Below are positions 1 through 64,000 of a stretch of 64,000 nucleotides of DNA, piece by piece. How positions within the stretch are numbered: position 1 is the first letter of the stretch; each line of letters starts with the position of its first letter. The position numbers and the translations under genes were made by a program. The notes under the pieces were generated by a model that was given only the letters and a program-made list of their open reading frames with translations, was not told where the DNA came from and did no database searches. The DNA is from Diphasiastrum complanatum (Eukaryota; Streptophyta; Lycopodiopsida; Lycopodiales; Lycopodiaceae), in the NCBI GenBank assembly GCA_029204225.1, contig CM055113.1, forward strand, positions 9,760,364 to 9,824,363, written 5' to 3'.

Positions 1-274
1 GTCTTGAATTAATGTTTCTCATATTAGAATTGGGCATCAACCTTTAGGGATTCTTCCAAGGAAGTTTGATTGGGCCCAATAATATTTAAAAGCCCTTTAG
101 GGTCCATATGTAATCGATGAGGCCCCAACAAACCTTAACGGTTCCTTTACTTGTTCTTAACATATAGGAAACTAACGATTATGATATTTGAAATGGAGTG
201 AGTGGATGCATTGGGCAATCTACTCCCAAAACTGGTTTTGTTTTTTCTTTCAATATAGACTCATATCCTAGAAA

Positions 275-487
275 CTAAGGTAGGACGCGCGTGTTCGTGC
301 CCAGACGCGGGTGCGGGCGCCCGGGTGTGTTCGGGGGCAAATTTATTTTTTATTTTTTTGATTTTTTTACGTGCATTTTAGGTTAAAAAAAAAAGGGACG
401 CGCCGGACCCTGCGCCCGGTCGGACGCGGACGCGCCTGGGCGCGCAGGCACAAAAAATGGGAAAAACCCCCCGGACGCGCATCTCTG
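275..487. mobile_element. Short hAT-like MITE with GGACGCG word array
   Basis: A 213-bp GC-rich island in AT-rich DNA, bounded by a perfect 8-bp direct repeat CCTAGAAA at 267-274 and 488-495. The ends are C..AG-like (CTAAGGTAGG on the left, CAGAGATGCG on the opposite strand at the right), followed on both sides by repeated GGACGCG/CGCGTCC words around an A/T-rich centre. It has no coding capacity. The 8-bp duplication and small size fit a non-autonomous hAT element, and the word matches the partial element at the far right end of the window. The hAT assignment is inferred from the TSD length and from comparison with the other word-array elements here. Confidence 0.68.
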
Positions 488-495
488 CCTAGAAA

Positions 496-893
496 ATTTT
501 ATGCCTTTCAACCATCCATTTGATATTATCGAGTCTTTAGTTTATCTTTTTCACATGTCTTTGTTTATTCTATATAGCATTTTCCATCCAAGGCTAAAAT
601 GTTATGATGTGAAATGGTCTTAGGACCACACATCCTCCATCAGTGGAGTATGCCAAAGTAGAAACACAACTTCAAAATTAGTTGCATATGTGATTCATCA
701 TAGTTGGAGTATTGGAAGATCCAAGAAAAGTAGTTTGTGTTTGCATGTGGTTGGGGATTAGCAGTGGCTTGGCTTGAAAGAAAGCCATCATTTGGTTGTT
801 TGCAGGTTGAGAAGAGCATCATACTGTGGATCTGAGAAGAATAGAGAGAGGCACGGCAGGATCTGCACTTGTATGGGGTGCAATTTGGCTTGC
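496..893. other. Intergenic stretch, no gene recognised
   Basis: No coding region, RNA gene or repeat that I can name. The sequence is AT-rich and unremarkable. Confidence 0.5.
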
Positions 894-955
894 TGTTACA
901 ACTCCCTAGGATCAACGACTGCCTTGAAGGTTTCACACACCCCATACCAGTGACC
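894..955 (-). mobile_element. Gypsy LTR fragment
   Basis: This stretch begins TGTTACAACTCCCTA and stays closely similar to the outer 60 bp of the LTR at 9,559 and 20,988, then the similarity stops. It is a truncated copy of that LTR family. Its orientation is opposite to the decayed gypsy coding sequence that follows, so it may be an independent fragment. Confidence 0.7.
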
Positions 956-1039
956 ATGAATGTCAGCCATCTCCGCAGATAGCAAAAAATTTCTAGAGAT
1001 GTTGATTTAGCCCGATATTTTTCTTAGGGGATAAAATGA

Positions 1040-2830
1040 ACATGCATCTGGAAGTGGTGTTAGCGTGGTTGGATTGATAGACATTCCACTTTTTCATGCA
1101 CGGTTCTCCCCTCCCAACGACACCAAGGTCGCTATTGCCATTACGTTTTTATGTGGTTAGGCATATACTTGGTTGTAGGATCTCAAAGACAAGGTCAACA
1201 TACCAACCATTTGGGATGAGTCAAGAAGCCTTACAATCACCTTTTTTGCTGGTTTTGGAGCATTATTGTTAGACGGGTTCATTGCAAATGGGAACGAGGC
1301 CCTTGGATGTCTTTTAAAAGGTGGCACCTCCTTTTGCTAGTCGAATGGACCTGATTTTACTCAAATTGCACTATATCCTTGGTCTACCCAAAGACTACCA
1401 ACTTGAGGTTCATCGCAATTGGCCGCTCACTTTGGAGGATGCTGTGTTTGCTAGAATCTATGACAACACCCATGCCACAGCCCATAAAGAGTAGCAAGAC
1501 CCTAAGCAAGAGGCCAAAGACAAGAAACCTTCGACTCCTTTTCAAAAAAAGGGAAGGAAAAAGTCTTTAAATAATCCTATTGTAGCAGATTCTGCCAAGA
1601 GAAATTTAGAAATCTTAGGCAAGAATTTGTGGATTTCTTCCAGAGCAAGTACATGAGGGTCTACCTCCCTGCAAAGCTGTAGATCATCACTTAGAACTTC
1701 TTCCCAAAAGTTCCTTTGTATCGCTTTTTCCATGCACAATGAGCCCGAAGGAGGAAGATGAAGTTGCTAGCCAATTTCAGAATCATTTAACTAGTAGATA
1801 TTAGACCCAATAAATCCTCTTGGGTGGCACCTATACTTGGAGGCCTACACCTCTGTGTAGACTCTAGAAAGCTTAACAAAATGATAGTGAAAAATTGTAA
1901 TTCCTTACCTATGATGGATGATCTAATGTACCGTCTGAAGGTGCTAAATATTTCACCAAGATAGACATTAGATAAGGTTACCATCAGATATGGATGATGG
2001 ATGAGGACGTTCCAAAAACGGGCTTTCGGACTAGGTATGGCCAGCCACTATGAAGTTTTAGTTTTACCTTTTGGTCTCATGAATGCTTCGACAACTTTCT
2101 AGCAAATGATGAACGATCTTCTTCATCCATATTGTGGAAATTTTGCCATAGTTCTTTTTTATGACATATTGGTATACAATTGTACTTTGGAAGAGCATGA
2201 AGCACATCTTTGTACTATCTTAAAGATTCTAAGATAGGAAAAGCTCTATGCTACAAAGTGGAAATGTGAGTTTTTTTAAACAAAACTTAGGTACTTGGGC
2301 CATATAATATCTGATCGAGGTATTGAGATTGACTATGATAAGGTTCGTAAGGTACAGGAGTGGCCTATTTTGAAAACCATTCGAGAAGTAAAATCTTTTC
2401 TGGTCACAAGTTTTTTCCGTAGATTATTAAGGACTATGCCCTTAACAAATCTTCTTAAGTGAATCAAAAGGATTGCTAAGCGCAATTGTAAGAAATTTAG
2501 CCCACTAGTCCATTAAAACGATGATCTGAATGAAAGTTTTGAAACTTTGAAATACTATGTTTTTGTCGTGCCCATACTACACATAGTCGATTCAAACAAG
2601 ACGTTCTTTGTTGAGATGAATGCTAGTGATTATGCTGTAGGAGCCTTCTTTTATCAAGATGGTAGACTAGTAGCTTTTGAGAGCAAAAAGACCCTGCTCA
2701 AAGTAGATATTCTACTTATGAGAAGGAACTACTTGAGGTTATACATGCACGAAAGATTTGTTGCCATTATTTTGTATGGATCTAGATTCACTGTGATGAT
2801 AGATCATCGGTTCTATAGAGGTGCGTCCAA
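1040..2830 (+). pseudogene. Decayed Ty3/gypsy gag-pol remnant
   Basis: Translated pieces on the + strand resemble the gag and pol of the gypsy element at 9.6-21.5 kb. Around 1,330-1,560 there is a gag segment (LKLHYILGLPKDYQLEVHR, then a Lys-rich tail). Around 1,960-2,450 there is reverse transcriptase, including a degenerate YHQI block. At 2,547-2,830 there is RNase H-like sequence (HIVDSNKTFFVEMNASDYAVG, then an ESKK block). Stops and frameshifts are frequent, and the protease and the RT active site cannot be read. It is a dead copy, older than the flanking elements judging by its decay. Confidence 0.75.
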
Positions 2831-2989
2831 TGTTTCATCTAATCACAATTCATTGAACAAATTTCAACGAATCGCCAATTCAAAGTGGTTCGTTTCGAAT
2901 GGATCATTCGAATTGGATTTCTACGTTTGAATCGGCCCACTTGAACAAAAAAATCTATTTTCCAGCAACAATTTATAGCCACTGCCACT

Positions 2990-4320
<1,331 letters not shown>

Positions 4321-5990
4321 GTGAAGAAGGTAAACTCAGAAGGTCTAGGGGAGATGGAAATAGGAGTGTCAGTTTCAATGGTATATAAGGCAGTGGCATA
4401 ATCAGTTCAAATGCACAAATCATCAAGGAGCGGAGGTGGAGCACGGGGAATGAACTCACGCCAGAATGCGCCTGTGGAAGAAGTATAGAAAAGACCAATA
4501 AGTCGCTGCTCTTCCAAACTATCATATGCCCGTTTCTTACGACGAAGTAAGCGGGTAAAGAGACGACGTGTGGATTGCAAGAGATGAGGTGTGTGTATGC
4601 GAGCATGTGTGACAAGGTGATGGTGGGAACGACAATCATCGTCATACCATGGTGGGCGCACCGATCTAGGCTTGGTGTTTTTTTTGTGTTTGTTTTGATT
4701 TGGTTTATAAGGGAAGGAAGTAGTGGCAGCCGTATGGAGTGCTGTGGTAAGGAAGGAAGCTTGCGCTTCAAGCTATGATGTGGGAAAATATGGAGCAGCG
4801 GGGTAAGCGAATGCCGATAGGTAGGTGCGAGTGAGTAGTCAAAAAAGTATTTGGGTGCACGAGACAATGGTGGGGTGAGAACTGTTGAGGCAAAGAAATA
4901 GTACCAAGGCTAAAGAAAAGGAAGGAATGATTAGAGAGAGTGTTAGGAGAGATATGAAAATCATGGATGAGTGAGATGGATGATGGTGATCCCATAAGGT
5001 AATCAACAACACTATGACCGCCATTGTGGGGATGGCAGGTGTATTTGCCCGAGTCAGAAATCCTAGTAACACACAAGTCATCTCCATCAAGGGCACGTAC
5101 CCTACCCGAAGAAGAATTGAAGAGAAGGTCAACAAGCCGCTTTCCTTCCGAGTCATCATGGGCACGCTTTTTACGGCGGAGTATATGGTGGTAAGAGCAT
5201 CGGGCGGAGCGGAGAAGGTGGGGAGCATGAATACGTGCATGGGTGACAAGATGATGAAGAGAACTGCATTTGGCATCATACCATGGGGGACGGAGCAGTG
5301 AGGAATGTGTGCGCCTGCCTTTATGGGGCTTAGACGGAAAGGCTAGAGAAGCGGCAGTATGAAGAGAGTTGGTATGGAAGGCCGCTTGTGTCTCAACTGT
5401 ACTGTCATGGGGAGATAAGTGGAGTAAGAATGCCAAAGACTCCTGGTAGATTGGTGTATATAGAGTTGAATGTATATTTGGGTGCCCAGGTAAGCACAAG
5501 ATGGGAGGATGATTGGGAGGGGGGAGGCGGCTAATAGCGAAGGTGAGAAAAGAATGATCAAAGAGAGTGGTAGGAGAGGTATGAAAATCAGATATGAGAG
5601 GTATAGAGGATGGTGACCCCATGAGATAATCAACGACGCTTTGTCCGCCATTGTGAGGATAACAAGTATATGTGCCTGAATCTATCCAGCAAGATAGGCC
5701 ATTATAAATGGCTAACTCATGGGTCTCTCCAAATTGCAATAAATGCTCGCCATAGGGGTAATAGGTCCCAAGTTATCCTCTGGATCATGGTACCTCCCAT
5801 TACATCACTATCAATGGCACGAACGCGGAGCTGGTCGGTGGTATCATAGAACTCTGACTGTCGTGAGGAAGTTCGGGCAGGGACAGGCAGCTCGGGCAAA
5901 GGGCAGGAGCGGGACAGGAGGGAGATGGGCAGGTAGCGGGGGACAGAAGGAGGGTGCCATAGTTGTGTGAGAGAGGGCGCCATAGCTGCG
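4321..5990 (-). pseudogene. LINE ORF2 endonuclease-to-RT linker, partly duplicated
   Basis: Minus-strand segments encode the C-terminal part of an APE-type LINE endonuclease. A block with a YTCHPHNGG..VVDYLMGSPSS core ends in (D/N)HSFL, which matches the SDH motif position of APE endonucleases. A downstream linker contains PPWYD, HHLVTHARIH and LRRKKRA. Both the endonuclease block (about 5,740-5,560 and 5,080-4,900) and the linker (about 5,310-5,110 and 4,660-4,430) occur twice in order, so a unit of roughly 0.7 kb has been tandemly duplicated. Stops and frameshifts make it non-functional. The endonuclease N-terminus is missing. Confidence 0.8.
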
Positions 5991-6017
5991 TGAGAGGAGG
6001 GCGCTAGGCCACCATCG

Positions 6018-6019
<2 letters not shown>

Positions 6020-6095
<76 letters not shown>
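6020..6095. repeat. (GA)n microsatellite at a LINE 3' end
   Basis: A pure GA array immediately followed on the right by AAGCTTTATTAATGTC. On the minus strand this reads GACATTAATAAAGCTT then (TC)n, so the array sits where a LINE tail belongs, just after an AATAAA-like signal. Confidence 0.9.
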
Positions 6096-6099
<4 letters not shown>

Positions 6100-6350
6100 T
6101 TTATTAATGTCTTTTCCATGCCAAAAGGCATATAAGACTAATGAAGTACATGTCAAGAATGTGGTAACCATGGGAGCGTGTAAAACGTCTCCAAAACTGT
6201 AATAAAGAAAATATCTAGTACAAACTAGAACTAAAATAGACACGTATGCGAGGGTGTGTGCGCGTAATAATCATCTATAGGTGTCATGATGTCAAGGCTA
6301 TGATGCTATGATGTTGCTGTTGTTGTAAAAAGATGTAATCGAGCCGCAAC
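6096..6350 (-). mobile_element. LINE 3' UTR fragment
   Basis: Closely similar to 6,375-6,480, and to the + strand copy at 27,235-27,330 when reversed. Shared landmarks on the minus strand are GAGACGTTTT, GGTTACCACA, ACATGTA and GTCTTATATGCCTTTTGGCA, then AATAAAGCTT and the TC tail. It has no coding sequence. It is 5'-truncated. Confidence 0.75.
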
Positions 6351-6352
6351 AT

Positions 6353-6374
6353 GAGAGAGAGAGAGAGAGAGAGA
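6353..6374. repeat. Short (GA)n tract at a LINE 3' end
   Basis: About 11 GA units immediately left of another copy of the AAGCTTTATTAATG 3'-end signature. Confidence 0.85.
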
Positions 6375-7420
6375 AAGCTTTATTAATGTCTTTTCCATGC
6401 CAAAAGGCATATAAGACTGGTAAATTTACATGTCAAGTGTGTGGTAACAGTGGGAGCGTATGAAACATCTCCAAAACTATAACAGAAATAACAGATCTAA
6501 CTGCTAAGAACTGAAATGGGAACTGAAATAGATGTGATAATAGGTGCTATAAAAGAATGTAATTCGGGCTGTAGCATGAGGGACTGTTGGTGGTCGCTGG
6601 TGTCGTCTAGGAGGATGAGGTCTCCTCGTGATAGGTCGGGTAGCTCGTGCAGCAACATGAGTATGAGTGGGACACTGTCTCTGATCTCTGTGGGCATGTA
6701 AGTCGTCATCCTCTTCCTCATCGTCTAGGTCTCTTCCTCTTCTCCTGGAGAAGAAAGAGGTGATCTGAGACTGAGAAACATGACTCCACTGGGCTGTCTG
6801 ACACAGTTTTTGTCGCAGAATAAACATGTCTCGCATCATGAGTGCAGCGCATCAGGAGTCTTCATAGGCTAGAAGGGATCGTAGGGTGACAGGCGTGTCA
6901 CGGAACAGACAATGGTATCTCCCTTTGATCTCGTAATATACCGGGCACCTAAAGATAAAGTGCTCCTCCGACTCCGCCTCATCCAAGGAACATAATTGAC
7001 AAATCCGCTCCTCTCTCGGTGTACCTTGGAATCTTCCAGTCTCGATAGCCAACTGATGTGAGGATATGCGGAGCTGTCCCAATGTCAATCTGAGGCCGTG
7101 CGCTGCATGAAGGCTCGAGAAGTGTTGAAGACCATAACCTTGGTCTTTGCAGTGTTCACTCCCAATCCCCACCTGGTAGAGAATCCCTGTAAACAATCCA
7201 GCTGCCTCTGTAATCCCTCTTTGGTCGGGGACATCAGTACCACATCATCCGCATACAAGAGAATAGCAATCAAGATGGTGCAAAGTCTACATCCAGCTCC
7301 GCCACACTGTGCGATGGCTCGCTCTAACTCATCAATGTACAATCCAAAAAGAACCGGCGAAAGAGAGCATCCCTGTTTCACCCCAATGGTGCTCCAAATG
7401 TGATCAGAGATGCCACTACC

Positions 7421-7422
<2 letters not shown>
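6375..7422 (-). pseudogene. LINE ORF2 fragment: RT, zinc-knuckle C-terminus and 3' UTR
   Basis: On the minus strand, from right to left, it encodes RT with VKQGCSLSPVLFGLYIDELE and the catalytic LLYADDVVLMSPT box (7,390-7,130). This joins, with an internal deletion, to the ORF2 C-terminal region (7,090-6,850) that carries the RICQLCSLDEAESEEHFIFR Cys/His block (the RT-associated zf-RVT type). The 3' UTR lies at 6,480-6,375. The RT and C-terminal parts are in different frames. Truncated and dead. Confidence 0.87.

Positions 7423-7499
<77 letters not shown>
7423..7499. repeat. (GA)n microsatellite at a LINE 3' end
   Basis: A GA array flanked on the right by the signature GAGAGCTTTATTAATGTC. 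The RT fragment on its left runs straight into it. Confidence 0.92.
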
Positions 7500-7503
<4 letters not shown>

Positions 7504-7980
7504 AGAGCTTTATTAATGTCTTGTGGGTACTCGAGGGTACAAATGACAGAATAAATGTACATCTCAAATGTGTATGATACTCAAAGAGCCCACATAATAA
7601 ATGTACATATCAAATGTGTATGATACTCAAAGAGCGTATGAAAAACGTCTTCATAAAAGAAACATACTAATGAAATAACCAATTTGAATTAAATATACTA
7701 TAATCTCTCTACTGAACTGGAAAGAAAACACATATCAATCATGATGTAAAACAAAGCCTCAAGTCTTGGCATAAGCCCTTAAAGTCGGACGTAATCAAAA
7801 TCGTGGAGTGCTCTGAATGTGAGGAGTGAAACTGCCTCTGTTTGGGCCTGTGGACAATGTCGTCTGCTTTGCCGTGTCCTGCTGGAGGGATGACTTAGTC
7901 TGATGCACTGACGTCTGGTATGATGTCTGTCTCTGACTGGAGAGCGGTTTCCCCAACACGTGCTTAAGTCTAACATTCAT
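7500..7980 (-). mobile_element. LINE 3' UTR fragment
   Basis: Begins with the LINE 3' signature GAGCTTTATTAATG and contains a locally duplicated ATGTACATCTCAAATGTGTA block (about 7,553 and 7,603). No coding region is recognised. The boundary at its right end is uncertain. Confidence 0.55.
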
Positions 7981-8381
7981 CCATCATGCACTTACGTAAA
8001 AGCCAACTCAGAAACATAACAAGCTTAACCATTCAGACTTAAGAAAACTGGAATCCCAACCAACCCGAAAGCCAACTCAGAATCCGTCCCCAAAAGGTAA
8101 CTGTTGCGTAAAGCATTTGTCACTTGATGTTTAAAGTTCACCTTATCAGTCAAGCAGTTTATAAAAACTATACATCGTCCCCCTAACTAATCAACAAAGT
8201 GACACATTAATTATTAATGAACTCTACAAGATACAATCAATGGTGGCTCACTCTAGCCAAAAACTACCTTATTAATGAAATAGATCACTACTATGAGCAT
8301 CCACAACTATAACCAAAACAAAACAACACAACCTAGTAATTAATCATTGTCTACCAACGTAATATGGAAGTAGATTGATGG
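7981..8381. other. Non-coding stretch, nothing recognised
   Basis: No gene or repeat identified; AT-rich. Confidence 0.5.
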
Positions 8382-8815
8382 TGTCACAACTCCCATTTTA
8401 TCAATCACAATTGGAAGTAGTGTGCAACAGATGATCGCAACTACCAAATGGACTTTGACCCTTGAGGAGAATCGCTGATGAATCGCCGACTGATTGAGTC
8501 TACGATAACTAACATTCCATACTACTGGGGATCGTACTCATTGGCTCTCTCATCTCCATGGTTAGAGATACATCCTAGCTATAACATGCTCATACCATCC
8601 ACCCCCCTCCTTGAGAACACTGAATGAATCCTATAGGGTTCTCCCACCTTTATATACATAATACAAGTGGGTCCCACCGTAGTCCACTCCTGGATTTGTG
8701 ACACAAGGTAGCTTGAGGTGTTGACATGTGGTTATAACTATCGGCCACGTTGGTCTAGCGTTCCGTCTCATGCTGAGGCCATCACCTCAGAGTCATACTA
8801 TTATGGTACATAACA
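8382..8815 (-). mobile_element. Divergent solo-LTR-like gypsy sequence
   Basis: It starts TGTCACAACTCCC and ends TATTATGGTACATAACA, matching the two ends of the 469-bp LTRs at 9,559 and 20,988. It also has matching inner landmarks (GAGATACATCCT, a CACTGAATGAAT block, TTTATATACATAA, GTGGGTCCCA). The length is 434 bp and no internal element sequence adjoins it. I could not find a 5-bp duplication, so it may be a solo LTR with decayed flanks or a fragment. Confidence 0.65.
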
Positions 8816-9553
8816 ATAGTACTTACACACACTATTATTGAGTGATTTTCATCATTTACTTGACCAACTTGATCGTGCCTTTAGTATGTGCTACATCTAG
8901 TTGTTTTGCTATAGAAGAACTTTGTTCCAAGATGGGTTCTATGAGAGCTGATGTAGACTCTCTACAATCATATATTGATTCTCTACAGATAGAGTGAAGG
9001 AAGATGTGCACACATAAGACATAGAATAAATTATAAATAATTGTACATTTTGGTTTTTCAGATTGTAATGAGCTCGAGGCTTGAATGGTCAAATTGGAAA
9101 CTTTTCGATATGTACTTAAAGAGCAATTTACAAAAGATTTTGTAGCAGCTATCTATTTGGATGTCAGAGCTAACATTGGTGTATTTATATAGGAGTTATA
9201 TTCATACAAGGCTTGATGGACTGGTAAGTTTCCTTTACGACATAAGATACGCCATGGCTGATCCACATTGTTTGGCAATGCAAGCTTTTTTTTTTTTTTA
9301 GCTTCCACTAGACAAAGGCTCTACTAGACTATACCAACAAGCTCTTTGAGCTACCTTAATTCATGAACTTCCGATGGATGAGGTGGTTTCACAATACATT
9401 ACTAGATTGAGAGGGCCTTGACAATATGATGATGCTTTTGTAAGCCCCTTGCTTTATTATAAGCTTATTATCTTATTGCTACTTTTCAACATAGGTACCC
9501 CACATAAGCAAATCCCTAAGATTGTAGTGTGATCCATCGTAATATGCTATAGT
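8816..9553. other. Non-coding stretch, nothing recognised
   Basis: AT-rich, with many stops in all frames. Short peptide-like runs near 9,110-9,420 suggest decayed coding sequence, but I cannot assign it. Confidence 0.4.
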
Positions 9554-9558
9554 AGTTC

Positions 9559-10027
9559 TGTTACAACTCCCTAAGATCTTCGACTGCCTTGAAGGTTCCG
9601 CACGCCCCATACCAGTGACGACGCACCGTATCCACCCATCCATAGGGTCACAACCGACCCTTCCCCATGCACTGGAGCTATCGACATAATCATGCCCAGT
9701 CAAGCCTCCTACGATAACTGGCGTCCCATACCACCAGCCATTGCACTCGGCTCTCCCTAGCATACATCTCCTGGCCTGGAGATACATCCTGGCTCATGCA
9801 CGTGTTCTCCATCCACCAACTCTCGGGTAGACTGAGTGAATGGAAAGAGGGAAACCCCACCACTATATAGGCATAGCATAGTGGGTCCCATCAAGCACGG
9901 TCTTGCCGGGGACACGTGACCACCTAGGATGGTGACGCGTGGCACCCAAACATGTCGATAACGCCAGACCTGCGTCATGCCCCTTGCGAGGCCGTCATTG
10001 AAGGGTATATCATTATGGTACATAACA
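9559..10027 (-). repeat. 3' LTR of gypsy element A
   Basis: Starts TGTTACAACT and ends GTACATAACA in + view. It closely matches 20,988-21,456. The adjoining TTCTCCCCCCATAAA is the polypurine tract read from the other strand, which fixes this as the 3' LTR. A CACTATATAGG box lies near 9,860. Confidence 0.93.
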
Positions 10028-10503
10028 TTCTCCCCCCATAAAAACTTCCTTCTGTGGGAAGAAACCAGGGAATCTAAGTCTTAAATCATCCTCCCTCTCC
10101 CAGGTGTCCTCATCATCTGACTTACCTTTCCAACGGATCAGATGTTCAGAAATCAAACAATTTCTCAACTGATGTCGTCGGGTATCCATGATCCTTTCCG
10201 GTTCATGGGGTACAAAAGCAGTCAAATCCTCCAATAGTACTAGATCCTCTGTGGGAATCAGGTCATCTTTTCCACCAAGTCGTTCCTTTAAACGACTAAC
10301 ATGGAATACAGGATGAACCTTAGTTCCAACAAGGAGTTCTAGTCTATACGCAGTCCTACCAATTTTGTTAAGTACTTTGAAAGGACTGCTAAAACGTGGA
10401 GATAACTTCAGAAATTTCCCCGTTGGTAGTGTCTTGGAGTCTCTTGGGATTCTAAGATACACCCAATCACCGATCTCAAATTCTCGAGGGGCGCGACTTT
10501 GGT
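10013..10503 (-). pseudogene. Gypsy A integrase C-terminus and chromodomain
   Basis: The minus-strand ORF contains EIGDWVYLRIP, then LSPRFSSPFKVLNKIGRTAYRL, then VHPVFHVSRLK. These are the integrase C-terminal blocks of chromoviruses. It ends with a chromodomain-like LIRWKGKSDDEDTWE. The first residues come from sequence across the inversion breakpoint, so the annotated start is not a true start. The tail overlaps the start of the 3' LTR, as in related elements. Confidence 0.87.
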
Positions 10504-10998
10504 TTATTCCAACAAAAATTACTGTCAAGGCTTCAGAAGTTGCACAACTCTTCGTTGAAAATTTGTTTTTGTTGTATGGTTTGCCGAACGATATTGTTAG
10601 TGATTGTGATTACAAGTTCATTGGCAAGTTCTGGCAGGCAGTCTTTGAAAGACTGGAAACTACTTTAAGTCTATCGTCTACGGATCACCCAGAAACCGAT
10701 GTTCCAACCGAACGTGGCCAGTCGATGGAAGATATGCTTTGCGCATATGTTTCCAGGTGACAATCAGACTGGGAAAAGTATCTCCCAATGGTTGAGTTCG
10801 CATACAATAGTATGCAACATTTTGCCACTGGTTTTAGTCCTTTTATGCTCTTGTACGGCTTTCAGCCTCGTTCCCCTATCTCCATTGGACTCAAAGGCCT
10901 CAAGGTGCAAGCTGCAACGGATTTCTTGCATGATATGCAAGAAATGTTGCAGGTGGCTAGGTAAAGCATTAGATCGGCTCAGGATCGAGCCCTGCACC
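10503..10998 (+). pseudogene. Inverted integrase catalytic core of gypsy A
   Basis: Here the integrase core reads on the + strand while the rest of the element reads on the minus strand. Translation gives FIPTKITVKASEVAQLF, LYGLPNDIVSDCD, STDHPETD, then VEFAYNS and [17 protein letters not shown], then [13 protein letters not shown]. In the gypsy copy at 28.9-29.5 kb these blocks lie between VVVDRLTK and the GDWVYLRIP block. Exactly those two blocks flank this segment on the minus strand, so about 495 bp has been flipped in place. The core also contains stops. Confidence 0.88.
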
Positions 10999-12650
10999 AT
11001 CTTGGTAAGCCTGTCAACTACTACCCAAATGGCATCGTGACCTTTTCCAGACTTGGGAAGTTCGACCGCAAAATCCATGGAAATACTTTCCCACTTCTTG
11101 ATGGGAATTTTCAACGGATGTAATAGAGCAGCAAATTGAGTCTTTCCGCTTTATTAACTTGGCACTGTTCACACCATATGCCTCGACATGACCTTTCATT
11201 TTTGGCCAATACAATTCTCTCTTAACAAGGTCAAGTGTCCTTTGTATACCAGGGTGTCCCACGTTGGGGCTATCGTGGCACTCATGCAGGATTTGGGCCC
11301 TAATGTCCGCGATATCTGGCACACATACTTTTCCTCTGTGGAAAAGTAAACCATTCCTAATGGAATAATCATCAAGTATCTTCTCTTCACGAGATTTCTT
11401 GGAATCTTGCTTTCCAAGATTATTTCTCACAATAGAGGCTCGTGCTAGGACTTCTTGCCAAATACGACAGAAAAACTCATCGGGCCGACAAAGATCTCAC
11501 AAAGAAAGATACAACTCGGATTGGAACTCAGCAAAGCATAATTGATTAACCTCTCCAATCCGGCTCAAAGCATCAGCGACACAATTCGACGTACCTCGAC
11601 GGTGCTTAATGTTGAATTTGAACTCTTGAATGAGTTCTGACCAACGGGCCTTACGACCCCTAAGGTCCGAGGCATCACATATATACTTAAGAGACTCGTG
11701 ATCCGTCATAACCATGAATTTAGATCCTACAAATAATGTCTCCAGATCTTTAACGCATGGATGACAGCAAAAAGTTCCTTTTCATAAGTAGAATATCTAC
11801 TTTGAGCTGGGTTCAACTTCTTGCTTTCGAAAGCCACAGGTCTACCATCCTGGTAAAGGACTGCACCCACTGCATAGTCACTAACATCCGTTTCCACCAG
11901 GAAAGGTCTGCTAGGGTCCACTATGTGTAAGATAGGGGTTGTAGACACTAACATCTTCAAAGCCTCAAATCTTTGATTAAGTTCATCGGTCCAAATAACA
12001 GGTGGACTGATTTTCGAATGCCTTCCTGCTTTCTTCTTATTACCCTTTTTAGTTTTTCTTTTGGCTTTCTTCACTCCCTTAAGAAGATTCGTGAGAGGCA
12101 ATGCAATAAAGGCATAGTCTTTTAATGAATTTGTGGAATATCCTTGTGAAGCCCAAAAAAGATTTAACTTGCCTAATGGTTTTCAGGATAGGCCAATCAT
12201 GAACTTTTTGGACCTTATCGTAATCGATCTCAAGACCTCGATCGGAAATGATATGTCCTAAGTACTTGAGTCTTGTCTGAAAGAACTCACACTTAGACTC
12301 CTTGGCATAAACTTTTGCCTGCCTTAGATTATCTAAGACTGTACGCAAATGTGCTTCATGCTCCTAAAGAGTCTTACTATAAATCAGTATGTCATCCAAA
12401 AATACCACGAGAAACTTCCCTAGATATGGACGAAGAATATCGTTCATCTGTTGGAAGGTTGCCGGGGCATTAGTTAGACCAAAGGGTAAAACTAAATTCG
12501 TAATGGCCATATCTAGAACGGAAACCAATTTTGGAAACATCCCCCTTGTGAATTCTAATTTGATGGTACCTTGACCTAAGGTCCAATTTGGTGAAATACT
12601 TAGCACCATTCAATCGGTCCATTAATTCGTCCATCTGAGGTAAGGGATAA
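10999..12650 (-). pseudogene. Gypsy A pol: RT, RNase H, integrase N-terminus
   Basis: From 12,650 downward the minus strand encodes RT with the catalytic [12 protein letters not shown] box (12,609-12,364) and the KYLGHIISDRGLEID block. RNase H follows (VETDVSDYAVGAVLYQDGR, then MVMTDHESLKYIC, 12,101-11,500). The integrase zinc-binding region is at 11,430-11,190 (HECHDSPNVGHPGIQRTLDL). The region ends with the [15 protein letters not shown] start of the integrase core, at the inversion breakpoint. Several frameshifts separate the ORF pieces. The RT N-terminus is cut at about 12,650 by insertion of gypsy B. Confidence 0.9.
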
Positions 12651-12654
12651 CAAT

Positions 12655-12737
12655 TTTGAATGAAGCCACAATCGATCTAGAGCTAAGCTATGAAAGCATC
12701 ACATAAGCAAGACTTAACCCTAGCTAAGCTATCACTC
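12655..12737 (-). repeat. Truncated 3' LTR of gypsy B
   Basis: About 80 bp, starting GAATGAAGCCACAATCGATC, nearly identical to the start of the 5' LTR copy near 17,110. The similarity then stops, so most of this LTR has been lost. Confidence 0.75.
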
Positions 12738-12969
12738 TCCAGTAATATGTCCAAATGTCCAAATAAGGCCCAAAGCCAACCATATAGCCTAAGTTTCAAT
12801 AATGAATAAAAAAGGGTCCAAGGCCTGCTTATGCATAAAGTAAAGTAAATGTAAATGGACGTGGCGAATGTAATGAGCCGAGTCCATAACTCTCCCCGAC
12901 ACAAAAATAAGACCCAACTACCGAAAAGAAAGTGGATCATATAGCAGCAAGCCCTGGTGGATCAACATC

Positions 12970-14443
12970 TAGTACAACATCTGATGTAGAGGAATCAACA
13001 AGTGCAGCAAGAGCACGAGCCTGATCCGCAAGTGATGGTGTATGATAAAAGACATCAATAGGCTCCCATGCGGCCTCCTCAACAGGTTGACCATCTCATT
13101 GAACCAAAAACTGAATCCGCCGGCGGCGTTGACTATGATATAGACGAACCTGTAATATAGCAGCAAGTAAAAATGGAAACAACTCGGGAGCAGTAGGAAA
13201 CTCAGCATCTCAAGGAGTGTCATCCTCAATACCAGCACGTAATAAACTGACATGGAATACATCCCAGGCACGTGTGGAAGCAGGAAGCTGTAAGCGATAC
13301 TGGACTAAGAACCTCCAAAATGCGATAAGGTCCATAATAACGTGGTGCAAGCTTCTCAGTAGAAGCATGGCCCTGGACAAAATGATGACGTGCAAACCGT
13401 AGGCGCAGATAAACCATATCTCCAAGCTGAAACTCAACATGGCGGCGGTGACGATCAACTGAGGTCTGATAACGCTGCTGAACATGCTGTAAATGAGAAC
13501 TGGCCCGGGTAATAAGCTCACGGGCACCTGATAGAAAGGATGCAAGTGTCACAGGTGTATCCTCAGGAGGAAGAGGAATGCCAGGTAAAAGAGGTGCATA
13601 GTCATGAGATAATTAAAATGGTGAGATGCCTGTGCTGGTACTAATAGAGCTATTATAGCTATACTCTGCTAAACATAGATGCTGATCCCAATCCTTCCCA
13701 GAAGGAGTAACAAAATGGCGTAAATAATCTTCAAGGATCCTGTTAAGGACCTCAGACTGCCCATCAAAAGTAGAGTGATAAGCAAAACCCTTAAAAAATT
13801 GTACATTCAAGATACGCATAAGCTCTGTCCAGAATATGGATGTAAACTTACTATCCCGATCAAAAAGGATAGTACGAGGAAACCCATGCAGGCGAAAAAT
13901 CTCTGATAGGAACAAACGTGCACACTGCTCTACAGTGATAGTACTGCGAACTGCTATAAAATATGCCTGTTTCGAGAACCTGTCAACTACCACCATACAT
14001 GAATCGTGACCATGCTGGGTATGGGGAAGGCCAAGGATAAAGTCCATAGATATATCAGTCCACTGGCGATGAGGAATAGGCCAACTCTGGAGCAAACCAG
14101 CAGACTTAGCACGGGAGTACTTATTACGAAGACAGAAAGGGCAGGTACGAATAAGTACAACAAGCTCAGATCGAAGAGGGGGCCAATAGAAATGGTCCTT
14201 GAGACGAGCATAAGACTTCTGAAAACCAAAGTGAGCCCCAACAGGGGACGAATGAGCATCCGACAACAATTGGGAATGGATACCCAAGGAACTAGGAATA
14301 CAAAGAGAACCATAACGATAAAGACGGTGGTCAACAATGGAGTAAACCTGATGAGGATGGGACGAAACAGGTGGGGCAGCGAAAATCAGAACATGTAAGG
14401 TATGCGGTAGGTAGATCATCAAACCATGTAGGAACAGTAGCAA
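12970..14443 (-). pseudogene. Gypsy B integrase and chromodomain
   Basis: Minus strand, 14,443-13,613: the integrase zinc finger (HSSPVGAHFGFQKSYARLKDHF, then CPFCLRNK) and catalytic core (WTDISMDFILGLP, then DRDSKFTSIFW, then VLNRILEDYLR at the Glu region). 13,552-13,226 holds the C-terminal FQLGDMVYLRLR and LAPRYYGPYRIL blocks. About 13,160-13,050 translates, after a frame change, to a chromodomain-like IQFLVQWDGQ..EEAAWEP. The core ORF of 276 residues is open, but the C-terminal parts are in other frames. Confidence 0.88.
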
Positions 14444-15110
14444 GAAGTGTATTCAACAATGCTGGAAGACGAGACAATGCTAGCAAGAAGCTCTTTCTCA
14501 TGCACAGAATAACGTTGCTCATAAGAGCGAAGACGACGCGACTCATAAGCAATAATGCACTGTGATTGGCGAAGCAAAGCACCCAAACCAACATTACTAG
14601 CATCAGTCTCAACACTAAACTTTTGATCAAATTGGGGTAAACACATAATGGCAAGCATCAACAACAGCACGATGAAGAGTATCAAATGCTGACTGACAAT
14701 CAGAAGTCCAAAGAAAAATACGAGACTTCTTCACAAGTGCATGAAGAGGAGCTGCAATAGTGGCAAAATGAGGAACGGGATGACGAAGGAACATACGAAC
14801 ATGATGAACATCAGTCGGAATAGGGTATTGATTACGGATAGTCAACTTATTTAAAGCACGATAATCAATACAAAGACGTTTGGGACCATCTTTCTTACTA
14901 ACAAGGAGAACAGGGGCAGCGACCCTGATCTAACAAGGCAATAATGTGGAGCTCAAGCTCATCACGCTCAGATCGAGACATACGATAAGGGGGACGAGAA
15001 GGAGCAACAGAACTAGGCCGCAAGTCAATATGGTGGTTCACGTCACGTAATGGTGGTAGCGTCGTAGGTTCTGAAAAGACAAAAGCATACTGATGTAATA
15101 AGTCAGAGTT
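14419..15110 (-). pseudogene. Gypsy B RT (deleted) and RNase H
   Basis: On the minus strand the RT N-terminal half (HIDLRPSSVAPSRPPYRMS, then a [20 protein letters not shown]-like block) runs to RNQYPIP. It then jumps directly to thumb/RNase H sequence ([19 protein letters not shown], then FSVETDASNVGLGALLRQ, then YSVHEKELLA). The palm with the catalytic DD box is absent, a loss of roughly 150-200 residues by comparison with family order. Confidence 0.84.
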
Positions 15111-16132
15111 CACTTGAAGAACAGCTACTGGAATAGAAACTGGAGGAACTGGTACTGCTGGCTGCACAATGAGCCTTTGGCAGGCTGCGAATGAACTGCT
15201 TCTTAGTGATCAACTGGAAGTCTCCCTGAGAATCAATGCCAATAAGTGAGTGAACTGCACCATGTATAAATGTTAGTGTATGCTGAGTTAAGTCCAGTGT
15301 AACGGCCCCAAGAGATGCAAACCAATCAGCACCAAGGATAAGATCATATCGCTCCATAGGAATAATATAAAGATCTGCTTGTCCAGAAAAATCTCCAATG
15401 CGGTATGGTAAACCCTGAAACATTTGAGAACTAGGAAAAGAGTGTGAACTGGCAACCTCAACTGTGAGAGGCTGTGGAGCAGGAACAGGTGAAGCACGGA
15501 TCCGATTGGTGATATAACTACTGATAAAAGAATGAGTGCTGCCGGTATCAACTAAAGCAAGATACGCACGACCAGTAATGTGTACACGTAATCGAATGGA
15601 GGGAGGACCAGAACGCCCTGTACAAGTAGCATAGGCAAGCTGAGCATGGCAAGTAGCAGGAAGTAAATCAGTGGAAGGCTCAGGAGATAGGTCAGGCTCA
15701 TCAGAAATATGAATGTAGATATCAGAATCATCTGGAGTAGTGCCCTCATGGTAGTAGTAGTAGGGAGGGGCTGACGACAATCGCGGGAAAAATGGTCAGG
15801 ACTCTTACAATGAAAGCAAAGACGCTTCTGTTGAAGGTCAGCGAACTCTGTAGACGGGTAACGTCGGACAAAAGCAGGACGAGGGGTCAGAGGACCAGCC
15901 GGAACAGAAGGTGAAGGTGTAGAGGTGGACGTAGCAGGAAAAGATGAAGCAGAAGGACGGGGTTGGGAGGAGCGGGAAGGAAGGATGTCAGAGTACTTGT
16001 GCTGTAAAGTACTCGCAAGAGACATCGCCTCAACAAGTGTGGGGGACGGAATTTAGGTATCATCCATGCGACGAAACTGATCGGATAGGTTCTCCTGAAC
16101 AGTCTCACTCGGGGTAGGTGAATGTGCCATAA
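15103..16132 (-). pseudogene. Gypsy B gag remnant and aspartic protease
   Basis: A short gag begins at the ATG near 16,132 (MAHSPTPSETVQENLSDQFR) and meets a stop after about 25 residues. The zinc knuckle CFHCKSPDHFSRDC (CX2CX4HX4C) is near 15,800. The protease follows in another frame, with the catalytic ALVDTGSTHSFISSY and the YDLILGADWFASLG block. The usual gag capsid region of about 200-300 residues is missing. Confidence 0.85.
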
Positions 16133-16289
16133 TGAGGAAACTACTAAATGCGAGACGCTAATCAAGTGGACGAATTGAAGGAGAGGACATAAGTCGTCAC
16201 AACAGGTACGCCAATGAAAAGACGTGACAAATAGTGTAGGTAGTACCTCGCACTGCAGACGAGAGCGTGCTGAAAACGGTAGTAAAATG

Positions 16290-16975
16290 AAGAGATACCG
16301 GGCAGCCACCAAATAGAGATAAAAATTGTTTTTGGGCCGCTTTGTAGATGGAAATTATGCGAAATGAACTGCGTATAGGCTGTAGAAAGCTGCTGGAAAT
16401 GTGCATGGACAGCCACCGATAAAATCTGTCAAGGAACTGCTTTGGAGCTGGAAATTTTGCCAAGTATTGGGGCCAAATGGGGTGCTGGACAGCTACCAAG
16501 TAATGCTGCAAGAGATGCTGGAAAAAAATGCTTCAAGTAGGCTGAAAAAACAGCAAGTATGAGGGTGGAGATGGGCGTTGAACAACCTGCAATCAAATGT
16601 GGAGTTGGGGTAGCAAACGGAGGCGGAACGAAGTAAAAATTGGAGGGGGATGGGCGCTGGACAGCCTACAAACAAGGTGTGAAAAATGGCTGCAAACAGA
16701 GACAAAAATGGACGAAAGTGACAAGTATGAAGGGGCTGGACGGCCTACAAACAAAAGTGAAGAGAGGGGCTGAAAATGGAAGGAGAAACGGACGAAAGAG
16801 ATGAGGGAATTGGGCGCTGGACAACCTGCAAACAAGCTGGATTTGGGCGCCGGAAATAATCTGCCAATTTTTTTTTTTTTAGCCGCCAAATTTAGCAGAA
16901 GTACTTTCGCTACCTGTCCGCTAAAGCTCTGCCAAGGAAAATGCTCCGATGGGCGCTGGTCCTCCTCCAAATTGT
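16290..16975. repeat. Degenerate ~80-bp tandem repeats in gypsy B leader
   Basis: The motif GGGCGCTGGACAGCCTACAA, in variant forms, recurs roughly every 75-95 bp (near 16,305, 16,405, 16,485, 16,573, 16,650, 16,735, 16,812 and 16,948). It lies between the PBS and gag. The open frames across it are a by-product of the repeats. Confidence 0.65.
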
Positions 16976-17105
16976 GCTAAATGTTGTTGAAGCAAAGAGA
17001 TGAAAACCCTCAGCAAAGAGAAAAAAAAAATCAGCAAGGAAAATGGGCACCCAATCAAAAAATCAGATCTGAAATTCAGCAATCAGGAAAGTGCTCTGAT
17101 ACCAA

Positions 17106-17563
17106 GTTACGAATGAAGCCACAATTGATCTAGAGCTAAGCTATAAAAGCATCACATAAGCAAGACTTAACCCTAGCTAAGCTATGAAAGCATCACATAA
17201 GCAAGACTTAATCCTAGAAAGCAGGAAAGAGAGAGATTAGGGAGACTAAAGAGAGAGATCAATATCATCAGTTGAATAACAAATGACACAGATTCCCTAC
17301 TTATAGCCTAAAAGCATCCATGTACGATTCATCTTTCAGATAACATAAATACGAATGATACTCATAATCCAAATTACATTGATTAGCTTCAAGAGCAGTT
17401 ACAAAAGGTAGATCAGGCTCATCGCCTTTAAGATAAACTAATGAGTCACTATGCAAGAAAGAGATACTATGAGAAACATAATCTTCCTTTAAGGACTCAT
17501 CCTACCTTGGATTAAATCTACCTTATCAAGATTCATAACATAAAAAGATAAACTATCTACATA
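17106..17563 (-). repeat. 5' LTR of gypsy B
   Basis: It adjoins the PBS complement (GCTCTGATACCA at about 17,094-17,105) and ends at the gypsy A junction near 17,563. It contains an internal duplicate of TATGAAAGCATCACATAAGC. The exact outer end is uncertain because a clean CA terminus is not visible. Confidence 0.7.
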
Positions 17564-17592
17564 GTTTTGAATCCTCAACGGCACGTGGGGGA

Positions 17593-18786
17593 CTAAGTGG
17601 TCCCAGACTTGCTGCTCCCCACAGCTGCCATCCTAACCACATACTTGTGGTCACTTGGTGCGGTTGCTAGCTGCAACTTCTGCACCAACTTAGCATTAAT
17701 AAAATTATGTGTAGAACCGTCGTCAAAAAGAAGACTCACGGGTTGGCTAACTACGAACCCACTCATACGAATGAGGTTGTGAGGTCCAAAAACTGCAGTG
17801 TTAAAACAACAATTCATACAAACTATTTCATCTTTAAACGATACATCAATGCAAGAAATAGAAGAATTACCTGGTGCTTTAAAGGAACGACCAACCTTCT
17901 TCCGTCTCTTCGGGCAGTCCTTGGAAAGGTGGCCCTTCTCCATGCAGGAGAAACACAACCTGTCGCTTTTGGCCTTATCAAAGTCAGCTCTCTCCAATCG
18001 AGGGCGCTTCTTTTTCTTTCTCGAAGGGGAAGCGTCGTCAACTGCTCGCTCCTTGCCCTTTTTGAAAGGAGGGCCCATAGAGGATTTGTCTTTGGATTTC
18101 GGCCTTTGCTGCTCTTTGTGGGTCACAGTGTGCGTATCGTCGAAAATCCGAGCGAAACGCACGACATGTGGCTGATTGCGGCGGACCTCCAACTGATATT
18201 CTTTTGGCAAGCCCAATATGAAATGAAGCTTAAGGAGCACTCCGTCTATGCGGTTAAAAAACCGCGAAGCAGCCTCTTGGAAGTCTTGCAGATAGACGTT
18301 CAAAGGCTTCGTCCCCATTTACAACGTGGCAAATCGACGATAATATTCAAAATCGTCAAGGACAGGCATAAAGGCAGCCTTAAAGGCTACCTGGAAATCA
18401 TCCCAAGTAGTTGGGACCATAACTCGATCTTTAAGATCTTGCCACCATGAGTACGCTTTACCGTGTAAAAACATGATGGCCGTAGAAATCCGCTAGCTAT
18501 CTGGCAGATCGTGCACGGAAAAATGCGACGTCCATTGATCCAACCAAGCCAAGACCACATCTTGGTGTCTATCCTTTTTCTCTCCGGTGAAAAACTCCGG
18601 AGTAAACATTGGGTTGAGGAGTGCTTGCCGATATTGGGACATAGCCCGCATTTCGGCCTCCGCTTGTTCATGTTTAGCCTGCATGTCAACAATTTGTTGC
18701 TGCAACAAATTAATTGCACGCGTCATATTATCCATATCAGCCCCGACGGGACTTGGAGCTCGGGTTTCTTCCATAGGAGTGTCCAT
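17593..18786 (-). pseudogene. Gypsy A gag and protease
   Basis: Starts at the minus-strand ATG near 18,786 (MDTPMEETRAPSPVGADMDN) with a coiled-coil-like INLLQQQIVDMQAKHEQAEA. The capsid-type region DVVLAWLDQWTSHF then breaks at a stop and resumes with LKLHFILGLPKEYQLEVRR. A basic region precedes the zinc knuckle CFSCMEKGHLSKDC (CX2CX4HX4C). The aspartic protease core SLLFDDGSTHNFINAKL has DDG in place of the usual DTG or DSG. The protease end is cut by the gypsy B insertion. Confidence 0.9.
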
Positions 18787-19299
18787 GACAAAAGCAATAT
18801 GTAGCTAAAAGCTTGAGGAACTACGGAGAACAACGGTATCAAAACCGTTAAAAACTGATAACTAGAGAAGAAGGGCTCAAGAAAAAACAAGTATACTTGA
18901 GCACTAAAAAACTCTACAAACAACTTTGAGAATGGGGTAGAGGAAAATGAACGTACAACCTTTACCCCCTTTCTCAAACCTCTTCCCCTCCCCTCATGCA
19001 AAAAGGACAGGTGGGGCCCAAAAAAGGTTCCATTTGTCCCTTCTAGGCCTTTCATACCATGTGGGGCCATAAAATGGTGCCACATGGCCCATGGACCTCA
19101 AATGGATTTTAAACTTAGTTAAGTCCCTTCTCCCACCTCCTTTCCGTTACGTACCTCAGCTCCTCTCCATACTTTGGAGATCTGCAGGTACAGAGAGGGA
19201 GGAGGAGAAAGAAGTACGAACACAAAGGACAAGGCTCCAAGAATCATCTTTATTCAACTTCTATTGGGATTCATCTCTTTTAGAGTTAAAGGTTTGAAC

Positions 19300-20129
19300 C
19301 ATAGATCCAGCGGTACCTGGATCCGCAGACCCCGGTACCGCGGATCCATACTGGTACCGCGGATCCATGATGATCCACGGTACCATAATATATAATATAT
19401 TTTTTTGATATATGTTTTTTTAATTTAAAAAAATAATAATAATAATAATCGAGTGGGCAATATGGGGATTAGCTTGAAGCTGTTGACGAGAGCAGTGCAT
19501 TTATGCAGGTTGCCGGTTCTGACGAGAGCGAACAGCCAAAGGACCAAGGGGATGCAAAACACCAAAAAGTGTGTTTTCGCTCAGGGAGTCGACATGCCAA
19601 ATCATGAAGAGGTCGTACCGTCGGGGCCGGGGTCTACCGGCAGCCCCCAGACCCCCTGTTTCTTGGGGGGCTACCGCCCCCCGAACCTCCCAGGACTTGC
19701 TGCTATATAGAAACTGTAATCTAGCCATCTCATAACCATCATGGTCTCATAGTAGACCCTATACTAACAACCGTGCTCAGTAATGGCTTCTCCTCATAAT
19801 GAGGGCCTTATAGATCTGAGCTCACGGTTAACTAGTGACTACTAAACTGAGAGGTGCATTATTTAGTTGTTTAACACATTTTGTAGCTGAAAGCACTGGC
19901 AACCTGCATAAATGCACTACTCTCGTCAAGAGCTTCAAGCTGATACCCATATTGCTCACTAAATTTAAAAAAAAATAAAATCTAAATTTAAAAAAAAAAA
20001 AAATATATATATATATATATAAAAAAATGGTACCGCCCTGGTACCGCAGATTTTTGGGCGGCACCATAACCGCGGTACCACCATTATGGTACCGACGGTA
20101 CCATAATGGCGGTACCACAGGGAACTATG
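19300..20129. mobile_element. hAT-like non-autonomous element with GGTACC/GGATCC word arrays
   Basis: An 830-bp element in the gypsy A leader with a perfect 8-bp TSD GTTTGAAC at 19,292-19,299 and 20,130-20,137. Its ends are CATAGATCC and GGAACTATG, an imperfect TIR. Each end carries palindromic words (GGTACC, GGATCC, CCGCGG) within about 100 bp, then an A/T-rich spacer, then an inner inverted block (19,450-19,513 against 19,899-19,959, GCAATATGGGGATTAGCTTG). The centre has a G/C-rich stem (about 19,665-19,690). The left end nearly matches that of the hAT at 50,194, and the right end matches that of the hAT ending at 50,167. It has no transposase. Confidence 0.82.
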
Positions 20130-20137
20130 GTTTGAAC

Positions 20138-20987
20138 TTAGAAACTAAGTTTTGTTTAATTAACCATCCTTTTTGCACAAGGTTTTATAAAAGTCTAAAA
20201 GTTTTTGTACAAAGAAGTTTTTTTTTCCTTGAAGCAAAGAAGGCAAGGGAACAGGGCCGTGGGGAGGCGCGCTTCTCCCCTCCCTGTCAACTCAGAAAGT
20301 ACGGACTCAGGGGAAGGTATTACCTCCCCCGCCCTCCTCAATGCTAGGAGATCATCCGTAGGCAGCAAGAGATACACCTGAGCAGCGCAACTAGCGCAGC
20401 AGCTACTGCGGGTCAAACAATATTCAAATCCGCCTACTGCTGCGGGCCAAACTGCTCGCAAATCCGCCGCCTCTCCCCCCGTACGGATCTGTACCCATAT
20501 TTGTAATAAATGGCCTGCCAAAAGAGTGGAAACTACTGGTTCACACTGCTGTTCCAGCGAGCCAGAAACCAAAACTCTTCTTTCCTTAAATATTTTACTA
20601 TATAACCAGGGTGTGCAAAAAAATAAGGAATAAGGCTACTCGAACTTGGAAAAAGTTTTAACCTCTCCTTTAACATTTCTTTTAACCAATAAAATTAAAA
20701 GAAACTCAACCATTAACTCTAAGTTGATAAGCAAAAATAGATGTTTATATCTTTCCAATCCTAAAACCAAAGACAAGGTTTTAAAGAAAAGAGATAAACA
20801 AATAAGACAACTAGTTTATACCTCTAGTTCTTATTCCCAAAAGAAGTTCCATCTTTTCAAGAATAAGCTTGAACAAATTTCTTGAAAAACCAAACAGCCA
20901 CATTCCCATGAAAGGAACACCATACCGCAAAAGGGATAAAGGGAACTTGTGCACCTTGTAAAGGAAATCGGCGGCTTTGATACCAAA
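20138..20987. other. 5' leader of gypsy A
   Basis: Untranslated region between gag and the PBS on the minus strand. The PBS complement GGCTTTGATACCA ends just left of 20,988. Open frames here lack any recognisable domain. Confidence 0.6.
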
Positions 20988-21456
20988 TGTTACAACTCCC
21001 TAAGATCTTCGACTGCCTTGAAGGTTCCGCACACCCCATAAAAGTGACGACGCACCGTATCCGCCCATCCATAGGGTCACAACTGACCCTCCCCCATGCA
21101 CTGGAGCTATCGACATAATCATGCCCAGTCAAGCCTCCTACGATAATTGGCGTCCCATACCACCAGCCATCGCACTCGGCTCTCCCTAGCATACATTTCC
21201 TGGCCTGGAGGTACATCCTGGCTCATGCACGTGCTCTCCATCCACCAACTCCCGGGTAGACTGAGTGAATGAAAAGAGGGAAACCCCACCACTATATAGG
21301 CATAGCATAGTGGGTCCCATCAAGCACTGTCCTGCCGGTGACACGTGACCACTTAGGATGGTGACGCGTGGCACCCAAACATGTCAATAACGCCAGACCT
21401 GCGTCATGCCCCTTGTGAGGCCGTCACCGAAGGGCGTACCGTTATGGTACATAATA
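20988..21456 (-). repeat. 5' LTR of gypsy element A
   Basis: 469 bp, starting TGTTACAACTCC and ending GTACATAATA in + view. It matches 9,559-10,027 with scattered substitutions, and a CACTATATAGG box lies near 21,290. PBS on the left, TSD AGTTC on the right. Confidence 0.93.
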
Positions 21457-21461
21457 AGTTC

Positions 21462-24099
21462 CCCCTTCTACATTATTTGCTAATACTGCTACTACTTTAT
21501 TAATATAAGATGCTTTTTCTATAGTCTTTAGGTAGCATAGTCTATGGAAGATGGACATCAGCTCTGTGTTGAAGATCTGGGACTTCTCCTGGCTATGGAT
21601 GATGTTCATACCATGTTCTTAGTTGGAGATTGCTATATGATCTTTTGATACCCTATTATTCATAACGATTCTTTGCTCATGAATGTGTTGAAAACCATTC
21701 TTGTATAGTTATTTTGCTTGTAGTCTGAGCTTGACAGTCCATATATGCAACACATAAATCTCGTTTATTGGTTTTCTCAGTACATCTCAACGTATGCTTC
21801 AAGTATAGAAAGCTAACTCATTTTTAGCCATCCGAGTGACAAGATTAAACAAATTGGAATATATGTTTAAAGTCCTGAACAAGAGAAGAATCATACCGTG
21901 GGTACCTTGAAAATGGAATTTTTGTTTGTGTTATGGCTGCGTCTGATGAATGAGCAACTACAAAGTACCATCCAGTTCTGAATTTATGGTTTTTTATATG
22001 TACTCTAGAAGACTAGAACATATAGCCTTTCCTCACTGCTTGTTGTTTTGAATTCTAATGGAAGACATGGTTCTGTGAACTATGAACATATCTGATATCC
22101 ATTTAAAAGTCAACCTGTTGTGTTGACCTTATAGTTAAAAACTAGTAAGTATTACTGGAAGAAACAGTAGTGAAATATATGTCAAAAGTGCACCTGTCGC
22201 ATCAGCAACTGAATGTACCATCCAGTTTTGAATCCATGGGTTTCTGTATGTCCTGTACAACATAAATTGTGTTCTCACTCATTTTGTTTTGAATCTTCTT
22301 GTGAAACATGGTCCTGTAATCTATGAACAAGAATCTTGGCCTCCATTTTAAAGCCGAACTAATCTCTCGGCCTTACCGTGATGTTATATAGGGCTTGCCT
22401 GCAAAATAATATTGGAAAAGTACTGCCCTGCTATTTGAACACTATATATAAGTTCAAATAACACTCGATCGAGTCAAAAAGACTGCAGGAAAGTTGCTGC
22501 TCATGTTTTGATTGTGAACAAGCAAGAATTTGAGCTAAAGTTCTGTCCAGAATGAACTTCGATGGGCCTAAAATCTACCCCATATTTTGGGAACTGGACA
22601 ATGTCATGGAATATGCCCATGCCCTAACATGCTATAGGAGCTGCATGTAATGGACATCAATGATGGTTGCGCCCCCAATTCTCCTCACTCCCCTGTAGAC
22701 CTCTGGAACGATATCTCTCCTCCAAATGCACTTCCCTCTGCTCTAAATTATTTGGCTTCTCCAAGAGGGATAAGCCATCTACTATTGAGCTGATAACCAC
22801 TTTCGCTACATGTGCCAAGAAGCATGATATCTGAGAGCCTTTGTCATTCTTCTCCAAAATCTTCCAATTGTAACTAGACTCCGACTGGGTATTTTCAATC
22901 ACAATTTATTTAGTAGCCGAAATGAGGCTTTCCTAGCTGTCCGAAAGAGCTTATTTTTGAAAGCTGGATTATGACCCCTAATATCTTTGAAATATTCTCT
23001 CCTTACAGCTTGGAAAAGGGTCTGTGCTGTTTGATTATGTTTTCCGTTTCATGACATTTTTGTAAGGACAATGTGTAAGGATTTCTGAAGCCTGAGCAAA
23101 CCAGTAACCTCACATAGGTTCCTCCTGCTCACTGTTCATCCCTTTTTTGAATGTATTTCTTATCTTAGGTTTGGGGTAAAATCAGAGTCAAGTTGTCACA
23201 TATGCTTATAGTCTAGCTCACATTTTGTATCATTCTTATGTTTGTCATTTTGGGATGGTTCAGATTTTTTCCAGCAATGAAGCTCATGTGGTAAGCTGTG
23301 TTCAGTTCTGTTTGTAGACTGCTTCCTGGGTTTTTAGATAGTTCAACATCTTGTAGTATGGATAAGGAATTTGATGGAATGATAATGCAAACAAAGATTC
23401 GTAGCATTTTCAATGATGGACATCATGATCAAAATTTCTTTCATGTGGAGCTACCATTTTTCGCTGGAAAGGTTGCCCATCCTATAAAACATTTAAGTTT
23501 TCTATCGAAGCTTCTGAAGAGTTTCTGACCCCTGCAGTGCTGGCAGACAATGTGGTCCTTACCTGGGTAGAGTTGAACAGTTTCAGATTTTTTTTGGAAA
23601 AGGCACTGTCTTTAAGTTTGTTAAAATGTTCATGCCATTAAAATAAGCAGAGGATGAAAGCATGCTGCTTTTGTGAAGATTTCTGCTTGATTTGGTAAAT
23701 TTGTGACCGGCTGATTAAATTTTTTCAATTTTTGTGGCAAATCTATAGAAATGTAGAAGAAATGTCTGGGAAACAATTGTAGCATACATACATGAGTGAT
23801 TCTTACAAGACACCGTCTGTTTGATTTTACTTTGAATCATAATTATATATCAGTTTGAAATGACTAGTGGAAGTTGAAATACTTATTTAGACAATCAAGA
23901 GCAAGAGTTCTCTATTTTAAGAATGTGTTGGTGTTTGTCAAGATTGTCTTTACTCTATCATTGGGTATGTTGCAAAAACAAAACTTTGAGCTTTTTACTT
24001 GTGACATGCCAGAAAAGATTAGTCATGGGAAAGCAGTAGTTTTTAATCTATATGTATCAGCATGCTATTTTTCTTATGACAGTGATATGATTTGTCTAG
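21462..24099 (+). other. Unique non-coding sequence upstream of the first visible FOLT1 exon
   Basis: AT-rich and T-rich, as in plant introns. No transposon domain or carrier exon was recognised on either strand. It is most likely intron of the FOLT1-like gene, because the exon at 24,100 begins in mid-protein after a CTAG acceptor. Confidence 0.55.
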
Positions 24100-24196
24100 G
24101 TCTCTGTTTTTACCAATCCAGTATGGCTGGTAAAAACTCGTCTACAACTTCAGCCTCCTGGACATGGCCCTCATCGTCCGTATAAAGGCTTTACTG
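24100..24196 (+). CDS. FOLT1: FOLT1-like exon a
   Basis: 97 nt, preceded by TTTGTCTAG and followed by GTAGTC. It encodes FTNPVWLVKTRLQLQ followed by a PYKGFT block. This is the second carrier-family signature and the start of the matrix loop. It ends in phase 1 (a lone G that makes Asp with the next exon). Confidence 0.9.
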
Positions 24197-25682
24197 GTAG
24201 TCTCTTCAGTTCCATCCAATAACAAAAATTTATGTGCAATGTTTTGTAGTCATAAGCGCAGTGTTGACGCTAGGCCTTCATTAAATCCTTATTAACATGT
24301 TTGTGGCCCATTAGCAAAGAACTCTTGGTCAAAACTTCATCTGAGTTCTGCTCCTAGCAGCTCAATCTTATATCTTCTATGTATACCTTAGTGAGGAGCT
24401 ACAGAAAGCAAGGACTTACTCTTCTTGCGTAACTTAAACTAGGAAATCATATGAAGTGAAGTAAAGCTTTGGCTCAAAATGATTTTTGTGAGCGTTGACA
24501 TGCACACGATGAAAGTAAAAGATGGCTTGTCTTACTATTTTGAGAAAGCACTCTTCCAGTCGAGATGGACAAAAGGAGTCTACTTGACAGGAATTCCAGT
24601 ACCGAGTATTTAGTCCCTCTTAATTCATCTTTTGACTTCAATTTTTTTTTGTCAGATAGATCTGGCGTGGATTTATATTCATTAATGTTTTTTTTTTATT
24701 TATTTTCTTCATTTTCTGCACGTTTAATAAACATTGACTTCTTCATTACTCTCTCAGCAAGAGGTTAAAGAAGTATGCAGATGTCTATTGCTACTGCTTC
24801 CAAGTCTTTGGTAAACATGGGCACTTGGCCATGGCAAGTTGGCAACCTTTCAGGGATAATTCTGATTTTAAATTCCCAGAGAATCAGTCCTACTCTTGTT
24901 TAGTAGTTGTAATTTATCTGCAGAGTTCAGTTTCGATTGTTGGTGTGATCCCAGACTAAGAAGTTGACTTTGGTGCTGCTGTGTGTGCTTTTGTCAGATA
25001 CAGTGTTCTAGATGCTTAATAATTTATCACGTTCTGGCCTCTAACCATTAAAATCCAGCCACGGTCTCAGACAACTTGACAACTTCTGCAAAGAGTAACA
25101 CCAAGAACCTGTGCAATGTATAAGCTGAAAGGAGGCTGGAGGACTTGACAAACCCTTCCTACTGAGTTTCCAGCCTGTGGCTTCTTTTCCTTGCTCTCCT
25201 CCCTCTAGATTGGGCCCTCCTCTTGTAAAAACTTGATATTCATCTAAATGGAGTTTGGACTGAACTTTTTGCTGTCTCAACTGACACGTGATAGGCATCT
25301 CAAAGTCTTGAGCGATTCATATCAGTAGATTAGGTCCATGCACCAAACAGCTTAAGGATAGGATCATGAGAGAGTCACAGATGCTCTGAGAACCGAGATT
25401 TATAGTGTACATTTTTTACATGGAAATATCTTCAAAGATCTGTGTCTTAGCATTTCTAGTTGGGCCAAAGGGATGTCAGCATTGACACCTTCCAGCGGTC
25501 TTTGTTTCCTTTTATTTCTGCTACCTAGGAACCAAAGAACCTCAAGTGTAAGAGAGAGAAGATAAGGCAGCTCATTTGGAACATTTGAGAAGTCTGGGTT
25601 GAGCAAAGCAGATTATTTTCACAAGCATGAAAAAGGTGCTGCACACTATACTGTGATAGTAATTGCTGACATGGTACCTCAG
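24197..25682 (+). other. FOLT1 intron, no insertion recognised
   Basis: A 1,486-bp GT-AG intron, T-rich, with no transposon domain recognised. Confidence 0.8.
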
Positions 25683-25756
25683 ATGCGTTGAGGAGAATCA
25701 TTCAGGATGAAGGGTGGTGGGCTTTGTACAAGGGACTTGGGCCAGGACTTTTACTT
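25683..25756 (+). CDS. FOLT1: FOLT1-like exon b
   Basis: 74 nt, between an acceptor CCTCAG and a consensus donor GTAAGT. It encodes ALRRIIQDEGWWALYKGLGP and then GLLL. The EG..ALYKG matrix-helix signature is diagnostic of SLC25 carriers. It starts in phase 1 and ends in phase 0. Confidence 0.92.
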
Positions 25757-26229
25757 GTAAGTCTCCCTTATGTATTCTCTCTCTACTGAAATGCTAAAAG
25801 CAAATTACATTTTATGCTTTCTAGATCTATGATTAAATAGCCCATATTCATGTTATTGAAATAACATTTGCAACCATAAAAACCACGTTTGGCATCACAC
25901 ATACCATTTGATCAAGTTTCTGCAATATGGTTTGAGATGCTAGGCCTGGCTATCTGTAATTTCTTGCCTAACAGAACTCAAATTTAAATATTTTATTTCA
26001 TTGATTTCACTGCAATTAAGGTTGCGAGTTGTGATTTAGGATATGTGTGGTGAGTTTTTGTTTGCAAATAATCAGAAGAAAGCATAGACTACTTGATCAG
26101 TTTTTGATTACGTAGTCATCTTGATCATAATGTTGTGTTACTAGCGTTTCATGTTGATTTTTAGCTTTTATCACTTCAAATTTGTTTGACACTTCGACAC
26201 TTCCATAGCGTGAACACTTGAAATGTATT

Positions 26230-26276
26230 CTTTTCAGTCTTATGTACCTTTTGGTACCCACAAGGCGTCAACAAAC

Positions 26277-26335
<59 letters not shown>
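26230..26335 (+). mobile_element. LINE 3'-end fragment with (TC)n tail
   Basis: A short LINE 3' end (GTACCTTTTGGTACCCACAA) followed by a pure TC array at 26,281-26,335. It resembles the reverse of 7,500-7,560. Confidence 0.65.
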
Positions 26336-26337
<2 letters not shown>

Positions 26338-27326
26338 GTACTCAGGTATATACAGAGCTCCCCTCAGGTACTCAAGAGTATATCAGGCACATCTTATATT
26401 GGGCATATCTCGACCGTACTTGGGGGCGACAGCTTGGGGTTAAACCCGACTACTACTGGACTCATTTATTGAGCTTGACATAGCAGGGTTCCCGGTCTTA
26501 CCGCATTATTTGGACTCGAGACTATCACATTGCCTCGGATTTACAATGGGACAGCTTCGCGTATCATCACATCAGTTGGCTATTGAGACTGGTAGATTCC
26601 AGGGTACCCCGAGAGAGGATCGGATTTGCCAGTTATGCTCTTTAGAGGAGGTGGAGTCAGAGGAGCACTTTATCTTTAGGTGCCCGGTATATTACGAGAT
26701 CAGATGGAGATACCACTGTTTGTTCCGAGACACACCTGTCACCTTACGATCGCTCATAGCTTATGAGGATTCCCGATGCACGGCACTCGTGATACGAGAG
26801 ATGTTTATACTACGACAGGTATCAGACTGCCCAGCCGAGTCAGGTTTCTTAGCCTCAAATCACTTCTTTCTTCTCCAGGAGGAGAGGACGATTTGATGAC
26901 GGTGACGATGATGATGATGATGACCTACTTGCCCATAGAGACCAGAGACAGCGTCCCACACATACCCATGTTGCAGCACGAGCTACTCGACCTATCACGA
27001 GGAGACCTCTTCATCCTCTCAGACGACGTCAGAGACCACCAGTGGCCCTTCATGCCGCAGGCCGTATTACATCCTTCTATAGCATCAGCACCAGCAAGAC
27101 CGGACTAGATGATAGCGTCATACCTCACTCATGACTGTTAGCAGTATACATGCTCCCACATGTTTCTTATAGCATCACATCTATTTCAGCGTATAGCTTT
27201 AGCTCTAGATTTGCTACTTTTGTTACTGTTTTGGAGACGTTTCATAGGCTCCTATGGTTACCACATACTTGACATGTACATTTACTAGTCTTATATGCCT
27301 TTTGACAAGGAAAAGACATTAATAGA

Positions 27327-27330
<4 letters not shown>
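26336..27330 (+). pseudogene. LINE ORF2 C-terminus and 3' UTR
   Basis: The + strand ORF at 26,510-26,896 carries the LINE ORF2 C-terminal block QLRVSSHQLAIETGRFQGTP, then RICQLCSLEEVESEEHFIFR and CPVYYEIR (zf-RVT-like Cys/His pattern). It is highly similar to the minus-strand copy at 6,850-7,090. A shifted frame continues to 27,108. The 3' UTR runs to GACATTAATAGAGCTT at 27,330 and is followed by a TC tail. It is 5'-truncated: RT and endonuclease are missing. Confidence 0.85.

Positions 27331-27405
<75 letters not shown>
27331..27405. repeat. (TC)n tail of the LINE
   Basis: A pure TC array directly after the LINE 3' signature, on the LINE sense strand. Confidence 0.93.
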
Positions 27406-27407
<2 letters not shown>

Positions 27408-27452
27408 GCCTCCTCACCGAAAAGCTCCCACCCCTCCTCGCTCTCCCTCTCT

Positions 27453-27818
27453 GTCATGCCCATGATTGGTCTCGGGTAGCGTGTCCACGCTAGGGACCGG
27501 TAGACCAACAACCCGTAAGTTAATTGTGACTATAAGGGAATTGGGGCCCTTATGTGTACATGGTCATAATTAATGGTTGTAGGCCTAAACACATGGTGGT
27601 GGAGTTGGTATGGGTCTATCAGTGAGTCATTAGGGAACTGGATGACGTGGCCCAGATAGGCTGCAGAGGTGTCCAGTGAGGTGTCACAGTGCACTACTAG
27701 TGGTGCATGGGCCTTGGAGGGTATAAGTATACCTGCTGGGCTCTCACTAGTGTATGCTTGATTTGTGATGAGTAGCTACATGCTGCTGGTGTGACTCCTT
27801 CTTTCCATGACTCTGATT
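27453..27818 (+). repeat. 5' LTR of gypsy D
   Basis: 366 bp, near-identical to 30,005-30,370, including GGGTATAAGTATACC near 27,720. No PBS follows; inverted pol sequence does. Confidence 0.85.
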
Positions 27819-28262
27819 ACAAAAATACTTTAAAGGTTGATGATCCATATTAACCACGAATTTATTACCGTACAGGTAATGCCTCCATGATTTCAAAGCA
27901 TGGATCACAGCAAAAAGCTCTTTTTCCTGAGTGGTGTACCTGACCTGAGCATCGGTTAGTTTCTTACTTTCAAAGGCAACGGGCTGACCCTCCTGTAAGA
28001 GAACAGCTCCAATAGCCGTATCACTCACGTCAGTGTTAATGACGAACGACAAATCTGGATCCGCTATTCTCAAAACTGGAGCTGAGGCAATTAGAAGCTT
28101 GAGTTTGCGAAAACTCTCATCTAATTTCTCATTCCATCTGATAGGAGGACTTGGCCTACCCTTGCGACTTTTCACTCCTTTCAACATATTGTTGAGAGGT
28201 GTAGCAATCTTCGAGTACTCCTCTGCAAATCTACGGAAAAACACAGTGAAACCATGGTTTGA
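27819..28262 (-). pseudogene. Inverted RT/RNase H fragment of gypsy D
   Basis: The minus strand encodes FFRRFAEEYSKIATPLNNML (end of RT), IRWNEKLDESFRKLK, then INTDVSDTAIGAVLLQEGQP and TTQEKELFAVIHALKSWRHY (RNase H). It meets the + strand RNase H head-on at about 28,262, and the last ~85 bp form an inverted repeat with 28,262-28,345. Confidence 0.87.
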
Positions 28263-29976
28263 AATCATGGAGGCATTACCTGTACCGTAATAAATTCATG
28301 GTTAATACGGATCCTCAACCTTTAAAGTATTTTTGTAATCAGAATGATTTGCGTGGTCGTAAGGCCAGATGGGCAGAACTCATGCAAGAATTTGACTTTG
28401 AAGTGGGGTATATCAGGGGCTCTTCTAATCAGGTGGCTGATGCACTTAGTCAAATTGGTGAAGTGAACGAACTTTCTTTCACTGAGATTAGTACGGACTT
28501 TTATCTCTCCTTGAGAGGTCTTTATGAGAAAGACCCACATTTTCGACCAATCTGGAATAGGGTTCTACAAGTTTTGTCAAGCGGGACTGATGATCATGGT
28601 GATCAGTCTGGGAGGAAGGATATAAAGGGTACTGATGACTTCTCTATCCGTAATGGACTTTTGTTCAGGAAAGGGAAGGTTTGTGTGCCTGATGTGGATG
28701 TTGTTAAGAATAAAATTCTTTATGAATGTCATGACTCACCATGTGCAGGACATCCGGGCATACATCGTACATTGGATTTGGTGCGAAGGGATTTTTATTG
28801 GCCAAAACTCAAGCCCTTTGTAGAATCTTATATGGTCAAGTGTGACCAATGCCAATTGAATAAAGCTGAACGCCATAAGGCGGGCGGTTTGTTGCATCCA
28901 CTATCCCTGATAAGCGATGGGATAGTATTTCCTTGGATTTCGTGGTTGGGTTACCGCGGACGAATAAACAGCATGATGCAATTTGGGTTGTGGTCGACCG
29001 TCTTACCAAATTGGCTACGTTTATTCCGGTAAAGACCACCGTGAAGGCTTCTGATTTAGCTCAGATATTTGTAGAGCGTCTGTTTAGGCTTTACGGATTA
29101 CCGAGTGATATTGTGAGCGATCGCGATCCGAAGTTCACCGGTCACTTTTGGTCGGCCGTATTTGCTAAACTAGAGACGACACTGAGCTTGGGTTCTTCTG
29201 ATCATCCTGAGACGGATGGATAGACGGAAAGAACAAATCAGACGATGGAACAAATGCTTCGGGCATATGTTTCCAGACGGCAATCTGATTGGGAAAAGTA
29301 CCTTCCATTGATCGAGTTTGCCTATAATAGTAGTAAGCATTCAGCTACTGGTTATAGCCCGTTTATGCTTATGTACGGTTTTGAGCCTAGATCACCCATT
29401 GCGGTTGAGACTCGGACGATCAAGTTTCATAAAGTAGCGGATTTCCTACACGATATGCAGGAAATGCTACGGATTGCACGTGAAAATGTCCAGAGTGCCG
29501 AGGATAGGGACAAACATTATGAAAATCTGAAAAGATCACCAAGAGACTTCCAAGTGGGAGATTGGGTATATTTGAGAATCCCGAAAGATTCAAGTGTAAT
29601 GCGTACCGGCAAGCATTATAAGTTGTCCCCTAGATATAGAGGACCGTTTAAGATCTTGACAAAGATCGGATCCTTAGCTTACCAATTGGAACTCCTGGAT
29701 GGATCGCAAGTGCATCCCGTATTTCACGTTAGTCGTCTCAAAAAGAGTCTACGTGAAGGAGAGCATCTTGGATCTGGAGATCAGTTGGACCTGTTGGATG
29801 AATCATCGGGTGTATCTCGTCTTGAACCCAAAAAGATCTTGGATACAAGAACTAAACGATTGAGAAATCATATAGTTACCGAGCATCTGGTTCGATGGAG
29901 GGGATGTACAGACGATGACGATTCCTGGGAATGGGAAAGAAGCTTAAGGAGGAACTTTCCCAATTTTAAGTTCTGA
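28259..29976 (+). pseudogene. Gypsy D RNase H C-terminus, integrase, chromodomain
   Basis: RNase H end: SWRHYLYRNKFMV, then PLKYFCNQNDLRGRKARWAE and NQVADALSQIG. Integrase zinc finger: HDSPCAGHPGIHRTLDLVRR, then KCDQCQLNK. Core: [18 protein letters not shown], then IVSDRDPKFTGHFW, then a stop (TAG for Gln) near 29,221, then NQTMEQML. Integrase C-terminus: VGDWVYLRIPKDS, then VHPVFHVSRLKK. Chromodomain-like end: LVRWRGCTDDDDSWEWE. A frameshift near 28,930 plus the stop inactivate it. Confidence 0.92.
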
Positions 29977-30004
29977 GGACAGAACTTGAATAAGGGGAGA
30001 AGAA

Positions 30005-30370
30005 TGTCATGCCCATGACTGGTCTCGGGTAGCGTGTCCACGCTAGGGACCGGTAGACCAACAACCCGTAAGTTAATTGTGACTATAAGGAAATTGGGGC
30101 CCTTATGTGTACATGGTCATAATTAATGGTTGTAGGCCTAAACACATGGTGGTGGAGTTGGTATGGGTCTATCAGTGAGTCATTAGGGAACTGGATGACG
30201 TGGCCCAGATAGGCTGCAGAGGTGTCCAGTGAGGTGTCACAGTGCACTACTAGTGGTGCATGGGCCTTGGAGGGTATAAGTATACCTACTGGGCTCTCAC
30301 TAGTGTATGCTTGATTTGTGATGAGTAGCTACATGCTGCTGGTGTGACTCCTCTTTCCATGACTCTGATT
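30005..30370 (+). repeat. 3' LTR of gypsy D
   Basis: 366 bp, preceded by the polypurine tract AAGGGGAGAAGA. It differs from 27,453-27,818 at only a few positions that I can see by eye (for example ATGACTGG against ATGATTGG). It may extend to about 30,505. Confidence 0.85.
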
Positions 30371-30505
30371 GATCCATAGCTTGGGGGCTAGATCCGTACG
30401 ATCTAGGTTTGGTTGGGTTGGTTTAACCTCCACCGGTTCCCATGTGTGGTTGCTTTGTATGGTATGCTTAGGCTAGAATCCTGTTGTGAGGACTTTATAC
30501 TCTCC

Positions 30506-31500
30506 CTCTCCCACCGTGGCAGCCACCCAACCTGCTGCTGAATCCTGATGTGGCAGCGCTGCCTGCAGGCAGCCCTGCATGCTGCTCCATCCCCTCCACC
30601 TTGGCCGCTGCTTGTTGCTCCATCTCCCCCTTTTCCCTCTGATTGCTCTACTGATTCTGCTCCTCTTCTTCCCACTCCTATCATCTATTCTTCTGTTGCC
30701 AGCTCTTCTTCTCTCCAAGAACCACAACCTACAACAAATATCCCGTATACACCCTACCCTCTAAATCAACAAAACTTTTCTCATCTTGGCAGATTGATCA
30801 GATCAAGGCAGATTTCCAAACTTTGAAGCAAGAAGTCTCACAGCTGAAGGGAATAGTAACCTCTTTGATCAATGAGAAGACTTGTTGCATTCAAAAGTCG
30901 CATCACTCGAGCAATCAATCGGGGCCAAGCAGGGTGCAGTTTCGGAGTCCACTAGCACGATGATACGGGAATTGGAAAACAAGATCGGGAAGCAGAAAGA
31001 AGAGGCCCTTTCTTGGGCATCAGTTTTGAAGAAAGGCACTAAACCAATTGCCCCCATCGCCTTAGTCATTTCAGCCGCCATTTTGGAAGAGAAATCTCGA
31101 GACCAAAAAGCTCACAACATTCAGGTTCGTGTGATCCGGGATACACAGGATGCCATGGCTGAAGCCAAACGCTTCCTCAACACCACACTAGGGCACATGA
31201 CAGACGGACTAGATGGAGGACCACCAGCTAAGCTACGTGGTACCACTATCTATATGGATGACGACCTCACATATATCCACGTGGAGGAGAGGCGTAAGAC
31301 CTTTCAGACGGCTCGTGAGTCTTGCAAACGGGTTATCTATCAGGATGGACGGGCTCACTTTTTTGATAGTGCTCCTAGTAGCTCTCATACTAGAGATTTG
31401 GGGTCCCCAGGTTCGGGAGTGCCCCGGGGCCCCATCCACGCCCACCTCCGAATTTGGAGTATGGAACTATGTGTATACACTCATTGTCCACAGTTGGAGA
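30506..31500 (+). pseudogene. LINE ORF1 (gag-like) remnant
   Basis: A Pro/Ser-rich start (about 30,580-30,780), then an ORF (30,882-31,505) with a coiled-coil-like SKVASLEQSIGAKQGAV and RELENKIGKQKEEALSWASV, followed by HNIQVRVIRDTQDAM and DDLTYIHVEERRK. This layout resembles ORF1 of plant LINEs, upstream of endonuclease sequence of the same family at 31,634. No zinc knuckle is visible. The ORF1 identification rests on position and general composition. Confidence 0.6.
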
Positions 31501-31599
31501 CCTAATTGATTTCATCACTGGTCGAGATTTATTGCTTTTCATGGAGAGACACGAGAGTCAGGACTACCCACTTTCCTAGGATACAGATGGGATCCCATG

Positions 31600-32035
31600 T
31601 ACAGACCTGAGACTAGATCAGCTCAGTGATGAGATGGGAGTTACCAGGATTTCAGAGGACAGCTTGGGACCTATTACCCCATATGGTGAGCATTTATTAC
31701 AATTTGGAGAGGCCCATGAGTTAGCCATTTATAATGGCCTAACTTGCTGGCCGGATTTAGGCAGATATACTTGTCATCCTCATAGTGGCGGACTTAGTGT
31801 CGTTGATTATCTCATATGGGGTCACCATCCTCCACTCTCATCTCTGATTTTCATCTCTCCCACCACCCTCTCTGATCACTCTTTTCTCTCTTTCGCTATT
31901 GGCCGCCTCCCGCCCCGTGCTTACCCGATACCCAAGTATACATTCAGCTCTCTATATATGCCAATCTACCAAGAGTCTCTGGTCTCCTTACTCCACTCCT
32001 TTCCCCATGAGGGTGGAACAACAAACTCGGCAAGG
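31600..32035 (+). pseudogene. LINE ORF2 endonuclease fragment
   Basis: The + strand translation gives HLLQFGEAHELAIYNGLTCW, then YTCHPHSGGLSVVDYLIW and TTLSDHSFLSFAIGRLPP. It matches the minus-strand endonuclease blocks at 4.8-5.7 kb and includes the SDH motif. The endonuclease N-terminus is missing. It stops at about 32,035, where an inverted LINE segment begins. Confidence 0.85.
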
Positions 32036-32577
32036 AGGACCTCGTGTCGAACGGAGGGCTTCGCCCAGATCATGCGAGCTAACAAGGTGATCTGTAATTT
32101 CGAGATACTGGGCCAGTGTGAGGAGGAAAGACGTACACCATGTCTCTGTTGCATATAAGGCTGTGGGGGATACAATGGTATCAAAAAGTCTACACTTACT
32201 CCGAGCATCCCGAATGGACTTCCTAACAAAACTGCTCTAGTTGAACAAAGGAGGCATGTCCCTTCCCAAGTCGAAACTCAAGTAGTAGCTGCCTGTCGCA
32301 TGTTGAAAGTAGGGCCAGAGAAAAGTATCCCCAAATATGTGTACGAAGACACTACCTCAAGGATATGTCCATCAAGAGTGAGCTCTTGACGCTGCATGAA
32401 AGCTCGAGAGGTGTTGAAGACCATAACCTTGGTCTTCGCAATGTTCACCCCTCAGACCCCATCTAGTACAAAATCCCTGTAAGCAATCCAACTGCCTCTA
32501 TAACCCCTCTTTGGTAGGAGAGGTGGTGGAGCACGAGGGACAAACTTATGCCAAAAAGTGCCCGAAGAAGAGTTGAA
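32036..32577 (-). pseudogene. Inverted LINE RT fragment
   Basis: From GCCCAGATCATGCGAGC onward the sequence parallels 3,150-3,560, so it is LINE RT on the minus strand, opposite to the preceding endonuclease piece. The last ~80 bp resemble 4,430-4,490. No intact ORF. Confidence 0.75.
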
Positions 32578-33027
32578 TGTTAGAAATAAATGACTATGCT
32601 GAAGTTAATCCGTAGGTTACTTTGACCCAAAAGGTCGAGATTTGTGTAACCATGGGTATTTAGTTATTTAGGCCATCTTAAGTTTGTCTTAAGTTCAGTT
32701 GGACCCAATTTTGGTCATGTACTGACTCGTGGCTCCTTAGGGGTCTAATTTTGTTTGGGGGCCCTATCTTGACTTTTGGGGGTGCCCTACATTTAGTAAG
32801 TGGTTAACCTTAGGGTTTGGTGGCATTTGGCCACATCCAGGTAGAGTACTTAGATGCTCATTGTGTATTCCATTTTAACAGTTTGGCTAAGCATTGCTCT
32901 CCATTGCTCTTGTTGTTGTTTTCTCTCTCTCTCTCTCTCTCTTAGAGTTGGGCGCCCAGCCTCTTCTCTCTTGTTTTCTGTGGAGATTGATTGATGATCT
33001 TGGTGACTTGACTCTTGCTTTCCTACA
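32578..33027 (+). repeat. 5' LTR of copia E
   Basis: 450 bp, starting TGTTAGAAATAAATG and ending CTTTCCTACA, immediately before the PBS. It contains a short CT tract at 32,921-32,941. Confidence 0.85.
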
Positions 33028-33726
33028 TGGTATCAGAGCTACAGGATCTGCAACAAGCTTGTATGCTGGCGCCCTATCAGAAGAGGAGCTTCTCTACTTT
33101 TTGTTCTGAAATTTCAGCATACCGCTAATCTTTCCAAGTGGAGTTTGGATAAGCTTTTGTCTCTCTTTTCAAGTTGAAGGAGGGCGCCCAACAAAGATCT
33201 TGGAGGAGCAATTTGTGGCACCCAGAAAATCAGAATCTCAAATCTGATTTTTCTGCAACCAGTTTTCAGCAAGTTTTGTTTGGAGGAGGGCGCCCAAAAA
33301 TCTGCTTCTGATTTTTGGTTGTGGTGTCTCCTTATCTTGCTGTTTTTGTTTTCAGGTTTGCATTTGTGTAGGAGGGCACCCAAAATTCAGCAAACCCTAT
33401 TCAGGGTTAGGTCAACTTGTGGCTGGAAATTTGCAGATTCTCAGCAAGCAGTAGGGTGCTTTCAACAATGTTGATCACACTATTTGGCTTCCTAATTAGG
33501 TTTCGGTGTAGGCTTCAATCGAAGCTAACCTGATTTTCAAGAAGCTGGTTTTTTTGTGCAGAAAGACAGCCATCTTTCCATTATCTTTTGGGCACTTTGG
33601 TTGCAGATTGAAAGACATCTTGTGCTCCTACTTTCAGCTCTTTGTTTGCTGCAAATTTTTGAGTAGATTTGGTTGTGGAAAGGCTCTCTTTCCTATCTAC
33701 TACAAGCTGAAATTCTGTTAGAGGTA
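33028..33726 (+). other. Leader of copia E
   Basis: The PBS TGGTATCAGAGCT is at its start. The rest is untranslated leader with three variants of GGAGGGCGCCCAA (about 33,178, 33,284 and 33,371). No ORF with a known domain. Confidence 0.7.
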
Positions 33727-35016
33727 ATGGCTAAAGAGTCGGAAGCTATCGGTTCTTTGTTTAGTGAAGATCGGTTGGATGGCACAAACTACTCCTTGTG
33801 GAGTTACATGATGAAGAATCTTCTCATAGAGAAAGGGCTGTGGGATTTGGTCAATGGTGATGAGGAAAGGCGAGGTCTTTGGCACCTCCTACACCTCGTG
33901 GATCATCATCATCATGATCTTCTACATCTTCGGAAGAACAAAAGAAGTGGGATAAAAGGGATGCACAAGCACATTCTATGGTTGTTCTTGCTGTGAAAAG
34001 ATCTATCTTACCTCATATTAGGTCTTGTAAGACATCTAAAAGTGCGTGGGATACACTTTATATTATGTATAGAGTCAAAAATCCAGCAAGAGTGGTGTAT
34101 CTCAGAAATCAACTTTCTTTGTTGAAGATGCAAGAAGGGGATCAAGTGACCAATCACTTGACCAAGATCAAGGATCTTCGTGAGGAGCTTCTCAATATTG
34201 ATGAGATAATTGAGGATGCTCTTTGTTTCCATTACTCTCAACTCACTACCTTCATCTTATCTTGCATTTGTTTCATCTTTGAGTATCTCTCTTAGGGGAC
34301 AACAACTCTCCTTTGATGAACTTGTTGGGCTGCTTCTTCAAGAGGAGCAAACGAGGCAAAATTTTGCGGGTGACACTCAACAAGATCAAGCTTTCTTCAC
34401 GAAAGGCAAGGGGAAAGGCAAGTCAAAAGGAAAGGGGAAGCCTCCTTCCAAGGATGAGCAAAAGCCCAATGGAGGTCAAGATTTCAACACTCAAAAGAAG
34501 AAAGGGAAGTGCCATTATTGCAAGAAGTATGGGCTCTTCATCAAAGATTGTAAGAAGAAGCTTGCGAAAGAGGAGAGTAAAGGAATTGATACTAGTGCTT
34601 CACTTGCTACTTTGGAGCAAGAGCTTGAAGCTAGTGGTGATCTCTTCAACCAAGACTATGCTTTTGTGTCTAATAATGCTTCTACTAGTACTTCTACATC
34701 TATGAGAAATTCAGGTTCTATTTTGCAAGTTGCTGATTTTCAGCCCATTGAATGGGTGATTGATAGTGGTGCTACTCGTCATATGACTTCTCGCAAAGAA
34801 GCATTCACTAGATTAGTGAAAGTGCAAATTGGAAGTAAGGTACAATGTTCGGATGATGCATCTTATTCTATTCATGGAATTGGAATTGTAGCCATCATTC
34901 TGCCTAATGGTGAAGAAAAGTACATTAAGCATGTCTTGTTGCTTCCACATCACAATCATTGGAGTTGGCTGAATTGTGGCACGCAAGGTTTGGGCATCTC
35001 AACTTTGCAAGTTTGA
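33727..35016 (+). pseudogene. Copia E gag and protease
   Basis: The ATG at 33,727 starts MAKESEAIGSLFSEDRLDG, then NYSLWSYMMKNLLIEKGLW, a UBN2-type copia gag. Frameshifts occur near 33,880 and 34,250. The zinc knuckle CHYCKKYGLFIKDC fits CX2CX4-X-X4C, with Phe where His is expected. The Lys-rich stretch before it is typical. The protease is EWVIDSGATRHMTSRKEAF with the catalytic DSG. The ORF 34,210-35,016 holds knuckle and protease together. Confidence 0.88.
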
Positions 35017-35662
35017 AGAAGTTGAAGACATTTAATATGGTAGAAGACATTCCTATTATTGAGCAGCCAGAAGGGCATGGATGCGAGGGGTGCAAACTTG
35101 GAAAGTTTCAAACAAAACCTTTTCCGATTGATGGAACTATAAGGGTTCTTGATAAATTTGATTTGGTTCATAGTGATGTTTGTGGTCCAATGAGGACCGA
35201 ACCATTGGAAACTTTTCCCGTTTTACATGGATCTATCCTAAGGAGTCTAAATCGAAAGTTTTTCAACGTTTCAAAGATTTTTTAGCAATGGTGGAAAATC
35301 AGTTTAGGCATTCTTTGAAGACCGTACGCACCGATCGAGGAGGGGAATACATTAACAATACGTTCGGTGCATTTTTTCGAGAAAAGGGAATTCTACATCA
35401 AATGACAACTCCCTATATGCCTCAACAAAATGGTGTTGCCGAGCGAAAGAATGGCACACTTATGGAAGTGGCCCGTTGCATGCTCAAAGCAAAGGGGCTG
35501 CCTCACAAGTTTTGGGCTGATGCGGTTATAACGGCAGCATACATAAGCAATCATTGTCCTACTAAAGCATTGAAAGTATTAACTCCTTATGAAGTTTGGT
35601 ATGGAAAGGATCCTACAATCTCTCACTTGTTCAAAACATTGTTTTTTGGATTAGAATTTTGA
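34959..35662 (+). pseudogene. Copia E integrase
   Basis: GAG-pre-integrase zinc region: ELWHARFGHLNFASLKKL, then GCEGCKLGK. Core: DLVHSDVCGPM (first Asp), a frameshift near 35,200, then VRTDRGGEYINNTFGAFF (second Asp) and QQNGVAERKNGTLMEVAR (Glu). It ends with YEVWYGKDPTISHL and then leaves the family sequence. RT is absent. Confidence 0.9.
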
Positions 35663-37423
35663 GGTGTTATTGAAGTTTTTCTCCTATAAACTATGCATTA
35701 CAGTCTACAGAATATCTGACATATAGTCTTTCATTTTAGCAGTACTATATTCAATATTATTGACTCTAGATTGAACCTTCTGTTATGCCTAATACAGCTT
35801 TTCTTTCCAGAAAAAAACCGAGTTTTGAACATATGTTTAATTGGAAGTTCGAGATGTACGAAACAGTGCTCCATATGCCGTGTGCAGGTTTTATTTTATT
35901 TTTGAGATTAGTTGTAGATTTAAGAGGTCTGAGTTAGTAGAGACCTAGTGTTGTAGCAACAGAAATGACAGTTTCTATGTATCTGATTTGTTCTAAGAAT
36001 AAAAATAGCGTCGCAGAGAAGCAGAATAACATTATTTGGGAAAGCAAAACTAGTTCACAGTATTGGATCTAGAAAAATTCAGACTACGTGAAGACATGAA
36101 GGCTAAATTATGATTTAGCCTAGTAGTTGGTGTCTAAATGGTAGGCATGCAGGCAAATTCATGATTAAAACTGGTGTTTAATATTAAGCTAGGAACCTGC
36201 TTGATCAGGGTAAAACATCAGCCAAATGTGCTGCACTTGCTGAAGAAAGAACAGTCAAACGTAGTCGGGCAAAAAACAATTGTGTGCAATTATTTAAAAA
36301 TTTGAAAATCTGAATTTTTTTGGGGGTTTCTGAATATTCAAAGGGACACCTTTAGGGAAACAGAAAAATCTTGAAACTTTAGAAACGAGCGATACAAATT
36401 CTCATCTTACCTGTAATAATTCATTTCTGCTGAAAAAATGTTCCATCATCCAGTCCCATACATTCTTGAATCTTCATATCCTCACCCAAGTAAGAAGCAT
36501 AGTTATCTGCCAGTCTATAAGTCTGTGAGTTTTGGATTTTGTAGAATCTTGTTTATGCTCTTACCAGGTTTATTTCTCATGTGCCGTATGACTGCTAAAA
36601 TGTGCAGACTGCTGTTCTTGTACCAGTGGATAGGTACCATTTCAGTTGTTTTATGACAAAGGATCAGTGTATGCCTTCAGCAATCAGCAGAGTCACATGC
36701 AAATTTCAGAAGCATACATTTTTAGGCTACATAGGTTTAAAGGCTACATAGGTTTTCCCAAAGAAACATAGGGGTTTGATCACAACTAGCAAACGATCCT
36801 GAAGTTTTTAAGTATGTTTTTAATCTATTGATTTAATCGTTTTTCAGTCAGTATGTTTCGACCTGTTTTACCAGGAACGGATTTCTGAGAGTGAAAGCCG
36901 TCTGGTTCACACGAACAATCAATAACAAAATTCCAATAAGAAGGATATCTGATGCCTTTAAGGATGACTGTCCAGAAGGGTGTAAATTTGGTGATAGATA
37001 GGGGGATAAGGAGGGTCAGAAGGCTCAATCAGACCAGTGCAACGAGATGTGGCTCTCTTAAGAGATTGAAATGGCACCATTAACAATGCAAAATTATATT
37101 TGACAGAGTAAACTCTCTTAAAGTAAGTATTCTCAGAAACATTCTCAACCTAGATTGCCAGGTCGCAGCTTAAAGTTCATTTCATCCACTTAAGATGATA
37201 CATCCTGATGAACTTTAGAAGTTGCATGTCAGAAATTCAGCCGGAGCTACTATCTATAGTTATGGGCAGCATTCTTGTAATCATGACGGCTTACTGCACA
37301 GTTGACTTGGTTGTAAGCTTTTTCTATTGCCAAGATATGCTGCTGGGTGTAAAGAGTAAAGGAAGATGCTACAGGCTGTGTGCTTGGAAATGATGGGCAT
37401 GCTATGTTGCTTGAAGGTGACAG
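35661..37423 (+). other. Unique 3' part of the FOLT1 large intron
   Basis: No repeats or coding sequence recognised; T-rich with scattered stops. It ends in the acceptor before exon c. Confidence 0.6.
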
Positions 37424-37534
37424 GTTTCACATGGAGCCCTTCAATTCATGGCATATGAAGAAAGTCGGAAAATCGGTATTGCATTTCGTTTGAAAAATTC
37501 CAACAAAGATGAGCTTCATGAAGAAGACCCACTG
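37424..37534 (+). CDS. FOLT1: FOLT1-like exon c
   Basis: 111 nt, phase 0 to 0, after GGTGACAG and before GTACTACTT. It encodes VSHGALQFMAYEESRKI and then a charged linker ending LHEEDPL. VSHGA.QF.AYEE.RK is the characteristic end of the second carrier repeat of FOLT1. The donor GTACTA is weak. An upstream GT (37,475) would break the phase, so I prefer this end. Confidence 0.88.
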
Positions 37535-37859
37535 GTACTACTTACTTTTTGTATTAGTATGTTAAACTTCCATGGCAAGTGAGTATTTGAATCTTGGAGG
37601 ACCAAAACTTATTACTCTCAAAATTCATGTAAGCACAAGCCACAAGTTTGTGTATTTTTTTCTTAGCTGAACTGGTGTCATGATGTTAAAGTAGAAAGCT
37701 GTTCTATTACATCTTCTTTTATATGGAACCTATAAGTAGCTCACTAAGCCTACGAGCTCCTTTGTGCAAATGTTAAGTCGGACCAATTAAAAGTTTTTCA
37801 TTTGGACAAAAACTAAGGGAAGCAAATTCATGTGTTCTAACTCACATTATGGATTACAG

Positions 37860-37931
37860 AGCTCAGTTGATTATTTACTTCTTGGAGCATCTTCCAAACT
37901 CTTTGCTGTTTTTTTCACATACCCTTTCCAG
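37860..37931 (+). CDS. FOLT1: FOLT1-like exon d
   Basis: 72 nt, phase 0 to 0, between GGATTACAG and GTATAT. It encodes SSVDYLLLGASSKLFAVFF and TYPFQ, the first helix of the third repeat and the start of its signature. Confidence 0.93.
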
Positions 37932-38118
37932 GTATATTTTTAATTTTACTTTCTGTTTCCTGCAAATAGAAACTCAGTCATAGCTTCATTTGGTTGCACA
38001 TTGGGAAATGTCTTTTTTGTTCATGGAATTTAATGTACTTTAATTCTTTTATCTACGATTCTGTTTATGATAAATTTCAGATTCTGAAAGCTTCTGTTTG
38101 CACATGATCTTGATACAG

Positions 38119-38139
38119 GTCATTCGTTCACGTGTCCAG
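38119..38139 (+). CDS. FOLT1: FOLT1-like 21-nt microexon e
   Basis: Exactly seven codons, VIRSRVQ, between GATACAG and GTGAGA. It completes the third carrier signature begun in exon d (TYPFQ-VIRSRVQ) and joins in phase to exon f, which starts QRPS. Confidence 0.9.
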
Positions 38140-38163
38140 GTGAGAGCTCTTAAAAGTTTTGGG

Positions 38164-38350
38164 CAAGTTCCAGGTGCCGTGGTACGGCACGAGTGCCATG
38201 GGTGCCGTACAGGTGCCGTGGAACTTCAGTCCACAGCACCTGTTTTTTCTTTTTTCTTTTTGTTGAAAAATTTGTTTAGGTGAAAAAACCCAAAAAAAAA
38301 AAAACAGGTGCCGTTTGGACCCCACGGCACCTGTGCCGTGGGGTACTTTG
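38164..38350. mobile_element. hAT-like MITE with GGTGCC/GGCACC word array
   Basis: 187 bp, bounded by a perfect 8-bp repeat GTTTTGGG (38,156-38,163 and 38,351-38,358). The left end is CAAGTTCCAGG and the right end on the opposite strand is CAAAGTACCCC. Both ends are packed with GGTGCCGTGG/CCACGGCACC palindromic words around an A/T core. It lies only 24 bp downstream of microexon e. No coding sequence. Confidence 0.75.
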
Positions 38351-38358
38351 GTTTTGGG

Positions 38359-41300
38359 ATTGTGTCTTGATTTTTTCTAGTTCAGTTTTCAATATTAAAG
38401 TGTGTGTTGAATGGAAGCTTTCACTGCTTGCATTACCCTACCCCAGTTCCTGATTAGCTCAAGGCTTCACCATAGCAATGTTAGTTTTTTTATGCCTGTT
38501 TTTTATGCCTTATTTGTTTAGCTTTTGATTTTTGAGCAACTATCAAGTTTAGGGTTTAGTGTTAGTATGTTTATGTATCAGTTAACATTATGTGGAAAAT
38601 TACTGGAGCCTACTTTTGAGCTTATAGATGTATTGAATGGCTTTTTGAGGAATTTAGAAAGGCTTTGAATTTCCAGATCTTAGTTTGAAAAGGAAGCCTG
38701 TGTCTCGTTTAATAAAACTAGCTGAACACCATATCAAAAATGACTGAAGCTTTCCATGAACTTACAAAAAGTTATTGAGAATGACATTTGTAGAATTCTA
38801 GAACATGAAATTTGTAAATTTTCTCTGGAGTGACCTCAACCTATATCATGGTGATCTAATTTTTTATTGTAGTTTTAGATTGCCAAGTGCTTGGTAAGAT
38901 TTTGTTACAAAAAAAGGTGCATTGACCCTTATGGTTGATAAGGTGATAAGCTCAATGACATTTGTATAGATCATTTTGCACTATGTTCAGGAACGACCAT
39001 TTTGGAACAGCGCCAGAAAACCGGGTCGTTCAGTGCGTTTTGTTAATTTTTGTGTTCTATTTTATGATTGTGTTGGGGTAAAAAACAAGAACTAGATGCT
39101 GTAAAAGTTTTGAAAGTGCATTGTAAAAGTTTGTAAACTATGAATTGGACTAGTGATGCACGGTGTTGATATTTATATTGGTGTAGATTATCTTACAGTC
39201 TAGTTTATTATTATAGTTTATAGACTACAGCCATGCGCTTCTATGTAGAATAATGAGCTATTAAGGAACCTTTCAAAAGTCGTTCATAGAATGCTAAACT
39301 TCAACAAACTGACATTAGATATGATGCAGTGACAAATACTAAAGGGGTGATACAAAGCATACCCAAAGCACTTGGCAACTTAGCATACTAAACTTGAAAG
39401 TAATTACATTTTACATGATACAAAACATGGAATGATCCCAATTCAACACATGCCTCATGAGAATGATCAATATGTCATAAACTTATAAATCATCTAATTT
39501 GTACATCATACGACAAAGAGTGGGCCAATGGCCAAGTACATGAGCCTGATAGATAGACAATGGACTCATAGGGTCACTTGACATGAAAATAAACCCTAAA
39601 TTCCTATGATTCAGAGTTGTCATGATCAGATGAAAATTCCTCATTACTGTCATTGGTGGACAAGTAGGAAGATAGGGAATCCTACTCTAGGATGCGCTGT
39701 TGTCTCCTTGGACCTCTGCCTTTGCCTCTAATGAGAAGTCATATGTTTTGTTGCACGACTATTGATATACCATGTGTTATGGTAATCATCAATCAACATC
39801 AAAGCAGAAAGAAAGCTCAAAAGCTTCACCTTTGTGATTTTAGGAGTCTTGGACTCCTGGTAATCTTGGTCTATTAGAGTATTATGTTCACATTGTTACC
39901 GCTAATGTTGTCATCTAGGTTAATTAGGATCATTGGCCCATGCCTGCGTGCTAATTTTAGGGGCCTTTATCTTTATTTAGTAAAGTCAAGTTTCATATCG
40001 ATTTTCTAAGCTGATCAATAACCTACCATTCATAGAAATGAACCCTGTTGTTTTTCTTGAGGCTAAACAACAACCTGTATTGTTGATTTTCAACGGTTAA
40101 TCAACAACCTTAGCTTCCAAATCTTAACAAAATCTGCCACACGACAAAATATGAACTTGGATTGATTCAAGACCTTGAAGAAACAACTTTTTACCAACTC
40201 AAAACAGATCTTCCTAAGAGAATTGATCTCACTTGGTACCACCACATGAACAATCAAGTATGACTTGGATGGTATCCAGGAATTACTTGACAACCACAAC
40301 AAACAATCACTTCGATTAATCATATATCTCAAGTGATACTAGTTCAGATACACAAGAAAGTTTCTACCACATAAACAAACTACTGTGGCTTGGATAGAAA
40401 CCAAACCGATACAACATAGAATGACAACCACACCTTTTGCCGCACCTGTCACTTGTAACAATGAACTTATTATTTGCCACCATGATAAGAAGCTGTTAAT
40501 CAATGGAGCATTCTTTTGAATATCAATTTACTTATATAGACTCATAGTCTAAACTTCTCATGCAACTCCCTCTTAGAGTCCGCACTTTTGTCATTTCCAA
40601 CCTCAACAAAACCTTGTCCAATCTTAGAACTTCTTAAGTTGACCTTCCGGTATGCTCGTTGGTAGCCGCTTCTGCAGCTTCAGTGATACCGTGATCACTG
40701 ATTGTCTTCTCCTACCTTCTCCCACGCCGGCTTCTTGTTTTATGCAGTTTTCCTTTCCCTGTGAGCTGACTCTTCCACTTTGTGAGAAAACCGTTCTGAT
40801 TACTCTTGTGGATCCTTTCTCACCTTGCACCCTGATTGCAAGACAACCCCTAGACATAATGCTAGTCCTGACTCCTGAGACCACCTTCAGCATGCATCAA
40901 GGTTCTAAACCTCAGTGATCTGCTACTACAAGACATAGCAATTGCGTCCCATCAATCTGCACATGTACATGCTTCTTTGCACGTGTATCAGCGATCTACC
41001 AATAGTGGTTTGATCAGTAGTGACCTGTCTCCAACATCCAACGATAGCTCTCCAACACTAGCAATTCATGGCCAATGTTCCTTGGTTCTTCACAATCTGT
41101 AAAAAACTCCAACGCTTTGCCCTGCAGATCTGAAGCTAATCTTTTCGTTGGCACTCATGTTGTTTTCCAGCAATCAAATCTATCCTCTTTCCAGCAGCAA
41201 TCTGTTTTCCTGCAACAATCTGATCTGATTTTTCCAGCAGTGATCTGATCCTAGTCAGTTTCAGGCAGCGATCAACAACCAGCGATCTGATCTGGTTCAC

Positions 41301-41844
41301 CGATCCAGTGAACTGACAGCAGCAGGTAGCGAATAGGTAATCAGGTTTGATCCAGCTCAGCCAATAGGTCCAACAGCGATCAGGTACTGTAGGTAGCAAT
41401 CTGGCAGTAGGCAGCCAGGGATCTGTTCTATAGCAGCTTCCAACTCAGTATACAGACTCAGAGAGCCAGTGATCAGCTCAGCAATCAGGTCTCAGATCAG
41501 GAAACAACCTTGCAGGCAGTAGGAAATAGTTCAGTGATCAGCCTATAAATGTTCCCCGATGATCCTATCTTTTTTCACGTTGTGCTCATAACAACGTTGT
41601 CTTGACACTTTGTTGTCCTCAACCTGAAATCTGAGGCAGATTTCATAATCTCCTCTTGCAGCACAACCCTTCTCCTTGTTACACTAGATCCTCTCACAAA
41701 GCTGCCACCGTTGTAGACGAAGATCAAACTTGAAAGTTGGGTAGGGACACCACTTCCACACCTTGAAGATGGTCAGATCAACCTGCATGTGATGATTGAC
41801 TTTGTTCGTTGAGTACCTCCTGTTTCTCTCGAATCTTGAACCAT
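38359..41844 (+). other. FOLT1 intron sequence; right part is decayed copia leader
   Basis: Mostly unique AT-rich intron. From about 41,130 to 41,540 it contains loosely repeated CAGCGATCTGATC-like words. Together with the PBS complement at 41,845 this suggests a retroelement leader on the minus strand. No gag or pol was found. Confidence 0.5.
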
Positions 41845-42450
41845 GCTCCGATACCATGTTAGAAAACCGACTTGATCATACAAGTAACCCAAGACAAGAT
41901 TCCTATTGTGATGAAACAATAGCCAAACACATGAGAGAGAACACAAGTGATGAGAAACTCCCAACCATAGTTGCACTAAGGTTCTAGAAACATAATTTGT
42001 TTTCTTTTTCTCAGCGATTTTGGTGCCCAAAACGTGATTTTCAGAACCGCGTTTCTGGGAACGTTATTGCCCAGAAACGCGTTTCTGTGCAACTATGCTC
42101 CCAACTATGTCCCATTGCAAATGAGCTAGGGCGCACAACATACTTATAGACTTTGGTCTACGCCGAAAAGCAAAAGCCTAAAAGGACTTGCCTAATTAAT
42201 GTCTTTATATAAGGTAAAAGCACCAATACCTATCTATAGCAGACTTGTGCTCCAAATCAAGCACTAGAATCTCGACCTTGAGTCTTCTTAAGTGAAGTTG
42301 AGGTGATAGATCTAGGATGATGTAGGTGGCATGGGACTTTAGTATCGCCTAACTAATGATCGTAGCATGAGTGTGCCCTTATCAAAAGCTCCATGGCTTG
42401 CCTTTGAGTCCAAGCAGATTCTATTGTTAGGTATTGAGTCGATAATCCAA
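41845..42450 (-). mobile_element. Copia-type 5' LTR remnant with PBS
   Basis: GCTCCGATACCA at 41,845-41,856 is the complement of a tRNA-iMet PBS (TGGTATCGGAGC), immediately followed by TGTTAGAAAACC, an LTR-like terminus. No pol or second LTR was seen. The LTR's outer end is not clear. A word-array MITE (41,966-42,097) has inserted into it. Confidence 0.55.
41966..42097. mobile_element. hAT-like MITE with AAACGCGTTT words and perfect TIR
   Basis: 132 bp with an 11-bp perfect TIR CATAGTTGCAC/GTGCAACTATG and a perfect 8-bp TSD CTCCCAAC (41,958-41,965 and 42,098-42,105). The inner right half has the palindrome GAAACGCGTTTC and variants (AACCGCGTTTCTGG, AACGTTATT). Left and right ends match the element at 63,035 in sequence and word type. 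Confidence 0.88.
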
Positions 42451-43242
42451 TCTCCTATTGTGTATAAATGTGGGGATAGCAATCTTGGGAGTTGTGAAAC
42501 TCCACAAGAGTAGGTTAAATTGTATTAGAGTGCAGTTAGGCACAATCTATGCCTCCTTTCATTTTAGAAAATTGTCTACCAACTACACGAAGTATTATGC
42601 ATCATCAATTTGGAGAATTGCTATGAATTGTCAAGCTGGATTGCTCATAGCAGAGCAAATTTAGTCTCTAGCAATCTATGAGTTTCTTTATGATCAACCT
42701 CAAAGAAAAAAAAGCATGACAATTTCAAGAAGATTAGCATTTCAAAAACAGTATAAAGCCATGCAAACCTGAGCAAAATTGCAAGCTTTATTAGTATAAA
42801 TCAGCTACGTTCAACAACTTATTTCTATGTAGAACTTGAATGATATTGATCACTTTTTTATGGTGCATCATTTGAAGATTATTTATAGAAAACCTTAATA
42901 TCCCAATTTCTAAATTTTGTTCAAGAGGTTGTGTCGATATTTTTTCCAAAGTCTTGAAAAGAGCTAGGACTATCTATCCAATATTACTAAAATCTTGGAC
43001 AGCTAATTATGAAGGAATCATTTCGCTATGTTTTTGAGAAATAATTCAAAAGGTTCAAAAAGCTACTAGGCGGATTTAGAAGAACTTGTAGATGAAGTCA
43101 TGATTTGTTTCTAACGAAATTGTTGATTGCTAGTAGGCATTTTGTGTTGTTATAAGCCACAAGACAAGAGGTGCTTAGAGCATGAAAAGTATTGTTTTGG
43201 ATGTGATAACTTATCTTTATTCTCATTTCTCATTTCTAACAG
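42451..43242 (+). other. FOLT1 intron, nothing recognised
   Basis: AT-rich intron sequence leading to the acceptor CTAACAG at 43,242. Confidence 0.6.
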
Positions 43243-43310
43243 CAAAGGCCAAGCACAGAGGAGGCTACATATTATAAAAATAGTTGGGTTGCTTTGAAGA
43301 GTACATTAAG
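43243..43310 (+). CDS. FOLT1: FOLT1-like exon f
   Basis: 68 nt, starting in phase 0 after CATTTCTAACAG. It encodes QRPSTEEATYYKNSWVALKS and TL, then AG in phase 2. The QRPS start and the following short loop agree with FOLT1. The donor GTTCTC runs straight into a (TC)n array. The next exon, expected to encode the EG..GFYRG block, was not found in the rest of the window. Confidence 0.82.
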
Positions 43311-43357
<47 letters not shown>

Positions 43358-43593
43358 GATTTGGTTTTTCTTTAGATGTTTTGCCTCAGCAGAGCTGGTG
43401 GATACGCTCTTGCATTTGTACCTCAGCAGCGCAGGAGGTTAAGCTCTTGCATCTCCTTCTTGCACAATTATTTGTAATTAGGTGTCTTTTGGAAGAGAGA
43501 GAGTTTGTGAAATAAGTCCTCACGTGGACAATGCTCCTACTTTGTATGTATTTTACTTTGTCTTTTGTGTCTACGGGCACTAGATAGACATTA

Positions 43594-43650
<57 letters not shown>
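43311..43650 (+). mobile_element. (TC)n tracts and LINE 3'-end fragment
   Basis: A (TC)n array at 43,314-43,354 is followed by about 240 bp that ends in GTCTACGGGCACTAG and AGACATTAAT, then a second (TC)n (to about 43,616) running into (TA)n (to 43,650). The end resembles the LINE 3' ends at 7,500 and 27,330. No coding sequence. Confidence 0.6.
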
Positions 43651-43653
<3 letters not shown>

Positions 43654-44234
43654 TCGACACACACACCCCCATGTTGGTTGTTATTCAACTTTTGTTCTTC
43701 GCCATGAATATATAACTAGGAAGACCTCAGAAAAAAAAAGTCTCGAGTATTAGCTTAAGGTGCGCATCAAGAACTTCATTCAATACTCCAAACATTGAAA
43801 GACCTATTCAAAGTGGGTGGACATGCTTGCAAGCTACAAAAACCTTTAAGCTTTTGGAAAACTGTCATTTTGCTATTTGAAGGAAGAAAAGAAAGATGCA
43901 ATCCAAGGCCATGTCTGAATTCAAAGATATCTTAGAGAATGCATTATTTCCAAATGTTCATGGTAAAAATCAATAAAAAATATATATATATATATATATA
44001 TCTATATCATAGTGGCACGTGGTACTGCCATTATGGTACCGCGGTACCATAATGGTGGTACCACGGTTATGGTGCCGCCCTCAGACCAGCGGTACCAGGG
44101 CGGCACCACAGATTTATTATTTAAAAAAAAAAAAAAACCCCTTTTAACAGGCTAAAAGTAGGTAAAAAATTCGGGAAAAAAAAGGGGTACGGTTTAGAAA
44201 AAAGATGTTACCGTACAGGGGGACTGTACTGGGG

Positions 44235-44570
44235 GCACTGTGGAGGAGCAGACCATGGACCCAATCGCAGTGCAACATGTGGGGGATCAGCACATGGGGC
44301 AGGTACAGTAGCACATGGGCACTGTGGAGGAGCAGACCATGGACCCAATCGGAGTGCAGCATGTGGGGGAGCAATACATGGGGCAGGTACAGTAGCACAT
44401 GGGCACTGTGGAGGAGCAAACCATGGACCCAATCGGAGTGCAGCATGTGGGGGAGCAATACATAGGGCAAGTACAGTAGCACATGGGCACTGTGGAGGAG
44501 CAGACCATGGACCCAATCGGAGTGCAGCATGTGGGGGAGCAATACATGGGGCAGGTACAGTAGCACATGG
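44235..44570. repeat. 84-bp tandem repeat, four units
   Basis: Units start at 44,235, 44,319, 44,403 and 44,487 (GCACTGTGGAGGAGCAGACC). They differ by few substitutions. Because 84 is a multiple of three, long open frames result. Reverse-oriented, more divergent units lie at about 49,700-49,960 in the other arm. Confidence 0.92.
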
Positions 44571-44614
44571 GATCATCAACAAAAGCAAATTGGGAAACAG
44601 GCTGTGGGGTTAAA

Positions 44615-44815
44615 TAGGCACTCACGAGACAGTGAGAGAGCCAGTGAGAGGCTGTGAGAGGCATTGTGAGAAGCTGTGAGGGAGAGCCAGTGGGAGGCTG
44701 TGAGAGAGAGGCATTGTGAGAGGCTGTGTCACAGACTGAGTGAGAGGCTGTGAGAGGGGGGCTGTGAGAGAGCCAGTGAGAGCCATTGAGAGGTTGTGAG
44801 AGGCTGTGAGGATCA
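44615..44815. repeat. GAGAGGCTGT short-period repeats
   Basis: Irregular runs of GTGAGAGGCTGTGAGAGGCAT-like words. The inverted counterpart is at about 49,495-49,660. Confidence 0.8.
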
Positions 44816-44839
44816 TTTCGAGCAACAGGGTGTCGTGAG

Positions 44840-45163
44840 ATGGCGGAGGGCGAAGCCAGGAGGAAGCTCGAGGAAGAGGTCCGAAGGCACAACGAAAGGC
44901 ATCGGAAGCAAGAGGCAGACATTGCAGAGATGCTGCGAGAGACTCGGCAGAGACACCCAGAGCTGCAGATCCCCGCCCCCGCTGTGGCCCCCGCCCCCGC
45001 TGTCGAGCTGGATTTGGATGAGCAGATCGGAATGAACTTCACACGACGGCAGCTCATTATGGTCAGGGCTGACCAGGAGGCAGCTCGGGCTAACCGGGAG
45101 GCAGAGCGAGAGCGACATAACAATGCTCCTGACGAGGGCGAGGAGTCAGTGGAGGATCCATAG
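44840..45163 (+). CDS. Coiled-coil ORF in the left arm of hAT-1
   Basis: 107 codons starting MAEGEARRKLEEEVRRHNER. The protein is highly charged, with a coiled-coil-like N-terminus, a Pro/Ala linker (PAPAVAPAPAVELDLDEQIG) and a second Arg/Glu-rich helix (NREAERERHNN). A diverged inverted copy on the minus strand at 49,451-49,140 runs into the transposase region. The function is unknown. It may be a duplicated N-terminal exon of the element carried by the inverted repeat, since no partner coding sequence lies downstream on this strand. Confidence 0.5.
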   Translation: MAEGEARRKLEEEVRRHNERHRKQEADIAEMLRETRQRHPELQIPAPAVAPAPAVELDLDEQIGMNFTRRQLIMVRADQEAARANREAERERHNNAPDEGEESVEDP

Positions 45164-45666
45164 GAATGTTTAGCATAGATGGGGTCTAGTCGTATGTGGC
45201 TGACTGTTGTTATGTAATGTTCATCAGTAGATGAGGCAATATTTAGTGTCTAGCATGGTGTAAAGAACAGCCCCAGCCGTATGCGGCGGGAATACGTATT
45301 GTAATTTTGATACATCTGATGAATCAATGTACGGTGTGTTTTTTGTGCAATGCGTGCCTTGTGTATTGCAATCTGACGTATGTGATGATGAAATGCTATC
45401 AGGGGGGTTATATTTCTGTGTTCTGCATATGCTCTCAAACTCTGTAGTGAAAACTAATTGAAAACATGCACACACCATTTGAAGTAAAATTGCAAGTAGA
45501 ACATCACAATTACAAATTGACAAATACACATTGTGCAGTGAATAGAATACGTCCAACACTAAATATAATATGAAAAATGGTCTGAATACAGTGTTCGACC
45601 ATCTGGCCGCCAAACATGGAACATGATATCAAACTGCTAAAAATAAAATGATAGAGCTACAATCAA

Positions 45667-48600
45667 TGCTCTGCCTCAAATTTAGATGAATGCTTCGGAG
45701 ACAACTCAGGGCCGCGAGCTGACTCTTGCAACTCATATCTATGTCTGTCTGGTACTGGCATGGGCTGTGTATCCGAGGGGGAAGACTCGTCATCCTCATC
45801 CTTCCAATCTGCCTCCGCATCAGCCCCCAAGCAGGCTAAACCAACAACACCTGCTGCAGCTGGCTGTAATACTGCACCTCTACCAGCAATTGGAGCCCTG
45901 CGAGGTCGTCCTCTCTTCCCTGGCAGTTTCTGTGCCCTGCCTTTCTTGTTCCGTGCACCCTTGGGCCTTCCTGGCCTCTTGCGGACGAGGGAGCCGTCAA
46001 TGCCTCATCACCCCCTTGCAGATCACCTGGCTGACTAGGCTGGGCCCAAGCTGCGGCCGACTGGGATAGAGTAGCTAAAGATGGGTGTCCCTGTGCAGCT
46101 GATAGTGGAGGATAGGTCCGAGGAGTGTGTGCCCGTGGGCTTGCTGCTGGTGGAGGAACTAGATGTGGAGGGGCCGTCCCTGCAGGAGGCAAGTACAGCG
46201 GCGATAAGTACTGAAAGGGGCGCTGTGGTGGACGGTACTGGTACATCCTGGGTGCTGCCAAAGGAGGAGCCGGTGCTGTGGGTGCTGCCAAAGGAGGAGC
46301 CGGTGCCATGGGTGCTGCCAATGGAGGAGGATGTGTTGTGGGTGCTGCCACTGGAGGAGCGTTTGTAGATGTGGGTGCTGCAAGAGAAGATCTGGGCACA
46401 GATGGTGGCCTGCCATGGAGACCTGTTGCTGCAAAAGTGGATGGCGATGAAGGGGCTGCAGGCCTCAACGGTATCGGTGGCACTGGGGGTGCTGTGCGGC
46501 GCACATACACCCTCTGAGGAACTGGAGGAACTGCAGGCACCTTGTGTAGCTGCTCTGGCTGAGACTCTTTGTAGGGCATGCTGGCTAGAGAGGATGGGGG
46601 TGCCCTGACGCTCGGCATTTGCTGGGCCTCTGAATCCAAGTCTGCAATCAAGTCGTCCAGCTGGGCATCCGAATACAAATGCTCTGGGCTCTGGGACTCA
46701 TCATGAGCACCATCCTCTGTATCATCCCGTGCCTCATCTTGTGCACCATGCGGACCTTGCATGGCCTCCCAATCGGTACAATCAAAGTCATCTGGTGACT
46801 CCTCTGGTGTGCTGTCATAGAAATGCCTATGGCTCTGTGATGCATGCATCCAAGCAGCTGCGGAAGGTAAACCCAAATCACTCTGCCCTCTATCAAGAGC
46901 CTCCTCCATCATATCAACATAAGAAGGTATGCCACTGGCCCCCCCTGTGTGCCTTGCCCGTCTCCCGGTATAATCTGTGGCATGTGTCCCACCTCTACCA
47001 CATGATGCACCTGTGACCCCTGCTCTAGGCGTGTGCCCAACACCTGTATCATATGCCTCATCCCGCTCTGATCTGGCGAACACAACCCGAATGGGCTCAT
47101 CCTCATCCTGATCATCCTCTGACACTGGCTCATCTGCCTCGTACAATGGAGGCTCTCGGTGCTCAAGCCCAAGCTCTCTCTCTCTCTCATCTCGGCAAGC
47201 TCCCTCTCTCTCTCTGCCATCAACTGTGTGCCCAAGTCATCTGCAGGCATGGGATGGGTGCTGTCCGTGGGCAAGTCAACCTGGCGCTCCAAATCATATA
47301 TCTTCGTCTGCAAGGTTTAAAATTTGCATGTCAGGGAGACAACTCTATCAAGAAATGTAACCAACATACCATGAGTCAACCAACATGCTATGAAAGATTA
47401 GCTTATCACCTGCAATGCGCTCGTAATGGTCGGAAGTCTCCTGGCGAGACGTGCGTTGGTGCTACAGAACACCAACCGCTCCAACTGACTCACTGACAAC
47501 CGGCTTCTCCTCGTGTGAATGAGTGCCCATGTGCTCCAATTACGCTCACACACGGAGGCAGCACAGTCCTGTGGTACGTGCATTGAAATACTTCAGCACA
47601 TTGTGGCACGGGTGGAACTTCAACAAAACACAGCAATGGAGGATAAAATGAGATGCATACCTGAGAAAGGACACGCAGTGCAAGACGCTGTATAGATGGG
47701 TATGTGCTACCGAACATGGTCCACTAGGTAATGGGTAGTTGCCTCCTCTCTGGATCCTGAGCAGCCGGGTGGCCAAATGTGCCCATGCCAAAACGAAATG
47801 CAGCGAGCTCCTCCATGAGCCTGATAGGATCCAAACCAATGTGTGGACCCACTCTGTGAATGTACTGAAGCCAATCGGCCTCGAGCTCCCTGTCTGCGAT
47901 CTGTGTCGGAGAGAGGAAATGGGAATGCAGTATGTGTGCAACGTTGTGGATACTCCTGTGGAAGTAGTTCCACCGCGTCTCCCAGATGAACTTCAGCTCG
48001 GTCATCCTGCAGGTGAGAGGCATGTGTTGTAGGGCATTACGAAAAAACTTAACATTGACAGAAAAACAAACTAGCAATTACTAAAAAGATAAAGGCCGAT
48101 TACATTACTATACCGCTTACCTCTCTGGCTGCAAGATGGGCAGCTGCAGGAACTGTCCAATCCGGTCCATGAGCTCATATACCAGTCCAAGTGTCGACCC
48201 CTCGTTGTCAGCCATGCAGAGCACAATGTAAAGTGGTCGAAGCAGTCTTGACAATGTCTGTGCATCCCTCCAGAACTGGTCTCCCCTCACCGTGGAAGAA
48301 AAGTGCTCCCCATCCTCAGTGCACGGAAATGTACTGGCACACCAAAGATCACTGGCAACCATCTGTAGAAGCTGCGCCCTACACCTGATCAGACGGTTGA
48401 TGACCACAAAGTCGAATGCAAAGCATGTGGGGGCTGGCTTACCGAGGTCTAGATGGCTGAACACCCGGAACATGGCAAGAACACGCCTCTTTCTAGTGAC
48501 TTTTGTCACCAGGAAGAGGGCCTCACGGATGATGGCTCTAACCTAGGGAAGTGCACCTATGTCCCCGATCAGAAGGTCTATGTCGTGCGCGGCACAGGGG

Positions 48601-49451
48601 GTATGAACAATGTGAAGGAACTCGGCCTCTAGCAGTACACCCATCTGAATGCAGTTCGTGGCATTGTCCCTCACCACTGTGACGACATGCTGTGGTCCTA
48701 TGGATAGGATGGAAGACCTGATGACATCAAACATGAACTCTGCAGATATGACTCTCCCCCCCCCTGCTGCAATCCATTGCCCTCAAAAACTGTGTGCCCA
48801 TGCAGCTGGAGACCAATATGTTGAGGATCGGCCTCCTCCTGACATCAGTCCAGCCATCGGACATGATGCTGCAACCGTAAGTGGCCCAGTGGCGACGTAG
48901 AGGCTCCATCTCTCTAGACAATGACTCGACCCTATCCCTTAGCATGTGTGTGCGGACAACCTCTGAACTAGGGACTCTCCAGCTAGGGCTGACAGACTGT
49001 GCAAGGCGGAAGGCCCTTCTGAAGGGCTCGGAGTCGGTGATGGCAAATGGAAGGTTCAGCTCATAAATCAGGCTGGCCACGGCCTGTGTGGCCTCTCTAT
49101 CCATGTGCGGCTGATGCGCGCCGCGAATGCTCTGCTGCCTAAGAACTCTCCCGCATTGTTCTGTCGCTCTCGCTCTGCCTCCCGGTTTGCCCGATCTGCC
49201 TCTTGGTTAGCCCGACGGCGGGCTGCCCTTTCCTTGACCACGATGAGTTGTCGTCGTGTGAAGTTCATTCCAATCTGCTCATCCAAATCCAGCTCGACAG
49301 CGGGGGCGTGGGGCACAGCGGGGGCGGGTTGCTCCGGCTCCGGATTTCTCTGTGGAGCCTGTCGCAGCATCTCTGCAATGTCTGCCTCTTGCTTCCGAGG
49401 CCTTTTGTGCCTTCGAACATCTTCCTCGAGCTTCCTCCTGACTTCGCCCAC
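45667..49451 (-). pseudogene. hAT transposase gene (DUF659-type), about four exons
   Basis: On the minus strand the core exon (about 49,135-48,121) contains QQSIRGAHQPHMDREATQAV and LPFAITDSEPFRRAF. It then has YGCSIMSDGWTDVRRRPILN, the DUF659 block with the catalytic Asp, followed by VVRDNATNCIQMG and HTPCAAHDIDLL and a middle domain (RGDQFWRDAQTL). GT-AG introns fit at 48,120-48,007, 47,660-47,579 and 47,409-47,308. Exon 3 holds the hAT dimerisation block SVCERNWSTWALIH. The last exon has a long acidic, then Pro/Ala-rich tail. No BED finger is present. Instead an out-of-frame coiled-coil piece (49,451-49,150) precedes the core. Frame breaks occur at that junction, near 48,540, and in a GA-rich Arg-Glu codon tract near 47,170-47,215. 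Confidence 0.83.
49150..49451 (-). pseudogene. Coiled-coil ORF copy in the right arm of hAT-1
   Basis: The minus strand starts MGEVRRKLEEDVRRHKRPRK, then ELDLDEQIGMNFTRRQLIVV. It is homologous to the ORF at 44,840-45,163. It continues into the transposase core sequence, but the core is in the +1 frame relative to it. Confidence 0.6.
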
Positions 49452-50167
49452 AGGCCTCGGTGGTATGCACTCCGCTATCTCACGACACCCTGTTTCTCAA
49501 ATTGGCTCTCATAGCCTCTCACAGCCTCTCAATGGCTCTCACTGGCTCTCTCACAGCCTCTCTCCCACAGCCTCTCACTGGGTCTGTGACACAGCCTCTC
49601 ACAATGCCTCTCTCTCACAGCCTCTCACTGGCTCTCTCACAGCCTCGTGAGTGCCTATTTAACCCCACAGCCTGTTTCCCCATATGCAGTTGTTGATGAT
49701 CCCTCCATGTGCCCTTGTACCTGCCCCCATTTGTTGCTCGCTCACGTGCTGCACTCCCATTGGCCCCATGGCCTGCTCTCCCATAGTGCCCATGTGCTAC
49801 TATACCTGCCCCATGTATTGCTCCCCCACATGCTACGCACTCCAATTGGGTCCGTGATCTGCTCCCCCACAATGCCCATGTGTCGGTGTACCTGTCCGGA
49901 TTTGTTGCTCCCCCACATGCTGCACTCCCATTGACCCCAAGGTCTGCTCTCCCACAGTGCGTACAATCCCCCCTTTTTTCTAAACCCTAACCCTTTTTTT
50001 TCCTGAATTTTGTTACCCTAAATTACCATAGTAAAAGGGGTTTTTATTAGAAAATAAAAAATAAAAAATATTATTTTTATGGTGTCGCCCTGGTACCTCG
50101 GGTCTGAGGGCGGCACCATAATGGCGGTACCCCCATTATGGTACCGGCGGTACCATGGGATTCTATG

Positions 50168-50193
50168 ATATATATATATATATATATATATAT
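50168..50193. repeat. (AT)n separating two hAT elements
   Basis: Thirteen AT units between the right end of hAT-1 (CTATG at 50,167) and the left end of hAT-2 (CATAG at 50,194). Both elements used AT-repeat as target. Confidence 0.95.
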
Positions 50194-50553
50194 CATAGAT
50201 CCAGCGGTACTAGGATCCGCGGATCCCGGTACCGCGGATCCAGTGTGGTACCGCGGATCCATACTGATCCGCGGTACCACAATATATAATATTTTTTATT
50301 ATTTAATATATTAGTATTTTCTTTTTTAACCTAATCCCCCCCCTCGCTTCATCTCTCTCCCTGCCCGTCGCCCTACTGTCCGCGCCCTCCCTGCTGTCCG
50401 CGCCCTCTCTGTTGTATGCCCATCGCCCTACTGTCCGCGCCCTCCCGACTGTTTTCGGCCTTTATTGTCCTTTATTGTGGTGTTTTCAAGCCTTCCGACT
50501 CCTATCGCACCCACAGAGATCTCTGCCTTCTTTCCCCAGTCCTTTCTACAGAG

Positions 50554-51419
50554 ATGGTGCATTCCAACCTTGTCGATTTGTGGGACGAGGTGGACATTGT
50601 CAGGCGGGTTCTCGACAAGTCTAACAAGTCCGGTGCAAGGCTAGTACGCTGTCGATATTGTCTGACCGAGTTCGTTGCCACTCTCACTCGCCTTAAAGGC
50701 CACCTACTCGGCGCACGCGCGAGAGATGGTGGCACACTGAATTCTGCCCCCTGTGCTAGCATGTCCGTTCTCGTTAGGCAGCGACTTTTGGATACCTACG
50801 GGCCACGTCTTGTGCGGGGGAGAACACCATTTCGGAGGGTGTTCTTCGGTTTTGCACCTCTCCTTACGTGGTTGACCCCAAGTTGCTGCCTGCTTGGCTG
50901 GCACGCACGAGGAGAGGGAGTGCATCCTCGTCCAGTCCCTTTGCCCCTCATCCCTCTTAGACAGTTCCGCCTCACGCACCCCCATCTGCACCCATTCTGG
51001 TGGATCCTGTCCCACCTCGTCCGCCAGTTGCCACTGTGGTTCCACCACCACCTACTGTTGCTCGCACTCCCCCAATTTACGACTTTCTCATGGACTCTCC
51101 GCCTCCCGAGCAGGAGCAGGCCCCGGATGCCAGTGACGAGGCCTTCCAGGATGTTGAGGAGATCCCTTCCTCCCTCCCTTCACATCTGGATGACCTCCCT
51201 ACCCAGCAGTTTTCGTATCCCATGCAAGATGTCCACCCTCCACCAGTGTACCCCACTTACGCTGCTGCACCCATCCCGGCCAGTGCATCCCACTCTCCCC
51301 ATTCCACGTCTACAGCTGATGCATCCACTAGTGCCCAGCCTGTCGCATCATCATCCATTCCCGTCACGTTTGGTGCACCGTGCTGGAGGTCCGCTACCCG
51401 TCGCCGGCATAAGATGTAG
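50554..51419 (+). pseudogene. hAT-2 BED zinc-finger and Pro-rich N-terminal exon
   Basis: ATG at 50,554: MVHSNLVDLWDEVDIVRRVL, then RCRYCLTEFVATLTRLKGHL. This is a BED-type CxxC finger with the LKGHL helix typical of plant hAT transposases. After a frame change (about 50,800) a Pro/Ser-rich linker follows (PPRPPVATVVPPPPTVA) to the stop at 51,417. The core that should follow is absent on this strand. Confidence 0.72.
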
Positions 51420-51844
51420 CAGCATTTAGTGTTTAACACAGTGTAAAGAACAGCCCCAGCCGTATGTGGCAGGATACGTATTGTTATATTGATACCACTG
51501 TTGAATTAATGTTCAATGGGTTTTTTGTGCAACGCGTGCCTGGGAAATTGCAATGTAATATGTGTGTTTATAAAATGCTATCAAGGGGGTTGTATTTCTT
51601 TGTAGTGTATCTGCTATCAATCTCTGCAGTTGAAACTAATTGAAAATACACACATACCATTCAAAATAAAATTGAAAACAGAGCATCACAATTACAAATC
51701 GACAAATACAAAATGTGCAACAAATAAAGTACGTCCAACACTGAATATAATATGGAAAATGGTCTGAATACAGTGTTCGACCATCTGGCCACCAAACATA
51801 GAACATGATATCAAACTGCTAAAAATAAAATAACAGAGCTACAA
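51420..51844 (-). other. 3' flank of the minus-strand hAT-2 transposase copy
   Basis: Closely similar to 45,230-45,665 of hAT-1 (shared AAAGAACAGCCCCAGCCGTA). No coding sequence. Confidence 0.75.
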
Positions 51845-52732
51845 TCAATGCTCTGGCTCTGACTCAGACGAATGCTCCGGAGACAACTCAAGGCCTCGAG
51901 CTAACTCTCGCAACTGATATCTATGCTTGTCTAGATCTGGCATGGGCTGTGTATCTGAGGAGGAAGACTCGTCGTCCACATCCTCCCAATCTGCCTCCGC
52001 ATCAGCCCCCAAGCAAGCCAAACCAACAACACCTGCTCCAGCTGGCTGTAATACTGCACCTCTACCTGTAACTGGAGCCCTGCGAGGTCGTCCTCTCTTC
52101 CCTGGCTGTTTCTGTGCTCTGCCTTTTTTGTTCGGTGCACTCTTGGGCCTTCCTGGCCTCTTGCGGACGAGGGGAGCCGTCAATGCCTCATCACCCCCAT
52201 GCAAATCACCTGGCTGGCTAGGCTGGGCCCAAGCTGAGGCCGGCTGGGATAGAGAAGCCAAAGACGGGTGTCCCTGTGCAGCTGATAGTGGAGGATAGGT
52301 CCGTGGAGTGTGTGCCTGTGGGGCTGCTGCTGGTGGAGGAACTGGCTGTGGAGGGGCCGTCCCTATAGGAGGCAAGTACAGCGGCAATATGTACTGAAAG
52401 GGGCGCTGCAGTGGCCGGTACTGGTACATCCTGGGTGCTGCCAAAGGAGGAGTCGGTGGAGTGGGTGCTGCCAAGGGATGAGGATGTGCCGTGGGTGCTG
52501 CCACTGGAGGAGCCACTGTGGATGTGGGTGCTGCAAGAGAAAACCTGGGCAGAGATGGTGGCCTGCCACGGAGACCTGGTGCTGCAGAAGTGGATGGCGA
52601 TGGAGGGGCTTCAGGTCTCAATGGCATCGGTGGCACTGGAGGTGCTGTGCGGCGCACATACACCCTCTGAGGAACTGGAGGAATTGCATGCACCTCGTGT
52701 AGCTGCTCTGGCTGAGACTCTGTGTAGGGCAT
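51845..52732 (-). pseudogene. hAT-2 transposase C-terminal Pro-rich tail
   Basis: A minus-strand ORF of 295 residues with VPQRVYVRRTAPPVPPMPLR, repeats of PLAAPT-like units, a basic stretch KKGRAQKQPGKRGRPRRAP (AT-hook-like GRP core) and an acidic end (DDESSSSDTQPMPD). It is homologous to the last exon of hAT-1 and is better preserved here. Upstream it is cut by the copia insertion and resumes at 59,681. Confidence 0.72.
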
Positions 52733-52734
52733 GC

Positions 52735-53765
52735 TGTTATGGTTTAAGTTTGATCAATTTCACCATGTATTTTAGTGCCACGCAATTTTAATTTGTGTTG
52801 TATTCTCTCAAAGTTTAAGTAGGCCTATAAGTGGTACATGGTCATACCTAGGTCCAAAGTTTTAAGGCCCAAATAAACTTAGGCAAATTTTTTTAGTACA
52901 AACTTGTGGAGGGCCTTCTTGTATGATGATGCCACTTGTCCACTGGAGTTTGGTAGACCCCCATGCATATGTGCATGGGGGAGAAAAAGTTAGTTTGCCA
53001 CATATCCTAGTTTGCATGTGACATGCAAGATGCATGCATGACAAACTAGACACATGCAATTAGACATGCAAATTGCCACCTACCTTGGACACTTGGCAAT
53101 AGCATGTAATGCATTGTACATACATCAATTCTTATTAATAGAACCTCCACGATTTGGAGGAGTGTGATTTTGGGATAATCTTCTATTCTTCATCACTTTG
53201 TTGTCTCTTCCATCTCAGATTGTGTAGTAGCTCGCAGTAGGATCTGATCTGATCATTTACTTGTTTCTCCTTCTCCTCTCATCAGATTTCGATGAGAACA
53301 GTTGCATACTGATTCTTGGAGGAGGGCGCTACTAGTCAGATCATTCCCACTTCGAATTCAGAGCAGATCAGAGCCAAGACAACAATCAACCATTTCTGGG
53401 AGGGCGCTGGTTCTGTTTTGTTCAATCATACATTTCTCTTTCATGTATTGTCAGATTTAGGTGAAATCAAAGGCATAAGTCATCTATTGCATAGGCTCTA
53501 TTAGCAGAAGCAATTACAAGTCAATCTGGTTTTGATTTTTTCAAATTTAACGTCAACTATAGTGGCCAGCAAGTAGACATATTCCTGTCCTTGATTCATC
53601 TGAAAGGCATAGAGAAGAATTCACACAGATTGAACTAAGATCAAATTTATGAACCACAGCTTGCTGATTTTGATCCATTTTGAGTTGTAGAAGACCATCG
53701 AGGATTCCTAGATTGGTAAACCTCGATTTTACGACCCTTTTCTATCTGTATTGTTTCCTCTATTA
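52735..53765 (+). repeat. LTR1 of copia F
   Basis: 1,031 bp, followed by PBS TGGTATCAGAGC at 53,767. The TATA position reads CTTATTAATAG, a change from TATAAATAG in the other two LTRs. Confidence 0.93.
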
Positions 53766-53779
53766 GTGGTATCAGAGCT

Positions 53780-54812
53780 ATGGCTTCTACTTCTACTTTT
53801 CAGGCAAGGACAACGATCCTAGATGGATCCTGCATGGAGATCAAAGACTCGACTGATTCTGCAAGCTAAGAAGCTGTGGCCTTATGTTGATGGGATCATT
53901 CCCAAACCGCATGTACCTGATGTAATAAATACAGCAACTTATGAAGAAGATTTAAAAGATCTTCACGCCTGGTTGCATGCAGATTCTAAAGCTAAAGTAA
54001 TTATTTCCCAAACCGTTTCAGAAGATATCTTTCTCACTATTGCCGATTCTGCTACAGCAAAGGAGATGTGGGTTGAACTTGCTCGAAGATTTGAGTCAAA
54101 ATCACAAACTCAAATCTTATATCTGTTTGAGCAACTTACTAGTTTAAAGTGGGATGGAATTTCAGATTGTGATACTTTTCTTTTCAAGTTACAATCTTTG
54201 TTTAGTGCTCTACAAAGTGCAGGTAGAATAACTCCCAAGGAGGAGAAACTTACGTACCTGTTGCGAGCACTACCACCCTCCTACATCTACATGCGACCTG
54301 TTCTTACAGGTAAATCATTTGAAGAGGCCATTCAAAGCCTTCGAGAGGAGTATCTCATGCGTCAACGAAGTTCACCTTCTCAAGGAGGAGCCAAAGCTTT
54401 ATATGCGAAGAAAGGAAAGGGCAAGGCAAAAGGATGCGGAAACCAGTTTCAAGCTACTAGCATGCAAGATCCAAACAATAAAGATTCCAAAGTGGAATCA
54501 TCTGAGCCGAAGTCAAAGAAATCTTTTTGCAATTATTGTAAAAAGCTAGGACATACTCTTGATAAATGTTGGGCTAATCCCAGAGTAGCTTGTAGACATT
54601 GTGGCAAAACTGGTCATTCATCTTTCAAATGCTATTCTAGGCCTAACAATAGTAAAGCCATTGTTTGTCAAGAGGAACAACTTTCTTCTAACTCAAGCAA
54701 AGAGGAAAACACTCTAGCTACTGCTTTTGTTCGTGTAGAAGATTGTTTTAATTCTACTGATAATACTTCCGAAGTTGTGATAGATTCTGGAGCTACTGCT
54801 CATCATCTCTAA
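53780..54812 (+). pseudogene. Copia F gag and protease start
   Basis: The expected start ATGGCTTCTACTTC at 53,780 is out of frame with the main ORF (53,823-54,812), so a small indel lies between. The gag contains RLILQAKKLWPYVDGI and AKEMWVELARRFESKS (UBN2 type). Two zinc knuckles follow, CNYCKKLGHTLDKC and CRHCGKTGHSSFKC (both CX2CX4HX4C). The protease begins EVVIDSGATAHHL and stops. Confidence 0.9.
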
Positions 54813-56551
54813 TAGAGCTATGTTGTCTAGTTATTCTCCTAGTTACACTCAGAGACATGTCATTTTAGGAGATGGTAGTCAACATGATGTTTCATGAATA
54901 GGAAGCTTGAATTTACTCACAATTGAAGGTTCTAAAGTTCTTCGAAATGTATTGCATGTACCAACCATGCAAAAGGACTTGTTGTCAGTAGCCCGCATGA
55001 CAGATGTGGGCATCAAAGTTCTGTTTCTTGATAATAATTGCAGGCTAATGGACACAAAAAGTGGAAAGTAGCTTGCAACAGGCTTACGGAGGGAGAACCT
55101 GTATCATGCAAAAGTTCTTATTGCATGTGACGAAGTTTCAGCCGTTGAAGACAAGATGCATGCATTATGGCATGCTAGGCTTTATCACATGAGCATGCGA
55201 AGCATTCTTAATGCAGCAAAGAAAGACTTGTTTGAAGGGGTTGATTTTGACATCAATACTCCCACTTCATATCATCCATGTGACTTTGCATGCTGGGCAA
55301 GATGACTCGCTCTCCATTCAATAAGGAGGGCCATAGATCTAAGGAACTTCTTGAATTAGTTCACTCGGATGTTTGTGGACCTTTGCTTGTTAACTCTATT
55401 GGAAGTGCACGTTATTTTGTCCCATTCATTGACGATTTTAGTCGATTAGCAATGATCTATTTTATTGCTAATAAAAGTGACGTTCTTTTGAAATTTAAAG
55501 AATTTCTCAGTTTTGTGCACTCTAAGACTTCAAAGAGATTCAGACAACTACGTTCAGATCGTGGTGGTGAATATATTTCTATAGAATTTCAAGAGTTTTG
55601 TACCAGCAATAACATTCTACATCAGTTTACGGCTGTGTACACCCCTCGACACAATGGTGTTGCAGAACGGCGGAATCGAACTCTTGTTGAGGAAGCACGC
55701 TGCATGATGATTCGTGCAAAATTACCTGCGAAATTTTGGGCGGAAGCAGTCAATACTGCCAATTACTTGCAGAGTCGTACTTTACAATCTCTAGATAAGG
55801 AGAAAACTCCTTATGAATGTTGGACCGGGAAAAAGCCCAAGTTAACACATGTTAGAATTTTTGGATGTCTAGCATATTTATTTGTCCCTAAAGTTAAAGG
55901 CAATAAGCTAGACAATACTGCTATGCCAGGAGGTGATATTGCCTATGCAGTTCATACTCTTAGTCAGTTTGCCACTAATCCTGGTGTTATTCATTGGAAG
56001 CATGCTAAATATGTTTTACAATATTTGAAAGCTAGTTCTGATTATGGACTTGTTTTCTCTAAACAAGATGGTCTATCACTTGCTTCATACAGTGATGCCA
56101 GTTGGGCTTCTAATGTGGATGATTATAAAAGCATTACAGGAGGATGTAGTATACTTTCAGGGGCAGCCATCACATGGATTTGCAAGAAGCAATCTTTTGT
56201 TGCTCAATCCTCTTGCGAAGCGGAATATATCGCAGCCTCAAGAGTTTCTCTAATGAAGTAGTTTGGCTGCGATTCATGCTTGAACATCTACATCAACTTG
56301 ATGAAGACCCAAGTTCTTTATTTATTGACAACACTTCTGTACCTTCAAAAGATGCCGTATTTCATGGGAGGACCAAACATATTCGTATCAAGTATCATCA
56401 TTTGAGAGATCTAGTCAAGAAGAAGATTATCTCCCCTATCTTCATTGACTCAAGTAACATGGTTGCAGATATTCTTACAAAACCACTCTATGCAAACTTA
56501 TTTCATCGCCATAGGAAGAAGCTTGGAGTATGCAAAATTGACCAAACTTAG
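54813..56551 (+). pseudogene. Copia F protease end, integrase, RNase H; RT deleted
   Basis: After stops at 54,810-55,070 the GAG-pre-integrase region (ALWHARLYHMSMRSIL) precedes the integrase: LVHSDVCGPLLV (Asp), QLRSDRGGEYISIEF (Asp), HNGVAERRNRTLVEEAR (Glu), RIFGCLAYLF. At about 55,925 KGNKLDNTAMPGGDIAYAVH jumps from the integrase C-terminus to late RT/RNase H, deleting the RT palm. RNase H shows LASYSDASWASN (catalytic Asp) and AQSSCEAEYIA (Glu), then a frameshift near 56,235. Confidence 0.92.
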
Positions 56552-56559
56552 GAGGGAGC

Positions 56560-57530
56560 TATTATGGTTTAAGTTTGATCAATTTCACCATGTATTTTAG
56601 TGCCACGCAATTTTAATTTGTGTTGTATTCTCTCAAAGTTTAAGTAGGCCTATAAGTGGTACATGGTCATACCTAGGTCCAAAGTTTTAAGGCCCAAATA
56701 AACTTAGGCAAATTTTTTTAGTACAAACTTGTGGAGGGCCTTCTTGTATGATGATGCCACTTGTCCACTGGAGTTTGGTAGACCCCCATGCATATGTGCA
56801 TGGGGGAGAAAAAGTTAGTTTGCCACATATCCTAGTTTGCATGTGACATGCAAGATGCATGCATGACAAACTAGACACATGCAATTAGACATGCAAATTG
56901 CCACCTACCTTGGACACTTAGCAATAGCATGTAATGCATTGTACATACATCAATTCTTATAAATAGAACCTCCACGATTTGGAGGAGCGTGATTTCGGGA
57001 TAATCTTCCATTCTTCATCACTTTGTTGTCTCTTCCATCTCAGATTGTGTAGTAGCTCGCAGTAGGATCTGATCTGATCATTTACTTGTTTCTCCTTCTC
57101 CTCTCATCAGATTTCGATGAGAACAGTTGCATACTGATTCTTGGAGGAGGGCGCTACTAGTCAGATCATTCCCACTTCGAATTCAGAGCAGATCAAAGCC
57201 AAGACAACAATCAACCATTTATGGGAGGGCGCTGGTTCTGTTTTGTTCAATCATACATTTCTCTTTCATGTATTGTCAGATTTAGGTGAAATCAAAGGCA
57301 TAAGTCATCTATTGCTTAGGCTCTATTTGCAGAAGCAATTACAAGTCAATCTGGTTTTGATTTTTTCAGATTTAACGTCAACTATAGTGACCAGCAAGTA
57401 GACATATTCCTGTCCTTGATTCATCTGAAAGGCATAGAGAAGAATTCACACAGATTGAACTAAGATCAAATTTATGAACCACAGCTTGCTGATTTTGATC
57501 CATTTTGAGTTGTAGAAGACCATCGAGGAT
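56560..57530 (+). repeat. LTR2 of copia F, 3'-truncated
   Basis: 971 bp matching LTR1 and LTR3 up to CCATCGAGGAT. The last ~60 bp are missing and mid-RT sequence follows directly. Preceded by polypurine tract TTAGGAGGGAGC. Confidence 0.92.
56958..56966 (+). promoter_or_regulatory. TATA box in LTR2
   Basis: TATAAATAG in the LTR, also at 59,048-59,056 in LTR3. Likely the retroelement core promoter. LTR1 has lost it. Confidence 0.65.
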
Positions 57531-58651
57531 GCAAAAGGTTATCCTCAAAAGTTTGGAGTTTTTTGATACGTTTTCTCCCGTTGTAAAGCAAGCTAGCATA
57601 CCATTCATTCCTGATGGTAGTGTTTATTCCAAAAGGGTGAATGAGTATTATGTATTGTTGACAGTCTATGTTGATGATTCATTGTTGATAGGATTTCTAC
57701 TCGTTTCATCAATCATTGTAAGAAGTTAATTGGCTCTATCTTTGATGTTTCGGACCTTGGAGAGGCAAAATTTTTGCCTTGGAATTCAAATTCATCATGA
57801 CAGGATAAAAGGCACCATTGCACTTCATCAACAACATTATATTTTGAAGATCCTAAATGACTACAATATGCTGGAGTGCAAAGGCAAAGACATTCCTATG
57901 CTACCTGGAGTTAAATTATCCAAGGAAGATGGAGCGAAGACTGAAGAGGAACATGAAGAAATGTCCAAGATTCCTTATCACAATTTGATTGGATCTTTAA
58001 TGTATCTCACTACTTGGACACGGCCTGATATTGCCTATGCAGTTCATACTCTTAGTCAGTCTGCCACTAATCCTGGTGTTATTCATTGGAAGCATGCTAA
58101 ATATGTTTTACAATATTTGAAAGCTACTTCTGATTATGGACTTGTTTTCTCTAAACAAGATGGTCTATCACTTGCTTCATACAGTGATGCCAGTTGGGCT
58201 TCTAATGTGGATGATTATAAAAGCATTACAGGAGGATGTAGTATACTTTCAGGGGCAGCCATCACATGGATTTGCAAGAAGCAATCTTTTGTTGCTCAAT
58301 CCTCTTTGCGAAGCGGAATATATCGCAGCCTCAAGAGTTTCTCTAATGAAGTAGTTTGGCTGCGATTCATGCTTGAACATCTACATCAACTTGATGACGA
58401 CCCAAGTTCTTTATTTATTGACAACACTTATGTACTTTCAAAAGATGCCGTATTTCATGGGAGGACCAAACATATTCGTATCAAGTATCATCATTTGAGA
58501 GATCTAGTCAAGAAGAAGATTATCTCCCCTATCTTCATTGACTCAAGTAACATGGTTGCAGATTTCTTACAAAACCACTCCATGCAAACTTATTCCATCG
58601 CCATGGGAAGAAGCTTGGAGTATGCAAAATTGACCAAACTTAGGAGGGAGC
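57531..58651 (+). pseudogene. Copia F second unit: partial RT and RNase H
   Basis: Begins mid-RT (FFDTFSPVVKQASI), then LTVYVDDSLLIG, the catalytic YVDD box, after a gap. It continues with FCLGIQIHHDR, HNLIGSLMYLTTWTRPDIAY and RNase H (LASYSDASWASNVDDYKS). A frameshift removes the Glu segment at AQSS, at the same point where the first unit decays. The end VADFLQNHSMQ is shifted relative to VADILTKPLYA in the first unit. Confidence 0.9.
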
Positions 58652-59680
58652 TATTATGGTTTAAGTTTGATCAATTTCACCATGTATTTTAGTGCCACAC
58701 AATTTTAATTTGCGTTGTATTCTCAAAGTTTAAGTAGGCCTATAAGTGGTACATGGTCATACTTGGGTCCAAAGTTTTAAGGCCCAAATAAACTTAGTCA
58801 AATTTTTTTAGAACGAACTCGTGGAGGGCCTTCTTGTATGATGATGTCACTTGTCCACTGGAGTTTGGTAGACCCCCATGCATATATGCATGGGGGAGAA
58901 AAAGTTAGTTTGCCAAATATCCTAGTTTGCATGTGACATGCAAGATGCATGCATGACAAACTAGACACATGCAATTAGACATGCAAATTGCCACCTACCT
59001 TGGACACTTGGCAATAGCATGTAATGCATTGTACATACATCAATTCTTATAAATAGAACCTCCACGATTTGGAGGAGTGTGATTTCGGGATAATTTTCCA
59101 TTCTTCATCACTTTGTTGTCTCTTCCATCTCAGATTGGGTAGTAGCTCGCAGTAGGATCTGATCTGATCATTTACTTGTTTCTCCTTCTCCTCTCATCAG
59201 ATTTCGATGAGAACAGTTGCATACCGATTCTTGGAAGAGGGCGCTACTAGTCAGATCATTCCAACTTCGAATTCAGAGCAGATCAGAGCCAAGACAACAA
59301 TCAACCATTTCTGGGAGGGCGCTGGTTCTGTTTTGTTCAATCATACATTTCTCTTTCATGTATTGTCAGATTTAGGTGAAATCAAAGGCATAAGTCATCT
59401 ATTGCATAGGCTCTTATAGCAGAAGCAATTACAAGTCAATCTAGTTTTGATTTTTTCAGATGTAACGTCAACTATAGTGGCCAGCAAGTAGACATATTCC
59501 TGTCCTTGATTCATCTGAAAGGCATAAAGAAGAATTCACACAGATTGAACTAAGATCAAATTTATGAACCACAGCTTGCTGATTTTGATCCATTTTGAGT
59601 TGTAGAAGACCATCGAGGATTCCTAGATTGGTAAACCTCGATTTTACGATCCTTTTCTATCTGTATTGTTTCCTCGAACA
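58652..59680 (+). repeat. LTR3 of copia F
   Basis: 1,029 bp, the outer 3' LTR, ending TCGAACA before TSD CATGC. TATAAATAG at 59,048. It matches LTR1 closely. Confidence 0.93.
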
Positions 59681-62354
59681 CATGCTGGCTAGATAGGATG
59701 GGGGCGCCCTGACACTCGGCATCTACTGGGCCTCTGAATCCAACTTTGCAATCAAGTCGTCCAGCTGGGCATCCGAATACAAATGCTCTGGTCTCTGGGA
59801 CTCATCATGTGCACCATCCTCTGGATCATCTTCTACCTTATGCCGTGCCTCATCCTGTGCAACATGCGGACCCTGCATGGCTTCCCAATCGGTACAATCA
59901 AAGTCATCTGGTGACTCCTCTGGTGTGCTGTCGTAGAAATGTCTATGGCTCTGTGATGCACGCATCCAAGCAGCTGCGGAAGGTAAACCCAAATCAATCT
60001 GCCCCCTATCAAGAGCCTCCATCATATCAACATAAGAAGGTATGCCACTGGCCCCCCCTGTGTGCCCTGCCCATCTCCTGGTATAATCTATGGCATGTGA
60101 CCCACTTCTACCATGTGATGCACCTGTTACGCCTGCTCTAGGCGTGTACCCAACACCTGTATCATATGCCTCATCCCACTCTGATCTGGCGAAGACAACC
60201 CAAATGGGCTCATCCTCATCTTGATCATCCTATGACATTGGCTCATCTGCCTCGTACAATGGAGGGGCTCTCTGTGCTCAAGCCCAAGCTCTCTCTCTCT
60301 CTCTCTGCCATCAGCTGTGTGCCCAAATCATCTGCAAGCATGGGATGGGTGCTGTCCGTAGGCAAGTCAACCTGGCGCTTCAAATCTGATATCTTCGTCT
60401 GCAAGGTTTAAAATTTGCATGTCAGAGAGACAACTTGATCAAGAAATGAAACCAACGTACCAGTCGTCAACCAACATGCTATGGGAGAATAGCTAATCAC
60501 CTGCAATGCGCTCGTAATGGTCGGAAGTCTCCTGGTGAGACATGCGTTGGTGCTACGGAACACCAACCGCTCCAACTGACTCACTGACAGCCTGTTTCTT
60601 CTCCTCGTGTGAATGAGTGCCAATGTGCTCCAATTACGCTCACACACGGAGGCAACGCAGTCCTGTGGTACGTGCAATGAAATGCTTCAGCACATGTCCA
60701 CGGGTGGAACGTCAACGAAACACAGCAATGGAGGATGAAATGAGATGCATACCTGAAAAAGGACACGCAGTGCAAGACGTTGTATAGATGGATAGGTGCT
60801 ACCGAACATGGTCCACCAGGTAATGGGAAGCTGCCTCCTCTCTGGATCCTGAGCAACCGGGTGGCCAAATGTGCCCATGCCAAAACGAAATGCAGCGAGC
60901 TCCTCCCTGAGCTTGATAGGATCCAAACCTATGTGTGGACCCACCCTGTGAATGTACTGAAGCCAATCGGCCTCGAGCTCCCTGTCTGCGATCTGTATTA
61001 GAGAGAGGAAGAGGGGATGAGTATGTGTGCAACGCTGTGGATACTCCTGTGGAAGTAGTTCCACCGCGTCTCCCAGATGAACTTCAGCTCGGTCATCCTG
61101 CAGGTGAGAGGCATGTTAAAACTTGGGCATTACGAAAAAACTTAACATTGGCAGAAAAACAAACTAGCACCCACTGAAAAGATAAAGACCAATTACATTA
61201 CTATATCGCTTACCTCTCTGGCTGCAAGATGGGCAGCTGCAGGAACTGTCCAATCCGGTCCATGAGCTCATATACCAGTCCAAGTGTCGACCCCTCGCTG
61301 TCAGCCATGCGGAGCACAATGTAGAGTGGTCGAAGCAGTCCTGACAATGTCTGTGCATCCCTCCAGAACTGGTCTCCCCTCACCGTGGAAGAAAAGTGCT
61401 CCCCATCCTCAGTGTGCTAAAACGTACTGGCACGCCAAAGATCACTGGCAACCATTTGTAGAAGCTGCGCCCTACACCTGATCAAACGGTCGATGACCAC
61501 CAAGTCGAATGCAAAGCATGTGGGGGCTGGCTTACGGAGGTCCAGATGGCTGGACACCCGGAACATGGCAAGAACACGCCTCTTCTTGGTGGGCCTCACA
61601 GACGATGGCTCTAACCCAGGGAAGTGCACCTATGTCCCCCATCAGAAGGTCTATGCCGTGCGCTGCACAGGGGGTATGAACAATGTGAGGGAACTCGACC
61701 TCTAGCAGTGAATGCAGTTTGTGGCATTGTCCGTCACCACTATGACGACATGCTGTGGGCCTATGGACAGGATGGAAGACCTGATGACATCAAACATGAA
61801 CTTTGCAGATATGACTCTCCCCCCCTGCTGCAATCCACGGCCCTCAAAAACTGTGTGCCCATCCAGCTGGAGACCAAGATGTTGAGGATCGGCCTCCTCC
61901 TGACATCTGTCCAGCCATCGGACATGATGCTGCAACCGTAAGTGGCCCAGTGGCGACGTAGAGGCTCCATCTCTCTAGACAAGGACTCGACCCTATCCCT
62001 CAGCATGTGTGTACGGACAAACTCTGAACTAGGGACTCTCTAGCTAGGGCTGACAGACTGTGCAAGGCGGAAGGCCCTTCTGAAGGGCTCAGAGTCGGTG
62101 ATGGCAAATGGAAGGTTCAGCTCATAAATCAGACTGGCCACGGCCTCTGTGGCCTCTCTGTCCATGTGCGGCTGATGCGCGCCACGAATGCTCTGCTGCC
62201 TAAAAACTCTCCCAGCGGGGTGAGGGTAGCGGACCTCCAGCACGGTGCACCAAATGTGACGGGAATGGATGATGACGCGACAGGCTGGGCACTAGTGGAT
62301 GCATCGGCTGTAGACGTGGAATGGGGAGAGTGGGATGCACTAGCAGGGATGGGT
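59681..62354 (-). pseudogene. hAT-2 minus-strand transposase copy
   Basis: Homologous to 46,578-49,135 of hAT-1. On the minus strand it has a Pro/Ser-rich linker (62,354-62,218), the FRQQSIRGAHQPHMDREATE junction in frame with it, and LPFAITDSEPFRRAF. It then has YGCSIMSDGWTDVRRRPILN, a middle domain with small deletions (near 61,590 and 61,700), VGPHIGLDPIKLREELAAFR, SVCERNWSTLALIHTRRR (dimerisation block) and the acidic DFDCTDWEAMQGPHVAQDEA tail. It preserves the original fusion of linker and core that hAT-1 has lost. Confidence 0.8.
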
Positions 62355-62475
62355 AATGTAATCGCTCTTTATCTCTTTCAGTGATTGCTAGTTTGTTTGT
62401 TGTTGATGTTACATTTTTCCGTATTTTGCTTCGATCTCATTGTACTTTCTTCAACCCCCAGTATAATGTGCAGGG

Positions 62476-62955
62476 TGACCGAGCTCAGGGGTATCTGGGA
62501 GACGCGGTGGAACTACTTTCACAGGAGTATCCACAGCGTTGCACACATTTTGCATCCCCTCTTCCTCTCTCCGACACAGATTGCAGATAGGGAGCTCGAG
62601 GTGGATTGGCTTTTCTACATCTACAAGGTGGGCCCACGCATTGGTTTGGATCCTATCAGACTCATGGAGGAGCTAGTTGCATTTCGTTTGGCATGGGCAC
62701 GTTTGTTCACGAGGCTGCGCAGGATCCAAAAGAGGAGCCAACTCCCCATTACGTGGTGGACCATGTTCGGTAGCACCTGTCCCTCCATACAGCGTTTTGC
62801 ACAATGTGTCCTTTCACATGTATGCATCTCATCTCATCCTCCCTTAGTGCATTTCCTTGACATTCCAGCTGTGCACATGTGCTAAACTATGTCATTGCAT
62901 GTACTACAAGATTGCGCTGCCTCCGTTTGTGAGCATAATTGGAGTACATTTCTGA
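62476..62955 (+). pseudogene. hAT transposase exon 2-3 fragment on the + strand
   Basis: After the acceptor TGTGCAG it encodes VTELRGIWETRWNYFHRSIH, then VGPRIGLDPIRLMEEL and LPITWWTMFGSTCPSIQRF. After an intron-like gap, ATTGCGCTGCCTCCGTTTGTG (from 62,911) encodes the AASVCE-NWST dimerisation block. It is orthologous to 48,006-47,560 but inverted relative to the neighbouring minus-strand copy. The upstream 62,356-62,475 corresponds to the intron at 48,007-48,120. Confidence 0.75.
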
Positions 62956-63034
62956 TCTTTAAAATGGGAGGGTTAGGAACTCCATTAATAATGCAAAAAG
63001 CAACCGGCTCATAAAATGCAATGCATGTTTAAAC

Positions 63035-63672
63035 CATAGTTGCACAGAATCGCGTTTTTGAGAGGAGACGTGTCGGAAACCGCGTTTCTAAGAAACGCGT
63101 TTCTCCTCCCAGAATCGCAAAAAAAAAAAAACAATTTTTTTTTTGTTTTGGAAAAATAGCTTATGGCTAAAATTTTTTTAGGGGATCAATGTTCAAACGA
63201 GCGTTTTGCCTCTCAGAAGTGCAGTAGATGGGACACAAACAGACCTTATTTTCAATAGCTATTTGGTTGTTATTTGCTCTGGTTTTCAATAAATGCTCAG
63301 GGGGTTCGGGGGGCGGTAGCCCCTCGGTGGGGGGTCTGGGTGGCAACTCCCTCCAACGGGCCTCTTCATGACTTGGCCATCCAACTCCCTGAGCGAAAAC
63401 ACACTTACTGGGGCCATCTGTGATCGTAACAGACAGGCTAGAGGTTAGTTTTGAATTTTTATCCTTGACAGAACATGGATTAATGCACCTAAACTGGACC
63501 ATCCTGCACCCGAAACAGTCGGTAAATTACATAGTAATTATGCTCTTGATTAGAGCTTTCACCTAATACCCATATTGCACAAAAAAAAACAAAAAAAAAA
63601 AAATTAAAAAAAACGTTTTTGAAAAAAAATTCCATATTTCCGAAACGCATTTCTGAACGCGTTTCAGAAACG
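63035..63672. mobile_element. hAT-like element with AAACGCGTTT words, right end lost
   Basis: The left end CATAGTTGCACAG matches the TIR of the MITE at 41,966, followed by AACCGCGTTTCTAAGAAACG words. The interior (about 63,290-63,430) is an inverted copy of the interior of 19,540-19,700 (GGGGGTTCGGGGGGCGGTAG, CCCTGAGCGAAAACACACTT). CCCATATTGCAC at about 63,570 corresponds to the inner inverted block of that element. The right words GAAACGCATTTC and GAACGCGTTTC end at about 63,660, and no CTATG terminus is seen. Confidence 0.7.
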
Positions 63673-64000
63673 TAGTTAAGAAAGCGGACGGTGGACGCGA
63701 ACGCGCGTCCGCGTCCGCGTCCCCGGACGCATCCATTTTTTTTAAATTTTAAAAAAATAAAAATTAGACTAAAAAAAAATTTAAAAAATAAAAATTGAAG
63801 CCAAGGGTGCGTACGGCGGTACGGACACGTCCGTTTTTTATTTTTTTTAAATTTTTTTTAAATTTTTTAAATTTTTTTTAAATTTTTTTTATTTCTTTTT
63901 AGGGTTTTTTAGGTTAAAAATTTAAAAAAAATAATAATTGGACGCGTCCAACCCCGCGTCCGGGGGTCGTCCGTGTCCGGGTCCGGATGCCAGACGCAGA
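63673..64000. mobile_element. Partial GGACGC word-array element at window end
   Basis: From about TTAAGAAAGCGGACGG there are dense GGACGCG/CGCGTCC words, a long A/T block and more GGACGCGTCC words to the window edge. Its word type equals that of the MITE at 275-487. It appears inserted into the right end of the preceding element, and its own right end is outside. Confidence 0.6.

Follow-up and report, generated by a model that had tools for sequence, protein, structure and literature searches.

Small hAT-like elements in the window

The window, by which we mean the whole stretch of 64,000 nucleotides that was analysed, contains four small hAT-like elements, two large ones and, toward its right edge, two further pieces. 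The small elements are E1 (275..487, no strand assigned), a short MITE with GGACGCG words, the tips CTAAG..CTCTG and the target site duplication (TSD) CCTAGAAA; E2 (19300..20129, plus strand), a MITE in which GGTACC-family ends surround an AAACGCG-related core, with the TSD GTTTGAAC; E3 (38164..38350, no strand assigned), a MITE with GGTGCC words and the TSD GTTTTGGG; and E4 (41966..42097, no strand assigned), a MITE with AAACGCG words, perfect inverted tips of 11 bp (CATAGTTGCAC) and the TSD CTCCCAAC. At the right edge lie el5 (63035..63676, plus strand), an AAACGCG-class element with the CATAGTTGCAC tip whose right tip is outside the window, and a second GGACGCG array (63686..64000, no strand assigned) that continues past the edge.

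The perfect 8-bp TSDs that a preliminary description of this DNA had claimed for the four small elements are exact in all four. When elements were placed at random in the window, a shared 8-mer lay within 15 bp of both edges in 1.7-3.3% of placements, and the window holds two CATAG..CTATG pairs that have an exact repeat of 8 bp; 300 shuffles gave 0.017 such pairs on average and never more than 1. The same description had given all four elements the same ends and placed them in one lineage, and here it has to be corrected: CATAG stands at both ends only in E2 and E4 (2/4), and the tips of E1 and of E3 (CAAGT..CTTTG in the window, CAAAG or nearly so in seven fetched genome copies) are different. 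Of the words it had described as palindromic, GGTACC/GGATCC, GGTGCC and AAACGCG are strongly enriched and GGACGCG is no palindrome, while the notion of one word per element fails for the GGTACC class, the two ends of which carry different word sets. Eight word-rich end stretches fold better than their shuffles (z -3.0 to -8.8) and the end at 63035 does so more weakly (z -2.3); both ends of E1 were tested and fold no better than shuffles (z -1.2 and -0.07).

Subterminal repeats of the hAT type near short terminal repeats are present in these elements, and E2, E3 and the AAACGCG class each form a family that is repeated in the genome. For E3 there are 39 further scored copies, and an 8-bp target duplication is present in 6 of 7 genome copies. 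An Rfam search returned no match at the gathering score. Viral contigs yielded no relative; a 15-base pattern matched them 24 times, and the sequence around these matches showed just two similarities, both short and weak.

The GGTACC family and the large elements

The genome contains 150 scored DUF659 matches of the GGTACC family, each at least 91% identical. Seven of the nine GGTACC loci that were opened hold complete elements, running from an A end to a B end, with an exact flanking repeat (four outside AT repeats and three inside). These complete elements have two unlike ends, with the transposase's BED exon next to the A end and a small convergent second gene next to the B end, and this is the layout of most of the opened GGTACC elements. 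The B end carries a 21-bp palindrome in which 99.4% of cells are paired; three pairs are changed on both sides, which is no excess over shuffles (3 vs 2.4, with 261 of 500 reaching it) in a test on 8 distinct rows that are all close relatives.

The first of the window's large elements, hAT-1 (44008..50167, minus strand), exists as the GGTACC-type element that had been proposed at this position, with B ends on both sides. Adjoining the B end is the convergent partner gene 'MAEGE' (44840..45163, plus strand; 107 aa, no cysteine), and next comes the transposase body (45229..49152, minus strand), comprising DUF659, a dimerisation-like region and a tail with GRP repeats that we take to be AT-hook-like. 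The place where the BED exon and the A end would be holds the B arm a second time, in inverted orientation (49153..50167, no strand assigned); this copy differs from 44008-45126 by 12.8% mismatches and many gaps. The transposase frame is broken by stops and shifts, and the flanking repeat has one mismatch and sits in an AT repeat, where such repeats prove little.

In hAT-2 the A arm (50194..51399, plus strand), consisting of the A end and the BED exon, occupies the side that belongs to the B arm in complete copies; within it runs a BED-like CCHC finger frame (50554..50826, plus strand). The transposase body (51412..62213, minus strand) is interrupted by an LTR-retrotransposon-like insertion (about 52733-59675), presumably of the Copia type by its motifs, and is adjoined by a remnant of the BED exon (62224..62354, minus strand) that is 96% identical to 51269-51399 and rearranged beyond.

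DUF659 is recognized in hAT-1 by Pfam PF04937 (E 2.3e-17, ORF 48727-49206), with a second PF04937 match at E 1.5e-17; a protein search with the DUF659 piece gave no match at E 0.001. The C-terminal dimerisation region matches PF05699 below the cut-off (E 0.02) and is conserved between copies. Most copies of both families keep the CCHC pattern of the BED-like finger, which has no significant Pfam match; a single-sequence fold of the BED frame is poor (mean pLDDT 58.9), and comparison with solved structures gave three weak matches (E at least 0.02) to urease and proteasome activator. Putative catalytic residues were seen by eye only, in broken frames.

The AAACGCG family

A pattern for the AAACGCG class matched 18 places, with none in the control. 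For 8 of the 18, the stretches looked at contain the opposite tip together with an exact repeat of 8 bp, which in one case falls within an AT repeat; three of these eight (L035, L038 and L051) are large and have matches to DUF659 as well as BED-like ones. The BED copies of the family are 80-96% identical to that of L035, and el5 is 80% identical to L027, a complete copy of 637 bp. Between the GGTACC and AAACGCG families the BED fingers are 33% identical, and the transposases are 56-63% identical in one DUF659 part of 40-43 residues and 29-32% in the part before it; the large elements of both have an 8-bp flanking repeat. By these sequence comparisons both are hAT families of the DUF659 type; they are related, and each has a BED-like finger of its own. 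The expectation that every word class is paired with a BED finger of its own is thus borne out for two of the four classes, GGTACC and AAACGCG, and no transposase for E1 or E3 was found in the window or in the DUF659 search of the genome.

Two end sets around one core

Judged by their divergence, two old sets, g1 and g2, each made up of a left end, a BED exon, a right end and a partner gene, enclose a young core that is shared between them. Synonymous divergence (dS) between g1 and g2 is 0.764 in the BED exon, as compared with 0.108 and 0.147 within the sets, and 0.335 in the partner gene (within sets 0.023, from one pair, and 0.211); in DUF659 it is 0.224, slightly above the within-set values of 0.093 and 0.198, and in the dimer region 0.097, with 0.105 and 0.089 within the sets. 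Synonymous changes between g1 and g2 number 26/61 in BED and 11/145 in DUF659 plus the dimer region (p 1.4e-8); two more between-set pairs show the same contrast (p 3.4e-7 and 7e-8), whereas two within-set pairs do not (p 1 and 0.44). The branch that separates g1 from g2 measures about 0.29 in a tree of the head, 0.26 on the B side and 0.008 in the core. The core tree still splits g1 from g2 (support 85/92) and would therefore point to one or a few transfers of the core, not to free exchange. Along the element the divergence declines in steps, with no single sharp point.

The type of the left end agrees with that of the BED exon in 19 of the 19 GGTACC copies typed for both, a count that leaves out the untypable L062; because the A end and the BED exon lie within about 400 bp of each other, this agreement could be mere linkage. 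The right ends, read from their own tips, match the set in 7 of 7 complete copies (2 g1, 5 g2; p 0.048), and an automatic score put two of the seven, L058 and L063, in the other B class, having scored stretches that extended beyond the element. Set-wise inheritance of recognition modules, proposed earlier as a switching of words as a set, is thus supported by sequence in the GGTACC family and only suggested across the two families.

E2 has a mixed composition. Its A end (about 19300-19392, with GGATCC) and B end (about 20012-20129, with GGTGCC) match those of complete GGTACC elements, the left end scoring nearer g2 (97 vs 84 bits) and the right end as g1, while its core (about 19452-19962) is related to AAACGCG-family elements. 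Chance was rejected as the source of the interior shared by E2 and el5, the pair scoring 55, whereas none of 200 shuffles scored above 18 and none of 283 other window pieces above 22. The genome has 40 further matches to E2 that are at least about 620 bases long, at 82-92%, a count in which some small contigs may duplicate chromosome copies.

Proposed explanation and its alternatives

The window samples more than one hAT-like family, no fewer than three of which are repeated in this genome, and we think it probable that matched sets of ends and BED exon have been inherited together and that the core has moved between sets. In Hermes, pairs of BED domains bind quasi-palindromic subterminal repeats (PMC10368747), and the palindromic words here might likewise be what the BED fingers of a multimeric transposase bind. 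Ends and finger would be inherited as a set because they must match; recombination or gene conversion between related elements could then transfer the catalytic core between sets, and non-autonomous elements such as E2 would similarly gain the ends of another family. A more far-reaching version, which we offer tentatively as somewhat less than an even prospect, is that both palindrome arrays, the BED exon and the partner form recognition cassettes heritable as one, that the core moved between such sets, that the exchange would yield mutually independent mobilisation systems and that MITEs might switch allegiance by acquiring new ends.

Ordinary diversity, in which the word classes are simply distinct hAT families, each having subterminal repeats of its own, and nothing has switched, is in our view unlikely as an account of the whole. 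The other tips of E1 and E3 fit it, as do the low similarity of the GGTACC and AAACGCG transposases outside the one DUF659 part, the distance between their BED fingers and the element-specific subterminal repeats described in passages on Hermes and Kat1 (PMC10368747, PMC4763223). It leaves unexplained, however, both the two old end sets around a young, shared core and the E2 family, in which GGTACC ends enclose an interior related to AAACGCG elements; for the GGTACC family the synonymous-site contrast argues against it, and for E1 and E3 it would stand.

For E2-type chimeras it might be supposed that an AAACGCG-type element became nested in a GGTACC MITE, its own ends being lost, and the interior of E2 does have inverted arms of its own (19378-19520 and 19892-20035). 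We regard this as rather improbable, since AACGCG/CGCGTT words are absent from 12 of 12 fetched E2 copies, no inner target repeat was seen in E2, and 28 of the 40 further matches span base 1 or 2 to at least base 767, so that the layout appears to have multiplied as a unit. Nesting may have preceded that multiplication, the tips then being lost.

It is very unlikely that conflict with the host or with rival elements drove fast evolution of ends and BED around a core that was simply conserved, without recombination. Motif and protein do change jointly in VANDAL/VANC, according to passages of PMC5735166, but the contrast here is synonymous: between sets the BED dN of 0.130 is well below the dS of 0.764, and the within-set BED values (0.108, 0.147) are close to those of DUF659 (0.093, 0.198) and only somewhat above that of the g2 dimer region (0.089), which suggests equal regional mutation rates along the element. 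That hAT-1 and hAT-2 exchanged heads between families, as their bodies (87-91% alike) and dissimilar arms might imply, is a notion we discard almost entirely, as it is ruled out by complete copies (L049, L058-L060, L062 and L063) in which one side has the A arm and the opposite side the B arm. Because complete copies carry both, the two window elements are best read as atypical copies, each an inverted duplication of one arm.

Relation to known systems and significance

The preferred reading, matched sets around a core that moved between them, can be set beside several known systems. The plant hATs Ac/Ds and Tam3 have subterminal repeats at both ends and non-autonomous derivatives, as here, but one transposase gene, whereas a second gene accompanies the DUF659 transposase of the elements here; Hermes has an 8-bp TSD and, unlike these elements, a single transposase gene, and VANDAL elements are Mutator-like. 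As described in passages of PMC10368747, Hermes has a BED finger, where these elements have a BED-like one, and likewise quasi-palindromic subterminal repeats and unlike left and right ends; its ends are AT-rich in contrast to the GC-rich palindromes here, and those passages make no mention of paired end sets around a shared core. Kat1 of Kluyveromyces lactis, in the account given in parts of PMC4763223, is also a hAT-type enzyme; it has a BED finger, comparable to the BED-like one here, and subterminal repeats, hexamers thought to aid cleavage, but it is a domesticated transposase at one locus. In Arabidopsis VANDAL/VANC, a sequence-specific protein and an arrayed short motif likewise change together between families, but VANC is an anti-silencing factor and the motifs change by tandem repeat turnover, not by core exchange (from passages of PMC5735166).

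How a transposon can alter both its ends and the domain that binds them and yet stay active is a puzzle, since altering one alone should disable it. Matched sets around a shared core suggest one route to new recognition specificities. Having a very large number of candidate copies, including copies with long open frames, and two old end sets on one young core, this genome makes the idea directly testable and is a natural source of finger and end pairs, both matched and mismatched. It could also provide independent transposon systems for plant genome work.

Architecture of the GGTACC-family elements

The two large GGTACC-family elements of the window share a transposase body (87% and 91%) in different settings. 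In the first, hAT-1 (44008-50167), this body includes a DUF659 domain and is encoded on the minus strand, and the inverted arms are about 1.1 kb long; the second, hAT-2, starts at 50194 and is interrupted by a retrotransposon-like insertion. The arms of the two exhibit no similarity to each other at E 1e-3. A head swap between hAT-1 and hAT-2 was considered and rejected because a complete element elsewhere in the assembly, L049, bears both arms. This element of 4718 bp, with an exact 8-bp flanking repeat (target site duplication), has on one side a terminus adjoining the exon for a BED-like finger (the BED exon; this terminus is the A end) and on the other a terminus adjoining a small convergent gene (the B end), and hAT-1 is therefore best read as a B-B derivative and hAT-2 as an A-A derivative, each via inverted duplication.

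The B arms contain 84-85-bp tandem repeats (44233-44571 and 49705-49960), perhaps promoter or binding repeats. The transposase tail at 45666-46004, which had no match in Pfam, carries GRP repeats that we take to be AT-hook-like. At 62354-62950, a remnant of the BED exon is joined to an inverted piece, 20% diverged, of the putative dimerisation region of the transposase.

Copies in the genome

A search of the 1.745-Gb assembly (5176 contigs) with the DUF659 region of hAT-1 gave 150 scored matches among 9257 first-look candidates, each with at least 91% identity. Nine GGTACC-family loci were opened, namely eight of these matches and L049, and seven hold complete A-to-B elements with an exact flanking repeat, which in three of the seven sits in an (AT)n run, where a repeat proves little; L057 and L061 yielded no such complete element. 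Settings of (AT)n were counted for 18 of 23 GGTACC-family copies versus 1 of 9 AAACGCG-family copies (p 0.0009), in a sample that is not random since its E2 copies were chosen by similarity, and for 6 of 10 versus 1 of 9 (p 0.057) when E2-type MITEs are left out. The GGTACC-family loci concerned are L058, L062, L063, L069/L070, L083/L084, L092-L103 and hAT-1 itself (44008-50167).

Two end sets and their BED-like fingers

The GGTACC family comprises two old sets, g1 and g2, of A end, BED, B end and partner gene. Complete g1 copies have several GGATCC words in the A end and CCATTATGG with GGTGCC in the B end, and the ends of complete g2 copies are mostly GGTACC. The sets were defined on the first nine loci and tested on ten further ones, in all ten of which the type of the A end matches that of the BED; overall, the two are concordant in 19 of 19 typed copies, hAT-2 included (L062 is not typable). 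The B end could be called in five of the ten further loci and agrees in all five, in one by 6 bits only. Taken from its own tip, it is concordant in 7 of 7 complete copies, among them L058 and L063, which an automatic B-end score had misplaced. The B-end palindrome is preserved despite altered letters, with three pairs changed on both sides (10 cells versus 4.1 in shuffles), the count of two-sided pairs alone being not unusual and the rows being close relatives.

The convergent partner gene adjoining the B end (44840-45163 in the window; also at L060-L063) encodes an R- and E-rich protein of 107-121 aa that has no Pfam match and, in the window copy, no cysteine. It is matched on the B side at seven of the nine opened loci (not at L057 or L064), with a frame open for 121 aa at four of the nine, for 78 aa at one more and not whole at the remaining four. 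Within g2, its dN (0.041) is below its dS (0.211), as would be expected for a gene in use.

A young core between old ends

Between L059 (g1) and L060 (g2), divergence in 300-base blocks falls from 0.41 at the A end through 0.20, 0.13, 0.11 and 0.07 to 0.02-0.06 over 1501-3300, and rises to 0.08-0.15 over 3301-4800 and 0.17-0.39 beyond. Between g1 and g2, synonymous divergence is 0.764 in the BED, 0.335 in the partner gene and only 0.097 in the dimerisation region, where it equals that within the sets (0.105 and 0.089); DUF659 is intermediate (0.224 versus 0.093 and 0.198 within sets). Counts of synonymous changes, BED versus DUF659 plus the dimerisation region, gave p values of 1.4e-8, 3.4e-7 and 7e-8 for three between-set pairs, versus 1 and 0.44 for two within-set controls. 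In trees, the g1-g2 branch has a length of about 0.29 on one side of the element and 0.26 on the other; in the core its length is 0.008. The core tree still splits g1 from g2 (support 85/92), so that one or a few core transfers would suffice.

Small elements and their families

The preliminary description had given four small elements, E1 (275-487), E2 (19300-20129), E3 (38164-38350) and E4 (41966-42097), 8-bp flanking repeats, ends mostly beginning CATAG and palindromic end words, and had asked whether each word class pairs with its own BED-finger sequence. The repeats are exact in all four, above chance expectation. CATAG tips are borne out for E2 and E4, and not for E1 and E3; the GGTACC, GGTGCC and AAACGCG ends are rich in inverted repeats; the E1 word, GGACGCG, is no palindrome and the E1 ends do not fold. 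The GGTACC and AAACGCG families each carry a BED-like finger of their own, mutually 33% identical.

Of 75 CATAG sites on the plus strand of the window, seven have at least three words within 150 bases: five resemble real tips (19300, 41966, 44008, 50194 and 63035) and two are internal to an element (50027 and 63530). Long AG/TC runs occur at 2992-3142, 6020-6095, 7423-7499, 26280-26335 and 27331-27405, several near frames that, by eye, we presume to be reverse-transcriptase-like.

The AAACGCG pattern has 18 genome matches (control 0), eight of them with a partner tip and exact repeat within the examined stretches, one of these eight in an AT repeat; three large elements of this family (L035, L038 and L051) have BED and DUF659 matches. 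E3 is a real MITE family: another 39 copies were scored, with identities of 70-80%, and six of seven fetched copies have exact repeats. E2 has 40 further matches (82-92%), 28 of which start at base 1 or 2 and extend at least to base 767. All 12 fetched copies have CATAG tips, GGTACC words and a core motif, and all 12 lack AACGCG/CGCGTT words; their flanks, in AT-repeat settings, are exact in eight and have one mismatch in four. One end of E2 is A-like and the other B-like, and its core matches AAACGCG-family elements, so that E2 carries the ends of the GGTACC family on an interior related to the AAACGCG family.

Implications

Among the titles and abstracts of open-licence papers that were listed, none concerned hAT paired end sets around a common core. 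In Hermes, palindromic subterminal repeats are bound by BED fingers acting in pairs (PMC10368747), and by analogy the BED fingers of these elements might bind their palindromic words in the same manner. Function would then keep the ends and the BED finger together, while the core might pass between end sets through recombination or gene conversion, and we infer that the two end sets may have separate specificities.
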